Assembly: GCA_030062745.1 (NCBI GenBank)
Contig: CP099842.1
Span: forward strand, 620,001-684,000
Reading direction: 5' to 3'
DNA: 64,000 nt
DNA from: Capitulum mitella
Taxonomy: Eukaryota > Arthropoda > Thecostraca > Pollicipedomorpha > Pollicipedidae
The notes under the pieces are model-generated. The model was given only the letters and a program-made list of their open reading frames with translations. It was not told the origin of the DNA and did not search any database. Every line of letters starts with the position of its first letter. Within the stretch, counting starts at the first letter, position 1. Position numbers and translations under genes: made by a program. Shown here piece by piece: positions 1 through 64,000 of this stretch.

Positions 1-686
1 GAGAAAGTCTTAGAGATATTACAAACCATTACATTACTTTCCGGATTGTCTGAGATGACCTGCACCGGCTCCTGCAGTGTCATCTTTAAGCTGAGACAAC
101 CATGTGCTCTCAAAGACTCTGCAGAGAACATCGAATAGAAATCTCTTATCATTTAACCATGTCATTTGTCTCTGAGACAACATGATACTGTATATATATG
201 TTTTTTTTTTTTGTCAGCAGGATGGGTGATCTTTTAATCGAATGGTTGGTCTAAGATGTTTTTCATTATACAGACCAATTCAGCAATAAGGAATACGCTG
301 TCAGAGAATCAAAACTCGATTTTGCCACAAAGTCCCATCTAAATCAGGCATTCACGAATTCAAGTTGAAAAATTAAAACCATTTATAACAGTCTCTAATG
401 CTCCCTTTTCTTGTAAATGATCAGCGATGCATGAATAAAGTAAGTCCAGAATTTTGTACAAAGTAAACAATGCAACATGCTACTGGGCGTAAACTTAAGC
501 ATTGCTGTGGCCGACTATCCATAAATATAAATATCCACAAATAATAGTCCAGACTCACATAATCCAGATAAGGCATTTGGGACGTTTTGGACCCGTGATC
601 GTTATTGACTATGATCTTCTTTAGACTATAAGACGTCTCACGGGTCTATTTAAGGTCTGTAGTGGAAAATATCTCACGCCTCCACC
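1..686. other. AT-rich sequence without a recognised gene
   Basis: No convincing reading frame or repeat was recognised here. A T-run follows a short TATA stretch near 190-212. The segment ends at the TTAA that begins the next element. Confidence 0.5.
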
Positions 687-1913
687 TTAACCCACTATTG
701 ACTGGGAGGGGGATGTTTGACGACCACCCCTAGCTAATTTTTTAGACATCTCCCAAACGAATAAACCCAAAGTCCTGAAAGTTTCGGCACATTTTTTCAT
801 CAGTGCTGCACATAATGATAAAAATTTGGAAACGACATCATTTTAGGTCACGACCTAATGACGTCATAAAGACGGCCATGTTTTGCGACTTGATTTTCAC
901 GGCCTTACTGTCGGTGTTTTACAACGTATGGTGACTGTGGCTTACACTGCATATCACCATGGCCTTAAAGTTCAGTATGGAGCTCCTCTCACCTCATCCT
1001 ACGTCATCCTAAATCAAATGTGTATTTTTCGTCCCCCGGGTCCAGACCGAGTACATTTTGGAAAAGGAAGTGAATAAACCGATTTTTGGGTACGGCCAGA
1101 TTATCAATTTTCCTTGCCACTGGACGCACAACTTGCGTGCGAAGCAATTCCTTGCAACATTGCAATACTTTTTCGTTGTTTGACCTCGGTTGGTTATACG
1201 TACGTTTCTGTTTGGTGAGTACACTGATGGCGTCTGACGCTGTGGATGACCGGCGTGGAGATATCGGCTTTTGAAATGCTGTGCAACACTCCCTGTAGAT
1301 GTGAAACACGGGGAAACTGACTTGTGTAATGTCATCAAGAAATTTCTTGATGACACATATGGAGGCCACTAGCATGCTCATAAGACTCCGAATTTAAAAC
1401 TTCAGACTGCCGCAGTGTTGCATGTGCACGATAATTTGGACAGTCTCAGGGCATTTTTTGTGCCTAAAGCTCTTTGAAAGTGTCTTTTTTTAGTCTCCGC
1501 GTCAAATGGGCCAAAAAATGTATTGCATGATATTTTTTGGCGGAGGCCAAATTTGACCCGGCCTGTGGCCTTGACATTGTATGGCCTTGGGGCACGTGGC
1601 CCTTAGAACATGAGATTGATCTGCCCGGAACATATTAACACGCAAAATTCTACCACTTTTCTACTACTTTTCGTTGTAATCAGGCGACTCTGGGACAAAT
1701 GGCCACTTTTTCGTGTTTGACCTGGCCTGTGACGTCATCAGTAACCCAAAAGTAAGGAATGTATATGTCAAAGGACCGCAAGTTTCGGCATTATCGATTG
1801 CCGTTTGAATCAGCTGAATCGGGCCATCGGTTCTCGAGACAGACAGGCGGGGGCGTTAATCGCTCCCCCCGTCAATGGATGGTGGCGAAATACCCCAGCC
1901 AATGTCGAGTTAA
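687..1913. mobile_element. TTAA-flanked element, about 1.2 kb, diverged relative of the TTAA superfamily
   Basis: The left end reads TTAACCCACTATTGACTGGG. Read from the right, the other end begins TTAACTCGACATTGGCTGGG, so the ends are imperfect inverted repeats bounded by TTAA (687-690 and 1910-1913). G-rich and C-rich blocks lie just inside both ends. Its right part (about 1790-1870, with GATTGCCGTTTG and TTCTCGAGA near a G-tract) resembles the right ends of the elements at 13313-14527 and 48458-49676. The total length of 1227 bp also matches theirs. Short reading frames inside show no known domain and are taken as chance. A TTAA target and CCC-type termini are typical of piggyBac-like elements; that assignment is an inference. 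Confidence 0.55.
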
Positions 1914-2440
1914 CAGGAGCAAAAAAGAAAAAATGATGCGTGTGTAATCCTTTAGCCTGTAACATTGTTTCTAGGGACCTGGATAAATTACGTATGTATA
2001 AAGAATCATCCAGTTTGGCCTGCCTTGGACCGAGCCCCATGTGCCGGAGGTTCTTGAAACAATGAACAAGCTCCGTCTGCATTGTTCACTGTTGTTTCAG
2101 CAACACTTGGCACACGTCAAATTTTTGGTTGTGAAATAGCGAAACGTATCTGGCCACTTCGGTACACTGTAAACACCAACACCACCATGTATCGGGTGTC
2201 GGGACAAACTATCGGACCGGTCATAAACAGCCGGCGGCATGTCCCGGCCCCATATTCACGGCCCACGCAGTGGGACATGAATGGGATGGGGACAGTGGCC
2301 CCCATCCCACAGCCCAGGGAAGCGCACCTCAGCCAAGCGAGTCGCTCGCAGCCCGGTCGGTACAGTGCCTGTACACTAAACTTCCTGCCTAAAATGATAG
2401 CGACGACAACAAAGAAAACGACTTCTCTGGTAATATGGCG
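1914..2440. other. no gene recognised
   Basis: Sequence between the TTAA element and the gypsy-derived block. It may include the long terminal repeat or 3' flank of the gypsy relic, but no repeat pair was found to prove an LTR. Confidence 0.35.
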
Positions 2441-3900
2441 CTCAATCTCCAAAGAAACTTAGTCTGTTCCCTCCGTCAGAGAACATTCGTCACGCTCGCG
2501 CTCTACCGACTCGACGCGACCGTTGCGGTCACCGGCTGTTGGGGCGGCGACGTCCGCACATCGGCCTTCCCCAGCGCAGGCTCGTCCGACGGGCGCCCGC
2601 GAAAGCCTCGGACGACGACTCGGCCCCAGCCGTCTCCGGCAGGGTCGCCCGCATCGGAGCCTCCGATGGTGACGCCAACTTCCCAGGAGCCGCCTCAGCC
2701 ACCTGAAGCGGGAGCCGACCGCTGACCGAGCTCGACACGTGCGACAGAGGCAAGCATAGATCGGACATCTGAGCCCCGACGGTGGCGCCACCTCAGCACG
2801 AACCGTCTACGGTGCCAGAGACCGGCGCTGCCCACGGGCATCGCGACCGGCAGCCACGTCAAGGGCGGCGATGACCTCAGGAGACTATGTAAACTGACCA
2901 TCCCTTAGCCTGCACCGTATCTGGTCGATGTTTCGTCGCCAAACCTTACCATCCGCCATTTTGACTGCATACAACACTGGTCCATCAATACTGACGGTCG
3001 TTCCAGCAGGCCAAGGCGGACCAGCGCCATAGTTTCTTGCAAATACAGTATCTGCGACGTCCAATTTGCCATCTCCTTTTGTCTTGGGATTGTGGTTGTC
3101 CTTATGTGCCACCTGCTGCCATATCACCTCCTTCCTTTTGTCCGGATGCAGCAGGTCCAAACTGCTTCGAATGAGACGGCCGGCCATGAGCTCTGGGGGT
3201 GTGACGAAGGCAATGCTGTGAGGTGTGATGTGCTGATGGAACATCCAACGAGACAGGGTGGCCTTACAGTTGTTGTCAGTCCGCGGCAAAGCAAGCTCCA
3301 TTTTGTGTACCGCGCGCCCTGCGAGGCCTTTCCCCTGACTGTGACGAGGTTCAGTTATTTGAGAAACTGTGGATGTAAACGAGGTAGCGTTGTCAATTAT
3401 CATCATGTCTGGGAGTCCCCATCCGGAGAATATTTTCCGTAGTTTGATAATCGGTGCAACCCTAAGCCCCAATAATCAATTAATCGTCGTCTTGCAGCAG
3501 ACGCTAGCACTAATCGCGGTCTCAGGCCACTTGAAGCACGCATCTACCACAACTAACACATACCTTCATGTTGTGGGCTCCGCGAAATCCAGATGTACCC
3601 GCCACCAGGCACAGTCAGGCCAGGGCCACATACAGAGGGCAGCACGGTCCGGTGCGCGTCTACTCTCCTGGCACGCCCAGCAAGCGTTCACAATGCGTTC
3701 AATGACCTGGTTCATGCGAGGCCACCATACGCAGCCTCTGGCGAGAGCTTTCACCCGACGAATACCAGGATGAGCTGCAGGAAGCTCCGTCAAGACAGCC
3801 TCACGGGACCTGCTGGGGATTACAACTCTGTGACTCCACATCAGTACGTCAGAAGCACACGGACAGTTCCAGTAGTATGGTAGCAAACACAGACAGTTCT
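2441..3900 (-). pseudogene. Ty3/gypsy-type retrotransposon integrase remnant
   Basis: Reading on the minus strand, 3886-3566 encodes an integrase zinc-binding region: a histidine in HPGIRRVKALARG and a cysteine pair in NACWACQ, in the usual order upstream of the core. The piece at 3472-2885 continues the core and C-terminal part: GLPDMMIIDNATSFTS fits the catalytic D(N)G-type block, followed by GLAGRAVHKM, TPHS, PPELMAGR and a tail VFARNYGAGPPW...RRNIDQIRCRL. The last block is typical of gypsy elements whose C-terminus has an arginine-rich DQIR motif. The pieces are separated by stops and frame changes, and I see no reverse transcriptase upstream, so this is a dead 3' fragment. The GC-rich 2441-2884 lies downstream of the integrase on the coding strand and is probably its Ser/Arg-rich tail and flank. 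Confidence 0.75.
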
Positions 3901-4229
3901 TGGATCAGAGTTGCTTAGCCAGCCATCCTTTTGATCGAAGTGCCTTAGCCGAAAAAAAAACGCTGTGTCACGTGACGTCAGCAGCCAAATCTTGTGTCAA
4001 ATAGTCCGTCATCCAGCAACACCAATTACGAGATCTTCATCCCGCGATGATGTGGAGTCTGGCAAGGGATGTCGGCTCAGAGTGTCAGCGTTGCCCAATC
4101 CCCTCCTTGCCGCGATACCCGATGTCTTACTTGTATGCAGACAGCTTCCGCGCTCACTTGCGAATGCTGGCTGAGATCATCCCAGAAAGTTTGGCGTGCT
4201 TGCCAAATAACGTTACTAGCGTTACTATA
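3901..4229. other. no gene recognised
   Basis: Upstream (minus-strand sense) of the gypsy integrase relic. No further retrotransposon domain could be read. Confidence 0.4.
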
Positions 4230-4259
4230 CACACACACACACACACAAATATACATATA

Positions 4260-4292
<33 letters not shown>

Positions 4293-4310
4293 GAGTGTGT
4301 GTGTGTGTTT
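4230..4310. repeat. compound microsatellite (AC)n-(TA)n-(TG)n
   Basis: An AC run (about 4230-4247), a TA/CATATA run (about 4250-4292) and a GT run (about 4293-4309) follow each other. The AC and GT arms are complementary around a self-complementary TA core, so the whole tract can fold back on itself. It lies about 30 bp past the stop codon of the minus-strand glycine-rich gene. Small reading frames across it are artefacts. Confidence 0.95.
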
Positions 4311-4340
4311 AGAACCATTTTCCATAACTAATTGATCATC

Positions 4341-7300
4341 TTAATAACATCTGTTGCAGTAACTGCCGTATTTGTAGCCGTATCCTCTGCCATAGTAGCC
4401 ACCGTCGTAGAGGCCGCCGCCGTAGAGGCCGCCGCCGTACAGTCTATCTCCGCAGAGGCCGCTGCCGTAGCGTCCGCCGCCGTAGAAGCCAGCAGAGGCG
4501 GCAGCCACCAGGCATAGAAGGATGACCAACTACAAATCAGACACAACGTCCTTAAAAAAGAAATATATCCTTTCTAATTAATATTCAAACAATATACAGA
4601 TTAAGACTCACCGCTTGCTTCCTTACGCAAGGTTAATGCACCCCTCTGCACTCCGTAGTATGCAAATGCAATGACAGCAACGTTGTGTCACTCAGATTTC
4701 CAGATCTAATCGAAAGTGCAGAAAAATAAAAGCACTACGTATCCGTTATACACTCCTGCGCGAGGCGGGCTTCATCTGCAATGCACAACCAATACTGCAA
4801 GGCAATCCTCTTACAATTTTCCCCCAACCGACACCAAAAGATAATTGGATTCGGATCTTACACGGAGACGTTATGCCCTACCCTATTTGACTTTGGAAAT
4901 TACGAATTAAACGAGTGTGCTAACGTAACGCATGTATTCGTCCTCCATCATCTGTACAAGGGAGATGATAGCACATCGCACAATTCCATTTTATCGCAAA
5001 ACGTCATGAGCCGTTCCCAGATCTCGAAAGTCCACTCAAAACCTCCCATCTTTCCCTTTCCACCATTGTCCCAACTAGATCTCACAAAAAAACTGCCATA
5101 TCTGGGGTCGGGGAGGGGAAGCAAGCGCTAATTTTCGACTCATTATTCATTATGCAATGTCTTACAGAGTTAATGTTAAAACTCTTGAACTGTTGGGAGA
5201 CAAGATCACCAAAACCAGTATTGCTGACAGCTTTTAAATGCATATCCAAGCCTAATAACACCTTACCTGACCATGTTAATCTGCCTCACACCTGGTACTA
5301 CACCTACTCCTGTCCCTTCGCTTGAGCTTTTCGAGAACTAGGCTTTCGTTTTGGAAAATGACGAAGGTTTAACCGCCGAGACTGGGGTTGGGATTATCGA
5401 TAAATTTTATCGATATTTGTTTGGATTTTCTTCATCGTTTATTGACGAAAAACCCACACAAGTTATCGATAAAAAACACTTTTTTAACAAAAGCACCTTT
5501 TACGAAGCCAATGGCTGGCCCTAATCCTTTAGGCAGATTACACTTAAATTATAAATATAAGAGCCTTATTATTACCCAGATGCGCACCCAAGGGGAGGCG
5601 ACTCCCATCCCGGGTCCCCATACCCTCTTAAGGATTTGTAATACGTCACAAAAACCGGAGACAAACGCCCATTTTATTTTACAGGAAACGTAAACAACTT
5701 TTGTGTCAAAACTTTATTCTAAAACACTCCGCATGGTAAAGCGAACTAAAATCGGAAGTCCTGGAATAGAACTGGTCGGATCCGGGCCCCCACAAAACTC
5801 CTGGGAAAGCCCTTGTTACCACCTCACCTCGCCACCAAACCATCACAGCTTTTCGCTGCCTGCCTGCCGACGGATGGGCATTTTCATAGCAATTTCATAG
5901 CGATATGAAGGTGATTTTTAAGGAAACGCGTCATTAGGCTGCGCAGAATACCTCGTGGCAAGGTCAATACGGGATAAAACCATGACCTCTGCTAGCAAGA
6001 AAGGGGCAGCGACCAACAGTGTGGGATTATTTTGGGTGTGGAGAGGACGAGGCTACTTGCAAACATTGCAAGATAATCCTCAAAAGCAAAAACACTTCAA
6101 CAGGATTCCTTTATCATCTGTAGAGAAAACAAGGTTCAGATCAGTGAGACAAACACAGACGGGCAAAGTTTCAGCACAGTGAAGACAAGGACATTCGTGA
6201 GAAAAAAACGCTGAAAGGTAACAAAAGAAACAGACCAGCAAAAACACTCTGCGTCTCAAAATCTCATTTCAAATAAACGATGGAATTTCAAATCCTTCTT
6301 CCCTCAAAAAAGAATAAGAATGCGTCTCACATGTCTCCTGAATCCGGCTGAAAGGATGCAATTACACTTAAACTATAAATATAACAATCTTATTGCTACC
6401 CAGATGCCCGCCCACGGGGAGGTTTCCCCACCTTTAAGGATGGCAAAACGGGACAAAAATCGGACACGTGCGCCTACTCTATTTTACATGAAATATAAGC
6501 AGCCTTTACGTAAAAAGTTTATTTTAGAATACTACGCACGGTAAAAGGAGTTAAAGTCGGAACACTGAATAAGACTGGTCAGATCCAGGCCCCCATGAGA
6601 AAATCCTCGGAACACCCTGTTACTACCTCACCTGGCCATCAGACCGACCCAACTTTAACAACTTTAGCAATATACCCCAATTTATCGATAAGTTTATCGA
6701 TAGCCGAGAAAGAGGGCCACATTTTATCGTTTATCGATAAAAATCGAAACCTTTTCGATTCCCCAACCCTAGCCGAGGCGAGTTTACCATAGTTCTGAGC
6801 AGGATTAGTTGCACCGTCGCTATTTGTGGCCCCACTGTCACGGATAATGGTAATAAATGGTTAGGTAGATGCCTACTCGTAGATTACCCCGAGACCTGCC
6901 CCGTGACTTTGCTAGTACCTGTATGTTCCATCTTCAGCAAACGATATAAAAATAAAAATACAGCTTTGCATATTCCACATCATTTTAATTTCTTAATATT
7001 CGATAACGTACAAAACACGAACACTTTTTTAATGAATACATCGCCTTTTATCCATCTTAATCGTGTAGCTGTCGCACAAGCGCTAGTATGCAGGTGGCCA
7101 TGAATGTCCTACCTCGGACTGCGTCACTTTTGAATATCACTGTAGTTGCCTTATACTGCCAGATTCAACAGCAGGAATGAAAAATGCGAAATAAAGTGCG
7201 TTTTTACTGCAATATCCTGCAACTGCAGCATAGACTTTTTGGGTGTAAATAATAAAGACTACATTCGGCAATTATAGGGCAGTATAATCCCCATCAGACG

Positions 7301-9380
7301 ATTAAAGGGAATGCATCCCTCCATCCCCTTCCCCCTGTCGCGGAACCCATGCTTCGAGAAGATACCCATTTCGAGCCCCTCTAATCTTGGGTTGTCCATA
7401 CGGCTAGCTGGAACCATGACCACTTTGATAACACGAAGAGGCCAAAGTTTTTTTTCACGCAGCGGTTCCCAGGTCGTGCGTGCGCCAGTAAGCTTAAATC
7501 ACTGCAAATTTAGCCAGACTGCCGCCAGTAAGCGATTCTTTTTAAGTCATCGGTATTTGGTCGCGCACGACTTCACGAAAAGATGTACTGTCGCCGAACC
7601 ATACTAAAATACGATCATATTTTGTGTGGACATGGAGCAAAACAGAACGGGCTACAGTTGGTGTAATTTTCACTGCAAAAAGTCGACGGTCTCTATGTGA
7701 TATTGACGCGGAAACGACAAGAGGTTGGAGAATAAGTGCATGGCCTCCTTCTAGGCGGTGTGGCGCTCAAACCGTCGGCCGGAGGCAATTGGCTGTGGGT
7801 AAAAACGAAAGACGGTACACGGAGCTACGCCGTGGGTCGCTTTCTTCAGGTCGCCGCGATCTCTAGATCGCCAGCGCCACACTCAGTCCTGACTAGCGCT
7901 CAGGAACCACTTCATAATATTGTTGCTGCTTATGCGTGGCACTTGCCGGGAGCACTGAAACGTGGTGTACACCGTGCGATTGCCTGTTCAATTTTCGTTC
8001 TTAGTTAACGCGTTTCGAGCTGATCCGACCCGTGGTTACCGAGAAAAGTTGTCGGAACCGAGACGATGTTTGACGCTGTTCGTGATTTTCGTTTATCGTA
8101 TTATCCCTATGGGCTAAAAATCCCCTTAAAGCACGCATCATGCTCCAACGAAGGGCTGCAGTGTTGTTAGTCCTTACTCTGGTAGAGCGCGAGACCTTTC
8201 GAACGGTGCGCGGCACGTGCCGATCCGTCAACCTGTTTCGGCTCCGGACCAGAGCGCATTTTCCCCCAAAAGAAAGAAAGACAAACAACAACAATGTATT
8301 GAGATTGTACATAGAAAACAGCATAGACAGAAATGTGGCAACCGTGTCGACGACTTAAAATAATGACCTCTTGCACAATAAACACACTGATATGTTCGTT
8401 GTCAATATGTTACGTGGTCTAATGCAGCTTTTCTAACTCATAGCTTATTGACCGCGTAGTTAAACAAAGGTGGATTTCATGCGGCACCTTCTTATCCGGC
8501 AACATTGCTGCTGGCTTAAAGAGGAAGGTGCTTTGGGAGCCAAATGCCGCCGATATAAGTCTGAGTGCAATCAAAACCGCGGCAGAGTTCAGTGACTGAA
8601 ATTCAGTTGCCAGTCCTACATCGTACACCGTAATCGGAGACTGCCAACGGTTGCTTAGTAAAACGGATAATGATTTTTTGGAGGGAAGGAGGTAACAAAC
8701 ATCGGGCATGCAAGAGAGCTTAGAAAATCTCAACCACGAGCGCGAGTTCTCCGAATAACGTTTTGCAGCGAAGATGGGATGTTAGTTGTTGCTGTCGTTA
8801 GTATAGATGCTCGCTAAAACGACATTTTGAAGTGTCTTACAATGCCACGGCCTGTCTTTTTATGCTCGTCGCCTGTCATAAGCCGTTTATGCCTCCAATG
8901 AACGGCTTTTTTACTGAGTGTTCAAAACATAATACAGCTGTGAGACGAGAAGATTATTGCGAACAACCTCGCCAAAGCCTTCACCACTGAAATCAAGACT
9001 TTATAATGGAACAGGACGCGGTTAGGATAACTGAGCAGAAGAGAATCGGGACCCATAATGCTACGGCAGCTGTGGCAGATGTACACAACGATCAATGGGA
9101 GAAGAACGCAAAGCCCGGTTTAATCCATCCGAGATACCTATAAAAAGACTACCGCTGCATGAACCTGGGGTCTAGCTAAGAAATATCAAAATAGTGAAAT
9201 GACGACACATGACGTTTGCCTATTTCAGCTGTAATTTGTAATTAATAAGCCTCGTGTTCTGAAGCCCAACGTCTCTTTCAAAGTCAACGTCAAGCCGTGC
9301 AAGGTTTACATTACGATTGGAATGGCCTCATGGCTGTGACGTCAGTTCCAGTACAACTGACCGAGCACTCTCACCTTCAT
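4341..9380 (-). CDS. secreted glycine-rich structural protein, short paralogue (two exons)
   Basis: Proposed join on the minus strand: exon 1 9380-9375 (ATG AAG, donor GTGAGA) and exon 2 4529-4341, giving 64 aa. Exon 2 begins right after a TTTGTAG acceptor with LVILLCLVAAASAGFYGGG and has no ATG of its own, so an upstream start is required. MK plus this stretch makes a good signal peptide, cleaved near ASA-GF. The mature part is Gly/Tyr-rich (LYGGG units) and ends in GYGYKYGSYCNRCY. The 34.4-36.8 kb gene has the same exon plan. Likely a secreted cuticle- or cement-like matrix protein; the family role is inferred. Compared with the long paralogue it has lost most repeats and gained cysteines. 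The 4.8 kb intron holds blocks shared with the other gene's intron plus an inserted element at 5.38-6.78 kb. The exon pairing is inferred from strand, order and shared intron blocks. Confidence 0.65.
4600..5379. other. intron sequence, no further gene recognised
   Basis: Within the proposed intron of the minus-strand glycine-rich gene. Open frames such as 4781-5131 show no domain or composition that supports coding. Confidence 0.4.
5380..6777. mobile_element. candidate hAT-like non-autonomous element rich in TTATCGATAA
   Basis: The left end reads CTGGGGTTGGGATTATCGAT (about 5382). Read from the right end, inward from about 6773, it reads CTAGGGTTGGGGAATCGAAA, so the termini are inverted repeats. 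CCGAG occurs directly outside both ends and could be a short target duplication. Both end regions carry clustered TTATCGATAA/TTTATCGAT palindromes (about 5395-5475 and 6675-6740). The interior contains a direct repeat pair, about 5520-5860 and 6340-6660, both starting near GATTACACTTAAA/GCAATTACACTTAAA and ending near CCTGTTACTACCTCACC. No transposase frame is visible. A GGGGTTGGGGAATCGA-type terminus resembles hAT relatives; that assignment is an inference. Confidence 0.5.
7300..8460 (-). repeat. intron block of the glycine-rich gene shared in inverted orientation with 35.04-35.96 kb
   Basis: Four stretches match the + strand intron of the long paralogue in order when read on the minus strand. 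They are 8450-8395 with about 35060-35120 (GAAAAG..GCATTAGACCAC), 8300-8100 with 35215-35400 (GACGGATCGGCACGTGCCGC), 7900-7720 with about 35410-35560 (GTGTACCGTCTTTCGTTT), and 7590-7310 with 35660-35915 (TGGTCATGGTTCCAGC against CGGTCATCGTTCCAGC). The open reading frames here are not coding. This supports one gene running from exon 1 at 9.38 kb towards exon 2 at 4.5 kb. Confidence 0.75.
8470..9290. other. intron sequence, no feature recognised
   Basis: Lies between exon 1 of the minus-strand glycine-rich gene and the duplicated intron block. No coding or repeat signal was read. Confidence 0.35.
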
Positions 9381-9660
9381 GGCGGGCATATCGGAGGCCG
9401 CAGACTGCTGCACGTTGCTGTGGCGACCACGCTCACCTGGCCGCTTTGTATGCGACGGCGGAGATTTTCCTCCTTCCGATAGCTGTTCTGTGCGAAATAC
9501 GAATGTGGGCGATTCACTCCGTGCCAAGGAAACCGCTGGAGGAAAACGCGGATTTTGCAGGCGCATGGCTGCTACTTACGAATGCTGCTCTTGACTGCCA
9601 AGTCACGGGAATCGCTTTGTTTCAAGGTCTGCCTCTCAAGAGACTTTCAGGCGGCCCATC
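9375..9660 (-). promoter_or_regulatory. promoter, 5' UTR and exon 1 of the short glycine-rich gene
   Basis: On the minus strand this matches the proximal promoters at 34.2-34.42 kb and 52.57-52.79 kb. It contains a core AAAATCTCCGCC, a TATA-like CATACAAAG (about 9452-9444), a short 5' UTR, then CCGCC-ATGAAG with the donor GTGAGA at 9374. The ATG is 9380-9378. It is the most diverged of the three promoter copies in the upstream block, where GTTTTCCTCCAGCGGT is still conserved. The TATA element is the variant form seen at 52.7 kb, not the TATATAAG of the long gene. Confidence 0.65.
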
Positions 9661-9869
9661 TTCACAATCATGTTTTCACCCGTGCATTAGTGATGGAGAC
9701 ATTCACCCCTGAGACAGCGCGCCTTCCACTCCATCCGTTTCCCTAACGACTTCCGTTTGTGACAGACCCACCAGGCTTTCAGTGCCTGTCCATATTCAGC
9801 TTTCTACGGCAGGATACCAAACAATTTTCCTTAAGCCGCAAATGGCCATAATTATGTACGGAAACGTTT

Positions 9870-10164
9870 TTACAGTGTCATACGAACAGCCAAAGTTGCC
9901 CAGTAGGAGGTGCGAAATCCGACGCAAAATCTACCAAAGTTGTTACCGTATCCACTGCCACCATAGAGGCCCCTCCATAGATTCCGCGGTCTCCATAGAG
10001 GGCCCCGTAGATGCCACGGTCGCCATAGATTACTCAGCCACCAGAGAGTCTTCCTCCTTAAACACCACGACCACCGCAGAGGCCTCCTCTGTGGATCCCG
10101 CGGCCGCCATGGAGGCCTGCTCCATGGATTCCACGGCCGCCACCACGCACAGAAAGATGACGAA
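9870..10164 (-). pseudogene. broken exon 2 of a glycine-rich structural protein paralogue
   Basis: After a TTTTTCAG acceptor (AG at 10166-10165) the minus strand reads FVIFLCVVAAVES, matching the LVILLCLVAAATAG signal peptide in the same phase. The following frame runs to a stop without glycine repeats. Glycine-rich stretches (GGLCGGRG, IYGALYGDRGIYGG, GLYGGSGYGNN) instead appear in shifted frames further on. This is the pattern of a former GGGLYGGG gene with several small insertions and deletions. No exon 1 was found upstream (above 10.2 kb on this strand). It lies directly upstream of the 9.38 kb promoter in the same orientation, as expected for a tandem duplicate. Confidence 0.65.
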
Positions 10165-10169
10165 CTGAA

Positions 10170-11103
10170 AAACGGAGACCAGTGTCTCCGTAAATACTTA
10201 GTCTTTACAGTTATAGATCATTACCCGTAGCAGGCAAAACGGACTTTATATATATATACGTGATTAGGGTGGTTCTCAAACGTTTTTGCAAATGTCTCAA
10301 AAGTGCCTTCTTAGCTTTACGTTGGACGCACTAAAAATGTATATATTTTCACAAAATTCCATCAGTTTTGATAAACGTTCATCGCTGTCACATGCACTAT
10401 TGGAGATTTGTAGCTCTTCAGGGGCCTGCAGCCCCCACAGTCTTCAAAAAAACCTTCAATGTTTAAAGTAGTCTCCTAATCTACCTTGCTTTAATTTGCG
10501 AGCCAAAGCATGTTTTTGGACATAGAAATCACAAAATCGTGTAGGCAGAGGAACAAAAGGTATGGCCAACATAGATTATGCACCTTCCAGGGAAGTATTC
10601 ATTCTACCATATATCTATCATCCCGCTGTATTACCAGTACATGGTATATCTTACCATATATTACATTAAGCATGCATTACATTATACATGCAGCACCCTT
10701 TTACAGCTAGAATGGCTGCTAGCACTGAAACTGCTATTTCAGATTTCTAATGACATGTACAAACATGAGTGGAACTGAAAGTCACAGAAATGGCTGCCAT
10801 ATTCACATGGAACAGGATATGACAGGGTCTGCAATACTGGTGTCTCCACCTATGGATGTTAATCCATAACAGTTTTTACTGTATTCCATTACAGTAACCT
10901 AAGTACCTTATGTTATTCTCACCTCATCCAGAGTGCAGGATGTAGAACCAAGCAACAGAATACAACAGCAGAGCTTTTGCTACAACCATAGTCAGAGGCA
11001 TGTTGAATTTCAACTTGGAAGTCCCGCCGTCTTTCAAATTGGTTGGACCAGAGCTACTTCAGACATCCATGCAAAACATAAAAGGAGTGATATCAAAGTT
11101 CTC
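10170..11103. other. no gene recognised
   Basis: AT-rich sequence with short chance frames. It ends at the TTAA of the next element. Confidence 0.4.
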
Positions 11104-11390
11104 TTAACCCGCGCCCGACTGGCAGTCGGTGCCGATCACGCTCGACTGGGAGGGGGGGGGGGGCGCGGTTGACCGCCTCCCCCTCTAACTCACGAGCGGC
11201 TGGTCGCAGGATAAAAATAATCGCATTGATAAAAATAAGCACACTGTTAAAAAGCTCGTGAAAAGAAGAGCTTGAAACTGACCTCAGCTTTAGTTTTGGA
11301 TAATATGGTAGCCATTCACGCCCTATATGTTTTCTCACAGCCGACTGCATGAAACCAAGATGCGGCCTGGATCTCTAGGACTGTGATTAA
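11104..11390 (+). mobile_element. TTAA element family B, copy 1, left part
   Basis: Begins TTAACCCGCGCCCGACTGG and carries a G-tract/C-tract block (CTGGGAGGGGG...CCTCCCCC) and then CTAACTCACGAGCGGCTGGTC. It matches the left 260 bp of the element at 19379-20604 (TTAACCCGCGCACGACCG...CTAACTCACGAACGGTTGGTC) up to GGACTGTGA. At TTAA 11387-11390 a second, inverted copy has inserted. The first copy resumes at 14784. Confidence 0.75.
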
Positions 11391-12201
11391 CCGCCCCCGA
11401 TGGGGGGGGGGCGGTTGACCACCCCCTCGAGGTTTTCCAAAGTTGCGAGAACGAAGGAACGCAGCGCCACGAAAATTTGTGTACCTTTTGATCATTTTTA
11501 CACCTTGTGTTGAAGTTCTGGCCTCAGGTCAAGTCAAATGCTTGACGTAAGTCAGGTCACGTGGACCTATGCCAAAAAGGTTAGCACTCTGTAACGTTTT
11601 CAGAAAACATCATATAACAATAAAACTCCCAGGGATTAGAGATTTTGATGGATGCAATAAATCTCTCATCTCAAATTTTCCTGAACTTTCGGGGTCATTG
11701 ACCTACGATCAATCCCATTTTTAAGGCATGTCGTCGTTTTTTCGAAATTTGACGTTTTTTTTAAACATTTTTAGTGTGGAGTGATGCAGACATCCATTTT
11801 CCGTCAATGGACACAGTATTAATGACTTTCCGCCATTGACCTGAGGCCAGGTCACGAATAGCTGTTATGAGCAAAAAGGCACCGCCGTCAAAATCGGCGA
11901 TGAATTGTTCAGAACGAGTTGACAATGGCCGAACTGGCTCGCACAGCTGTGAGTAATACCAAGAAGGTGATTTTCATTTTAAAATGCATATTTGGAATCA
12001 AACAGACTCTCGCGGATATAGCTCTGCCAATGGTGTAAATTAACGACTACTGCATTTCTCCAAAATTTAAGCATGGTAATTCACCACAAGAATCACTAGG
12101 ATCACATAATATCTTGATGTGATGATATGATTTAGGATAAAGAAGTATCATATGAAAAGGCCTATGTCGCGGAAACAAAGGAACGCTAAAATTATTTCTC
12201 G

Positions 12202-13236
12202 TTAATTCATGCCACGTTTTGCTACGACGCCCGCCGCCATGGCATGCTTACATACACCAGGGTCAGTGAAGGTCAAAGTCATCAAATGTCAAGGTCAGAT
12301 ATCTTGGGACCTGGTCCAGATTTGCCTTGGGACATGCCGACTTGTATCAAATATGCATTCAAAGGCCCCAATAAAACCACGTATCGCACACTGATAGCTT
12401 ATATATACCGGGGTTAGTGCAGGTCAAGGTCATTGAGGGTCAAGAGTAACGATTTTGTGACCTGGTCTAGATCTGCTTTGCGATATGCCGATCTGTATTA
12501 AAATATGCATGCAAAGACCCTAATAAAAACACGTTTGGCACATTTATGCGCATATGCATGTATATAGATATATAATTTTTACGCTTTATAGCGATCAAAC
12601 CGTGTAAAGGGGTTTATTATAACGAAGCAACTTTAGCGCAAACAGTTGACATAAAACTTATTTAGGGTAAAAAACTTCATCCAAGGTCAATGACCTCGAT
12701 TCCTTTCTTTTGACCTTGCGTAGGTCAGTAGACGCTAGAAGTGATTAAATGTGCCGATGTTCGCTATCTTCACAAAAATACTCCAAAAGATGCGTGTAGC
12801 GCCTATATTTACAGTCAAGCTATCCCGTGTTGTTCGAAATATAATCTGCAATAGACAAAAAATGACGCCACATGTCAATGATCTGACATGAGCTTGACCC
12901 GAAATCCCCAATCAAGATGTCAAATAAATGGAAATTGTATTTTACGTCTCAACTCTGAAACAAACACCCTTTTCGTGTTTCGTTCGTTCGAAAAGTCTTG
13001 CGGAATGGTCTGTACGAGACGATCAAGTACCCAAAGTTGACTTTTCGACCCCATTTGACCTTAAAGACACTGACCCAGGGTCATGGAACTTGTACATAAT
13101 ATAAATCGTTATGGCCCCACCCTGTCCATGAAATTTCATGTCTCTAGCTCTTTCCGTCTCCGAGATCGGAAGGGGGCACTCTGGTGCTCCCTTCCAATGC
13201 GCGTTAGCGCGAGAATCCCTTCCACCGCGCGTGTTA
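12202..13236 (-). mobile_element. TTAA element family C, truncated copy with about 150-bp internal repeats
   Basis: It matches 21564-22868 in inverted orientation. The shared parts include GTCAAAGTTGACCTTTTCG-like sequence near 13030-13060, the block with GGTGCTCCCTTCCA near 13175-13195, and two tandem units of about 152 bp (ATGCATTCAAAGGCCCC near 12352 and ATGCATGCAAAGACCC near 12506). The right boundary is TTAA 13233-13236 after CCACCGCGCGTG. The left end lacks about 270 bp compared with the other copy, so TTAA 12202-12205 may be chance. About 100 bp of the host element is missing at the insertion. Confidence 0.6.
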
Positions 13237-13312
13237 AGCAAATCAGACAAATTAGGCCCGTATCGGCGTCGGCATTTTACCTGTTTATTGGTGCCTTTAC
13301 CTTGAGTTTTTA

Positions 13313-14527
13313 TTAAACCTATTCCCGGCGGGGGGGGGGCAGATCCGCCCCCCTCGGGTTTTTTGCTTGCCAATTCCAGGCTTTTTAACGCAGCTTCACG
13401 AAACTTGGTCACTTTTCCTAGCTATTCTTTCTACGTGCCGTGATAAAATTTCAAAAATCTACTTTGCCCAGGGGCGGAGTCAGGCAACGTTTTTGGGAGG
13501 CACCTCATGCCATTTTTGGCCATGTTAAGGGTAAAAGAAAAATGTCTGCCAAAAACAGAGTTTTTAAGATAGAACTTAAAACTTTATATGGATGTATAGC
13601 TAAATAGTTGGGCCATGTGCAGATAAAATTTTGTTTACCTGAGGCCATTTTACAAGGTCAGATCAAGGTCAAAAGTCAAAATTTGTTTTTTTTGCAATAA
13701 TTTCAACGCCGTTTTTTCAAATGCCAAACCCGAAATACATATGACGTAGAAGAATGCCTTCTACTTGTGTGCCAAGTTTCAGCTTGATATCAGATCGGGT
13801 CACGGCGCTATGACCTAAAATGTCAGTGCGCGTACCCTATATCGCAATAGCCATAAAATGAAATTTTTGAAATAGAGTGAATTCAAATGATTGAAAACGT
13901 TTAAAGATAATATTTAAATGCATAGGAGATCATTCCAAGTGACCCCAAGGTCGCTGGAGGTCATTTAGGGTCAAAGGTCACAAGTTGATCTGAGAAACGT
14001 GTGACCACGACAGTTCCCCTTTTTCATGTCCCTGGCACCGCCTATGCTAACATTATACAAACATTGCAATGCAATTTGTACTTCTTTAGTATAACATGAC
14101 TAGCAGAAGCCAAAAAGGGTGTTTGCCTCTTTTGTTCACCCAGTTGTTAGAAAACTAATCCTCCTATTTTTGAAACCCTGTGGACGCCCATGGATTTTCT
14201 CAAAATTTCACATTTGTGGACCCATGGTGAAAAGCCCTATCCATAATCTCTCGATTCATGCCAGTTTCATCGAAATCGGTCAATAAACAACGGAGTTATA
14301 AGAAGTCCAAAAGTACCCCCCATTTTGACATTTTTGCCCCCCTGTATCCACAAATTTCAAAATTTTGAAAATTTCGTCTTATAAAAATGTAGTTCACGTT
14401 ACGGCAAATCGATTACCGTTTGTTGCGATTAAATCGGACAAGTAGTTCTCGAGATCTCAGGGGGGGCCGAATCCGCCCCCCTGCCGGGAATCGGCCATAC
14501 CGTCTAGCCCTCCGGGAATAGGGTTAA
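13313..14527 (+). mobile_element. TTAA element family A, copy 1 (about 1.2 kb)
   Basis: Bounded by TTAA 13313-13316 and 14524-14527. Its left end reads ACCTATTCCCGGCGGGGG and its right end CCGGGAATAGGG, so it has terminal inverted repeats. G-tract/C-tract hairpins lie inside both ends (GGGGGGCAGATCCGCCCCCC on the left; GGGGGGGCC..CCGCCCCCC on the right). The interior is rich in AGGTCA half-sites, including GGGTCAAAGGTCA at 13968-13980. It sits in family B copy 2. The uninterrupted family B copy (about 19632-19645) has TTATTAGTCACAGCCC where this one has TTATTAA-element-TTAATCACAGCCC, so the insertion is exact with a TTAA duplication. No coding frame of note, so presumably mobilised by an enzyme encoded elsewhere. 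Confidence 0.8.
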
Positions 14528-14783
14528 TCACAGCCCTTGAGATGTAGGCCGCATCTTGGTTTCATGCAGTCGGCTGTGAGGAAACGTATATAGAACGTAA
14601 ATGGCCTACATATTACCCAAAACCAAAAATGGGACCAGTTTCGAGCTCTCACTTGTCAAGGACTTTCCAACGGTGTGCTTATTTTTATCGTGGGATCAGC
14701 TGTTCGTGAGTCAGAGTGAGGGGGGTTAACCGTCCCTCCACCCAGTCGGTCGTGATCGGCGCCGACCGTTTGTCGGGCGCGGG

Positions 14784-14975
14784 TTAATAAAGTCTAAGTA
14801 AAGGCAACAATAAACAGGAAAAGTCCGTAGATGCCGATATACGCTTGGTTTCTCCGATCTGGTAAATATATACGCTGGAACGTTGGGTTCAAGACACGGT
14901 GATTTTCGCTCCGGCTGTTACCGTAGCCGAACGCGGAGTGAAATTAACGGGACTAATTTTAGCGTTTCTCCATCC
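14784..14975 (+). mobile_element. TTAA element family B, copy 1, continuation
   Basis: Picks up copy 1 after the inserted inverted copy: TTAATAAAGTCTAAGTAAAGGC... GATGCCGATATACGC... ACTAATTTTAGCGTTTC. This matches 19637-19830 of the intact copy (TAATAACGCATAGGTAAAGGC... ACTAATTTTGGCGTTCC). The match fades after about 14975, so the rest of copy 1 is lost. Confidence 0.7.
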
Positions 14976-15600
14976 AAGACAAAACAAGGTCAAGAGCACC
15001 AGCCTAAGTTAATGCATTTGTATCAGTGCTTATTGCTGAGGGCTAAACAGCTTTCAATCCGGTCGAAATTAAATCAGCTGCAGTCAAGTCCTCTTCGATG
15101 ATAGTTCTAGTTTGGGGCCGAAATTATATCATTTCAGACTGAGTATTTTGGTCCAAGGTCAAGCACTTCAGAATGCATTACCTCACCTTATCTTGTCGTG
15201 GACTTCGTAAGCCATCTTGGCTTACGAAGATGGATCAAGTTTAGGCATGCTGCATTTATTCGTCTTGAGGAGTCAAGAGTGGGTTAAATGTCTGGCCGTC
15301 TAAGAATACTCGGAAAATTACCACACAAGCATTTCAAACGCGCGCGCGCCGTACGCAGCGGCCAGCCAACATGGCACACCAACGACGCGCGCGTCCCACC
15401 CCGTCCACCTTCGCGAGCCTTCTGGAAGGTCTCTTGGGAGCCGATGGTGTAGTCCCAGTCCCAGTCCCTCCCAACTGTAGTGCACGTGATGTGATTTACG
15501 TTTGAAAAGCAAGTGACGCCTTGTGGGATGCTGGGCTGTGATTGGTTAAAGCCATATGGAAAGTTCTGGAAGCTTGTAGTGAAGCGCTCAAGTCAACCAA
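14976..15600. other. no gene recognised; contains a short perfect hairpin
   Basis: At 15203-15229 CTTCGTAAGCCA and TGGCTTACGAAG form a 12-bp perfect stem with a 3-nt loop. The rest shows no coding or repeat signal. Confidence 0.5.
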
Positions 15601-16055
15601 ATCAACGTTAAATGTGCCGTGCCGAGCCTACGCTATATGCAAAGGCAGAGCCGGTAAAAAAAAAAAAACATGCAGCGGTGGGGACAGACAGATGCTACAG
15701 AGCAGATCTCGCGGCGGAGGAGATTCTCGCCAGCAAGACCATTGCAGACGTCATCACGGCAAAGTCAGTGGGAATTCTGAAAGCCTACGGGATCAACACG
15801 GACTGCCTTGCCGTCGGTCCCGCTGATTGGGATAGAGCACCTGGCTTCAATGACGCCAAAGACCTCTTGTGCGGGATCACGGTTGTGAACGACATTTGGC
15901 GGGCGTAGTGTGGCTCTTACCCAGGCGTACAACGAGATACTGACGAAGGATGAAAGGCAAAGGCAAGACATCCTACGGGTCGTCGAATTGCAACGTCGCC
16001 GGTACCCCGAAACCACAAAGAGGGTCTGCAGTGTCATTCATAAGCAGTGTCAGTG
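15601..16055 (+). pseudogene. decayed reading frame of an unknown repeated protein family (VND...ER type)
   Basis: Frame 15612-15908 reads ...DLAAEEILASKTIADVIT, then INTDCLAVGPADWDRAPGF, then ITVVND, followed by a frame change. A second frame from about 15910 continues VALTQAYNEILTKDERQRQD and ILRVVELQRRRYPETTKR. Together they show a pattern VND...ALTQ...LTKDE.Q.Q.ILRVVE. The same pattern occurs at 57.0-57.26 kb (CVNDPVERSIKLVQGF, LTADEKQLQALLQSVEYY). At least one frameshift and a missing start make this a relic. I do not know the function. Two copies in one window suggest a transposon-encoded or highly duplicated gene; the similarity between the copies is what is seen directly. Confidence 0.5.
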
Positions 16056-16167
16056 ATAAGTGGTCATTGCCGACAGTCAATGACCTAAGACCTGACACGT
16101 GCCATTTGAGAAGTCTTTCGATCCACTGTAGCAAGAGGAGTACAATAGTGTACATTTTATGCATGTG

Positions 16168-16240
16168 TTAACCCGACACTTCCTGGGGGGAGGCGTCAAA
16201 TAGGACACCCCTTGGTTTTCGTGAAGAACTTCTGAACCAT
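16168..16240 (+). mobile_element. fragment resembling the end of a TTAA element
   Basis: TTAACCCGACACTTCCTGGGGGGAGG is followed by CACCCC, the same order as in family B ends (TTAACCCG, then CTGGGGG, then a C-tract). No matching opposite end was found, so only one terminus can be supported. The string is quoted as two parts: TTAACCCGACACTTCC and TGGGGGGAGG. Confidence 0.4.
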
Positions 16241-16559
16241 AAGGACAAGCCATACCAAACTTTCAGTGCCCGTCCATCAATCAATTTTACAGATTCTAAC
16301 ATCGAAACCACTTCCGTGCTGGGTCAGTTCATGGAGATATGCCATGCGTAAGTTCTTGCATGCATGTTTCTGCCTCTTCAGGCGGTGGCGCGAACATGCT
16401 CCATTTTTCGATAATATTCGCGAATATAATGCGTGGATCATTTGTATTTACATAGGACAGAGCCCCCCAGAAAGGAAATGCAGCCGCGCCACGTCAACAC
16501 TAGAAGTCATGCTGGGCCACATGCATGATGACATTTGGGCATGATTTGCGTTGTGGGTG
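16241..16559. other. no gene recognised
   Basis: Contains AACTTTCAGTGCCCGTCCAT near 16259, similar to a stretch near 9775, probably a small dispersed repeat. Nothing else was recognised. Confidence 0.3.
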
Positions 16560-17440
16560 ATGAAAGTGATTGCCACTGACCTTCCCTACCGTTCAAGCCA
16601 GACAAGCGAATTTATATGCGCCTGTTAGCAAGGTTCACGAAATGCGTCGTGCGGTTATGTCATGTCACGCCATAGGTAGATGTCATGACGAAATTACGTG
16701 CAACATTGTCTGTGAAAGATCGTTCCGTAGAAGCAGAAAGCACATATTGCCCCTGGCAAGAAAAAGAAAAATGACTCTGTGTTGACCTGCTTGACCTTGA
16801 CCTTGACAAGCCTGCAAATGCATAACTTCATACATTTGTAGTCCCGTTGGAATGCGGACTGTCCTTAGCAGAGCGTATCGTCGAACAGCTGGAGCATCAG
16901 CCTCTCCTCCCACCCATCCTAGACCTCGTGTTGCTTCTTGGGGTCCCTGGGTATCGGCTTCTGTCACTGGGCAACCTCCTGAAGAAAATGTTCTTGTTGC
17001 TGCAGGTGCCTGTAGAGAGCAAAGATCTCACCGTAAACAGCTCAATTGTGCCGGAATGTTTTTTCCTAGAAGAAACTAGAGCGGAGACACCTTTAAGATT
17101 AGGCAACGTGTGCAAGCTGTAAAAGAAAGAAAAAAACGATTCAAGACAAACTTGACTTCTGCAACAGTTCCATGAGCTGAAGTGTTATGTGAACTGGGAA
17201 TTGTCCCACTTGCTGACGTGCAAACTACTGTGCGATAAGCTACAGCAAGGTGACTTGTCACAGTGGTACTCTAAGTATTTCAGGTGACTGCACTCGGTGA
17301 AGTTGCTCGTGTAATCCTTTTCGGACGCGTGCACCGGTTACTCTGCCCCATGCACATAAGGTCATTGTCTTTGTGGATAGAGCATTGCCCGAATGCGCAT
17401 GGGTTTTGTGTGGGCGTGCAGGATCCATGCCGCAAAAACA
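16560..17440 (+). repeat. dispersed repeat family D, copy 1
   Basis: Matches 28250-29080 in the same orientation at several points in order: CATTTGTAGTCCCGTT with CATTTGCAGTCGTGTT; CTTGGGGTCCCTGG with CTAGGGGTCCCTTG; GTGCAAGCTGTAAAAGAAAG with GTGCAAGCTGTACTCTAAAA; and GACTGCACTCGGTGAA in both. The part at 16575-16785 also matches 39.88-40.14 kb in inverted orientation, including a shared pattern of codons, so an old coding element is possible. No known domain was recognised. Confidence 0.6.
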
Positions 17441-18260
17441 TGGTTATATGACGTACTTGCAGTCTGTGCTCTCCTGTGCGATAGTCGTATACACCTGCAA
17501 TAAAGTCCAAAGCAAAGCAGAAGTTCCCGCCGCACGCTTTACAGCCGTAGAACGAATGTGCACATTTTTTCGAGCGGTGTGTGTACCAGTAATTTTTGAC
17601 TCGGAAAAGTCGGCATCGATTTGACCTTCCTGACCGCAAAAAGGCTCTGCAAACAATTCGGATGCTTTCCTTTTCAGCATTTGTGACTTTTCATGTGAGT
17701 TGCCAGAAGAATGAGGAATGTACTGTTTTCAAATGATATTACTGAAGCAACAAACAAACCTAATGTGGCAGAGTGATATGGTGGTATATGATGACAGTGG
17801 GTATCATATGGAACTTTTACTCACCTGCATTTCAAAAAACGTAATCAATCACCAGCTAAGTAAAAATACCATTACGGACTCATCTCTGTCGTGAAGTGTT
17901 TTGATTTAACTCTTAGTAATGTCGTTCTTGATCATTAGCTGTGGGCAAATATCGCGATACATCTTTCATGGCATACTTTTACTCACGAAAGCTTTACGTT
18001 TACTTTTACGTAATTAGCTTACTTTCAACTATTCCTTGTGCTTTTACGTACGTACTTTTCCGTAAAGTTCTGCTACGGGCATTTATCGCGAGACATGGTA
18101 AATGGTAAACTTTTACTTGCGAAGGGCATATGACCAGCTGCTGGCAGCGTAGTACATTTAACGTTTAAAATCCGACGGGGTGTGACCGCACGCGCGTGCA
18201 GAAATTTGGGCGGTTCTTTCTGTCGTTCCTGGGATTAACGCGAAGATTGTCTGCCAGGAG
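17441..18260. other. no gene; contains a diverged direct duplication
   Basis: About 17942-17993 (GGGCAAATATCGCGATACAT...CTTTTACT) and 18076-18127 (GGGCATTTATCGCGAGACAT...CTTTTACT) are direct repeats about 134 bp apart, with several CTTTTACGTA motifs between them. Nothing else was recognised. Confidence 0.5.
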
Positions 18261-18267
18261 ACTCGCA

Positions 18268-18269
<2 letters not shown>

Positions 18270-18348
<79 letters not shown>
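18270..18348. repeat. microsatellite (AT)n followed by (GTAT)n
   Basis: Uninterrupted AT dinucleotides to about 18323, then GTAT tetranucleotides to about 18348. Reading frames across it are artefacts. Confidence 0.95.
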
Positions 18349-19378
18349 ACAATGTGCGTCTATGCGCGCGTATGTATATATGTATACGTATACAGTCGTA
18401 CAATCGATATAAACCAGAGTTCCGAATGTTTGCTTGAAAGCAGTTCACAAATGTCTTGAGTGATGCATCCTTAATCGACAATAAAATGGGATTCGGCGAT
18501 AAAAAAGCTAATTTCTTTTATCATGGATTTTTTTAAGTGGACAGTGTGCCATTTCTATAGTCCAGGTACGTCGCTGGCATATGAAAATCACGAGCTGGAC
18601 ACAATTGAAGTCCAGAAATGCATCAGAATGAACATACTTAAAAACCGAAACTTGCTGTTGTTGCTTGTCAGTTTAATTTAGTTGCCTCTGACAATATTCT
18701 TTTGATCAGGCTAATTCTAGAAAGGTCTTGCAAACAATTTGTCACAGCAGCTGATCCGCGTTAGATTTGATTAGACTGACATGTGCTCCAAACGCACGTG
18801 TAATAACCGTGAAAAGAATATGAATGTAAGCATTGAACAAATACACAACAAATTTTCTTTTACATTTATGGGGCTTTGGCACGAAAAAACCATCTGCTGG
18901 CTTGAGCTTTGCTTGCTCGCCCCGTTCCAACATCTACGCTGCTCCGCGTTCCCAGTGCGGTTTTTCTCCTCCTCTGGGCATAAGGATTCTCACCTTCACG
19001 CCCGGCGAGCGTCATTTCTTGCGTGGGATTCGAAGGGTGGAAATATAGATCTCGATAAACAAATTATATCCGAGGTAAAATTTTCAGAATGATTGGTTCC
19101 GATAACCGATACGATATGCGCCAACGTTTATGCAATTTCGTCTCACAAACCAAAAGCTAGAGTAGCGTTCCCGAAACCATGGCATTTTGGGAACCGCAAC
19201 GTCCCCCCACACGCACTCCAATGGGAAGGTGACTCGGGCGTCTACCAATGCGAGGATTAACAATGCGCACTGTCTTACCGCTCTCATTCGGTAACAATGA
19301 TTAGGAATACCAGATTCCATTAATTTACTCTTCACCCTAACGGAATCCTGAACAATTTGGCTCCAATACAACAAGCGC
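18349..19378. other. no gene recognised
   Basis: Frames at 18781-19092 and 19084-19374 overlap on opposite strands and show no domain or coding bias that I can support. Confidence 0.35.
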
Positions 19379-20604
19379 TTAACCCGCGCACGACCGTCGG
19401 TCCGTCCCGAACATCGGCGACTGGGGGGGCAGTTGACTGCCCCCCCTCTAACTCACGAACGGTTGGTCGCACGATCAAAATAAGCATACCGTTCGAAAGC
19501 CTGTGACGAGAAGAGCTCGAAACTGGTCTCATTTTTAGTTTTAGATAATATGTAAGCCAATTTACGCCCTATATATGTTTTCTCATAGCCGGCTGCATGA
19601 GACCGAGAAATGGCCTGAATCTCAAGGGCTGTGACTAATAACGCATAGGTAAAGGCACCAGCGCACAAGTAAATGTCCGCAGATGCCGATACACGTCTAA
19701 TTTCCTCAGATTTGTTCAATATATACGCCGAAACGTTGAGTTAATGACACCGTAATTCTCCCGGTCGGCCGTCAGTGTGCGCCGCTGCCGTATGCGGTGC
19801 CAAATTGATGGGAACTAATTTTGGCGTTCCTTTATTTTTGCGAAAAAGGACAATCTATGCCAATTTTATTGATCTTTGTGGTTCTTGTGATGGTTTCTCA
19901 TGCTTAAATTTCGGGAAAATTGATTAGTTGCCAATCTTCAAAGTTGGCGAAGCTTTATTCGCGAGAGCCTATTTATTTCCAAAATATGCTACTTTTTCAA
20001 ACTTTTGGAGGTTCCTGGTATTAATTACGTCTGTGCAAGTTAGTTCTGCCATTTTCTACGCATTCTGAGTAGTTCATCGTCGATTTTGACGGTGGTACAT
20101 TTTGGCCCACTACAGTTATTCGTGGCCTGACCTCAGGTCAATGGCTGGAGGTCACTGATACTTTGCCCAATGACAGTAACTAGATGTCTGCTTTACTCCA
20201 CACTAAAAATGTTATGGAATATTCCGTCAATTTCCCAAAAAACGGCGATATGTCTTAAAAATGGGCTTGACCTTAGGTCAATGACCCGGAAAATTCCGGA
20301 AAATCTGAGAGAGCAGATTTGTTGCATCTATCACGGTCACTACTCCCTGAAAGTATTATTGAGATATCTTGTTTTGCAAAAAAGTTAGAGGGCGCTAAAC
20401 CTTTTTGGGCATAGGTCTGTTTGACCTGACCTAGGTCAGGCGCCTCACCTGACCTGAGGTCAAAATTTTGACACGAGACGTAAAATTGATAGAGCAAAAG
20501 GTACACAAAGTTTCGTGACTCTGTGTTTGTTGGTTCTCTCGCAATGCCAGAAAAACCTCAGGGGGGCAGTCAACTGCCCCCCCCCCCAGTCGGGGACGGG
20601 TTAA
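19379..20604 (+). mobile_element. TTAA element family B, complete copy (about 1.23 kb)
   Basis: Left end TTAACCCGCGCACGACCG (TTAA 19379-19382). Right end, read inward, TTAACCCGTCCCCGACTGGG (TTAA 20601-20604). The termini are therefore inverted repeats. G-tract/C-tract blocks lie inside both ends (ACTGGGGGGGCAGTTGACTG near 19420 and GGGGGGCAGTCAACTGCCCC near 20561). AGGTCA and GACCT motifs are dense near 20110-20160 and 20265-20465. It provides the uninterrupted reference for the nest at 11.1-15.0 kb. It has no coding frame and is probably non-autonomous. Confidence 0.75.
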
Positions 20605-21563
20605 TTATGCAGCGAAGGTAGTATTTAGATGCAAAAAACGGTCACGTGACGAAGCTGCTTGAGGAAGTTGGCTGGCTCTCAGTGGGAGGTCTTGTGAAGA
20701 ATCACACTCTCACCTTGGCCCATAAAGAACTCTGTTTGGAAGAGCCCGAGGCTCTCGCCCGAAGCTCGACAACGTCAGCCGGGACCCGCTAGCGACGCAC
20801 GAGGCGGGACGGTAACCGTCATCTACGTGGGTCCCTGACTGAAATGGGCAAGCGACGGTTCTGTGGCCGAATGGCTGCCCAATTTGACACATTTTCGCCT
20901 GCGATGAAGTGACTCCCTATCCCATGCTTCGGGTGCGTGTTGAGGCGCCATCTGCTGGAGAGCTCGGCTTTCATTTAACGGCTGTATGTGATACTGAGTG
21001 CGTGCGTTTTTCTTTGGTTTTCTAACTTGCGCACATAACTTGCCCGCATGCCACTCCTTTCTTTGAACTTCCGACGTTGGGCCGGAACAGTCAGAAATGT
21101 AATTACTGTGGACCGCCCGAATGTTTATGTCTGATGTTCATGTTTAACGTATGTCTTATTTCGTATGTCTAATATAAGATATAATCTAATGTATGTTTAA
21201 TGTTTACTGTAGTTTGCGTTTTTCAAAATGTCAGTTTCTTTAACAGCGCAAATTGCAATCTCGCTTGCCAATCCGTAAAAATCGAGAATGTTCTGGTCAA
21301 CTCGCAGCAGACTCCAACACTGAGTGTTCTGTTCTACCGAAGGATAAATTTTTATATGTTCTTTTGTTTTTGGGATATGCGTATTTCACTTCGACCGACA
21401 AGCATCACCGACATCCCTTGAAGGCTATTATGAATGTTGATTCAACATCAGCGACCAATTGAGCATTTGGGAATGGATGACAGCTTTACCTTTGTGTGGG
21501 TGTAGGTTTACACATACCGTACATTGAGGTATTTATTACTATTTCCTTTCATTTCAACGCAGT
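20605..21563. other. no gene recognised
   Basis: A stretch near 21130-21205 repeats TATGTCT/TATGTTTAA-like words. No coding signal was read. Confidence 0.35.
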
Positions 21564-22868
21564 CTAACCCGCGCAGTGGAAAAGGGTTTCGTGCTAACGC
21601 GCACTGGAAGGGGGGATCTAAAAGGATCCCTCTCCGATCTCAGAAACGGAAAGGACTAGAGACGAAATTTTTTTGGACAGGGTAGGGCTATAACGATTTA
21701 CATTGTGTGCATTTTTTATTAACCTATGTCGATATCTTTAAGGTCAAATGGGATCGAAAAGGTCAACTTTGGACACTTTCTCTGACTGTACACGCCATTC
21801 CTTACAGCTTTTCGAACGAAACGGGAAAGGGTGATTGTTTGAGCGTGAACACGTGGAATGCGATAACTTCCATTCATATGACGTCTTGACTGGGGATTTC
21901 GGGCCGAGGTCATGCCAGGCCATTGACCTATGGCGTCATTTTTTCATCTTTTGCAGATCAGATTTCGAGCAACACGGGATAGCTTCAGTATAGATAAGGG
22001 CGCTACTCGTATCTTTTGGCGTATTTTCAGTGAAGGTAGCCAACATGGGTACATTTTGTCACTTCCAGCATTTATATGTATGTATATATGTATATGCATA
22101 TATGTGTATACATTTGAATACCAATGTGCCAAACGCGTTTTTAGTAGGGTCTTTGAATACATACTTCATACAGATCGACATATTGCAAGCAAATCTGGAC
22201 TAGGTCACAAAATAGTCACCCATGACCCTTGATGACCTTGATCTCTACCGACCCTAGTATATATAAGCGTATTCATGTGCGCACTCGTTTTTTTATTAGG
22301 GCCCTTGAATGCATATTTAATATAAACTGACATGTCGCAAAGCAAACCTGGACCCGGTCGTTTGACCTTGGCCTTTGATGACCTTGGCCTTCATTGATCC
22401 TGGAATATGACAGCGTATCAGTGTGCGCATACGTGTTTTATTAGGGTCTCTGAATGCATATTTCATACAAATCGACATGTTGCAAAGCAAATCTGGATCA
22501 GGTCACAAGCTGGATGTCCTTGACCTTTGGTGACCTTGGCCCTTATTGACCCTGGCTGTGGTCTTGGTACATCCATCACTTATGCTCGAATGGCGTCGCC
22601 TGACTGTGTTCAAGTGGCAATCTTAGGTAGAAAGTTAGGAGGTTCCCATTTATCAGCGACAGCCATTATTTGCGTTATGTTTCATGGGCTTGAAATGCTT
22701 GAAACTTCAAAAAATTTTGGCGGATTCCCAATTTTTCAGTGTCATTCGACGAATTATTCAATTGCCATAAACGTCACAAAGTAGCAGCAGTCAACTCCGA
22801 TCCGTTCTCAAGATTTTCAAGAAAAGAGTTGGGGGCACAAAAAGACCCCCTTCCAGTGCGTGTGTTAA
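21564..22868 (+). mobile_element. TTAA element family C, longer copy with three about 150-bp internal repeats
   Basis: Left end CTAACCCGCGCAGTGGAAAA (TTAA changed to CTAA, 21564-21567). Right end read inward TTAACACACGCACTGGAAGG (TTAA 22865-22868), giving inverted termini. Three tandem units are marked by TAGGGTCTTTGAATAC (about 22146), TAGGGCCCTTGAATGC (about 22298) and TAGGGTCTCTGAATGC (about 22442), each followed by a cluster of GACCTTGG/GACCTTTG half-sites. The truncated inverted copy at 12.2-13.2 kb has two of these units. Confidence 0.7.
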
Positions 22869-23640
22869 AGAGCAAATGTAGTCATGGACAACCAATGGGT
22901 CCATTCCAATTGCCCTGTTCCGCATATGTTTGGTTTATAAGATATCTATGTACCTTGTGGTCACCATGGACTACAGTTCAAGAGGACGCTGCATATTTCA
23001 TCCATTTGCAATAGAGCAAAACGGACCGCATATTCGTAAACAGCAGGCGCTGTTTGACTTATGAGTCCATTTTAAACAAAATCCGAACTCGACGCTAAAT
23101 TTGAATGCGAATACGCCGTTTGCCTAACGGACGTTGGGTTACCGAGGTTTGCATTTTCACCATTGGACGCCCGCGTACGAAATACGGCGTGGCGGCGTTC
23201 GCACGACCGGGCGTCGCGGCGCCCGCCAACCTGTCTAGGCTGTAAGGCCTGGACCCCTCAGTTTGTTGGCATCTGCAGCAGGGGCGTAACTTTATATAAA
23301 ATTATGGTATGGAGCATTGCATACCAAAGAAAACCATTGGTATGGAAATCCATACCAATATCTTGATTCGTTCACTTGTTTCCTTTCTTTATAAAATGAA
23401 GTATTGTAAATAAATTATCATTGCCACATTTTAGAGTTAAATGAATTCATTTTTCCATGCCGAAATTTACCACTACTTCTGCATCCATGATCTGCAGAAT
23501 AGAGGTCTATTCAATCTTCAGATCCCTGGAAGCATCAGAATTCTTAGGACACAGTTCACAGATTACGTGCAGATCCTGGTCATCACAAATAACACACTGA
23601 TCATGTGCCTGCTTCCTTTATTTCTTTTTTGGTATTTATA
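22869..23640. other. no gene; two adjacent palindromes
   Basis: GGTATG...CATACC at 23306-23325 is followed by a near-perfect palindrome at 23336-23359, ATTGGTATGGA-AA-TCCATACCAAT written as two 11-bp arms. The rest carries no recognised feature. Confidence 0.5.
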
Positions 23641-23960
23641 AATCACAAAACAAGGCCTCGCATGACGACGCGGGCCGCTTTCCATTGGTCTAAACACGCG
23701 GAAACATCAACCACACAAGCATCGCCGCCAGCGCCGCCTCTCGACGCACCGAGGAACTACCACCGCGGGAGCGGCGCTAGCCACGTCCACCATGTATTCG
23801 GGGCGCACCGACCGGCGGTCAGCCTGCAAACGGTAGCCACTGAGGCATTCAACCGTGCTCGCACCCTCCACACTCCCATGCACTCTGTTAGTAAAACTGC
23901 GGATTTTGAAACAAGACCACACACCGGCCAGAACTTAGGCAGTGTAAAATGTTAATACTG
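23641..23960. other. GC- and CpG-rich patch of unknown role
   Basis: Base composition rises sharply between about 23650 and 23890, with many CG dinucleotides. A short frame on the minus strand (23922-23707) is Arg- and Val-rich and matches nothing I recognise. It could be a small CpG-rich promoter or a repeat fragment. Confidence 0.25.
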
Positions 23961-25110
23961 CGCGACAGTTTTCTGGAGCCATCACACTTCATTACTCCGG
24001 ATATAACGCTCTCATCACCACAAAAATATCACCGTTTCGCATAAATCGCTACTTGTCCGGTTCGTTCATGCACTTATGCACGCTAGTGCCTGTAGGGCTT
24101 GGAAACATTGTTCTAAATACGTTGGAAAGCCTTCAACAACAACAAAAAACATCATGCGCCACTCGTGAATGTACCTTTAACCTAGCAATATCGCAAGATT
24201 TACGGCACGAACGTAGTAAGTCACAACAAATATAAGAGTAACCAAGTCGATCGTTATTTGGTAATGACTTATGCACCGGTTCTGGGCACGGGACAAGCTG
24301 CGCCAAAAAGTGCGAGCGGATTCGCTTTGAAAAAATCGTGGACTACCGTGTCGTCATACCACAGCAAATGCAATCCTGGCAATGCTATAATGCCACTTAA
24401 ATGCAAAAATGGCTTTTCAGGCATATATCTGTGGTTTGTCTGATTCTGTATCGACTGAAGCTGCGTAGAGACACGGCAGCGATAGTGGATTCCGACGTCG
24501 TCTCGACACGTCCCCGGAGTTAGTCTGGCCGATTCTCATCTGTCAAACGCTTTTGGTTTGGGTGTTTTCCAGTCTTTCTTTCGTGTCATTTATGAACACA
24601 CTGGAACAAAAGCTTTGGTGCTCCTATTCACAGCGCATACTGCGCTCGGTCGGCTGGTCAGACGGCTCATATTGATGCCAAGTTTCTCTATAATTTTTCC
24701 CTGTTGATAATAAATTTTTGCATCTTGTTAATATTTATGGCAATGTACTTCTCAAGTTTCATGTAGTTTCCTAGATATCTTTCAAACCCCTCAACACATG
24801 GAATACGACACTGTTTTCGAAGCTCCAAATATATAAATTGTCCCAAAGAGGGCAAGCAGCTCATACTTTAACATCCGCACTTACTCGCCGTCTTCCTGAA
24901 AAATCCGCGATGAAACACTGCGCAAAGAAAACGCCGCATCACTTCCCAATTTTCCTCCTAATTCAGTCTAATCTAATGTGTCTTCAAATCCGGTGAATAC
25001 GAGTTTGTTTCAGAGGCATCCAGAGTCTTCTCTCGTGTTCCCATTTTACCGGATACTGCCGCTTCTGTTCCCTTTGTAGATATTTGTTCCAATTTTCCAC
25101 GTTCATGAGC
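23961..25110. other. no gene recognised
   Basis: AT-rich sequence with only short chance frames. Confidence 0.35.
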
Positions 25111-25112
25111 CA

Positions 25113-25466
25113 TCACCTTGCAGTAACGGCACTGACTAATCTTCCGTATTGAAGGCGGTCAGTCCTTCTTTGGGCACTTCTTGCAGAACTGGTCGTTCTT
25201 ACGACTAGTACAAAAGAGCATTCCCTTATCAGACAGTGTAGCGACCAACGACCAACGCAGTAAGACAGTTCGGATTCTCTACGTTTGATCTTTCTCACTT
25301 CCAGATTCAGCATCTGCTCGTCTTTACCTCCTTTACTGTTGCCTTTTACCCTTGCTGCCTGCTTTTTGCTCGCTGCTTTCCTTCCTTTCCTTCTTCTGCT
25401 ATCCCTAGACTTCTTCCTTTCTTGCATACTCTGTTGTAACTGTTTCCGGCACAGGTAGTGTATCAA
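25113..25466 (-). CDS. unrecognised basic, lysine/arginine-rich reading frame
   Basis: The frame begins MIHYLCRKQLQQSMQERKKS and has a Lys/Arg/Ser-rich core (about residues 15-50) that would be nuclear or nucleic-acid binding if translated. In another frame around 25210-25150 a cysteine pattern is visible (FC...QFCKKCPKKD...CRYC), so a frameshifted zinc-binding region is possible. No start context, splice evidence or homologue is visible. It could be part of an old transposon ORF1. Confidence that it is a real gene is low. Confidence 0.15.
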   Translation of the reverse strand: MIHYLCRKQLQQSMQERKKSRDSRRRKGRKAASKKQAARVKGNSKGGKDEQMLNLEVRKIKRRESELSYCVGRWSLHCLIRECSFVLVVRTTSSARSAQRRTDRLQYGRLVSAVTAR

Positions 25467-25469
25467 CCC

Positions 25470-26620
25470 GGATGTACTTCATTGACGGAGCCGCAACTCG
25501 TGTTGACAGCGTGACAGCCTCTGTAGACGCTCTGATGGCCGTCGCCGACCCATCTAAACAGGGCGACTCGGCCGCGAGCTCCCCAGCTGCCAGGGGGCGT
25601 CTCAGCTGCTGGGGAAATCTCAGCCGCTCGGGATGTCTAAGTTGCTGGCAGAGGCTCCGTCATGACGGAGGCGACCACACCAGACGACGCAACTTTGCGC
25701 CGTTCCTGCGGGGTGTCATTGTGGGCTGCAGAGTCTCTCAGTCTCACCCTCCTCTCTCCCTGGTGAAATATGCTGCATGCTACCTGCGTCCACAGCTTTA
25801 GCTGTACCTCAGGTTGTCATAACGTCAGAAACACACTCAGTGCTTTACGAATCGGACTCGTGTCAGCCTGTGATAAACATGTACGTCTACAGGTGTAGCA
25901 AACAGACGTCAGCAAGCAAGACGTCCGCTTTATTTTTATTTTTTATTTTTTGACCGTCTCACCCCGCCCTTGTCACCACCACATTTTCTCATAGGAAATC
26001 ATGTTAAATTTCTAAAAAGGGGAGTCAGGTATGACCCCCACCCCATTCCTACACCTATGCCGTCCACAGAATCAAACAGAACATTGGACTCTTAGGCTTG
26101 ATACAAGAAGGGCAGTGGCGTGCGAAAACTAATAGAAAAATGCCCGCTTTTAGTAGCAAATTGCCCAGATCTCTTTAAAGAGCACGCGGCTTTCCTTTCC
26201 GTGCCGGCGTCTGGATAAAGAGGTCTGCTGTCATAATGTAGCTTAATATTTCCCGTCGGTGGCGATAGAAGTTTGGGTTATAGAGGCGATGGTAGTTTTA
26301 CCTAACCAGGCCATCGTACGTTACTTTCCCCTACCAACTCAAAGACAATAAAATAAAACACGCACAACTTTCAGTTGCTACATTTTACTACATCTTATAC
26401 CTTTCAATGGGACTTAAAAACCACCTTGTCACGTCCCTGGCCCATTCTGTATTCAAGGATGTCAGAAGAAGTTGAAGCTTACCCCGGAGACTATCACAGG
26501 AAGAAAATAACAAACAAACAATGTCGCGTGAATCAAAACCCATTTTCCACATTTTATCCATCTTAATTTTTCGGAAATGTCACTCTGAGCCAGAAGAATC
26601 TCTGTCTGATCATTTACACA
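25470..26620. other. no gene recognised
   Basis: No supported coding region. It includes a T-rich run near 25930-25955. Confidence 0.35.
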
Positions 26621-27875
26621 TTAACCCTATTCCCGGAGGGCTACACCATATGGCCGATTTTCGATACACCTCATTCGATTCTCTCTACACCATATGGCTC
26701 ATTCTCTCAGCAGGGGGGGGCAGATTCGCCCCCCCCGTGAGATCTCGAGAATTACACATCTGATTTCTTCGCAACAAACGGCAATCGATTTGCCATAACG
26801 CAAACTACACTTTAAATAAGGAAGTCTTAAAAATTTTGAAAGGGGTGGATACAGGGGGCAAAAATATCAAAATGGGGGTACTTTTGGACCTCTTATAACT
26901 CCGTTGTTTATGCGCCGATTGCGATGAAATTGACATGAATGGAAAGATTATGGATGGGACTTTATCACCTGTACACACATTTGAGATTTTGAGAAAATTC
27001 ATGGGCGTTCACAGATTTTAAAAATAGGAGGATTAGTTTCTCAAAAACGGCATGAACAAGAAAGGTTAACGCACTTTTTGGCTTCTGCTAGTCATGTTAT
27101 ACTAAAAAAGTACAAATCGTACTACAATGTTTTATAATGTTAGCATAAGCGGTGCCAGGGACATGAAAAAGGGCGAACTGTCATGGTCACATGCTCTTCA
27201 GATCAACTTGTGACTTTTGACCTTAAATGGCCTCCAGTGACTTTAAGGTCACTTGAAATGATCTCGTGCGCATTTAGTATTACCTGTAAATGTTTTCAAT
27301 CATTTGAATCCACTCTATTTCAAAAATTCCATTTTACAGCTATTGTGCTTTAGGGTAGACGCACTGACGTTTTAGGTCTTAGTTCCGTGACCCGACCTGA
27401 CATCAAGCTGAAACTTAATAAACAAATAGAGAGCACCCTATTACGTCATATGTTTTCCGCGTTTGGCATTTCAAAAAACAGCGCCAAAATTATTACTATA
27501 AAACCAAATTTTGACTTTTGGCCTTGACCTGACCTTGTAAAGTGACCTCAGACGAACAGAATTGCATTTGCACGTTGCCCAGCGATTTAACTGTACATCC
27601 AATTACGGTTTTGCGTTCTATTTTAAAAACGCCATTTTTGAACGTCATTTTCCTTTGACCATCAACAGTGCCAAAAATGGCCTGAGGTGTCTCCCAAAAA
27701 TGTTTCCTGACTCCGGCCCTAACCAAAATGGAATTTTAAAATTTTGTCGCAGTACGAAAAAAGAATAGCTAGGAAAAGTGACCAAGTTTCGTGAAGCTGC
27801 GTCAAAAACTCTGGAATTGGCAAGCAAAAAACCCGAGGGGGGCGGATTCGGCCTCCCTGCCAGGAATACGGTTAA
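26621..27875 (-). mobile_element. TTAA element family A, copy 2 (inverted)
   Basis: Bounded by TTAA 26621-26624 and 27872-27875. The left end is TTAACCCTATTCCCGGAGGG. The right end is CCAGGAATACGGTTAA. The interior matches the 13.3-14.5 and 48.5-49.7 kb copies in reverse, including TTCATGTCCCTGGCACCGC read on the minus strand near 27150-27170, and AGGTCAAAAGTCA on the minus strand at 27223-27211. A short local duplication near its left end (TACACCATATGGC, about 26642 and 26686) accounts for its slightly greater length. Confidence 0.8.
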
Positions 27876-27899
27876 CTCGGCTCCAACCCATTGCCCACG

Positions 27900-28250
27900 A
27901 GTTACGCAAGACCAGACCTGTGCCCGATTCTCTCGGAATCAGAATCGGTTTCGGAGTCGATTCCGTTCCGATCATTTAGAACAGCAATTAGTTCCACTAA
28001 TAAGTAGCGGAAACAGAATCGGAGTTGAATCATACAGCTGTTTAAGGGATCAGAATCGGGATAAATTTTAATGGCTTAATCCAACGCAAAGAATCTTAGT
28101 GGAATCGATTCCGAAATCGACTCATTTCATTTTCAGTCGGAATCGAAATCGAATCAGTTTTGGAAAACCACGTTGAATCAGAACCAGAATCGATTCAGCA
28201 AGCCATGAGTCGGATTCGGGATCGATTACCCTCAAAGTGGAATCTGCGGT
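27900..28250. repeat. degenerate GAATCG/CGATTC-rich repeat
   Basis: GAATCGG, GATTCCG and GAATCGATTC words recur in both orientations about every 10-25 bp. The same style of sequence occurs at 46.44-46.67 and 47.29-47.47 kb. This resembles decayed terminal regions of hAT-type elements made of alternating GAATC words, but no boundary is clear. Confidence 0.45.
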
Positions 28251-29120
28251 CTGTGCAGGACTTTCCTAATTTCTCATGTCAAAGAAAAGCCAAGTAAATA
28301 CGTAGCTTCACACATTTGCAGTCGTGTTCGGTGATGACATGTCCCTGGCATGAGAGTAACGTTGGACATTTGGGTTGCCAGTCCTTTCCCTCATCTACTC
28401 TATGCTGCTTCTAGGGGTCCCTTGCTAAACATGGAACCCGTTTTTCACTGGAAATCCTCCCGAAAAAGTTTTTGAACGCCGGTGTTTACCGGAAACGTAC
28501 TGCTATCTCTCGTTAGAGATTCTTTTACATCGCAGATGCTTGCGAAGGGAAAAATCGTTCCCGCGCCAATAAGTAGAGGAAACGTATTGCAATCTTTGGT
28601 CAAAGTTTGTCTCTTGTTATCGCAGGTGCTTACGAAAAGTGAAGGTCTCGCAATGTAAGCAATTTAAAAATGCCCGAGCATTTTTGCTTTTGTTTATTTT
28701 TTTGGTAGACGGAGCTAGAGCCACACCGCACTTAAGCCACGCCACAACCTGTGCAAGCTGTACTCTAAAAGAAAAAAAGGATTTACGGTCAACCTGACAA
28801 CCGCAGCAATGCCATTAATGGAAGTCCTTTGTAAACCGGGAGCTGTCCCGCTTGCTACCGAGCAAGCAACGAGCTGTAGCCCCAGGACCTGCGCAGATCT
28901 GTGTAACAAGATATAGCAAAGTCGCTTGTCGTAATGGCATTCCAGATATTTTGTCCGACTGCACTCGGTGAAAGGCTCTCGTGGAACCGTTGTCGGTCGC
29001 GTGCAACAGGCACATTGCGCAATGTACATGAGATCAGTGTCCTGGTAGACAGAACAGTGCAGTCGCCAGGGGTCTTTTGTATGGCCATGTTGCGACCCGG
29101 TGAAATGGAGGGGAACCTGC
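28251..29120 (+). repeat. dispersed repeat family D, copy 2
   Basis: Second copy of the 16.56-17.44 kb family in the same orientation, with matches in order from about 28311 (CATTTGCAGTCGTGTT) to 28963 (CCGACTGCACTCGGTGAAA). The shared block at 28747-29080 includes CTGTCCCGCTTGCT and ACATGAGATCAGTGTC. Its boundaries were not found. Confidence 0.6.
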
Positions 29121-30780
29121 ATAACTAACAAGTGAACAACACATTCGTCAATGTGAAAATATGCGAAAATCTCCACCAGTTCCATGCACTTGCCTGGAAT
29201 GTCGCAGTCGCAGCTCTCATACTTTCGTATTCCAATAAAATGCTACCCAGACAAGAAGATTTCTCACTGCATTCGAAAACTCTTCTGGGTGGAGCGTCTG
29301 GCAACCTCATGACCCGCCAACGGCTGGAAGGCATTATTCGTGGAGGTCAGCTGACAGTTCGTGGCCAAACCGCATGCCAGGGTCGTAAAATAAGGAATGC
29401 GCTACGGGACACGAAAACTCATTCTATTATTGAAGAAACGGAGCCCACGATGTTTTTGGAGGGAACAGTTAACCTTAGACTGTGAAATGAACAAGTGAAT
29501 GGAAATTGAAATGGAAGTAATCCGGCTATTCTACTGAAATTCTATGAGTCAATGCGCAGTTTTTTTCTGGGGGGGGGGGGTATTTAATGTTCTCTGCTTG
29601 CTAGAAGAAGCTATAAACATCCGAATGTGGCCTGGTGTGAATGACACTGATCTAACTGCACTGGCGGTGATAAGGATCTAGCATGGCGTCTGTATGCGTG
29701 CGTCGATTTCTGATTTCTGCAACGGCACCATTAGCCGTGGTGAAGGTCAGTTGCCTGAGATCAGGAAAACTATGGAGTATTTGGTCATACATGCATTACC
29801 CCTAATTTTACTCAAACCACCCTTTTCCCAGTACTCGCAGTATGCTGGCTTTCAAGAAGTAATCAGTTTTAACATCACAAAGCTATTGACCAAAAACTTT
29901 CCAAAGGCTTGGCTTGGAACCTGCTTGAAGCGGCACGCCGTGTGACTTCCAAGAAGCGAGAAAGAAATGAACTAAACGTAAACCGTGGCTTATTCTTGAG
30001 CAGCGAGTCGCCCCTTTCCTGGGAATTTCCGAACTACATCCGTGGCACGATCCATTTCAACATCCCGTCTCCTCCCCCATACGGTGGCAACGAAAGGTTT
30101 GTGCACATTCCCCATCCAATGGCAATAAAATATCGGGAATGACAATAAAATATCAATATCATTTCATGAAACGTTAATGCTAAAACTACATCCTTAAGCT
30201 GCCACCCCTTTGTCATATTTTTAGTCGATGTGGACGCAAAATTTTAAACTCAGCTCTCCCAGCATGTGCGACACGAGAATTATTGATTGCATCAACTGAA
30301 AGCTACTATGAGGCAAAAAATGGACATTACAAACTTGTCAAAACACATCGTGACTACCTTTCGAGAAACACATATTTACCTTGCTATGGACCAGCCGTTC
30401 ACCACCATCTTATCAACTTGATGGTTAATATCTTTTATACGCCTCAGATATTTTTTATTACCATAGTGTCTTATCGCTGTGTCCTCGAATTACCGCTGTC
30501 GGACACCGATAGTTCTATCGGTATCCGATAGGGGTACCGATCATTTGCTTCGCAGTCAAAAGTTCTTTTACGTTGCAATTTAACTCTCTTATGCAGGGAC
30601 AACTATACCAGGACATTCTTCATGGTCTAAAAGTACTCTATAAACCGAAGACTTTTTACAATTGGGTATATCACGGGTGAGAACACTGACTTCACGGCAC
30701 TGCCAATCCGTCTTCACTTCGTCTTCTTCGGAATTAGTCTCAAATCGCAATCGCACTTTTTCACTTTCTGATCCACTGTG
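29121..30780. other. no gene recognised
   Basis: Includes a run of G at about 29571-29580 and several chance frames. The frame at 29132-29485 directly follows repeat family D and could be part of that element, but nothing identifies it. Confidence 0.3.
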
Positions 30781-30796
30781 AAGGCCATGGTAAGAT

Positions 30797-30850
30797 GTGC
30801 TTTATCTCGCATATTATGCGACATGGAGTGCTTTATCTCGCATATTATGC
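30797..30850. repeat. short tandem duplication of a 31-bp unit
   Basis: GTGCTTTATCTCGCATATTA (continuing TGC) occurs exactly at 30797-30819 and again at 30828-30850. Confidence 0.9.
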
Positions 30851-32430
30851 ATGACATAAGACCACCACCAAAATCTGGAAAAGAGAAGAAAGTGGCTTTT
30901 AAACACCAGGGATGTGGCGATCACGGAAGTCGCAGAAAATTCCAGTTGGTGTTGGAAGTACTCACCGGTACGACGGGTAAAACAAAGTTAGTTCAAATAT
31001 TCTGATATAATACTAAGAACGTGTCAAATCTCCGTTTGGCTGATACAACTTACAGTTTCAACACTAATTAAGTATCTTCACTTTGAAAGAAAGACGACAG
31101 AAATATTTCTTTTATGTTGGATCTTTTAGTCACGGTATATTTGATAGGGCGACTTATTGACGCAGTGAATGGCAAATATGACCTAATGCCGTCAATTCTT
31201 GTATGTTATTTTGGACCCGGCTTAATCATTGTTATGCATACCAAATCCCTTGGCGATTTTTAACATTACGCCACGTTTTGATGTCATGGAAGTATCTGAT
31301 CAGTTTTTGCTTTGATTTTTTATCGCGTTATTTATTTTTTCTGTTACTTGTCCTGGAGCAGTTTTGCGGTGGGTGTCTTGTTTACAGGACATATTTTTAG
31401 CTTTTGCTCGTCTGGTAACTGTGTTATGGTCTTGTTGTTAGTGGTTGTCACGTATTATAGTGAATACCATGCATACTGTACACTGTACTCTAGTTTTTAC
31501 CATACATTTAATTTTTTATTGTGTTTTGGCCTCGATATTACTGGTCTTGGGGCATTTTTGCAGTAAGTGCCTTGTAAATGCACCTTCGATGTTGCTCTAC
31601 ACCTTTTTATTGTTAGTTTCTAGTTTGTTTAGATAAATAGCATAAACTGTTAACATAATTTCATTTCTCTTATCCTTACTGCTATTATTATCCTGACTGG
31701 TATTGCTCTCTTTTACCTGTCGCCTTAAATGTTTTCCCCTCTACTATACTTTATCTCTTATCTATGTCTGCCTTTGTGACATTCTTGGTCTATAGCATAA
31801 TCAGAAGTTAATTATATGATATGTATGCCTCATAAATACTAATATTCAACAAGTACTCAACACAGACCCGCCTCTGTCAGTCACCTTTCCTTGCCGTCTA
31901 GGGTCTCGATCCAGCCGCGAGTCTCAGAGGATATAAAAACTTCATCTATAATTTTTGTTCTAATTTCATTGTCCAGCATCGGATAAGACATAAAGAATGA
32001 GGAGCGCTACATAGCAGGCGAGCTCGTGCTCACGAGAGTCTTGCATAACTCGGAGGTACTTCGGTATTTTGTTGCATATTAACACTTGATATTTTTTTAA
32101 AATAATCCCCGAGACAGAAAACGGTGTGTAGGCATATGACATAAAACAAACATCGGCAGCCATTCATGCATCATCATGCGTTGAAATTAAGCAATTAGAG
32201 GGAAATCATGAACAGTCTCCAACACGGTGAAAGGCTGTGCAAAAAACCTCATTTTAAAGTTACCTGGAAAAGCGTTTTAAATCAAAATACGGCAAAACGA
32301 CGTTGAACATCCAGAAATATCGTCTGAAAGATCCTTCTTGTCGTTCTGGCAACATGCCGCGCAGCTGCAACTGTATTGCGCACTCCAGGCAATGTTCAAG
32401 GGAATGTAGAAGTGAATGCCCCGTCATGTT
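30851..32430. other. AT-rich stretch, no gene
   Basis: Strongly T-rich on the + strand at about 31300-31640, producing hydrophobic chance frames. Two related segments about 195 bp apart (GCAGTTTTGCGGTGGGTGTC near 31359 and GCATTTTTGCAGTAAGTGCC near 31552) suggest an old local duplication. Confidence 0.35.
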
Positions 32431-32439
32431 GACAACAAC

Positions 32440-32560
32440 CGAAGTCTATGAAACAGCACCCCACGTGCAGTCCGAAGGCGATACCCCGCCCGGGACTCCG
32501 CAGACTTATGCTTATCATCTAAAGCACTAACCTACTGCTCTAACGCGGCCAGCCGGCCGC
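32440..32560 (-). repeat. possible tRNA-derived SINE head
   Basis: On the minus strand GTTAGAGCAGTAGGTTAGTG (about 32548-32529) resembles an RNA polymerase III A box of a tRNA. It is followed at suitable distance by CTGCGGAGTCCCGGGCGGGG, in the place of a B box and T arm. The B box is degenerate and the acceptor stem does not close, so it is not a working tRNA gene. A tRNA-derived SINE fragment is the better explanation. Confidence 0.3.
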
Positions 32561-33240
32561 CCGCCAAACCTCAGAAAATGGGGGAATCCGGTGCTGGCAT
32601 GTTTGCACTGTGTACGCCGTTGGAGTTGGCTCTTGTGACGGAAAAAGAAGTTTTCAGATCGTCAGAAGACAAGGCGTCACACTACAAAGAAGCGAAGTGT
32701 CGCACGACGCGAGAATGATTGCAATCTGCGGATCTGAGATAAATCTGAGATAAAGTTCCGCAAAAATGAGGCAATTAGCACGCAAGCCTTATGAGCTGAT
32801 AGGAAATTACGCCATGGAGCGTTTGTGCGGCCAGCTAACTTCGGTGGGAGCCGGTTTTAACCATCGCAGTTACGACTTAACTTACACTGATGGCCGCTCA
32901 AACCGCCATCACCTTGATGTACGCTTCCTACCACCCTCCTCAATTCTGGTCCGTCAGTCCGGGCCATGTTGAGTTTGATCCTCATCAGGTCAGTACGCGA
33001 CACTGATCAGACTGCACGTCATGCGCCAGAATGGCATGCTTTGGAACATCGTGCGAAATGGCAAATGCAAATGTCGCCTCAAAAAGCAGCCTCCGTGTTT
33101 TTCGCATGTTGAGGGCTAACAACATCCCTGATCGCCCCGAAGTTTTGGAGAGCTGATTTTAAAACCTGTTTAGGTGTTCCCTGACAACCTGAGCTTAGTG
33201 CCTTCAAAGGGCACTGACCCATGCCCCTTTCTCGATGGAA
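32561..33240. other. no gene recognised
   Basis: Only short chance frames (for example 32766-32972). No domain was recognised. Confidence 0.3.
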
Positions 33241-33750
33241 TGCCATGCAGCTATCTCGATACGGTGACGGCCTTCGTCGTATAACAGATATTACCAGTAT
33301 TTTGCAGCACTCAGTCTTACTGATACCCATGCATGAGTACCACCCATGGCGTTAGTGGCCTCCGAACGCGGGTCGTTGCTTGGGTCAGGGGCAACTGAAT
33401 ACGTCGAAATTATCCACCGACCTTTTTGACCTTTTACTGACCTCGGAGGTGTCACCTAGCAGTTGGGAACGCTGGTATCTCCAGCAGCAGTAGTTTCAGC
33501 TCGTATTCATCATCAGAACTTGTTCTGGGCCCCTCAGGAACACTGTAGGTTACGTCCCGTAGGATCCAGTGTAATCCAGAATCTCCTAGCTTGACCTTTG
33601 AGATAGTGTACACGGTCGATGTGTGATCTCAAAGGGTTGAACCGGATACCATCGTATAGCCAAACAGTAAGGCTACATGCTCGTTTGTTTCGTCCCTCTA
33701 TCATGTCAAGTCTGGAAATGGCTGAAGGGCGCATACTGCCCGGGTCTAAG
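33241..33750 (+). repeat. dispersed repeat family E, copy 1
   Basis: Matches 50862-51600 in the same orientation at several ordered points: CGGTGACGGCCTTCGTCGTA with CGGTGACGATCTTTGTCGTA; GGCCCCTCAGGAACAC with TGCCCCTCAGAACCAC; TAGGATCCAGTG with TAGGATCCAATG; and GTCAAGTCTGGAAATGGC with GTCAGGTCTGGAAATGAC. It also contains GACCT half-sites like the TTAA elements. Termini were not found. Confidence 0.65.
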
Positions 33751-34140
33751 TTGTTGAGGCTTATCTTTTTACGACTGGACGCCGGCGTACGAAGTACGTT
33801 CAGGCGTCGGAGTTCCCACCCACGCCCTTACGGGCATCGTGAACCAAATATCAGCTCCGCAAAACACAACTTCTATCACCGGCTTTGTTTTGGTACCATC
33901 ACCAGGGGCAGAACGTGTTCTGGCGGGGAGGGACCGGCTACTTTTTGAACTATTTCTTTCGATGCAATACCATACGCTTAATGTTAAATTTCGCCAGTTG
34001 CGGGGGGGGGGGGATCGGAAGGGCATGGTGCCCCGTGCGACCCCCAGCTCTGCCGCCTATGAGTACCACTGGATACGCCATGAAATATTAATGACTTTTG
34101 CACTGTTTGGTTGAAAAAACACACGTTATTGTGAATATGG
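33751..34140. other. no gene; G-tract at about 34002-34013
   Basis: GGACGCCGGCGTACGAAGTACG-like sequence near 33778 resembles a stretch near 23165 and may be a small repeat. The tract of G around 34005 resembles the internal tracts of the TTAA elements, but no TTAA ends were identified. Confidence 0.3.
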
Positions 34141-34199
34141 ACCAACTGAAAGTCTCTTTTGAGAGGCAACCCCCTAAAAAAATTATTTCTGTGAAGTTC

Positions 34200-34418
34200 G
34201 CCGTCCAGAGCAGCATTCGTAAGTAGCAGTCATGCGCCAGCAAACTCTGCGTTTTCCTCCAGCGGTATCCTTGACACAGTGAGTGTGGTCACGCATTCGT
34301 ATCTCGCACAGAGCACTCGTAGTACTGAGGAAAATCTCCGCCATCGTATATAAGGCGTCTAGGTTTGCTTGGTCGTCACAGCACAGCGCAGCAGCCCGCC
34401 GCCTCCGACACGTCCACC
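34200..34418 (+). promoter_or_regulatory. promoter and 5' UTR of the long glycine-rich gene
   Basis: A good TATA box, TATATAAG (34347-34354), lies about 70 bp before the ATG at 34419. A start site near GTCACA (about 34375) fits the usual 25-30 bp spacing. Upstream, 34227-34311 is identical by eye over 85 bp to 52589-52673 and partly conserved on the minus strand at about 9.5-9.6 kb. Such conservation next to TATA boxes across paralogues suggests shared control elements. The ATG context is CCACC-ATG. Confidence 0.75.
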
Positions 34419-36831
34419 ATGAAGGTGAGATCGCTCGGTCGGTTATGTTGGTTGTGATCTCACAGCCACTGGCGTTTTTAGCTGCAACGTAAACACTGTG
34501 CGGTTTGAACTACTTGAACACGAAGCTTGCTTATTACAAATAATCACTGGAATAGTCATACGCCATGTTTTTGTGTCATGTTTTTAATATTTTGATGTAC
34601 CTACACCAGACGTCAAGCTGGTGTTAGGCTTATTACAGGTATCTCGTGTGGACTGAAATGGCCTATGTGTTCTTTTCGCATTGATCGTTGTGTATATTTG
34701 GAATAGTTGCCGGACCAACCATGAATCCCGAAACACTAGTATTCAGTTATTTTAACCGCATCCTGTTTCATCTCAAAGCCTATCACATTAAACGGTGAAA
34801 GCTTTAGCGTAACGTTTAGGAGTTGTTTTCCTCTCTCACAGTTTTATTTCGTTTTGAATGTTTACTAAGAGAAGCCTGGACTCATAACGCAGTTCCAATC
34901 CATGAACCCCACTGCAGTTTTGTTTGCACTCGAATCTGAACGAAATTTTGCCGCCAACTTATGCTTCTCTCTAAGCCACTAGCAAAGCCAAGGTAATAAC
35001 AAAGCCGGATGAGACGGCGACGCATGAATGCCACCCTTGTTTAATTTTGCGGTCAATATGATGCTACAGCTAGAAAAGTTACATTAGACCACAGAAACGT
35101 TTTGACAACGAGGATATCAGTGCGCTTAATGTGCAGCGTTTCACTATTTCAAGATGCTGACAAGCATGTTACATTTTTATGAATGCTGTCTATTAACTAT
35201 TTTAGTGACGTGTTTCTGTTTGTCCTTCTTTCTCTCGGAAAAAATGCTCTCTGGTCCAGAGCCCAGACGGGCTGACGGATCGGCACGTGCCGCGTACCGT
35301 TCGAAAGGTCTCACGTTCTACCAGTGTACTGGCTAACCTGTCACGCTGTGGCCCGTCGTTGGCGCGTGATGCGCGCTTCTAGGGGATTTTAGTCCATAAG
35401 GACAGGGGTGGTAAGCTGGCGATCCAGAGGTTGCAGCGATTTGGAAAAAGAGGCATGGTGTAGCTTCATGTACCGTCTTTCGTTTGTAGCCACAGCCGAA
35501 CGCTTCTGGCCCACAGTTTTGGCGCCACACCGCCTGGAAGCGGACCACGCTCTTATTCTTCAACCTCGCATCACTTCAGTATTGTGCAGAAGTCGTCGAC
35601 TTTTGCAGTAAAAATTACACTGCATATCTACTCACTATACGATTTATTTTATGGCTGTTCAGTGAGAGTACATCTTTTCACTAAGTTCTCCTGACCAAAT
35701 GCAGATTTCTCGCGAAAAAGAATCGTTTACTGGCAGCAGTACTTGGCTAAATTTACAGTCAGATAAGCTTACTAACGCACCCATGACCCAACACCTGGGG
35801 TTGGCTACGTAAAAAAAAACTTTGGCCATTTTTGCACTTTTTGTTATCAAAGCGGTCATCGTTCCAGCAAGCTGTATCAACAACCCAAGGTCAGAACGAC
35901 TCGAAATGGGCATTGTCTCGAAGTGAGTTAGATGCCCAATCGCAAGGCATCGTGCACATACAGCGGTAGACAGCACGTGCCACCTTCATAGGACTACAGA
36001 CCAAAAAAGACCTTTGCAACGTCTTTATTTTTGTTTTGAGCATCAGACCTAGAGGCCGACTTTGTCTGTCGTCGACAAGGAAGTTGTAGCGGCATTCCCT
36101 TGCCGTCGTGCGTTGCAAGTGGAGCCCCCTCACGCAGGAGTGTATAATAGAAAACATGTAGCTATTATTCCTCGGAACAAACAATTAGATACGGAAATAT
36201 GAGTGATTTGAGACTAGTACCAGTGCAAAGTGGAGTGCAAAGGGGCGCAGCAACCTTGCGTGACGGAGCAAACGGCGATCCCTTGTCAATATACCATTTG
36301 ACAATTATTTGGAATATGACTGCTGACAATCCGGCGTTGAAAAAAACTATGACAGGGCTGTTCTTTGAGGACGGTCTGCCTGATTTACAGTTGGTCATCC
36401 TTCTGTGCCTCGTGGCTGCCGCCACCGCTGGCTTCTACGGAGGTGGACTGTACGGCGGCGGCCTCTACGGCGGACTTTATGGCGGCGGCCTCTACGGCGG
36501 AGGACCTTATGGCGGCGGCCTCTACGGCGGTGGACTTTATGGCGGCGGCCTCTACGGTGGACGCTATGGCGGATTCCATCGCCAGGGATTCTTCGGCGGC
36601 GGCTTCTACGGCGGTGGCCTCTACGGTGGCGGCCTCTACGGTGGCGGCCTCCTTGGCGGTGGTCTCCTCGGCGGTGGACTCTACGGCGGCGGCCTCTATG
36701 GCGGCGGCATCTATGGCCGCGGCCTCTATGGTGGCGGCCTCTACGGCGGTGGACTCTACGGCGGTGGCCTCTATGGCAGAGGATTCGGCTACGGATACGG
36801 CGGTTACTACAAGAAGCATTATTATTATTAA
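34419..36831 (+). CDS. secreted glycine-rich structural protein, long paralogue (two exons)
   Basis: Join of exon 1 34419-34424 (ATG AAG, donor GTGAGA at 34425) and exon 2 36391-36831 (acceptor GATTTACAG), 148 aa. MK plus LVILLCLVAAATA forms a signal peptide, cleaved before GFYGGG. The mature chain is about 20 units of GGGLY/GGGFY with a few changes (GRYGGFHRQGF near the middle, LLGGG units), ending in a Tyr/Lys-rich tail, GYGGYYKKHYYY. Such chains form extracellular matrices (cuticle, silk-like or attachment cement; shell proteins have similar repeats); the exact role is unknown. Starting at an ATG within exon 2's long open frame would place the signal peptide internally, which argues for splicing. 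The 2 kb intron shares blocks with the inverted paralogue at 4.3-9.4 kb. The frames overlapping exon 2 on both strands are by-products of the triplet repeat. Confidence 0.8.
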
Positions 36832-37740
36832 GATTACCCTTTGTTTACGGAGAACAGTCCCAAAGATATCTATGCAATGCTGGCTACCTTAATGTGCTCT
36901 TTACTTCCATCTGAGGGGAAGAAACGGTTCTGTGTATAAAACAATGCTGAAATATGCAATACATAGATGGCTGGTGCACATATCTTACAACGGCGACACC
37001 GACAGTTCTGATGCAACTGAAAAAGGTCGCATTTTGAACATTAGCATTCTTCGTAAGATAACCATTTTACTCACTGTTCCAAGTACAAAATGTAAAAAGT
37101 CGACTTAGGGCTTGCCTGTGTTCACGTTTCAGAACACCAAGTATTTGTATCAATATGAATGCAGTCAGAGAAAATTAAACTAGCCACGTTCACCGTTCGA
37201 CACAGACAGTAAAACAAAGATATAGATGAAGACCCTACGCACATAAGATATCATATACCAACCCCACGAACCTTCTCCAACGCACTGCTCATATCAGACA
37301 AAACATACTAATAACAAAAACGAACAATAAAATGAGGATAAATGGACAACAGCGGACCTGGCTCATAAGTAACAACGCAGCACGCCCTTTCGTCTCTAAC
37401 AATTCTACTTTCATTCAAATAATCAACAAATATTACAGTAGGAGCCCACTGGCATGCCTTGTCACTGATCTCTTTCAGTGTGTTCAGAATGTTTTAAAAG
37501 ATTTGAAGTTGCCTTCCCGAATCTCCATGACCTTTAATGATAGGATGCTTCCAGTTTGTTTCAGTGGCCAGTGAAGTCTTGTTTAGGGGGTTCAGGTTCA
37601 TGATGCATTGATGCAGGGTGATCAAGAGGAACTGATACAAAGTATGGTTCTAAGGGCAACATTAGCAAACAAACGAAAGAGTTTCTGCTAGGTATGCTGT
37701 GGTGTACACATCGGGATATTTCATGTCTCATCTTATCTGG
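36832..37740. other. 3' flank of the glycine-rich gene, no further gene
   Basis: No clear AATAAA close to the stop. TATAAAACAATG at about 36938 and AACAATAAAATG at about 37323 are possible weak or distal signals. Confidence 0.35.
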
Positions 37741-38840
37741 AAATTTGACATTTCATGCTCCGTTCTGCAGGCATTAGACCATTTCCCGCCAGCCCCCTTC
37801 GACGGCTCAAACACAATTGCCCTTCACCAAAGAGCAATCCAGCTGGATTATCTTGGAGCATGGCGAGCTGCGAAGCTCGATCCTCGTCAGGAGAGATTTC
37901 GGTCGGGAGTTTTTTCCGACCAAGCCCAAAGCCGTATCTAGCTCTGGGCTACTCTTTTACGGCACGAACCCAATGCCCACATTAGGCTGGCCTCAGGACA
38001 GCGCGGGATGTCCTTCGGGAAGATCTGGAGAATCCTGAGGCACAAGCTGAACCGGAAGCCGTACCAGCCTGACCTCGCCCCGATCCTCTCACCAACAAGG
38101 AGTCCAAGCTGGCGGCGTGCATGTTCTGGCTGGCCGATTAAGAGGAATGGCTCGAGAGAGGCCTTTGAAGCGATGAGAAATTATTTGTGCTCCATCAGGT
38201 TCCCAATCACAAAGACGATGAACTCTGAGCCCGCGCAGGATATGATCCGCAGGAGTATCCGTGCACTGACACGGAGTGCAAGAAGGCGCACGGAAAGAAC
38301 GTGATGGCCTGGGTGGGCTTTCCGGATGACAAATACCTCCCAGTGCACTGGTTCAAGGGATCGGCGGTCGGTCCGGCCTGCCTGGGGATGCTGCAGACGG
38401 TGATGTCGCCAGCTGTGCGAAGACTGGCCACTCGCCTCCAGCACTGGTTCCAATAAAAATGAGCATCACCTCATGTGACAGGACCAGTCATGGAGTTCCT
38501 ACGTTCATCAGGAGAGCGGCGAACTCCAAGTCTGAGACTGAATTATCCCTCGCAACTCTCAGCACCACTGGCCCCCTAGAGCCCAGACCTCTTCTGCCTG
38601 GACCTCGGCGTGGTCACAGGCTGCGGCACGATGGCCAGGTGTGAGCCGAAGACGATCCCCGAACTGAAAGTGACGATGGAGGACTCTGCCGCCAACATGA
38701 AGGAGGAGACGCTGCGGAAGATGGCCAGACACACCAGATGCATGGCGAAGCTCTGTGGTCTGAGAGGGGCGCCCACTTCGAGCTGCCGACCACGGAAAGG
38801 GACTAGAAATGGGCCTGCCATCAACCTGTGATCAAATGCC
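37741..38840 (+). pseudogene. Tc1/mariner-type transposase relic
   Basis: Translating across frames from about 38020 gives ILRHKLNRKPYQPDLAPILS, then a block DEKLFVLHQVPNHKDDEL where SDE is the position of a DDE-family aspartate, then KKAHGKNVMAWVGFPDDKYL and PVHWFKGSAVGPACLGMLQT. The order is that of IS630-Tc1-mariner transposases (central SDE block, a V.AW.G block, then Q.D). Where the second catalytic aspartate is expected (after RLQHWFQ at about 38455) there is a stop. Stops and shifts occur throughout. The 38460-38830 part retains the C-terminal TIPEL/PELKVTMEDSAANMKEE and ARHTRCMAKLC-like region. No terminal repeats were identified. Inactive. Confidence 0.65.
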
Positions 38841-39879
38841 CAATATAATACCTCCCAAATATGTCTTTTAACGAAGAAAAGTAGAACCCATGTCTCCATG
38901 GTGGCTGTTTTCTTTATACCAGTTGCTAGTGATCACCCTGTAGGTGTGTTGTGCTCTTCCCGAGCGATTGGTGAGGCCCTTGAATCATGTCCGCGTGGTG
39001 CTCCTTCAGTCTTACGATTTTTAGTCAACCTGACTTCCCGATGTGAGACGTTCCGCAATCGCTCGTGGTTTGGTGGGAAAGGTCTATCTTAGAGCATGAC
39101 ATGCATTGTCTTGAATCCGCCACTGTCACCACAAAGTGTACAAAATGCGTCATAAGCAATGGCGCAGCCAGGGTAGGGGTTGTAGGGGCCCCAGGACCCC
39201 TAAATGTTTGAAGGAGACCGCTGAGGTTAGCAAATTACTCGTATAAAAACTGAAGCTGTCACCAAAATGTTTTAATCGAACACCGCCTGACGTGTTTTCG
39301 TGCCCGCGACCGCCTAAGAGTGTCAAAAAGGGCACCCCCTGCTATCTCACGATCTAACCGTCCGATCCAAACCGGTCTGCCGCCAATCGATAGCTCTCAG
39401 TCTTGCGATAAAAAAAAAACTTTGTTAGCCCTGGTCACATGGCAGATCACGTCACCGGTCACACAAAACGCATAACACGACTTGGAAAAAACTATATCAA
39501 CTGGTACATCATATCATCAACAATACGGATCTAAGAGCTTTCAACTGGGTATCAAACGAATGGTCATGATCTACATTAGGAGCCTGCCAAAATGTTAAAA
39601 AATGTTGGGTCAAAGTCAGTCTAGGTCAGGTGAAATGCTGGTCTTACTTTACATGCCAAAGAGCAATACTCACGCGAAGCCGTTTTGATCTACGTGATAT
39701 AAAGAATGGACGTGAAACCTTCTCATGATCAATTCTGCATTACCTGCTTTTCATCCAGTCAAGGCCAGATAAGGCTGCATTATTTTTCCTGACAAAGAGG
39801 GATAATTACTCGCTGGGATTCTTACCTACGTCAAGTGCAAAGCTGACATGGTATCTCGTGAAAATTAAATCTGGTCTGT
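38841..39879. other. no gene; AGGTCA-bearing sequence
   Basis: About 39430-39920 contains GGTCAAAGTCAG, TCTAGGTCAGGTG and CATCAAGGTCAAGTC and may be a further worn relative of the TTAA elements. No ends were found. Confidence 0.3.
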
Positions 39880-40145
39880 CTGCTTTGTATCGCATCAAGG
39901 TCAAGTCATATCAGAACAGATAGTCATTTTTTTTATTTTCTGACTAGGAACAATAATTGCTCTCCGCTGCTACTGAACGATCTTCCACAGACAATGCTGT
40001 ATTTCATTTCATATTGACATCTGCCTTTGACGTAACCTAGCGTGACATCATGTTGCATTTGGTGAACCTTTCTAAGAGACGGATATGGATTTGCTTGTCT
40101 GACTTGAATGATGGGGAAGATCAGCGGTAACAACTTCTATCACTC
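39880..40145 (-). repeat. dispersed repeat family D, inverted fragment
   Basis: Matches 16575-16800 when read on the minus strand (CAGACAAGC, TTAGAAAGGTTCACCAAATG, GTCAATATGAAATGAAATAC and GGAAGATCGTTCAGTAGCAG against the corresponding stretch). Translations of the two keep similar residues, so the family may once have coded for protein. Confidence 0.5.
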
Positions 40146-40574
40146 ACAACGCAAGTTAGTCCAATTGTCATCGTGCATTTAACTCAGCATGACCTCCAAT
40201 GCTGATGTGCCACGGTTGTATATTCTTTTGGACCTTGTCCCATGTAAATCCAAATAATTCATGCGTTATATACGCAAATATTATCAAAAAAAGGAGAAAA
40301 ACGCAGCATGCTGGCGCCACCGCCCAAAGAGGCGAAAATATGCACGCAAGGGTTTACTTCTGACGTCATATATCCATCACCTAACCTATTATCGACATGG
40401 TTTTGGTGTCAAAATACGTAGAAATGATTGCTGAATAGGCCCTGAAAATTCTGTTGAGCCAGCTCTAGCGGCTCAAAAGAAATTCAAGAAAAACCGAGGA
40501 GGTTGTCCTTTTTGATACCCCAGGTTATGCTGGGTTAAGAATGATACACAGGAAAACACGAAAAGTGAAATGCG
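40146..40574. other. no gene recognised
   Basis: AT-rich flank of the minisatellite. Nothing was recognised. Confidence 0.35.
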
Positions 40575-41128
40575 TTGATCCAAGCCTGTAGAGGGACCCA
40601 TATCGGCCTGTAGGGGTCCCCTGCCGGCCTGTGAAGGCCCCCTACCAGCCTGCGTGGGCTCCCTGCCAGGCTGTAGGTCCCCGTGCCGGCCTGTAGGGGT
40701 CCTGCCGGCCTGTGCGGCCCCCTGCCAACCTGTAGGGACTCCATGCTGGCATACAGCAGGCCCCTGCCGGTCTTTAGAGCCTTGAACCGGTCTGTAAGGG
40801 TCACCTGCCGGTCTGTAGCGTCCCCTGCCCGCTTGTCGGCCCTTGCCAGTCTTCGGAGGGCCCCTGCTGGCCTGTGGAGGGACCTCCTGATGTTCTATGG
40901 GGTCCGGCCGGCCTGTAGGAGCCCACTGCCGGTCGGAAGGGGCCTCTTGCTTGCCTGTAGCTTGCCCCTGTCAGCCTGAAGGGGCAACCTGCTGACATCC
41001 AGGAGCCCTTGCCACCGCCTGTTAGGCCAAATGCCGGCCTGTGGAGGGACTCCCTTGCGGCCTGTGGAGGAGCCCCCTGGTCTGTAGAGGAGCCCTCTGA
41101 CGGCCTGTACAGGGGTCCCCCGACGGCT
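40575..41128. repeat. GC-rich minisatellite, unit about 27-30 bp
   Basis: Roughly twenty degenerate units built around GCCGGCCTGTAGGGGTCCCC, with unit length varying by a few bases. All three frames on each strand stay open for long distances because of the repeat, giving chance Gly/Pro-rich proteins. The motif GGCCTGT-(A/G)GGGG-CCCC can form hairpins within each unit. No coding role is supported. Confidence 0.85.
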
Positions 41129-41469
41129 GTCGGGGGCACAGGTGTTGTCTCCTAAAAACATTGCGGGCGCCCAAACGCATGCAATATTTGCTATTGTTGA
41201 AACTGGAAAATTTTGCCCTCGGATCTGAGGCCCGAGTATTTACGAGGACATTCAAATAATTTTCTTTGCTGAGTCTTATGAGCTTTCCGCCATCTAGAGG
41301 GCTTCTGCCTTCTGCATGAATCACTTACGGGATAGTTAAGGGCGAGACAGTCCGACTTGGTTAACCTTTGTTAATGTATGTGCCTTCACCTACCCCTCCC
41401 CTCTCAGGAAAACCCTTGGTTTATATTTAGGAAGCAGAGCATATTTTAGGAAATCACTGGTAATATTTT
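41129..41469. other. no gene recognised
   Basis: Spacer between the minisatellite and the CR1-like element. Confidence 0.4.
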
Positions 41470-44437
41470 AGGTTGTGGGTGCTCCACCTGACTGTGGGTG
41501 CCGATCCCAACTTCGAGGGTGCCGACGCACACACAGAGAGCTAAGAAACCACACCGAGGACAGCAGAAGACGCGAGGCGGGGGTGTAGCTATAGACCTTC
41601 ACGAAGACGTCGCTGCAAGCAGACTGAAGATGCCGTCACCCAGGGACACCCGTCTGGAGACTCTGTGGCTAGCCGTGTCGACTCCGAGGGAGGGCTCCGC
41701 CGACCTGGGAGCCATCTACCGGTCCCGCCCAACGAGCCAGCGGCTCCTCACATCGAAGCGCTTCGGAAGCAGCTCCTGGCCGTGTCGGATTACGAGAAGC
41801 CGGTATTCCTGCTAGGTGACCTGAATCTAGACCTGGCTCGGCCAAACAAACCACGAGTGGCCCAAGACATCACCATGCTCCAAGAACTGAATTTCGTTCA
41901 GCTCATCCAAGGGCCAGCTCGTCCCCAAGTGACTCCCTCCCTAGTCTACCACGTGCTCACCAACCGGACCAACATCAGGCATGAAGAGGCTGATATCAAG
42001 GCACACATCAGTGATCACCATCTCAACACTGCGAAGGCAGCATCGCTCAGACATACCAGGAAGCCATGCGAACTTTTCACCCACTCCACGCGCGACGCCA
42101 ACTACGACAAACCTCTGCCTTGACCTGCTACAGTCCGACTGCACTCACTTGCACCAAGACGGAATGACATTCATCGATGATGTCCGCGCAACGTTCCAGG
42201 AAATATGGAATGCTGCAGTAGACAAACACTGCCTGCCGAAGCGTGTCAAGCTACAGCATCCAGACCGGTCATGACTCACGTTCGGCGAAGACCTGAGAGA
42301 CCCGCAAGCTCGGGGGACACCGCAAGACGCGAGAGAGACGCGCTGCGCATAACCACCGCGAAGGGGTGTATTCCTCTTTGAAAAAAGAATTCAAATGGTA
42401 AATCGCAGCAGCTCGTGTTGATTATTTTTCCGTACCTTCAGTTCAAAGGAGGCGTGGGCTAAACTCAAGCCCGCCCTCTGTCCCACACAATCGACTGGAC
42501 CCGAGAACGTACCGGGCAAAGCTGCAGCGAACTGCTTCAACTCGTACTTCGCTGACGTGGGGAGCCGCATCACTGTGGAGCTGACCGAGCGCCAGGCTGG
42601 CCCACTGCCGCCTCGTCCTCCCAGGTTATGCAGCTCGGCATACGCTGTCCGGCCGTCCACGCTGCCGGAGCTCGGCAACGCCCTGAAACGGATGAGCAGC
42701 TCCGAGGCGGCCGGCAGTGACGGTGTGCCGCTGCAGCTGGTCAGGCTGAGCTTCCCGGCGGTCAGCCCCTCCACGTGCTCCGGATCATCAACGCGTCCAT
42801 TATCACCGGAAAAGCCCAGGAATAGTCGAAGCATGCAAAGGCAGTACCGGTCTACAGGGCAGACGACAGGTCGCAGCCATCTAGTTTTGGACAGTTTGGA
42901 CCGGTAAGCGCTCTCAGTGTCACTGCAAAAGTAACCGGAAAACTCATTGGCATTCAACTGACAAACCATCTGACCACAAACTGCACCATATTGCCGACGC
43001 AATATGCGAACAGGCCCCATCATTCAACGGAATATGCGATTTATGGAATATTCGTCGATTTCGTTGGCGCGATATCTGGGAACAGAGACGAGGGACGTGT
43101 GACGTGTTTAACCTCGTGATTTATCCAAGGCCTTTGATATGTGGACCGAAATGATTTGATAGGTGGACGAAGCTTAACTGGCACGGGATCTCAACCCATT
43201 AGTTTTTAGATCACTTCACTGGCCAAATCCAGTCATCAAAATGCAGCACCACACTAGAAATGAGTTTTGGAGTGGTGCTGGGTAGCATTCTCAGCCCGAT
43301 CAGGCTCATCCTTTTCACCATCGACCTTCCACTGGATCTGTCGCGCCACGCGTTTCTTGTTTCGAGCGCAGACGATTCACAAATCCTTCACAGCGCACGG
43401 CCTACCCAGGCCGATCTGACTGAGCTACGTCTTGAGGTAGAAACAGACCTGGCTGCACTCTCTGCCTGGTTCACTCCCAACGGTCCAAAAGTTAACATTA
43501 CAGAAACTGAATTCATACTGCTTGAAATCGCATCGTCGCTCAAAAAACGTCTAACTTTTCGATCAGTTTCCACCGTGGGAATTTAAAACCAGCTCAAAGC
43601 GACAAAATTTCCAGCGTGCTTCTAGATCCGGAACTGAATATGTAGAGGCACGTCACTAAAGTGACCCAGCATTGCTATGGTGACCTTATCGCAATCAGCA
43701 TACTTACGGATACTCTTTCGCGAACAGCTTTGGTACATCTCACTTAGTCGCTCGCCTTTCCACAAACCATTTACGGCCTGCCGGCCCGGACATCACCAAC
43801 ATAGCAGCACTGTCATCATAGTAACAAGGTCATCAGCTTCGCAACTCGAATCACTAGAAGCATCGCCATCAACATATCTCAGACGCACGACGAGAGCTCA
43901 GACGGGTGCCTTTCAGCACCATCATGGAGTATAGGGGCTCTGTACTGGTACATTCGATGGTGCACCAAGATCAGGGACCACAACACTTGAAAGCTCACGT
44001 ATTTCGAGCCGATGTATCTGAGCGCACTACTCGCACTACTTGTGTCCACCTTTTGCAGGCGCACCGATGCCGCTTGGAGGCCACTAAAATGACTGCATGT
44101 TCGCTCCATATGCAAACGGAATGAGCCTGAGGGCGATGTCCATTGAAACACGAACGCCGGTGCCTTCAAAAAATGCGTGAAGGTGATGACGGTCGAGTTT
44201 TAGTGTCAGCAGTCAATGGTACCTTTATCTTTGCTTTTCATCGGATCGTAAAGTGTGTAGGCACGAAACGTAAGTTGTCAACAGCTTTGCGTGACAATGC
44301 GTCATCTTATCAGTGTCTTTAACCATCATGACTGTTCGTGTACGACTGGGCTATGGCAGTTCATAACGCATCACCGTGGGTAAATAGCCAATCATGTATT
44401 GGATACTACAAAGATCTGCAATAAATGAATAAATAAA
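41470..44437 (+). mobile_element. CR1/Jockey-like non-LTR retrotransposon, inactive
   Basis: Endonuclease blocks first: GGGVAIDLHEDVAASRL (about 41575), then in another frame FLLGDLNLDLARPNKP (about 41808), the GDxNxD motif, and ISDHHLN (about 42010), the SDH catalytic motif. Reverse transcriptase blocks follow: SSEAAGSDGVPLQLVRL (about 42700), a LSKAFDMW block (about 43120), GVVLGSILSP (about 43270) and SSADDSQIL (about 43370), where the usual YADD has become SADD. The order endonuclease then RT, with no LTRs, is that of CR1/Jockey-type LINEs. Multiple frameshifts and stops make it dead. The 3' end is marked by a GCAATAAATGAATAAATAAA tail (44418-44437). Boundaries at the 5' end are approximate. 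Confidence 0.8.
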
Positions 44438-46439
44438 AACCTCTGGCAGTGGCAGTTCCAGTAAAAAAACAAATACTTTTGGCGCAATCACCGAGAATCA
44501 GAGAAGCACCAGCTGGTTGCAACTAATAATGTTTAGGAACGGCAAACGTCCATTGCCATAAAATTTTCTCACTGTCTCTTTTTGTTCAGGGGCTCAGTTA
44601 TAGGATAACGACTTGACAGTCATCAAGCACCTCCCGATTTATTTTCTGGCTGGATGTGCCACTGCTGCGAGCCCCCCTATAAAATTTTATGTTTATGTTT
44701 TTCCACGGGCCTGTATTAAGTGAGGTGGCCCACCGCTGGGCGAGGACCACCCGAAATTTTTGGCTGGCTGTGCCCGTGGCCATAAGGTATGAGACTAACA
44801 CGTGAATTCCGAAAATGTTTTATCTGGTCATCATAACATTTTATAGAGCACATCGATAACTCAGTCTCCAAAGTCGCAAAAAAATGGTCAAGCATTACTC
44901 CCAAAACACTTACTAGACAAACGTCTGATCAAGTTACGAAAATTTCTTTTGTTTTAGCTACGAAAGCTAGTCTTCACAGCATACGCGGGGATGAAGGAAA
45001 GGAAAATATCAATGTCAATGAAAATGTTAGGAAATGTCAATAAGTTCCAGCTTCCATATCTCTGGCTCATTATTCAGAAACGGCACGCGGAAAACCAAGA
45101 GTAACCAAGAAAAAAGCAACAATAAACCTTCGCCCGAAATATGGCCACACGAAAGTTCGCGATATGAGCTGACGTCTATATACGGAAAAATATTCTAAGA
45201 ATCAGTGGCGCCTTCAGCGGAGCAAAAAGGTGGAAAAAGGCAATTTACATCCTCTGGTACACGTTAGTCAAAGTGATTACTTTGACTCCGATAGTAGCCT
45301 CCATGTCTCGAAACAATTTTTGAAGCATTGCCAGTTACAGGATCTCGAACGTGGGAGGAAAGCATCTCAAACTTTTGGAGTATTCATTCGCTTGCTTTAG
45401 CCTCATTGGCTGATGCAGTTTCAAAACTGTTGCTGAAGAGCATGAGTACAATGTCTTATGATCATTAACAGCGGATTCATGGAACCAAAACAAGGAATGG
45501 CTGTAGTTAAATGAAAATTAGAATGTTGGGTTGATAAAACTGAACCATCGTTGCTGTTTCCTTTTTACTCCCCTTTGTTTTGTTTGGATCCGCTACTGCC
45601 AAGGCATGCAAGTGCATTTTATTTCCAGAGTACTTTTTCCAAAAATGCCATAAACTCTCATTCAACGACGTAAACTATCGTTACACGTGGATCAAATTTT
45701 AAACCTCCCAATCCTGTACATGACTCCGTCATTGATCATAATTTATGCTCCCTTCACAAAACATTTCATCCATGTCAGTCCTTTGCAGGGGCGGTGCCAT
45801 ATGGGGGGGGGGTACGCGTCCCCCTTTGCTTCAGGTAGCGAAAGACTGTTTCCTTGTATCTCTCCGGATCTTTGCATATTGTTTTCCTGCTCCATCAGTA
45901 AAAGAAAATGTGTCATTTACGACGCCTCACGCGCCGCATATCTTGACAGGCTGCCCGCTTTCCGTGTTTCGTAAACAACTATGGCCGTCACGTCACCGTG
46001 AACTGACGTGGCTCACGGCTGCCGAGGGCGCTGGCGACCGACGTGGCGTCCGGCCGCTGGGACGTATTTCGTGCGCAGGCATCGAATTGTGAAAATAGAA
46101 ATCCTAAATAACCAAAGGCGCATGGAGCGGGAGGGGTTATTAACCCAATCCCGACTTTTTCAAATTTAATATGGACCCTATGGGTGTTGACTAGACTGAA
46201 AAGAATGGATCCAAACTGCTTCTTTGCCTCCCCAAACCGTGGGTAAGTTCCCGCGTTCCTGTGAATAACTCACATTGTATTCCAAATATCATCTTGAAAC
46301 TGTCCAGCGGATCAGATGAACAGAAAAAGAACAGGAAAAGAAATAACAATAACGATGCAAATGCCATGCAGCTATGTTCAGCGGATCAAATGCTACAAGG
46401 GGGTTTTCTGGGAGACTTGTTCTCGATTCACCTTCTGAT
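44438..46439. other. no gene recognised; G-tract at about 45804-45812
   Basis: Only short frames without domains. A repeat-like stretch with a run of G lies near 45800. Confidence 0.35.
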
Positions 46440-47480
46440 ACAATGAGCTGCGAATTAATTCCCATTCTGATTCACATCGATTTTAATGTAAATGAACGGA
46501 TTTAATTATGATTCAATGACTGGATGACATTCATTAGTTTGCGATTCGATTCCAGTTCACTGTAGTGTGAATCAATCCTGATTGATTCACGGCGAGCATT
46601 ACCGAAATGATTCAAAATCTGGTAGAACTGATTCCCAATCAAGCACGAATCTAGTTCATGGGCCCCACCACCAGCCTGAAGGTGACGCAGACGTCCATAA
46701 TTGCGTGAGTTAACAGTCCCGGTCCCGGGTCCTGCACCAGAAATGCACAGCTGTACCGGTTGATTTTATTCCAGTTGTAGAAAGTAACTAATTACAAAGG
46801 AAACGGAGCGCGTTTGGTGAAGTATCGAGCGGCATGTCTAGTAAAGTTGCAATCCCAATTTCACCCGCCCAGTCACACTTCTATTTGAGGTTTGCGCGCT
46901 TGCAATTTCGACTGCACTTTTACTGGAAATAGTATATGATACTTCATCAGAAATGCTCTGTTTACATTCCAGTTAGAAGCTATGTACAATCTGGTTTAAA
47001 AACGGCCGGAACAGCTCCGGAAAGGCACCGGGGTCGTGACTGTTCACTCAAACATCAGTGAACGTCCGCGCCACCCTCGCTTTTAGAGATGACATCACCT
47101 GTATTTTGGTGTTTTGGATGGGACACAATCCTGAATTTTGACTTGAGGCCCATGACAGTGCGCGGGAAGAATGGGCCTAAAACTGTGCTTGGCAACATCA
47201 ATCATTTGGAGGTGGTGCCACCTCTGTTCGTAATAGTGGGGAGATGGGTCTAAAAACCAAACTTCTGCACTATTCTGGATCGATCTGAGTGGATTTTGAG
47301 TCGATTCAGTAATTTTTGCCGTGCCGAATCAGTATAGATCCATGTAAACGTAACAATGAAACAGAAGCGAATCGCAGACTAATTGAAGTCATTCGATCGT
47401 CACTGAACCATAGCTGAATCAATTTAATTTGTTTACAGTCGTCGTGAATGGGATTCAGAAACGATCTCCTAGAGGTGAAT
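46440..47480. repeat. two GATTC-rich degenerate tracts with a spacer
   Basis: 46440-46670 and 47285-47475 are crowded with GATTC/GAATC words (for example GATTCGATTCCAG, GAATCAATCCTGATTGATTC). The two tracts flank about 600 bp and could be the opposite end regions of one hAT-like non-autonomous element. No target duplication was identified. Confidence 0.4.
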
Positions 47481-48457
47481 CGAGGACAAGCCGGCCTGAC
47501 ATTTGATCGGCTGATCGGAATAGCACAAAGTTCGCCGCATACCACCATTGTTATCTTTACGGACCCGCCTGGAAAGTGTCAAGACAATACGTGGAACGCA
47601 GTCTGAGTTGATGAGGATTTCCATTCCACAGTTCGATGGCCGCGTACAAAATAACACTGGGCGCCGCGTCGGCCGTCAACATTTTTCGAGCGCCGTGAGC
47701 CACTATTAGTTCACACTGAGGTGGAGGCCATTTTTTTCAAATAAATTTAGCCCGAAAATATTGAAGTGTGTGGCGCTGGGATGAGCGTCCATGCTAAACC
47801 GAGCCTGGTGCTGGAGCCTGACCCGCCTCCCAGGTGTTCCCAAGTACGCATTAATTTTGCCCCACGCGCTCGACCAGATAGCGTTGGAGGATATTGAGCG
47901 CGCCTAGCAACTCCGCGACACGGCTGCCCCGTGACCGGCTGACCTTTTCGATCTCTGGCCAAATACAGGTGTCCGTTCCGGGGCTGGAATCTGCCTGCCT
48001 GCCACGTACCTGACTCTGCTGTTCGGTCCCTTAGCTTGGCATAGACGTTTGTGGGGGGGCTTTAACACAACCCCTGTTTATCTCTAAAGCCGATTCGGCT
48101 GATTGAAACAGCAATCGATAGTGCCGATACTTGCTGTCCTGTGACATGTACATGTTTTGACTTTGGGACTGCTGATGACGCCACCGATCAGGTCAAAGAC
48201 GAAAAAGTGACTATTTCTCTAGAATCGTCTAATCACAATGGAAAGCAGAAAGAGACTGAATTTTGGTAATATGTTTCTGGTAGCCCAGTTTCATATTCTA
48301 AGTGCCACCTGACCCAAGATCGCTTCAGGTCAAGGTCGGGTCAGCTTGACTTTCGTTGTAACGTGTCATGCGGTGCATGTTTCCCGGCCCATCTGACACG
48401 GGGATTCTAAAAATGACACCTTCAAAGAGCCTTAGGCACAAAAAAACTAAAAAGTTC
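47481..48457. other. no gene recognised
   Basis: About 48180-48370 carries CAGGTCAAAG, TCAGGTCAAGGTCGGGTCAG and is probably another worn member of the AGGTCA-rich repeats. Confidence 0.35.
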
Positions 48458-49676
48458 TTAACCCTATTCCCGGCAGGGGGGCGGAATCTGCCACTCCTCG
48501 GGTTTTTTGCTTGCCAATTACAGGCTTTTTAACGCAGCTTTACGAAACTTGAGGAATTTTCCTAGCTATTCTTTCTACGTGCCGTGACAAAATTTCACAA
48601 TTCTATTTTGCTCAGGGGCGGAGCCAGGCAACGGTTTTGGGAGGCACCTCATGCCATTTTTGGCCATGTTGAGGGTAAAATGAAAATGTGTGCCAAAAAC
48701 AGAGTTTTTAAGATAAAACTTAAAACTTTATATGGATGTACAGCTAAATAGTTGGGAAATGTGCAGATGGAATTTTGTTCATCTGAGGTCATTTTAAAAA
48801 GTTCAGGTCAAGGTCAAAAGTCAAAATTGTTTTTTTTGCAATAATTTCGGTGCCGTTTTTTTAAATGCCAAACCCGGAATATATATGACGTAGAAGGATG
48901 TCTTCTACTTGTGTACCAAGTTTCAGCTTGATATCAGGTTGGGTCACGGAGCTATGACCTAAAATGTCAGTGCGCGTACCCCATATCGCAATAGCCGTAA
49001 AATAAATTTTTTGAAATAGAGTGAATTCAAATGATTGAAAAAATTTACAGATAATATTAAATACACACGAGTTCATTCCAAGTGACCCCAAGGTCACTGG
49101 AGGTCATTTAAGGTCAAAGGTCACAAGTTTATCTGAGAAACGTGTGACCATGACAGTTCCCCCTTTTTCATGTCCCTGGCACCGCCTATGCTAACATTAT
49201 ACAAACATTGTAATGCGATTTGTACTTATTTAGTATAACATGACTATCAGAAGCCAAAAAAGGGTGTTTGCCTCTTTTGTTCATTCAGTTGTTAGAAAAC
49301 TAATCCTGCTATTTTTGAAACCCTGTGAACGCCCATGAATTTTCCCAAAATTTCAGATTTGCGGACCCATGGTAAAAACCCTATTTATATTCTATCGATT
49401 CATGCCAATTTCATCAAAATTGGTCCATAAACAAGGGAGTTATAAGAAGCCCAAAAGTACCCCCCATTTTGACATTTTTGCCCCCCTGTATCCACAAATT
49501 TCAAAATTTTGAAAATTTCTTTTTATAAAAATGTAGTTCACGTGACGGCAAATCGATTGCCGTTTGTTGCGATGAAATCGGACAAGTAGTTCTCGAGATC
49601 TCAGGGGGGGGGGGCTGAATCCGCCCCCCTTGCGGGGAATCGGCCATACCGTCTAGCCCTCCGGAAATAGGGTTAA
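48458..49676 (+). mobile_element. TTAA element family A, copy 3 (about 1.2 kb)
   Basis: Bounded by TTAA 48458-48461 and 49673-49676. Left end TTAACCCTATTCCCGGCAGG; right end CCGGAAATAGGGTTAA. It is closely similar along its length to 13313-14527 (for example GGCGGAGCCAGGCAACG, TATGGATGTACAGCTAAATAG, CATGTCCCTGGCACCGCC). It carries TCAAGGTCA at 48808-48816 and a perfect AGGTCA-A-AGGTCA at 49111-49123. G/C tracts just inside both ends can form hairpins (GGGGGGCGGAATCTGCC on the left is decayed). No coding frame. Confidence 0.85.
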
Positions 49677-50861
49677 CCATCGTGCACATGCAATATTACC
49701 ACATTTCGTAGTTTCATGCCCGGAATACCACGAACATACTAGTAACCTCCATCTCACTTATCCAGATAATCCTACAAGTCAGTTTGCCCATCTTGCACAT
49801 TTCCTAGGAATGTTGCGCAACATTGCAAAGGCCAGTATCTCCACATCGGTCTTTCAGACCGTCAGACAGGCGCCACCAGTTTACTCGCTAAGCTGAAATC
49901 TGCATAAAACCACCACAGGTCAGACTGCTAAAAAGTATTGCAATGTTGCATGATACCGCTGTATAAGTTCTACGTGCACTTTATTGCAAGAGTATTCCAT
50001 AATCTATCTCGCCATATATATGGCAAAAGGTAAGTTTATTCGAATTGTTCCCTAAAATGCAGTCACACGGGATCCCGAGAATAAAAGGATGCGTATTTGG
50101 CCTGGGATGACCTAGCGTGACGTCACAGGAGCTCTAAATTGAATTGTCGGATCATACTGATATGCTTCGCAAGCTCCAGCCACCATACATTATGAAAAAC
50201 ACCGACGATACGGCGGTGAAGTACAACTGAACGTGAAATTCCAAAACATGATCGTCCTTATGACGCCATTAAAACGTGACCTAAGATGACCTCGTTTTCA
50301 AAAATTTGTCAGTATGTGTCGAATGGAGACAAGAAAGAGTAGTGAAAGTTTCAGGACGTTGCATTTATTTGTTTGGGAGATATTTAAGAAATGCGCTAGG
50401 GGACAGGGTTTAAACTCATCCCAATCAATGGCGGATTAACCATCAGAATTAACAACCGCGGCCATGTTTATGAAAAATGGCAAGCCTTTCCGCATATGCA
50501 ATATGTCCAAATTCAATTTCTTCCTATGTTGTTGAAGATTGCTTCCAATTCATAAAGTGTTTTACAAGGTCAAGCTGCACATCAGAACCATCCAACCGAT
50601 GCGAGGCTCTAGTTTGTAACGCGCAAAGATGTTAAATGCAGTACAGATGTAACACATAGGACTTTGACATTGGCCTGTTGTTATGAAATGGCAATAACAA
50701 AATAACTCCCTTATGCCTTCAGATGGCACTGATGCCACGTAACGGTTGACCGCACATATAAATCTCACAGCTTCACATTTTCCACCAGAATGATATTTCT
50801 GGAGCTGTCTTCCGGCGACTTCCTTTTCTTCCGATCTCAGCCATCAAAAATCGTCCGAAAT
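49677..50861. other. no gene; probable worn AGGTCA-type repeat at 50.09-50.46 kb
   Basis: Near 50107 GATGACCTAGCGTGACGTCA and near 50280 CTAAGATGACCTCG recall the other elements. CATCCCAATCAATGGCGGAT is followed by TTAA (about 50454-50457) and could be a right end. Not provable by eye. Confidence 0.3.
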
Positions 50862-51424
50862 TTGGACACGGTGACGATCTTTGTCGTATACCAAACCCTA
50901 TATTTCACAATGTCCCACCTTACTGAAACCCACGCTTGAATGCAGTACCATGGTGTCAGTGACCTCCAGTCATGGGTGGCGATGATGGGTGTTGGGAGGT
51001 TCGGACCCCCGCTATTTAGGGATTTTAACAAAGAACCGTGTGTAACAATGACTAATAAGAAACAGTCTGAAATCCCATATCGAGCCGCCCAATAATTTCC
51101 GGTAATCTCCAGCCATGCCTACAAACACAAGGCGTTACTTGGATCGGAGTTGGTTTAGGCCAAAGTCATGAATAGACTTTGATGACATTTTATCCCCTAT
51201 TTCTACATTTCACTAACCTCCGGGCTGTGGCTTAGCACCTGAAAGCGCCGATTTGCACAGTTACAATACTGTCAGTCCTTACTCATCACCAGGAGTGGTT
51301 CCTTGCCCCTCAGAACCACACTACAGGTTACGGTCAATAGGATCCAATGGAAAACAGAATACATGACACGAACTGTTTGCGGTCTCGTAACGCAAACGGT
51401 TTGCGTCGGTAACTATATAATATA

Positions 51425-51469
<45 letters not shown>

Positions 51470-51600
51470 ATATAATATAATATATAAATATAATATAATC
51501 TAAAACGGTTGAACTAACTATACCGCGTAGCCAGCGAGCTTCATGCTCATGTCGCCGCTCTAGTACGTCAGGTCTGGAAATGACCGAGGGCGTCTACCGA
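50862..51600 (+). repeat. dispersed repeat family E, copy 2, with a TA microsatellite
   Basis: Second copy of the 33.24-33.75 kb family (see there for matching points). A (TA)n/TATAA tract at about 51415-51500 interrupts it; the other copy has ordinary sequence at that place. Confidence 0.65.
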
Positions 51601-52508
51601 ATACTCATTAACTCGGCTTGTAAAAGAAGACAGACTGCTGTTCTGGTCAAGGTACAGTGATGTTAAAACGATTACATTTTACGGACGAGGAGCGTCGATT
51701 TATGTTCTTCTAAGAGTGCCATGACCCATCCAATGTTGATTTGGGCACACCCAATGTTGGTTCGGGCCCACCCAATATTTTCTGTCTATCTTCAAGGGAA
51801 ATGATATATGATAATGATAGCTCAAATTCGGCCGCAATAGATAACATGCATGTAGAAAGTGAAGAATATAGCCTAAAGAGATGTATCTATCTTTCTATCT
51901 TCTAGACATTTATATATGTATGTATGTACATGACGATAAGTGCAGTTTTTTACCTTATAACTAGTAACAAAAACCCGTAAATTTCCTTTGGTCAAAATAA
52001 AGTGGGCTAAATCCATTTTGGGGCAGTTAAGTTGTCGGGCCCTCGGCTTGACCTTCCCCATCAGTTACAGGAGTCGACGCCCCTGTTACGGATGAGAATG
52101 AATGAACGAACCTCAGCGTTGATACTACTTGCACTTCTGCTCTTTGCTGCACAAAATGTCAAAAAGCATACATCATTCATTATTTCGCTGGTAAGAGAAT
52201 GGTGCAGGCCTGTTGTTTCGGTAACAAAGAAATTGCGGGCGTGCTGTCGCCGGCGGGCATCGCCACGTGTCGGTGCAATTGGACTACCTCTGTTAGACAT
52301 TTCCCGACATGATTACGGCCGTTTTCAGCTTAAGGAAAATTCTTTGGTACCTTACCATGCAAAGTTCAGTGGGTACAGGTACTGACAGTTTGGTGCACCT
52401 GTCACAAATGGAAGGCGCTGTGGTAACAAAGAGAATTGAGGGCGTGTTATCTTAGGAACCCACCACTAACGCGCAGATAAAGAGAACTCAGCTGTGAGGA
52501 TTAGCTAC
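51601..52508. other. no gene recognised
   Basis: Two tandem CCCAATGTTGGTT-like units lie near 51730-51775. The frame at 52032-52385 has a hydrophobic start and a basic middle but no recognisable domain. Confidence 0.3.
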
Positions 52509-52786
52509 CTGAAAGTCTCTTTCCAAGGTCAAACCTTAGAGACGGAACGATTTCCGTGAATTTCGCCGTCGAGAGCAGCATTCGTAAGCAGTCATGCGCC
52601 AGCAAACTCTGCGTTTTCCTCCAGCGGTATCCTTGACACAGTGAGTGTGGTCACGCATTCGTATCTCGCACAGGGCAGTTTTCGGGTTAAGGAAAATCTC
52701 CGCCGTCGCATACAAAGCGGCCAGGTAAGCGTGGTCGCCGCAGCAACGTGCGGCAGTCTGCGGCCTCCGATATGCCCGCCATGAAT
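52509..52786 (+). promoter_or_regulatory. orphan promoter and exon 1 of a glycine-rich gene paralogue
   Basis: Matches the 34.14-34.43 kb promoter along its length, identical over 52589-52673. It has the TATA variant CATACAAAG (52709-52717), then CCGCC-ATGAAT with an intact GTGAGA donor at 52787. The second codon is AAT instead of AAG. Sequence shared with the other introns recurs at about 54215-54245 (GCAACCAGAAAAGTTACGTT). No exon 2 with the signal peptide was found up to 64 kb, so either the exon lies beyond the window or this copy is dead. Confidence 0.65.
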
Positions 52787-53817
52787 GTGAGAGTGCTCGG
52801 TCAGCTGTATTGGAAGCGACTTCATAGCCGTGTAGCGATTGCAGTCGTATCACAAACTCTTTATGGATTTATCTTCAGAAGACGAGGCTAATTAATTGTA
52901 AATTCCAACTAAAATGCTGGACGTGATGGACCTTGTAAATAATGCCTTACTGGGGCTCAACCGGATTCCAGCCTCATGCAGCTGCCTTTCACAAGTATCC
53001 AATGTGGACCAAAACCGGGTCATGCGTTCTTCTTGTGGACTGGAGATGCCAGATATCGAGCATGTGAATGTAGCGAAAAGCGACGTGCCGAAATTTTCCC
53101 AGTTACCATAACAGTATGATGACGTCAATTACTCCCTATAGAACGTGGCTAAACAGACCTGTTGCGACGAATCGGTTGGTGATCAAGAGGCAAACGGGGC
53201 AACCAACCAGTTCCCACAGTAGATTAAGTGGAAATTAATGCTAGAACTACATTATACAAGGAACTTCAGTTGCACATCCTATTGTCATTTTCTGTCATTT
53301 TTCCTTAATAAAAAAAACATTGGCAGGAAACCAAAAAACATCTTAGAAAAACATTACCTAGAACCAGGGTTGGTGATCTGGTGGTTTCCGACCTCCTGTC
53401 TCTGATTCTGAATATCCGTGTCGCAAAATATACCTGTTGATCACAGGAAACCTTCAGGAAACAAAAACTTGTTTCTAGTCACCTGAAATATTTGCGCAAC
53501 AGATTCTACTCAACGATGATCTGCCCCCGTTTACAAGAAACTGATTACGCCGAAGTTGTAGATGCCATTTGAACATGCATGTATTCGTCCATTTCACAAC
53601 TATGCTTGGGAGAAATAATCTTTTTATCAATCCATACACCAACAATTCGAGTCTGATCTGTGAACTATTCATCTTACTCTCATGCCCCACCGCGTTTCCT
53701 GAATCTACCTCTTATTCCCACTGTTGGCCTCGGGAACTGTACTATCGACTTCAGCAACAATAAACAGGTTTTTAGTCACTTGCATTGGTTCCATAACGTA
53801 CACCGCTCATTGGTCAG
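52787..53817. other. possible intron of the orphan copy; nothing recognised
   Basis: No coding or repeat feature could be supported. GTTGGTGATC occurs near 53176 and 53370. Confidence 0.3.
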
Positions 53818-54180
53818 TTAACCCTGTTCACAAGAGGGTGAATCCGCCCATGCTATACGTATGTCTGACATTATGCTCACGGAATGTATCGAAGTACAAG
53901 AAGTGCCCATTGCAATGTAAAAAATCACATATGTCTCCGTTTAATCTCGAGATAAGTGGCAAACATTTCAACAGAAACATCCCCCCATTTTTAAATCGAT
54001 GATTTTCCCTGATAACATTTAGAGTACCTGAAGACGTCGAAATCTAGCTGATTCGGATTCGTTTGCGCCTCCACACGAGCAAATCTGGCAGTCATATTTC
54101 GAGATCTCGGGACGGGGGGGGGGTTGGAATCCATCCCTCTCGCAGATTCAGGTCCATAAGAGCGTCACAGGAATAAGGAC
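53818..54180 (+). mobile_element. short diverged relative of TTAA element family A
   Basis: Starts TTAACCCTGTTCACAAGAGG followed by GTGAATCCGCCC, like the left end of family A. Near 54097 it has TTCGAGATCTCGGGACGGGG, a G-tract and CCATCCCTCTCGCAG, like the family A right end, finishing CAGGAATAAGG. It is about 360 bp, so most of the interior is deleted. It lies in the putative intron of the orphan glycine-rich copy. Confidence 0.5.
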
Positions 54181-54429
54181 ATCCGCGGTCATAGGCACAT
54201 GGGATCATTATGATACTGCAACCAGAAAAGTTACGTTAGACGACAGAAACTTGACAGTCAGAAAACATGCTGACTGTGCAAGGGGATTGTACTTTGGCAC
54301 GCTTGGCACATTTGTATCTTTCCTTGCATCTGCGTACTATGTGATTACTAGTCATCTGAAATATGAAAACCGACAAACCACGCTTGTGAAAGCAGATGAC
54401 GGTGACGTTACTGGACTAAACCGAACCCT

Positions 54430-56050
54430 GTAAAGCGTGCTAGATTCGATGTTGTCCTCATCTTCCCCGAGCTCATTAAATGTGATCACAACGCAAAAAC
54501 TGGCATATCACATATCTGATCACTGTATGAACTGGATCACCAGAAAAAGTAGGTTACAAGATGAAATATTTACAATGCCGGTATATTCTTGCAGTGACCA
54601 TCCTGATGCAACTGAGGGAACTACTGACGTGCATTACGCTGCCAATGATCAAGAGACTCCACTTTGTTATCTAAGAAGTATCTACACTGTATTTTATTAT
54701 AAAATACGGCGCGAGAAAGAAACGAGAGGGGCCGAAAGAAAGTAGAGGAAAGGAACTGGTTGCCAAAGTTGATCGAATCGACCATGCTTAGTGCTTATCT
54801 TCTGACCAGTAGGATTTCTCATACTTACAAGCGGCTTATGAGAGGCTACTAATGCTGATAAAAGGTCGCATGGCTGGAATTCTTTTGAGAGGCAGATCGA
54901 ACTGGAGTGAAGGAGAAAAAATGTTAACTAGAAAAAGGTAGCACGTCCGGAAATTAATTTCTAATCAGGGAGTGTACGGAATTCTTGAACAGAGCCACAC
55001 TAGATTTGATAACATATATTGAGAAGTATACATTAAATATTTTTGTAAAAATGCATGTACATTTCTGTTTAAAAGCAAGAAGAAAGCAAAATTACTATAT
55101 GGAACAAAACATAAACATGATAATGACGACCAGTCCTTTCCGAAGGAGATAGTCAACTGATCGAAGGAAAGATTACAATTGAAGAAGCTATGTGTGAGGT
55201 AAAATCGTTACACAATGGTAAATCTCCCGGTCCCGACCCTTTCACATCAGATTTATTCTTTTGGGCAGAACCTGGCGATCCAGTAGTAGGATCGCACTCA
55301 CGCGTGCGAGACTGAGATTTTCTATTACGCAAAAACAAGGAACTATAACGGTGATTCCAGAGCCTGGCAAACCGAAGGAATGTGTAGATAGCTGACGACC
55401 TATTTCTCTCCTGAATACATCGCAAACAATTTTATCCGCTGTAATCGCAAGTCGTATCAGGAAAGTGCTTCAGCCACCCATCTATCCTTGTCAAAAGGGT
55501 TTATGAAAGGGCGATTAATGGGAGAGTGTATCCGATCAGTCTAGGGCGTACTATGGGATGCAAAATCATTTCAAAACAACCGACGAGTCCTGATGGTGTT
55601 TGCCGGTTATCGCGGGTATTTCATTCAATGAACTTTAAATTTATCAAAAACGTTATTCATCACCTTAATTTGGGTCCAGGCATGCAAAAATGGATATCAA
55701 TTCGCTTGCAAGACGCATCTCCGTGCATTACACTAAATTGTAGTCTGCTCAACCGTCTTGTTACCAATTAAACGAGGCTGCAAGCAACGGGAAATTAGTC
55801 CTCCTTTGTTGTCTATTCTGGTTATTGAAATTATTATGAATTATGGATTGCAACAATATAGAAATTAAGGGATATTTACTGAATGGTAGTGAAAACAAGC
55901 TGGAAGAATTCGTTGACTAATGCACATTCAAACTGGACTGCGCTGAGGAAAGTAAACATAAAAACGGGTCAAATATGAGATGCAATTCTACGAACCTACT
56001 GATTTGATATGGGCACGACGTATTATTGGGGTAGTGACATGGTTAAAGGT
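54430..56050 (+). mobile_element. L1-like non-LTR retrotransposon remnant
   Basis: An endonuclease-like end is visible near 54437-54560 (LAYHISDHCMN, the SDH motif, then RKSRLQDEIF). From about 55160 reverse transcriptase blocks follow: ITIEEAMCEVKSLHNGKSPG and PDPFTSD, then across a stop GTITVIPEPGKPKECVDS and RPISLLNTSQTILSAVIASR, then PCQKGFMKGRLMGECIRS. The ...NGKSPGPD..., ...RPISLLN... and ...QKGFMKGR... blocks in this order are typical of L1/Tx1-type elements and differ from the CR1-like copies elsewhere in the window. Several stops and frameshifts, and no YADD block could be read. Inactive. Confidence 0.7.
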
Positions 56051-56590
56051 CAGAAATCCTGAAAATAAGAGAAAATCTGCGACGGTTGGCTAATTCTGGT
56101 CAGCACGTAACTGTCTCAAATGGACTGGGGTGTACTGTCCGGGACACCTGTCCAGTTTTTGAAATTTTTATGTCCAGTTTGAACAGTTCAGTTCAAACAG
56201 GACAAAACGTTTTGTCTAGTCTGAGATTTTTATTTTTTCCTTTCCGTAGACCAGATTTGGTCCAGCTCTCAGCTGTTTGAAGGCCGGGACTGATCCAGCT
56301 TGTTCCAGGCTGCTTTGGAACGTTGCCTTTCTGTCGCTACGGGCCCGGTCGTATTACCGAAAACCTACCTCCAGGCATCATTAGTGACCACCTCCTACCA
56401 CCAAAAAAGGAGAGTACCTTTCTGAGCAACTTTTCACCTCACATACACAGTGATAGACACAGACATATATTTTGGGTGGTCCACAAAGCACTTGTGGCTG
56501 TTATAGCCCATCGTCGAGGCGATAAACCGGGCTGTTGGGATACATGGAAGTAAATGAGATCAGCTACGAAAACATACGGCTCCTGGAGAC
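56051..56590. other. no gene recognised
   Basis: A tract near 56140-56220 alternates GTCCAGTTT and its complement-like words. Otherwise nothing is recognised. Confidence 0.3.
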
Positions 56591-56599
56591 ATTCTGTTA

Positions 56600-57263
56600 G
56601 TTCTCCGCATTCGTGTATGTGTGTTTTTGGCTGAAGGTCTCAGATATGGTGGAAGCTTCTGTGAATGATCTCTGCCTCCATCACACACTCACAGAATACG
56701 CTCAGAGAACGAGGTGTGCTGATGTTGCTGTGGCGGCTCAGCTAGCACTGTCGAGGTATCTCTGGTACCCTACAGAAGAAGTCACAACAGTGTGCTTACG
56801 CTGTGATCAGCTTTCACCAGACGTGAAGGCGGAAGTGGTAAGAAAGATCAGCTTCACGGAACGGCCGACCCGTTTCAAGCTGGAAAAAACAGTCTTCCCA
56901 AAGATAACAGCAAATGCTCAACTCAAAGACCTTGTCGGGCCGAAGTCATAACGAGGTCCACGGGGCCGATCTGACATAGCTGCAAGGTGACCCGGGCGAA
57001 TGGGCCAACGATACTGTATTCCGCGAGTTCGAACATTTTGCCTGAAAACAGAATGTGTCAACGATCCTGTTGAGCGTTCGATAAAGCTTGTTCAGGGTTT
57101 CGCAGAGCTAACAGCAGACGAGAAGCAGCTGCAGGCTCTCCTCCAAAGCGTGGAGTACTACAGTAAAATGTTCCCATCCCTCCAGAAGAAAGCATGTTGT
57201 AGATTTCTGGACAAAACACGAGATATTTTCAATACCTACAGACTATGTGGTCGCCGCTTGTAA
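56600..57263 (+). pseudogene. decayed reading frame of the VND...ER protein family, second copy
   Basis: One frame runs from about 56613 to 57263 with two in-frame stops (56949 and shortly before 57000). The first part reads ASVNDLCLHHTLTEYAQRTR, CADVAVAAQLALSRYLWYPT and EEVTTVCLRCDQLSPDVKAE, a helical-looking region. It is followed by NAQLKDLVGPKS and, after the stops, CVNDPVERSIKLVQGFAELT and ADEKQLQALLQSVEYYSKMF. The second half matches the 15.6-16.05 kb relic in order and spacing (DVITAKS...VND...LTKDERQRQDILRVVE). I do not recognise the family's function. Only two stops in about 650 bp suggest fairly recent decay. Confidence 0.5.
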
Positions 57264-58080
57264 TAGATGAACGAGTCATAGCAGCAGGTGGTAAAAGTTG
57301 GACCCTTGCCAAGATCCGAACCTATGACTCCAAGTATTTGCCGACGTAAAGTGATTTGGTCTATGGCATTTTCCTTGTAAAATACGTCATGGATGCCAAC
57401 AACGACCTTTCTCATCGAGAAAGTTGACCTGAGAAAAATTTGATGTTCGCTTTCTATTCAGCTATCTTCAGATAATGGAGACTTTTAAGCCAAAAGGATG
57501 CCAGCATGTCCCTGTGCTTATGTCCTGTGCCATATGCCATATGCCAGCATGTCCTGTGATAAACCGCTTGTGCTCTACAAAGCTTTGATTTTTTAGGACC
57601 GAATCTTTGACGATAGGTCTTCTAAGACTTCAAATAATGAGAAATCACCTTTGCGCAAAATGTTCGGGAATTTATTTTTTTAGGGGGGGGGGACGGGGTC
57701 GGTCTTCTGTGTACACATTACCAAAGGGACTACACATCACTGAGTATCCACTGAATACGGTCCAGTCATAAAGTCGCAAATCGTTGTGTGCCTAATCAAC
57801 ATTCGCGGTGCTGGACCACCCACAAAAATTGCAGACTACACCCATGGCTGTGGTGACGCATGCATCTCACCTCATCTTATCATAATCATATCGTCATCTC
57901 ATCTAATTCCATTAGCTCGTGGTAAACGGCCTTGCCTGCTGGTAAAAATAGTGCCTTCCTTCGTTTTTAAAGGCTTGCCTGCCCAAAGGCCACCTGCAGG
58001 GGTAAGTGGTCGTCACCTCCGATATAAGTCTTAGCTCTGCAGAACTACCTCAGGCGGAGCCGATGTAACTTGGCCGGAGC
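57264..58080. other. no gene; G-tract at about 57683-57692
   Basis: Short local duplications (CATATGCCATATGCCAGCATGTCC near 57529-57552, quoted as CATATGCCATATGCCAGC) and a run of G. No coding signal. Confidence 0.35.
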
Positions 58081-58353
58081 CGAGGCAACTCGGCCGATTC
58101 ATCATGGCGGCGCCCATCTGGCTGTTCTGTACGGTTAGGCACACGAGCGAGAGGAGGTCTCCCCTACCCACGGCAAACTGTCATCTGCCGAAACGAAATG
58201 AAATTTGTTTTGTTTCTGTATATCTTAAGAGTCGGAAGACGGACTCCCGCTATTCGTAATAAATTATTTTAGCTTATTACCAAACACTTCCAGTACATTC
58301 TCGGTCTGACATATGTGCCGACGTATGCCGTGCACTTAAATGCATATGACTGC

Positions 58354-58354
<1 letters not shown>
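58081..58354 (+). promoter_or_regulatory. possible promoter with ATGGCGGCG core
   Basis: GATTCATCATGGCGGCGCCC near 58098 resembles the ATGGCGGC core seen at some start sites (a YY1-like motif) and opens a short frame, MAAPIWLFCTV. GGCCGGAGCCGA-like words repeat upstream. There is no downstream exon or strong donor to prove a gene. Confidence 0.2.
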
Positions 58355-58391
<37 letters not shown>

Positions 58392-58404
58392 ATCGATGCA
58401 TATA

Positions 58405-58450
<46 letters not shown>
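58355..58450. repeat. (TA)n microsatellite with ATCGAT interruptions
   Basis: TA runs at about 58356-58386 and 58416-58445, separated by TCGATATCGATGCATATATA. The long frame starting at 58340 is an artefact of this tract running into GC-rich sequence. Confidence 0.95.
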
Positions 58451-58455
<5 letters not shown>

Positions 58456-58549
58456 CGATAAATATCGATACCATGCTTGTTTCCATGTTATGTTACTTTT
58501 ATTAATCACTGGTTATCCTCGGTTTTCGTCTCTTGAGATAACACTCGCC

Positions 58550-59160
58550 CATTCGTCGGCGCTGCGATCTGTCCGCGCTCAGGACGGAAAGACAAGCCTG
58601 GGTTCGTGTTCAGCGACCGATGCTCAACAGTGGCCCAAATATCTAGCAACATCGCCTTCCCTCTCCCCTTCAGCAGGAAAAAAACTCATGCACTCACAGG
58701 CAAATGACACTCGAAATGAAACGTTCAGTACTGGAACATGCGGAGCGTACGCAGCACGGCTGCGGCGTCGTCGGTCTAAGCGATTTTGGGGATATGGGGA
58801 ATTACAATGCAGTCGTCGTTCCCCTCTTGTCGTCCTGCTCGCCGGCCCGCCGCTGCGTAAGTGGCCGCGCACGTGGAAGCCGCTGCGCGTGCTGTCGCTG
58901 TGGTGGCCGGTGTCCGCCGAGAGGCTCGCTTTGGTTGAAATACCCTCCGACCCGCCGACCGCATACGAAACCTATGTACAAATTCCTGATGCGGTCAATT
59001 CTGTTCGTCCATATAGGCAGTGAGTGACGCGGGGTGAGGCGGAAAAAGGCGTGAGAAGGAAGGAGGCATTCTGGTGGATGACTTTGTAACGGCGGTATCC
59101 GGGGTCTTTTGCTCATCTCCCCCCCCCCCTCTCTTGGCTACCTAGATCGCCTCACTTAGC
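58550..59160 (+). promoter_or_regulatory. CpG-rich region with a strong splice donor
   Basis: GC and CG content rise markedly from about 58550. A consensus-like donor CTGC-GTAAGTGG lies at about 58855. A frame starting at 58704 is open up to it (MTLEMKRSVLEHAERTQHGC onward). This could be a first exon of an unknown gene, but there is no homology or acceptor to test against. Confidence 0.25.
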
Positions 59161-59553
59161 TCCGAAAGCCATGTTCAGTCGTGAAGAAGACAAGGTGTTT
59201 AAGTCATTTTAGTTAAGTTTGGGGCGGCACAGGCTGCGTGCTGGTTTGTTTTAAAAGGACCTAATTTTTAATGCTCCGCAACAAATGCAAAGCGGTGTGG
59301 TTCACGTTGGCTTATCCTCCACTGGTCCTTAATTGCCCTTCCCAATTCCACCTGCATGCCCTTCGCTGGAGACGAAATTCACTCACTGCCCTCTCCCCTT
59401 TGATCTCTCTCCCGGAGTTCCAGGGGCGTGCCTTGTGAATATCCGTTGCAAACGTCTGCGGCTGAGACTGTTTCGTCCGTAGCCGAAATTTTTCTGCCGT
59501 CAAATTTATCTCAGCCCAGCGAGCATTTTCACCTGGCCAAATAATCCAGCATC

Positions 59554-59763
59554 ATGTCAGTGGCTGGCGGGGTCCCCCCGGGCTACCGGGGAGCCCGGCA
59601 CCCTTACGGCTACTCGCCCGTGATTCCTTTTCTGAGCGGCGGTGGTGTCGGCCAGCTCAGTGCTTATCCCGTGGCGTTTGACTACAGATCACCGCGGCCG
59701 GAGCCTTTTTCGACATGCCAACCTACGTCCCGGCTTACAGTCGTCCACGGTTCCTTCGCCCAG
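59554..59763 (+). CDS. candidate first exon of an unrecognised gene
   Basis: A frame starts at ATG 59554 (context CAGCATC-ATG, residues MSVAGGVPPGYRGARHPYGY, then SPVIPFLSGGGVGQLSAYPV). It is open to a CAG-GTCTGG donor candidate after 59763, giving 70 residues in phase 0. GC content falls after about 59780, as expected at an exon or CpG-rich promoter boundary. The N-terminus is rich in Gly, Pro, Tyr and Arg and looks disordered. Beyond the donor the frame stays open to 60147, but its residues look random. I do not recognise the protein. It could equally be a chance frame in CpG-rich sequence. Confidence 0.3.
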
Positions 59764-61359
59764 GTCTGGACGACGCTGTGGCGCTTCTTGTCATTCGTGA
59801 TTCAAGTTGTTGTTTCCGACTGCATATGCCGTATGAATTGGCCTTCTGCTCTGAATCGAAAATGGAAATTTCTTTTGTCACTCACCACCGGTTGCTATCG
59901 AGCCACTTCGCTTGAGAGCGAGGCAACAAGTCCCAGCTTCATTGCCCGTGAGGTTCGTATATTTTATGGTACCGACATCAGCGTACCCGATGCTGTCAGT
60001 ACTAGAAATCGGTCGCTGCTCGGCCTGGGCGGCAGCACCCGCTCGGACCCATCCCTGCCGACCGCGACAGGGGCGGCGGCAGGTCGCATCCGCGCGTCAG
60101 ACGCGCCCCGCGGCTCAGCGTGTGGCGCCCTCCGCCTCCGCGCTTGACAGGCCGCGTTTCGGGCGGCAATGGGGATGTCTGTGTCATCCCCACCCCCTCG
60201 GCAGCATCCCGGCCGGCCGACGACAGGCCGGCGGCTGGTGAAATCCAGTGAGACCCTTTGAGACGGGGTCTGGCCTGGTGACTGCGGCCAGAGCTGACGC
60301 TACCGGCGGCCGGTCTTATGTCTGGTCGACCACCGACCCGCTGGCCGGGCCCGCTGCGTGTGCACAAAACAGTCACCTTTGCTCCGGCGAACGCCACGTG
60401 CTAAGTTCGGGCCTTACGGACCGGGTACAACATTCCGCCACATTGAATCGTGAGGCCGCGTCTGATTACATCTGACAGAAATTCCTGATCGCGAATAACT
60501 CTTTAACTTCGTTCGGTGGCATTTTTATGGCGCGCTTACGAGCCGACCGCTCACGAACTGGCTCTACCTTTCCGGCAAAACGGTAACCGATCCCGCAGGG
60601 CCCTTTCATCAATACACGCATGCGTCTAAGGGCAACATTATCCGCTGAAAACCTCTAATGCCACACTTTATCGGCCCATCGGTCTGTAGGCAATACGGGC
60701 CGGACTGGAGTTTTGCGGACTGTTCCATGTACCGACGCACGCCTGTAGCAGACGAGCGCCAGTACAGAGCGCGCCTAACCGGACACCCACAGGTAAGCCG
60801 CGGTAGGATGATTCTGAACCTGAATTTTCCATTCGTGAGATCTTCATCTGGTACAAAGTTGGATCTGCACGCCTCGGACGGTCCACCGGCCTAGGGTGGG
60901 TATGACAGGGCGACACATTAACATCAGTTTCCGTCGTTTCGCTCGACCGCTTAGGTCCCCTGAGCAAATGACTTGTCCAAGGAGCGCCTTGTATTTGCCG
61001 GTCACTACACACGAGTCACATATCCGCAAATACCTGTACCTTGGCCGCTGGCGGCTACCGTAGCTAAGAAAAAATACTTTACCCCTTCCCCCTTTCCTTA
61101 GCCCCAGAGAACGTTACATATCGGTCGAGGGAACGTCCCTCACGCCGGATATGAGAGAGGGACAGGGCCACATCTCCCGCCGAACCACTCACTTTTCCCC
61201 CATGTCCGCAGCACTCCTCCCTGTCTGCCGTCGGAGCGTGTCCTAACATCGACCATTGTGGGCACAAGGTTGTTGCGCCGAATCGGCATGAATGAATGCT
61301 GCTGTGACTTCTACTTTTGTGAATGGGGTCCTGGCAAAACCGCGACTGATAAGAGGCCA
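59764..61359. other. GC-rich flank, no further gene recognised
   Basis: About 60000-60420 is very GC-rich with CCGGCCGG-type words and open frames on both strands, none with a domain. 60480-61350 has ordinary composition and chance frames. Confidence 0.3.
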
Positions 61360-63640
61360 GAGTTCGTAAGGACTCTGTCACGAGCACTCGATCATTACGC
61401 CCGCTTCAGGGGCGTCGAACTCCGAAACCCGACAGCGCCACCTATATCGGATTCTATTCGTAACCTCATCGTCCACAGCACTGCGGCGCTGCCTACTCAC
61501 GGCCACGACTTCCGACGAATGTCGTGGCGGGATAAAGGCAGTGTGATCCCATATCCGATCAAAGTGAATGCAGGATATCGCGAAAAGGCTCAATTCACAC
61601 GGACCGTGCTCTGGCGCAGTATGAGACAATGAGAGAAGAGACATTGGCGGCAAAAAAACAAACCGTAGTGTGACTGCATCCGTCAGCCCTGAAAATAAGT
61701 ACTTCTTTCTTTAAACGTCGGACCGAGTATGGCTGCGGACGTGGCTGGCTGCGGCGACGCTCCTAAGTGCCTGTCGGCGCCTACGCTTTTACCGTTGAAC
61801 CTACCTGTTTTGAGTTCCGTCGTAGCACTTGTTTTAGCACGACGAATACGTCCGCTTGTGGCCTTGACGGACTGAACATCAGGACGTTTAAAATACCTTT
61901 TGACTTTATCGGCACGATCCTCCTGGATGTCGTTAATGCCTGTCTCAGTCTCAACGACATTTCACTTGCGTGGAAGCACGCAGTGGTTCACCCCATCTTT
62001 AAGTTAAGTAATTCGGACAACCCTACGAACTATCGAACCCCACGAACCCTACGAACAACCCACTTCTGTCTTTCCTGTCATCGTTAAAATCGTGGAGAAG
62101 GTTATTCAGCGACAGCTCCACTCCTGTCTGTCCAGGAATTACCTTCTTGTTCCTACCCAACAGGGTTTCAAACCCCGACATTCCACTGAAATCGCTCTCT
62201 TAGAAGTATCAACCGGATTCTGGTTGTCATGGGCGAGTAAAAAATGATTTTATCTGATTGACCTCAGTGAATAATTTGACGTCATTGATCACTCAAAGTG
62301 CTTAAAAGCTGCAGCTCCACTGCGTCGATACAGTGTGGTTTTAAAACTACCTGTCTGGTCATACTCATAACGTCAGTTTCTCCTCGTCACTTACCAGCCA
62401 GATTTCGGCCCCACGTCCCACCAATCAGAAATCTTCCAGGGGTCCTCTTTAGGGTCTTTGCTCTTCATCTTGTTTGTGGTGATCTAAGCCTGCATACCTC
62501 CGGCGCCTTTGTCGTAAAATACGCGAAGGCAATCAGGTGCTGGTATCTGGCCCAAAATCTGTTATGCCGCCTTTATCATTGTCAAGATGGAAATGTCTCT
62601 AGCTTCAATGGATGCATACTTCCCCTCGTGTAAACTTAAATAAACGGAACTAAATGCGAGCTTCTTACGCCGGGTACACGCCAAAACTGAAGCAGCCTCC
62701 CTTCCTTCTTGTTTCTGTGTTTCTTTTCGGTGTTTGTTTCTTCTATCTTCTATCTTCTTCTTTTTCTTTGTTTCTTCGGTGTTTCTTTTATCACACATTT
62801 TACCAAAGTAAAAAATATTGGACTAACTTTCGATCAGCTTCTGTCTCGGGACACTCACATAACTAACTATTCTCGGAAGTGCTACGGGTTTCTCACCGAC
62901 GTCTTTCACCTCGGCTTTTACGTTTCCTATAGCACTCTCCATATCATCGTGTCTGCTTTGGTGTTTCATTTGTCTGATATTGCCTGACCGTTTATGATAA
63001 CGGTTCTGCCAAAAGTCTGTCTGTTCATCACAAGATTTGGAATTTTACCTCCCAGGCTACCTCTCAAAAGAAACAAATTCCAACGTATATGCACTGGACG
63101 TGCGAGAGACTTTGAATTGGCTGGATGCACGGGACATGGTACATTTTCATACACTTGCGCTGCTGCACAAGATCCGTCGCCATTGCGTGCCACAGTCGCC
63201 GGCTTCGTATGTTGGCAAAAATAGGGATCATCCTGGCCATCTGAAGAGCACCGGGCGGAATGAAGTGCTAAGCATACGTGACATCTGTGGCTCCGCCTCC
63301 GGCAAAAGACAGTTTTTTTATTGTGCAACAATTCGTTATAACTGCCTACCACCAGAGCATCGCGATATGTCCGTCTCCGTCTGAAGTCGCTCTTTAAAAA
63401 GATGCCTGGCAGACACCTTCTGAATCTGCGTCATGGCGACGACCAGTGACCTCCCAACGAGTTTTGAAACCATGACTGCTGCTATTCTGACCTCGCGCTT
63501 GGGTGAAGTATGTGTTTGTACGCATTGTTTTCAAGCCTTGTTTTTACGCCACAGATATTTGACCCGGGATCAAGAAGGACCCCATTGACTCCGCTCATGA
63601 CGTGCCGAGAATGCCATGGAATACAGCAAATAAATAAATA
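61360..63640 (+). mobile_element. second CR1-like non-LTR retrotransposon, inactive
   Basis: 61440-61630 gives the linker between endonuclease and RT (PPISDSIRNLIVHSTAALPT, then VLWRSMRQ). RT blocks follow: NTSACGLDGLNIRTFK (about 61830), ISLAWKHAVVHPIFKLSN (about 61965), VIVKIVEKVIQRQLHSCL and TQQGFKPRHSTEIALLEV (about 62080-62210). GVLFRVFALHLV-like remains lie near 62440, and the YADD position reads KYAKA (about 62512), so the catalytic aspartates are gone. The C-terminal region (LNWLDARDMVHFHTLALLHK near 63110 and YNCLPPEHRDMSVSV near 63340) is characteristic of CR1-like ORF2 ends. A 3' tail GCAAATAAATAAATAAG ends at about 63640. There is a C/T-rich insertion at about 62690-62800. Multiple stops and shifts. 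Confidence 0.8.
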
Positions 63641-64000
63641 AGTGCCAAATCATGGGAAGACATTCACTTAGATTATTGTGAACCAGTGGGCAGATAGATG
63701 TTTTTGGTTTTCACTGACAGACGTTCAAGGTAGATCGCTATCTATCCCTCAAAACAATTATCATCTGAGGCGACCATCAAGCCTTTACGCAGGTCGCTTG
63801 CTTCATAGGGTCTTCCTGAGGCTATCGTATCGGACAACAACCGGTGCTTTACGTCAGAGGCGTTTAAAGAGTTCTGTAGGTTGAACGCCATTACGCACCC
63901 GAAGACACTGACATACTCCCCAAAGTCAAACGGTTAGGCGGAGCGGGCTGCTCAGGGGCTTAAATCGGCTTTCAGAAAACGGAGCACGGGCGGTGTGGCT
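63641..64000. other. no gene recognised
   Basis: Sequence beyond the CR1-like tail. The frame at 63678-63884 has no recognisable domain. Confidence 0.35.

Follow-up and report, generated by a model that had tools for sequence, protein, structure and literature searches.

Non-coding TTAA-bounded elements in the Capitulum mitella genome have unequal, piggyBac-like ends with a 27-28 bp step

Transposons of the piggyBac superfamily start with CCY next to their TTAA target. The piggyBac element of the moth Trichoplusia ni is described as carrying a palindromic repeat at bp 17-33 of its left end (LE), while bp 34-63 of its right end (RE) are almost identical to LE bp 7-35, an offset of 27-28 bp (PMC7351741). 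In the same structural paper, the addition of 5 bp lowered activity by about half, and the asymmetric ends are termed puzzling and enigmatic (PMC7351741). Here we describe elements in the window, a 64,000-nucleotide stretch of the 477-Mb genome of C. mitella, whose ends can be compared with this arrangement. The window contains TTAA-bounded, non-coding elements of ~1.2-1.3 kb that fall into at least five families, A-E (Table 1). A sequence-only reading had proposed at least three families from their interiors; family E and a second, older family D element had escaped that reading. The longest ATG frames in seven of the elements span only 47-125 aa, indicating that long reading frames are absent, and no Pfam matches were obtained for six ORFs of the window.

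Table 1. Positions of the TTAA-bounded elements and end features in the window
Feature	Position	Strand	Details
Family D element	687..1913	+	TTAA at both borders; short end 687, long end 1913; genome copies about 70% identical
B1, old family B element	11104..14969	+	Long end 11104; split by B2; right limit not established; core repeated at offset 27
B2, family B element	11387..14787	-	At TTAA inside B1; itself split by C2 and A1
C2, family C element	~12246..13237	-	In B2; TTAA seen only at 13234-13237, other border not resolved
A1, family A element	13313..14527	+	At TTAA inside B2
E1, partial family E element	16168..16800	+	TTAACCC end at 16168
Family B element	19379..20604	+	Long end 19379, short end 20604
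B long-end palindrome	19423..19446		G-tract CAGTTGACTG C-tract; centre bp 52.5
B short-end palindrome	20561..20587		G-tract, palindrome core and C-tract; centre bp 29.5 here, 25.5-29.5 across eight copies
C1, family C element	21564..22868	+	Right TTAA intact; left TTAA decayed to CTAA (21564-21567)
A2, family A element	26621..27875	-	TTAA at both borders
E2, family E element	39272..40538	-	TTAA at both borders; 39272 end repeats part of core at offset 27
D2, old family D element	48090..50402	-	Split by A3; outer borders approximate
A3, family A element	48458..49676	+	Within D2; TTAA at both borders
Short worn A-like relic	53818..54180	+	TTAACCC at 53818; likeness by eye

The edges of genome copies coincided with TTAA in 16/16 ends for family A, 16/16 for B, 10/16 for C and 9/16 for D (eight fetched copies per family), a TTAA being counted if it lay no more than about a dozen bases from the predicted border and, for A and B, lying at the exact or adjacent base. 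An exact 44-mer comprising the family A long end and its TTAA had 2159 matches in the genome, compared with none for the reversed control. These border and 44-mer counts reflect a 4-bp TTAA target site duplication and place the elements that had been read from the window far above chance. Within the window, TTAACCC was found in 16 of 536 TTAA readings, where about 6.6 were expected from composition. The CCC-type termini claimed for all loci hold for most ends, as a CCY start lies beside TTAA in most A, B, D and C-long ends; the exceptions are the left end of A1 (ACC, reading TTAAACC), the long end of the window E element (TCG) and the C short end (CAC or CGC). For the relic at 53818, which had been listed as sharing the common plan, the left terminus agrees, but the other end, similar by eye to a worn A long end, has no TTAA.

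The stretch from 11104 to 14969 provides an example of TTAA elements piling into one another. The nesting noted there previously is real, though what had been taken as one locus comprises at least four elements (B1, B2, C2 and A1). For six nested insertions, the sequence without the insert read back to a host element around one TTAA, with five of these compared to references worn at the site and a seventh case (L040) left out: an intact TTAA was present at the site in one of the six reference elements, the remainder having substitutions and some of them small indels nearby. Three of the six insertions are PB1 or PB2, young piggyBac families that both have transposase genes.

The two ends of each element are not the mirror images that had been described, since families A-D have one short end and one long end that exceeds it by 27-28 bp. 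In families A, C and D and among the old copies of B, the long end repeats its terminal core 27-28 bp inward, as in T. ni, and it does so weakly in young B and E. Among 49 offsets, the best was 28 for A (n=8), 27 for old B (n=3), 28 for C (n=6) and 27 for D (n=5), while offset 27 was joint second in young B, where it was outranked by 21, and in E (n=2), where it was outranked by 52. The B short end, for which no core repeat was expected, still peaked at offset 28 (5.25/10). When single copies were shuffled 2000 times, the core repeat was significant for the A long end only (offset 28, p 0.004); the leading offsets elsewhere were 28 for C long (p 0.17), 27 and 31 tied for D long (p 0.53) and 17 for B long (p 0.65). 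A window-wide search for an 8-of-9 repeat gave offsets 27-28 in 3 of the 536 TTAA readings and the other 47 offsets together in 10.

The spacing is also apparent from the G-tracts and palindromes. In family A the G-tract starts at bp 15 in 7/7 matched short ends (the eighth was unmatched) and at bp 43 in 8/8 long ends, and in family B at bp 14 (short) and bp 41 (long), in 8/8 each. A palindrome lies near bp 27 or 54 in the ends of A and B, with short-end centres at 25.5-29.5, such that a T. ni-type short-end palindrome (near bp 17-33) is clear in these two families. Compared with 2000 shuffles of one copy per end, the palindromes of the A short, A long, B short, B long and C long ends stood out (p 0 to 0.0095), while those of single copies of C short (p 0.67), D long (p 0.72), D short (p 0.15) and the older piggyBac family PB4 (p 0.18) were not significant. 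The palindrome arms pair at 7-11 of 11 positions within an end versus 2-8 of 11 between families, with ranges that overlap for D. Scanning the window TTAA readings for at least 9/11 pairing near bp 22-31 gave 1 of 16 TTAACCC versus 4 of 499 without a following CC, and near bp 50-58 gave 3 of 16 versus 5 of 499, a weak enrichment. Collectively, A, B and C long show the geometry clearly, D in worn and E in weak form.

The families differ in age, with mean pairwise identities among eight copies each of 97.2% for B, 95.4% for A, 84.7% for C and 74.1% for D. To the sequence-only reading, similar ends on unrelated interiors would have been an unusual parallel system. A genome usually has several non-autonomous families, however, and A, B and D are partly related just inside their ends. 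The elements themselves, and the presence of several such families in one genome, are ordinary. This subterminal similarity (A-B, A-D and B-D), together with the CCC start, G/C tracts and geometry common to the families, could indicate that one single transposase moves all five at the same time, the sequence-only reading having likewise suggested one enzyme. We consider this unlikely, given that terminal cores and palindrome cores differ from family to family and that the ages differ as well; successive related enzymes fit these differences better.

A total of 118 piggyBac transposase-domain matches were detected in the genome, in a survey that scored 116 of 267 candidates and covered 30 loci with flanks and 56 more as short segments. 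The matches include the young families PB1 (copies about 92-99% alike) and PB2 (about 90-97%) and several older ones (PB3-PB6). BLAST of A-D against the 30 flanked loci did not reveal a transposase gene whose own ends belong to A-D, the ends proper of L043, L058, L120 and L121 not being established; A-D sequences at these loci turned out to be neighbours or hosts. At L119, a PB4 remnant lies between two A copies and might be read as a composite, but PB4 has its own TTAACCC ends at L122, and we therefore take the L119 arrangement as chance nesting. Similarly, a B-like TTAACCCGCGCCCGA end located 1.1-1.4 kb upstream of the PB6 frame at L121 was considered as a sign of a partner, but in another PB6 locus, L123, the corresponding region holds a plain B copy, and L121 therefore provides no evidence of one.

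Kolobok and Sola3 also target TTAA, raising the question of whether A-E belong to one of these superfamilies and merely resemble piggyBac. The TTAA duplications reported for Kolobok (PMC9587614), like the result for the flanked loci, would agree with such an assignment. It is nevertheless very improbable, as Kolobok termini are described as 5'-RR...YY-3' (PMC9587614) while CCC opens most of the A, B, D and C-long ends, and as the 27-28 bp offset and the subterminal palindrome agree with piggyBac. That A-D arose by internal deletion from PB1 or PB2, which are of similar age and likewise start with TTAACCC, is hardly credible because the similarity to A-D (one copy each compared) is limited to short chance matches, because the PB1 and PB2 terminal repeats, CCCATTAACGCCCAG and CCC(A/T)TTAGTGCCCA, differ from the A-D ends, and because the PB1 and PB2 ends showed no significant palindrome in shuffles (p 0.62-0.996). 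Among the loci fetched, no intermediate linking PB1 or PB2 ends with an A-D interior was encountered. The lack of palindromes in PB1 and PB2 also means that the A-D end geometry is not general for piggyBac in this genome.

We conclude that A-E are very probably non-autonomous DNA transposons of the piggyBac superfamily, in successive families mobilised in trans at TTAA, with a 27-28 bp core repeat on the long end that would accommodate two phased dimers; the enzyme class, binding roles and dimer number in this reading are inferred. The earlier suggestion that the elements are non-autonomous and depend on a transposase of piggyBac type is thus borne out by the TTAA borders, CCC termini, single-TTAA nested sites, asymmetric ends and many transposase-domain matches. 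Under this piggyBac reading, a transposase supplied in trans would cut the elements out at TTAA and join them into new TTAA sites. The short end would consist of the terminal repeat followed by the palindrome centred near bp 25-29, and the long end of the terminal core, the core again 27-28 bp inward and the palindrome after it. If T. ni piggyBac serves as a guide, paired cysteine-rich domains would bind at the palindrome, and a step of 27-28 bp may allow another transposase dimer to occupy the long end in phase. At least four families would have swapped core, palindrome and interior while keeping the step and the two-fold symmetry, which suggests that selection fixes the two-dimer geometry while the letters turn over with the DNA-binding domains; we regard this notion of the step as a conserved ruler in this clade as evenly balanced.

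T. ni piggyBac (IFP2) starts with CCC, as A-E mostly do, and its palindrome differs in sequence from those of A-E. Unlike A-E, which encode no transposase, IFP2 encodes its own. The features in common are the TTAA target, a ~16-bp terminal part, a palindromic internal repeat and the 27-28 bp core repeat (PMC7351741). The CMITE elements of Acropora corals likewise form several non-autonomous TTAA families per genome with CCC starts, linked to piggyBac-like elements, but are described as about 100 bp long with a conserved interior and varying termini, while the A-E interiors differ (PMC2872659). CsuPLE1.1 of Chilo suppressalis has TTAA, terminal repeats of 13 bp and an asymmetric placement of its subterminal repeats and, unlike A-E, encodes a transposase (PMC4273485). 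The human MER75, MER85 and Looper elements are likewise described as piggyBac-like with TTAA and palindromic subterminal repeats (PMC12324416), and presumably have sequences other than those of A-E. piggyBat of Myotis lucifugus has unequal left and right ends, with left-end palindromes bound by a CRD pair, but, unlike the A-E plan, its right end is described without a matching palindrome (PMC11707139). The interest of A-E lies in the conserved spacing of their ends, a natural check on how a piggyBac enzyme measures DNA: since families of another genome, with other sequences, have the same 27-28 bp step as the moth element, they offer natural variants on which to test the two-dimer model.

Families A-E are new families of non-autonomous piggyBac-type elements, ordinary in kind, and the conservation of their end geometry while the letters change merits specialist attention. 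The genome (477,042,490 bases, 16 contigs), in which the window spans C4:620001-684000, was searched with window copies of A-D; only the best 40 candidates were scored per query, so the counts are lower bounds. The best 40 of 8672 first-look candidates for A (query 13313-14527) were 90-95% identical to the window copy and mostly full length, near full-length copies among the best 40 of 6766 for B (19378-20605) were 95-96% identical, and the best 40 of 3942 for C (21560-22870) and of 1835 for D (685-1914) showed ~79-89% and 69-73% identity. For eight fetched copies per family, mean pairwise identity was 97.2% for B, 95.4% for A, 84.7% for C and 74.1% for D; because these values differ, their periods of activity probably differed too. 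An exact 44-mer comprising TTAA and the A long end had 2159 matches in the genome, and the pattern read backwards had none.

In the same fetched copies, TTAA bordered 16/16 ends for A and for B, 10/16 for C and 9/16 for D. The misses for C were, by eye, mostly one-base decays such as CTAA, and several D matches ended before the border was reached. Kolobok elements also target TTAA, but their termini, given as 5´-RR in PMC9587614, are unlike the CCC ends seen here, and this assignment is unlikely. Nests were worked out by BLAST of A-D against the window together with joined-flank alignments. In six nested cases, the flanks continue through one TTAA into the host element; this TTAA is intact in the reference copy only for L027, with substitutions at the site in the other cases and small indels nearby in some.

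Nested insertions and the fifth family (window positions; L numbers are genome loci)
Feature	Position	Description
B1	11104-14969	B element, split at TTAA by reverse B2
B2	11387-14787	reverse, within B1; split by A1 at the corresponding TTAA of B2 and, at another point, by a C
A3	48458-49676	interrupts a D element
L027		PB1 inserted in a B
L042		PB1 inserted in a C
L033		PB2 inserted in an A
E	39272-40538 and 16168	fifth family

Each of A-D has one short and one long end. The G-tract starts at bp 15 in A short ends (7/7 matched copies; locus L001 unmatched) and bp 43 in A long ends (8/8), at bp 14 and bp 41 in the corresponding B ends (8/8 each), and at bp 43 in C long ends, or 42 in one of six matched copies. 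When the mean match out of 10 to the terminal core was compared over 49 offsets in the long ends, the best offset was 28 for A (7.88, n=8) and C (8.0, n=6), and 27 for old B (8.0, n=3) and D (6.4, n=5). Offset 27 was joint second for young B and E (n=2), behind 21 and 52, respectively, and in the window, the long end of E shows ACCGCCT a second time at an offset of 27. Across the 49 offsets, short ends had no peak at 27-28 except for B, which peaks at 28 (5.25) within a C-rich stretch. Against shuffles of single copies, the core repeat was significant in A long only.

The 15 short-end copies of A and B have palindrome centres at bp 25.5-29.5, and for the 16 long-end copies the centre falls at bp 52.5-57.5. 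With one copy per end and 2000 shuffles, a palindrome stands out at both the short and the long end of A and of B and at the C long end, and none was significant in C short, either D end, or the piggyBac families PB1, PB2, PB4 and PB6; at the PB4 left end (locus L122), two fully matching arms of 8 bases surround a centre at bp 24.5 (p 0.18, not significant). Arms pair at 7-11 of 11 positions inside one end versus 2-8 when swapped between families, with D overlapping.

Matches to the transposase domain PF13843 numbered at least 118, with 116 of 267 candidates scored. The 62 classified segments comprise 9 PB1 and 13 PB2 at ≥94%, 3 PB2-like at 82-83% and 37 from other families. PB1 and PB2 are young piggyBac families of ~2.9 and 2.7 kb with transposase genes and TTAACCC ends (L025-L042), several copies of which hold frames of 557-613 aa. 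Matched PB1- or PB2-type TTAACCC/TTAACCT ends were present at 13 of the first 20 flanked loci (L025-L044). None of 30 flanked transposase loci had A-D ends as its own, with own ends not established for L043, L058, L120 and L121. The enzyme for A-D most likely comes from a relative of these piggyBac lineages that was lost, went unseen or is missing from the assembly. At L119 (1-4401), a PB4 transposase remnant is flanked by two same-orientation A copies, an arrangement taken as chance nesting.

Long open frames are rare in the window (nine of ≥150 aa), and the six tested had no Pfam family. A 15-base-period repeat (36199-36914) overlaps frames of 169-210 aa, the 210-aa frame having no Pfam match, and a related inverted stretch lies at 4342-4560. 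A further dispersed family (7352-9867, 34128-35923 and 52297-52849; ~70-80% alike) has TTAA near two of four checked limits. The C interior holds repeats of roughly 120-150 bases (22119-22555), also present in C2, the C within B2. AGGTCA/TGACCT, which resembles nuclear-receptor half-sites, occurs 5, 10, 11 and 8 times in the interiors of the A, B and C elements at 13313-14527, 19379-20604, 21564-22868 and 48458-49676 (~0.5-0.7 expected, 200 shuffles each), and 61 times in the rest of the window versus 26 in one shuffle.

The ends of A-D resemble those of piggyBac in layout, with other letters. As described in PMC7351741, piggyBac has a 35-bp left and a 63-bp right end; left-end bp 17-33 form a palindromic internal repeat bound by paired cysteine-rich domains, and right-end bp 34-63 are nearly the same as left-end bp 7-35, which puts the offset at 27-28. 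Inserting 5 bp in the right end lowered transposition by about half, randomizing the repeated core caused a similar drop, and a two-dimer model was proposed (PMC7351741). This layout is not universal, since the piggyBat right end is without a palindrome (PMC11707139, in part) and PB1 and PB2 have no significant one; an asymmetric piggyBat tetramer is given in a later preprint (PMC13405395, in part). In the portions of the open-licence literature searched, no report was noticed of several families that diverge in sequence yet keep a 27-28 bp step. Asymmetric subterminal repeats are called characteristic of piggyBac-like elements (PMC4273485, in part), and the end plan itself is therefore already known.
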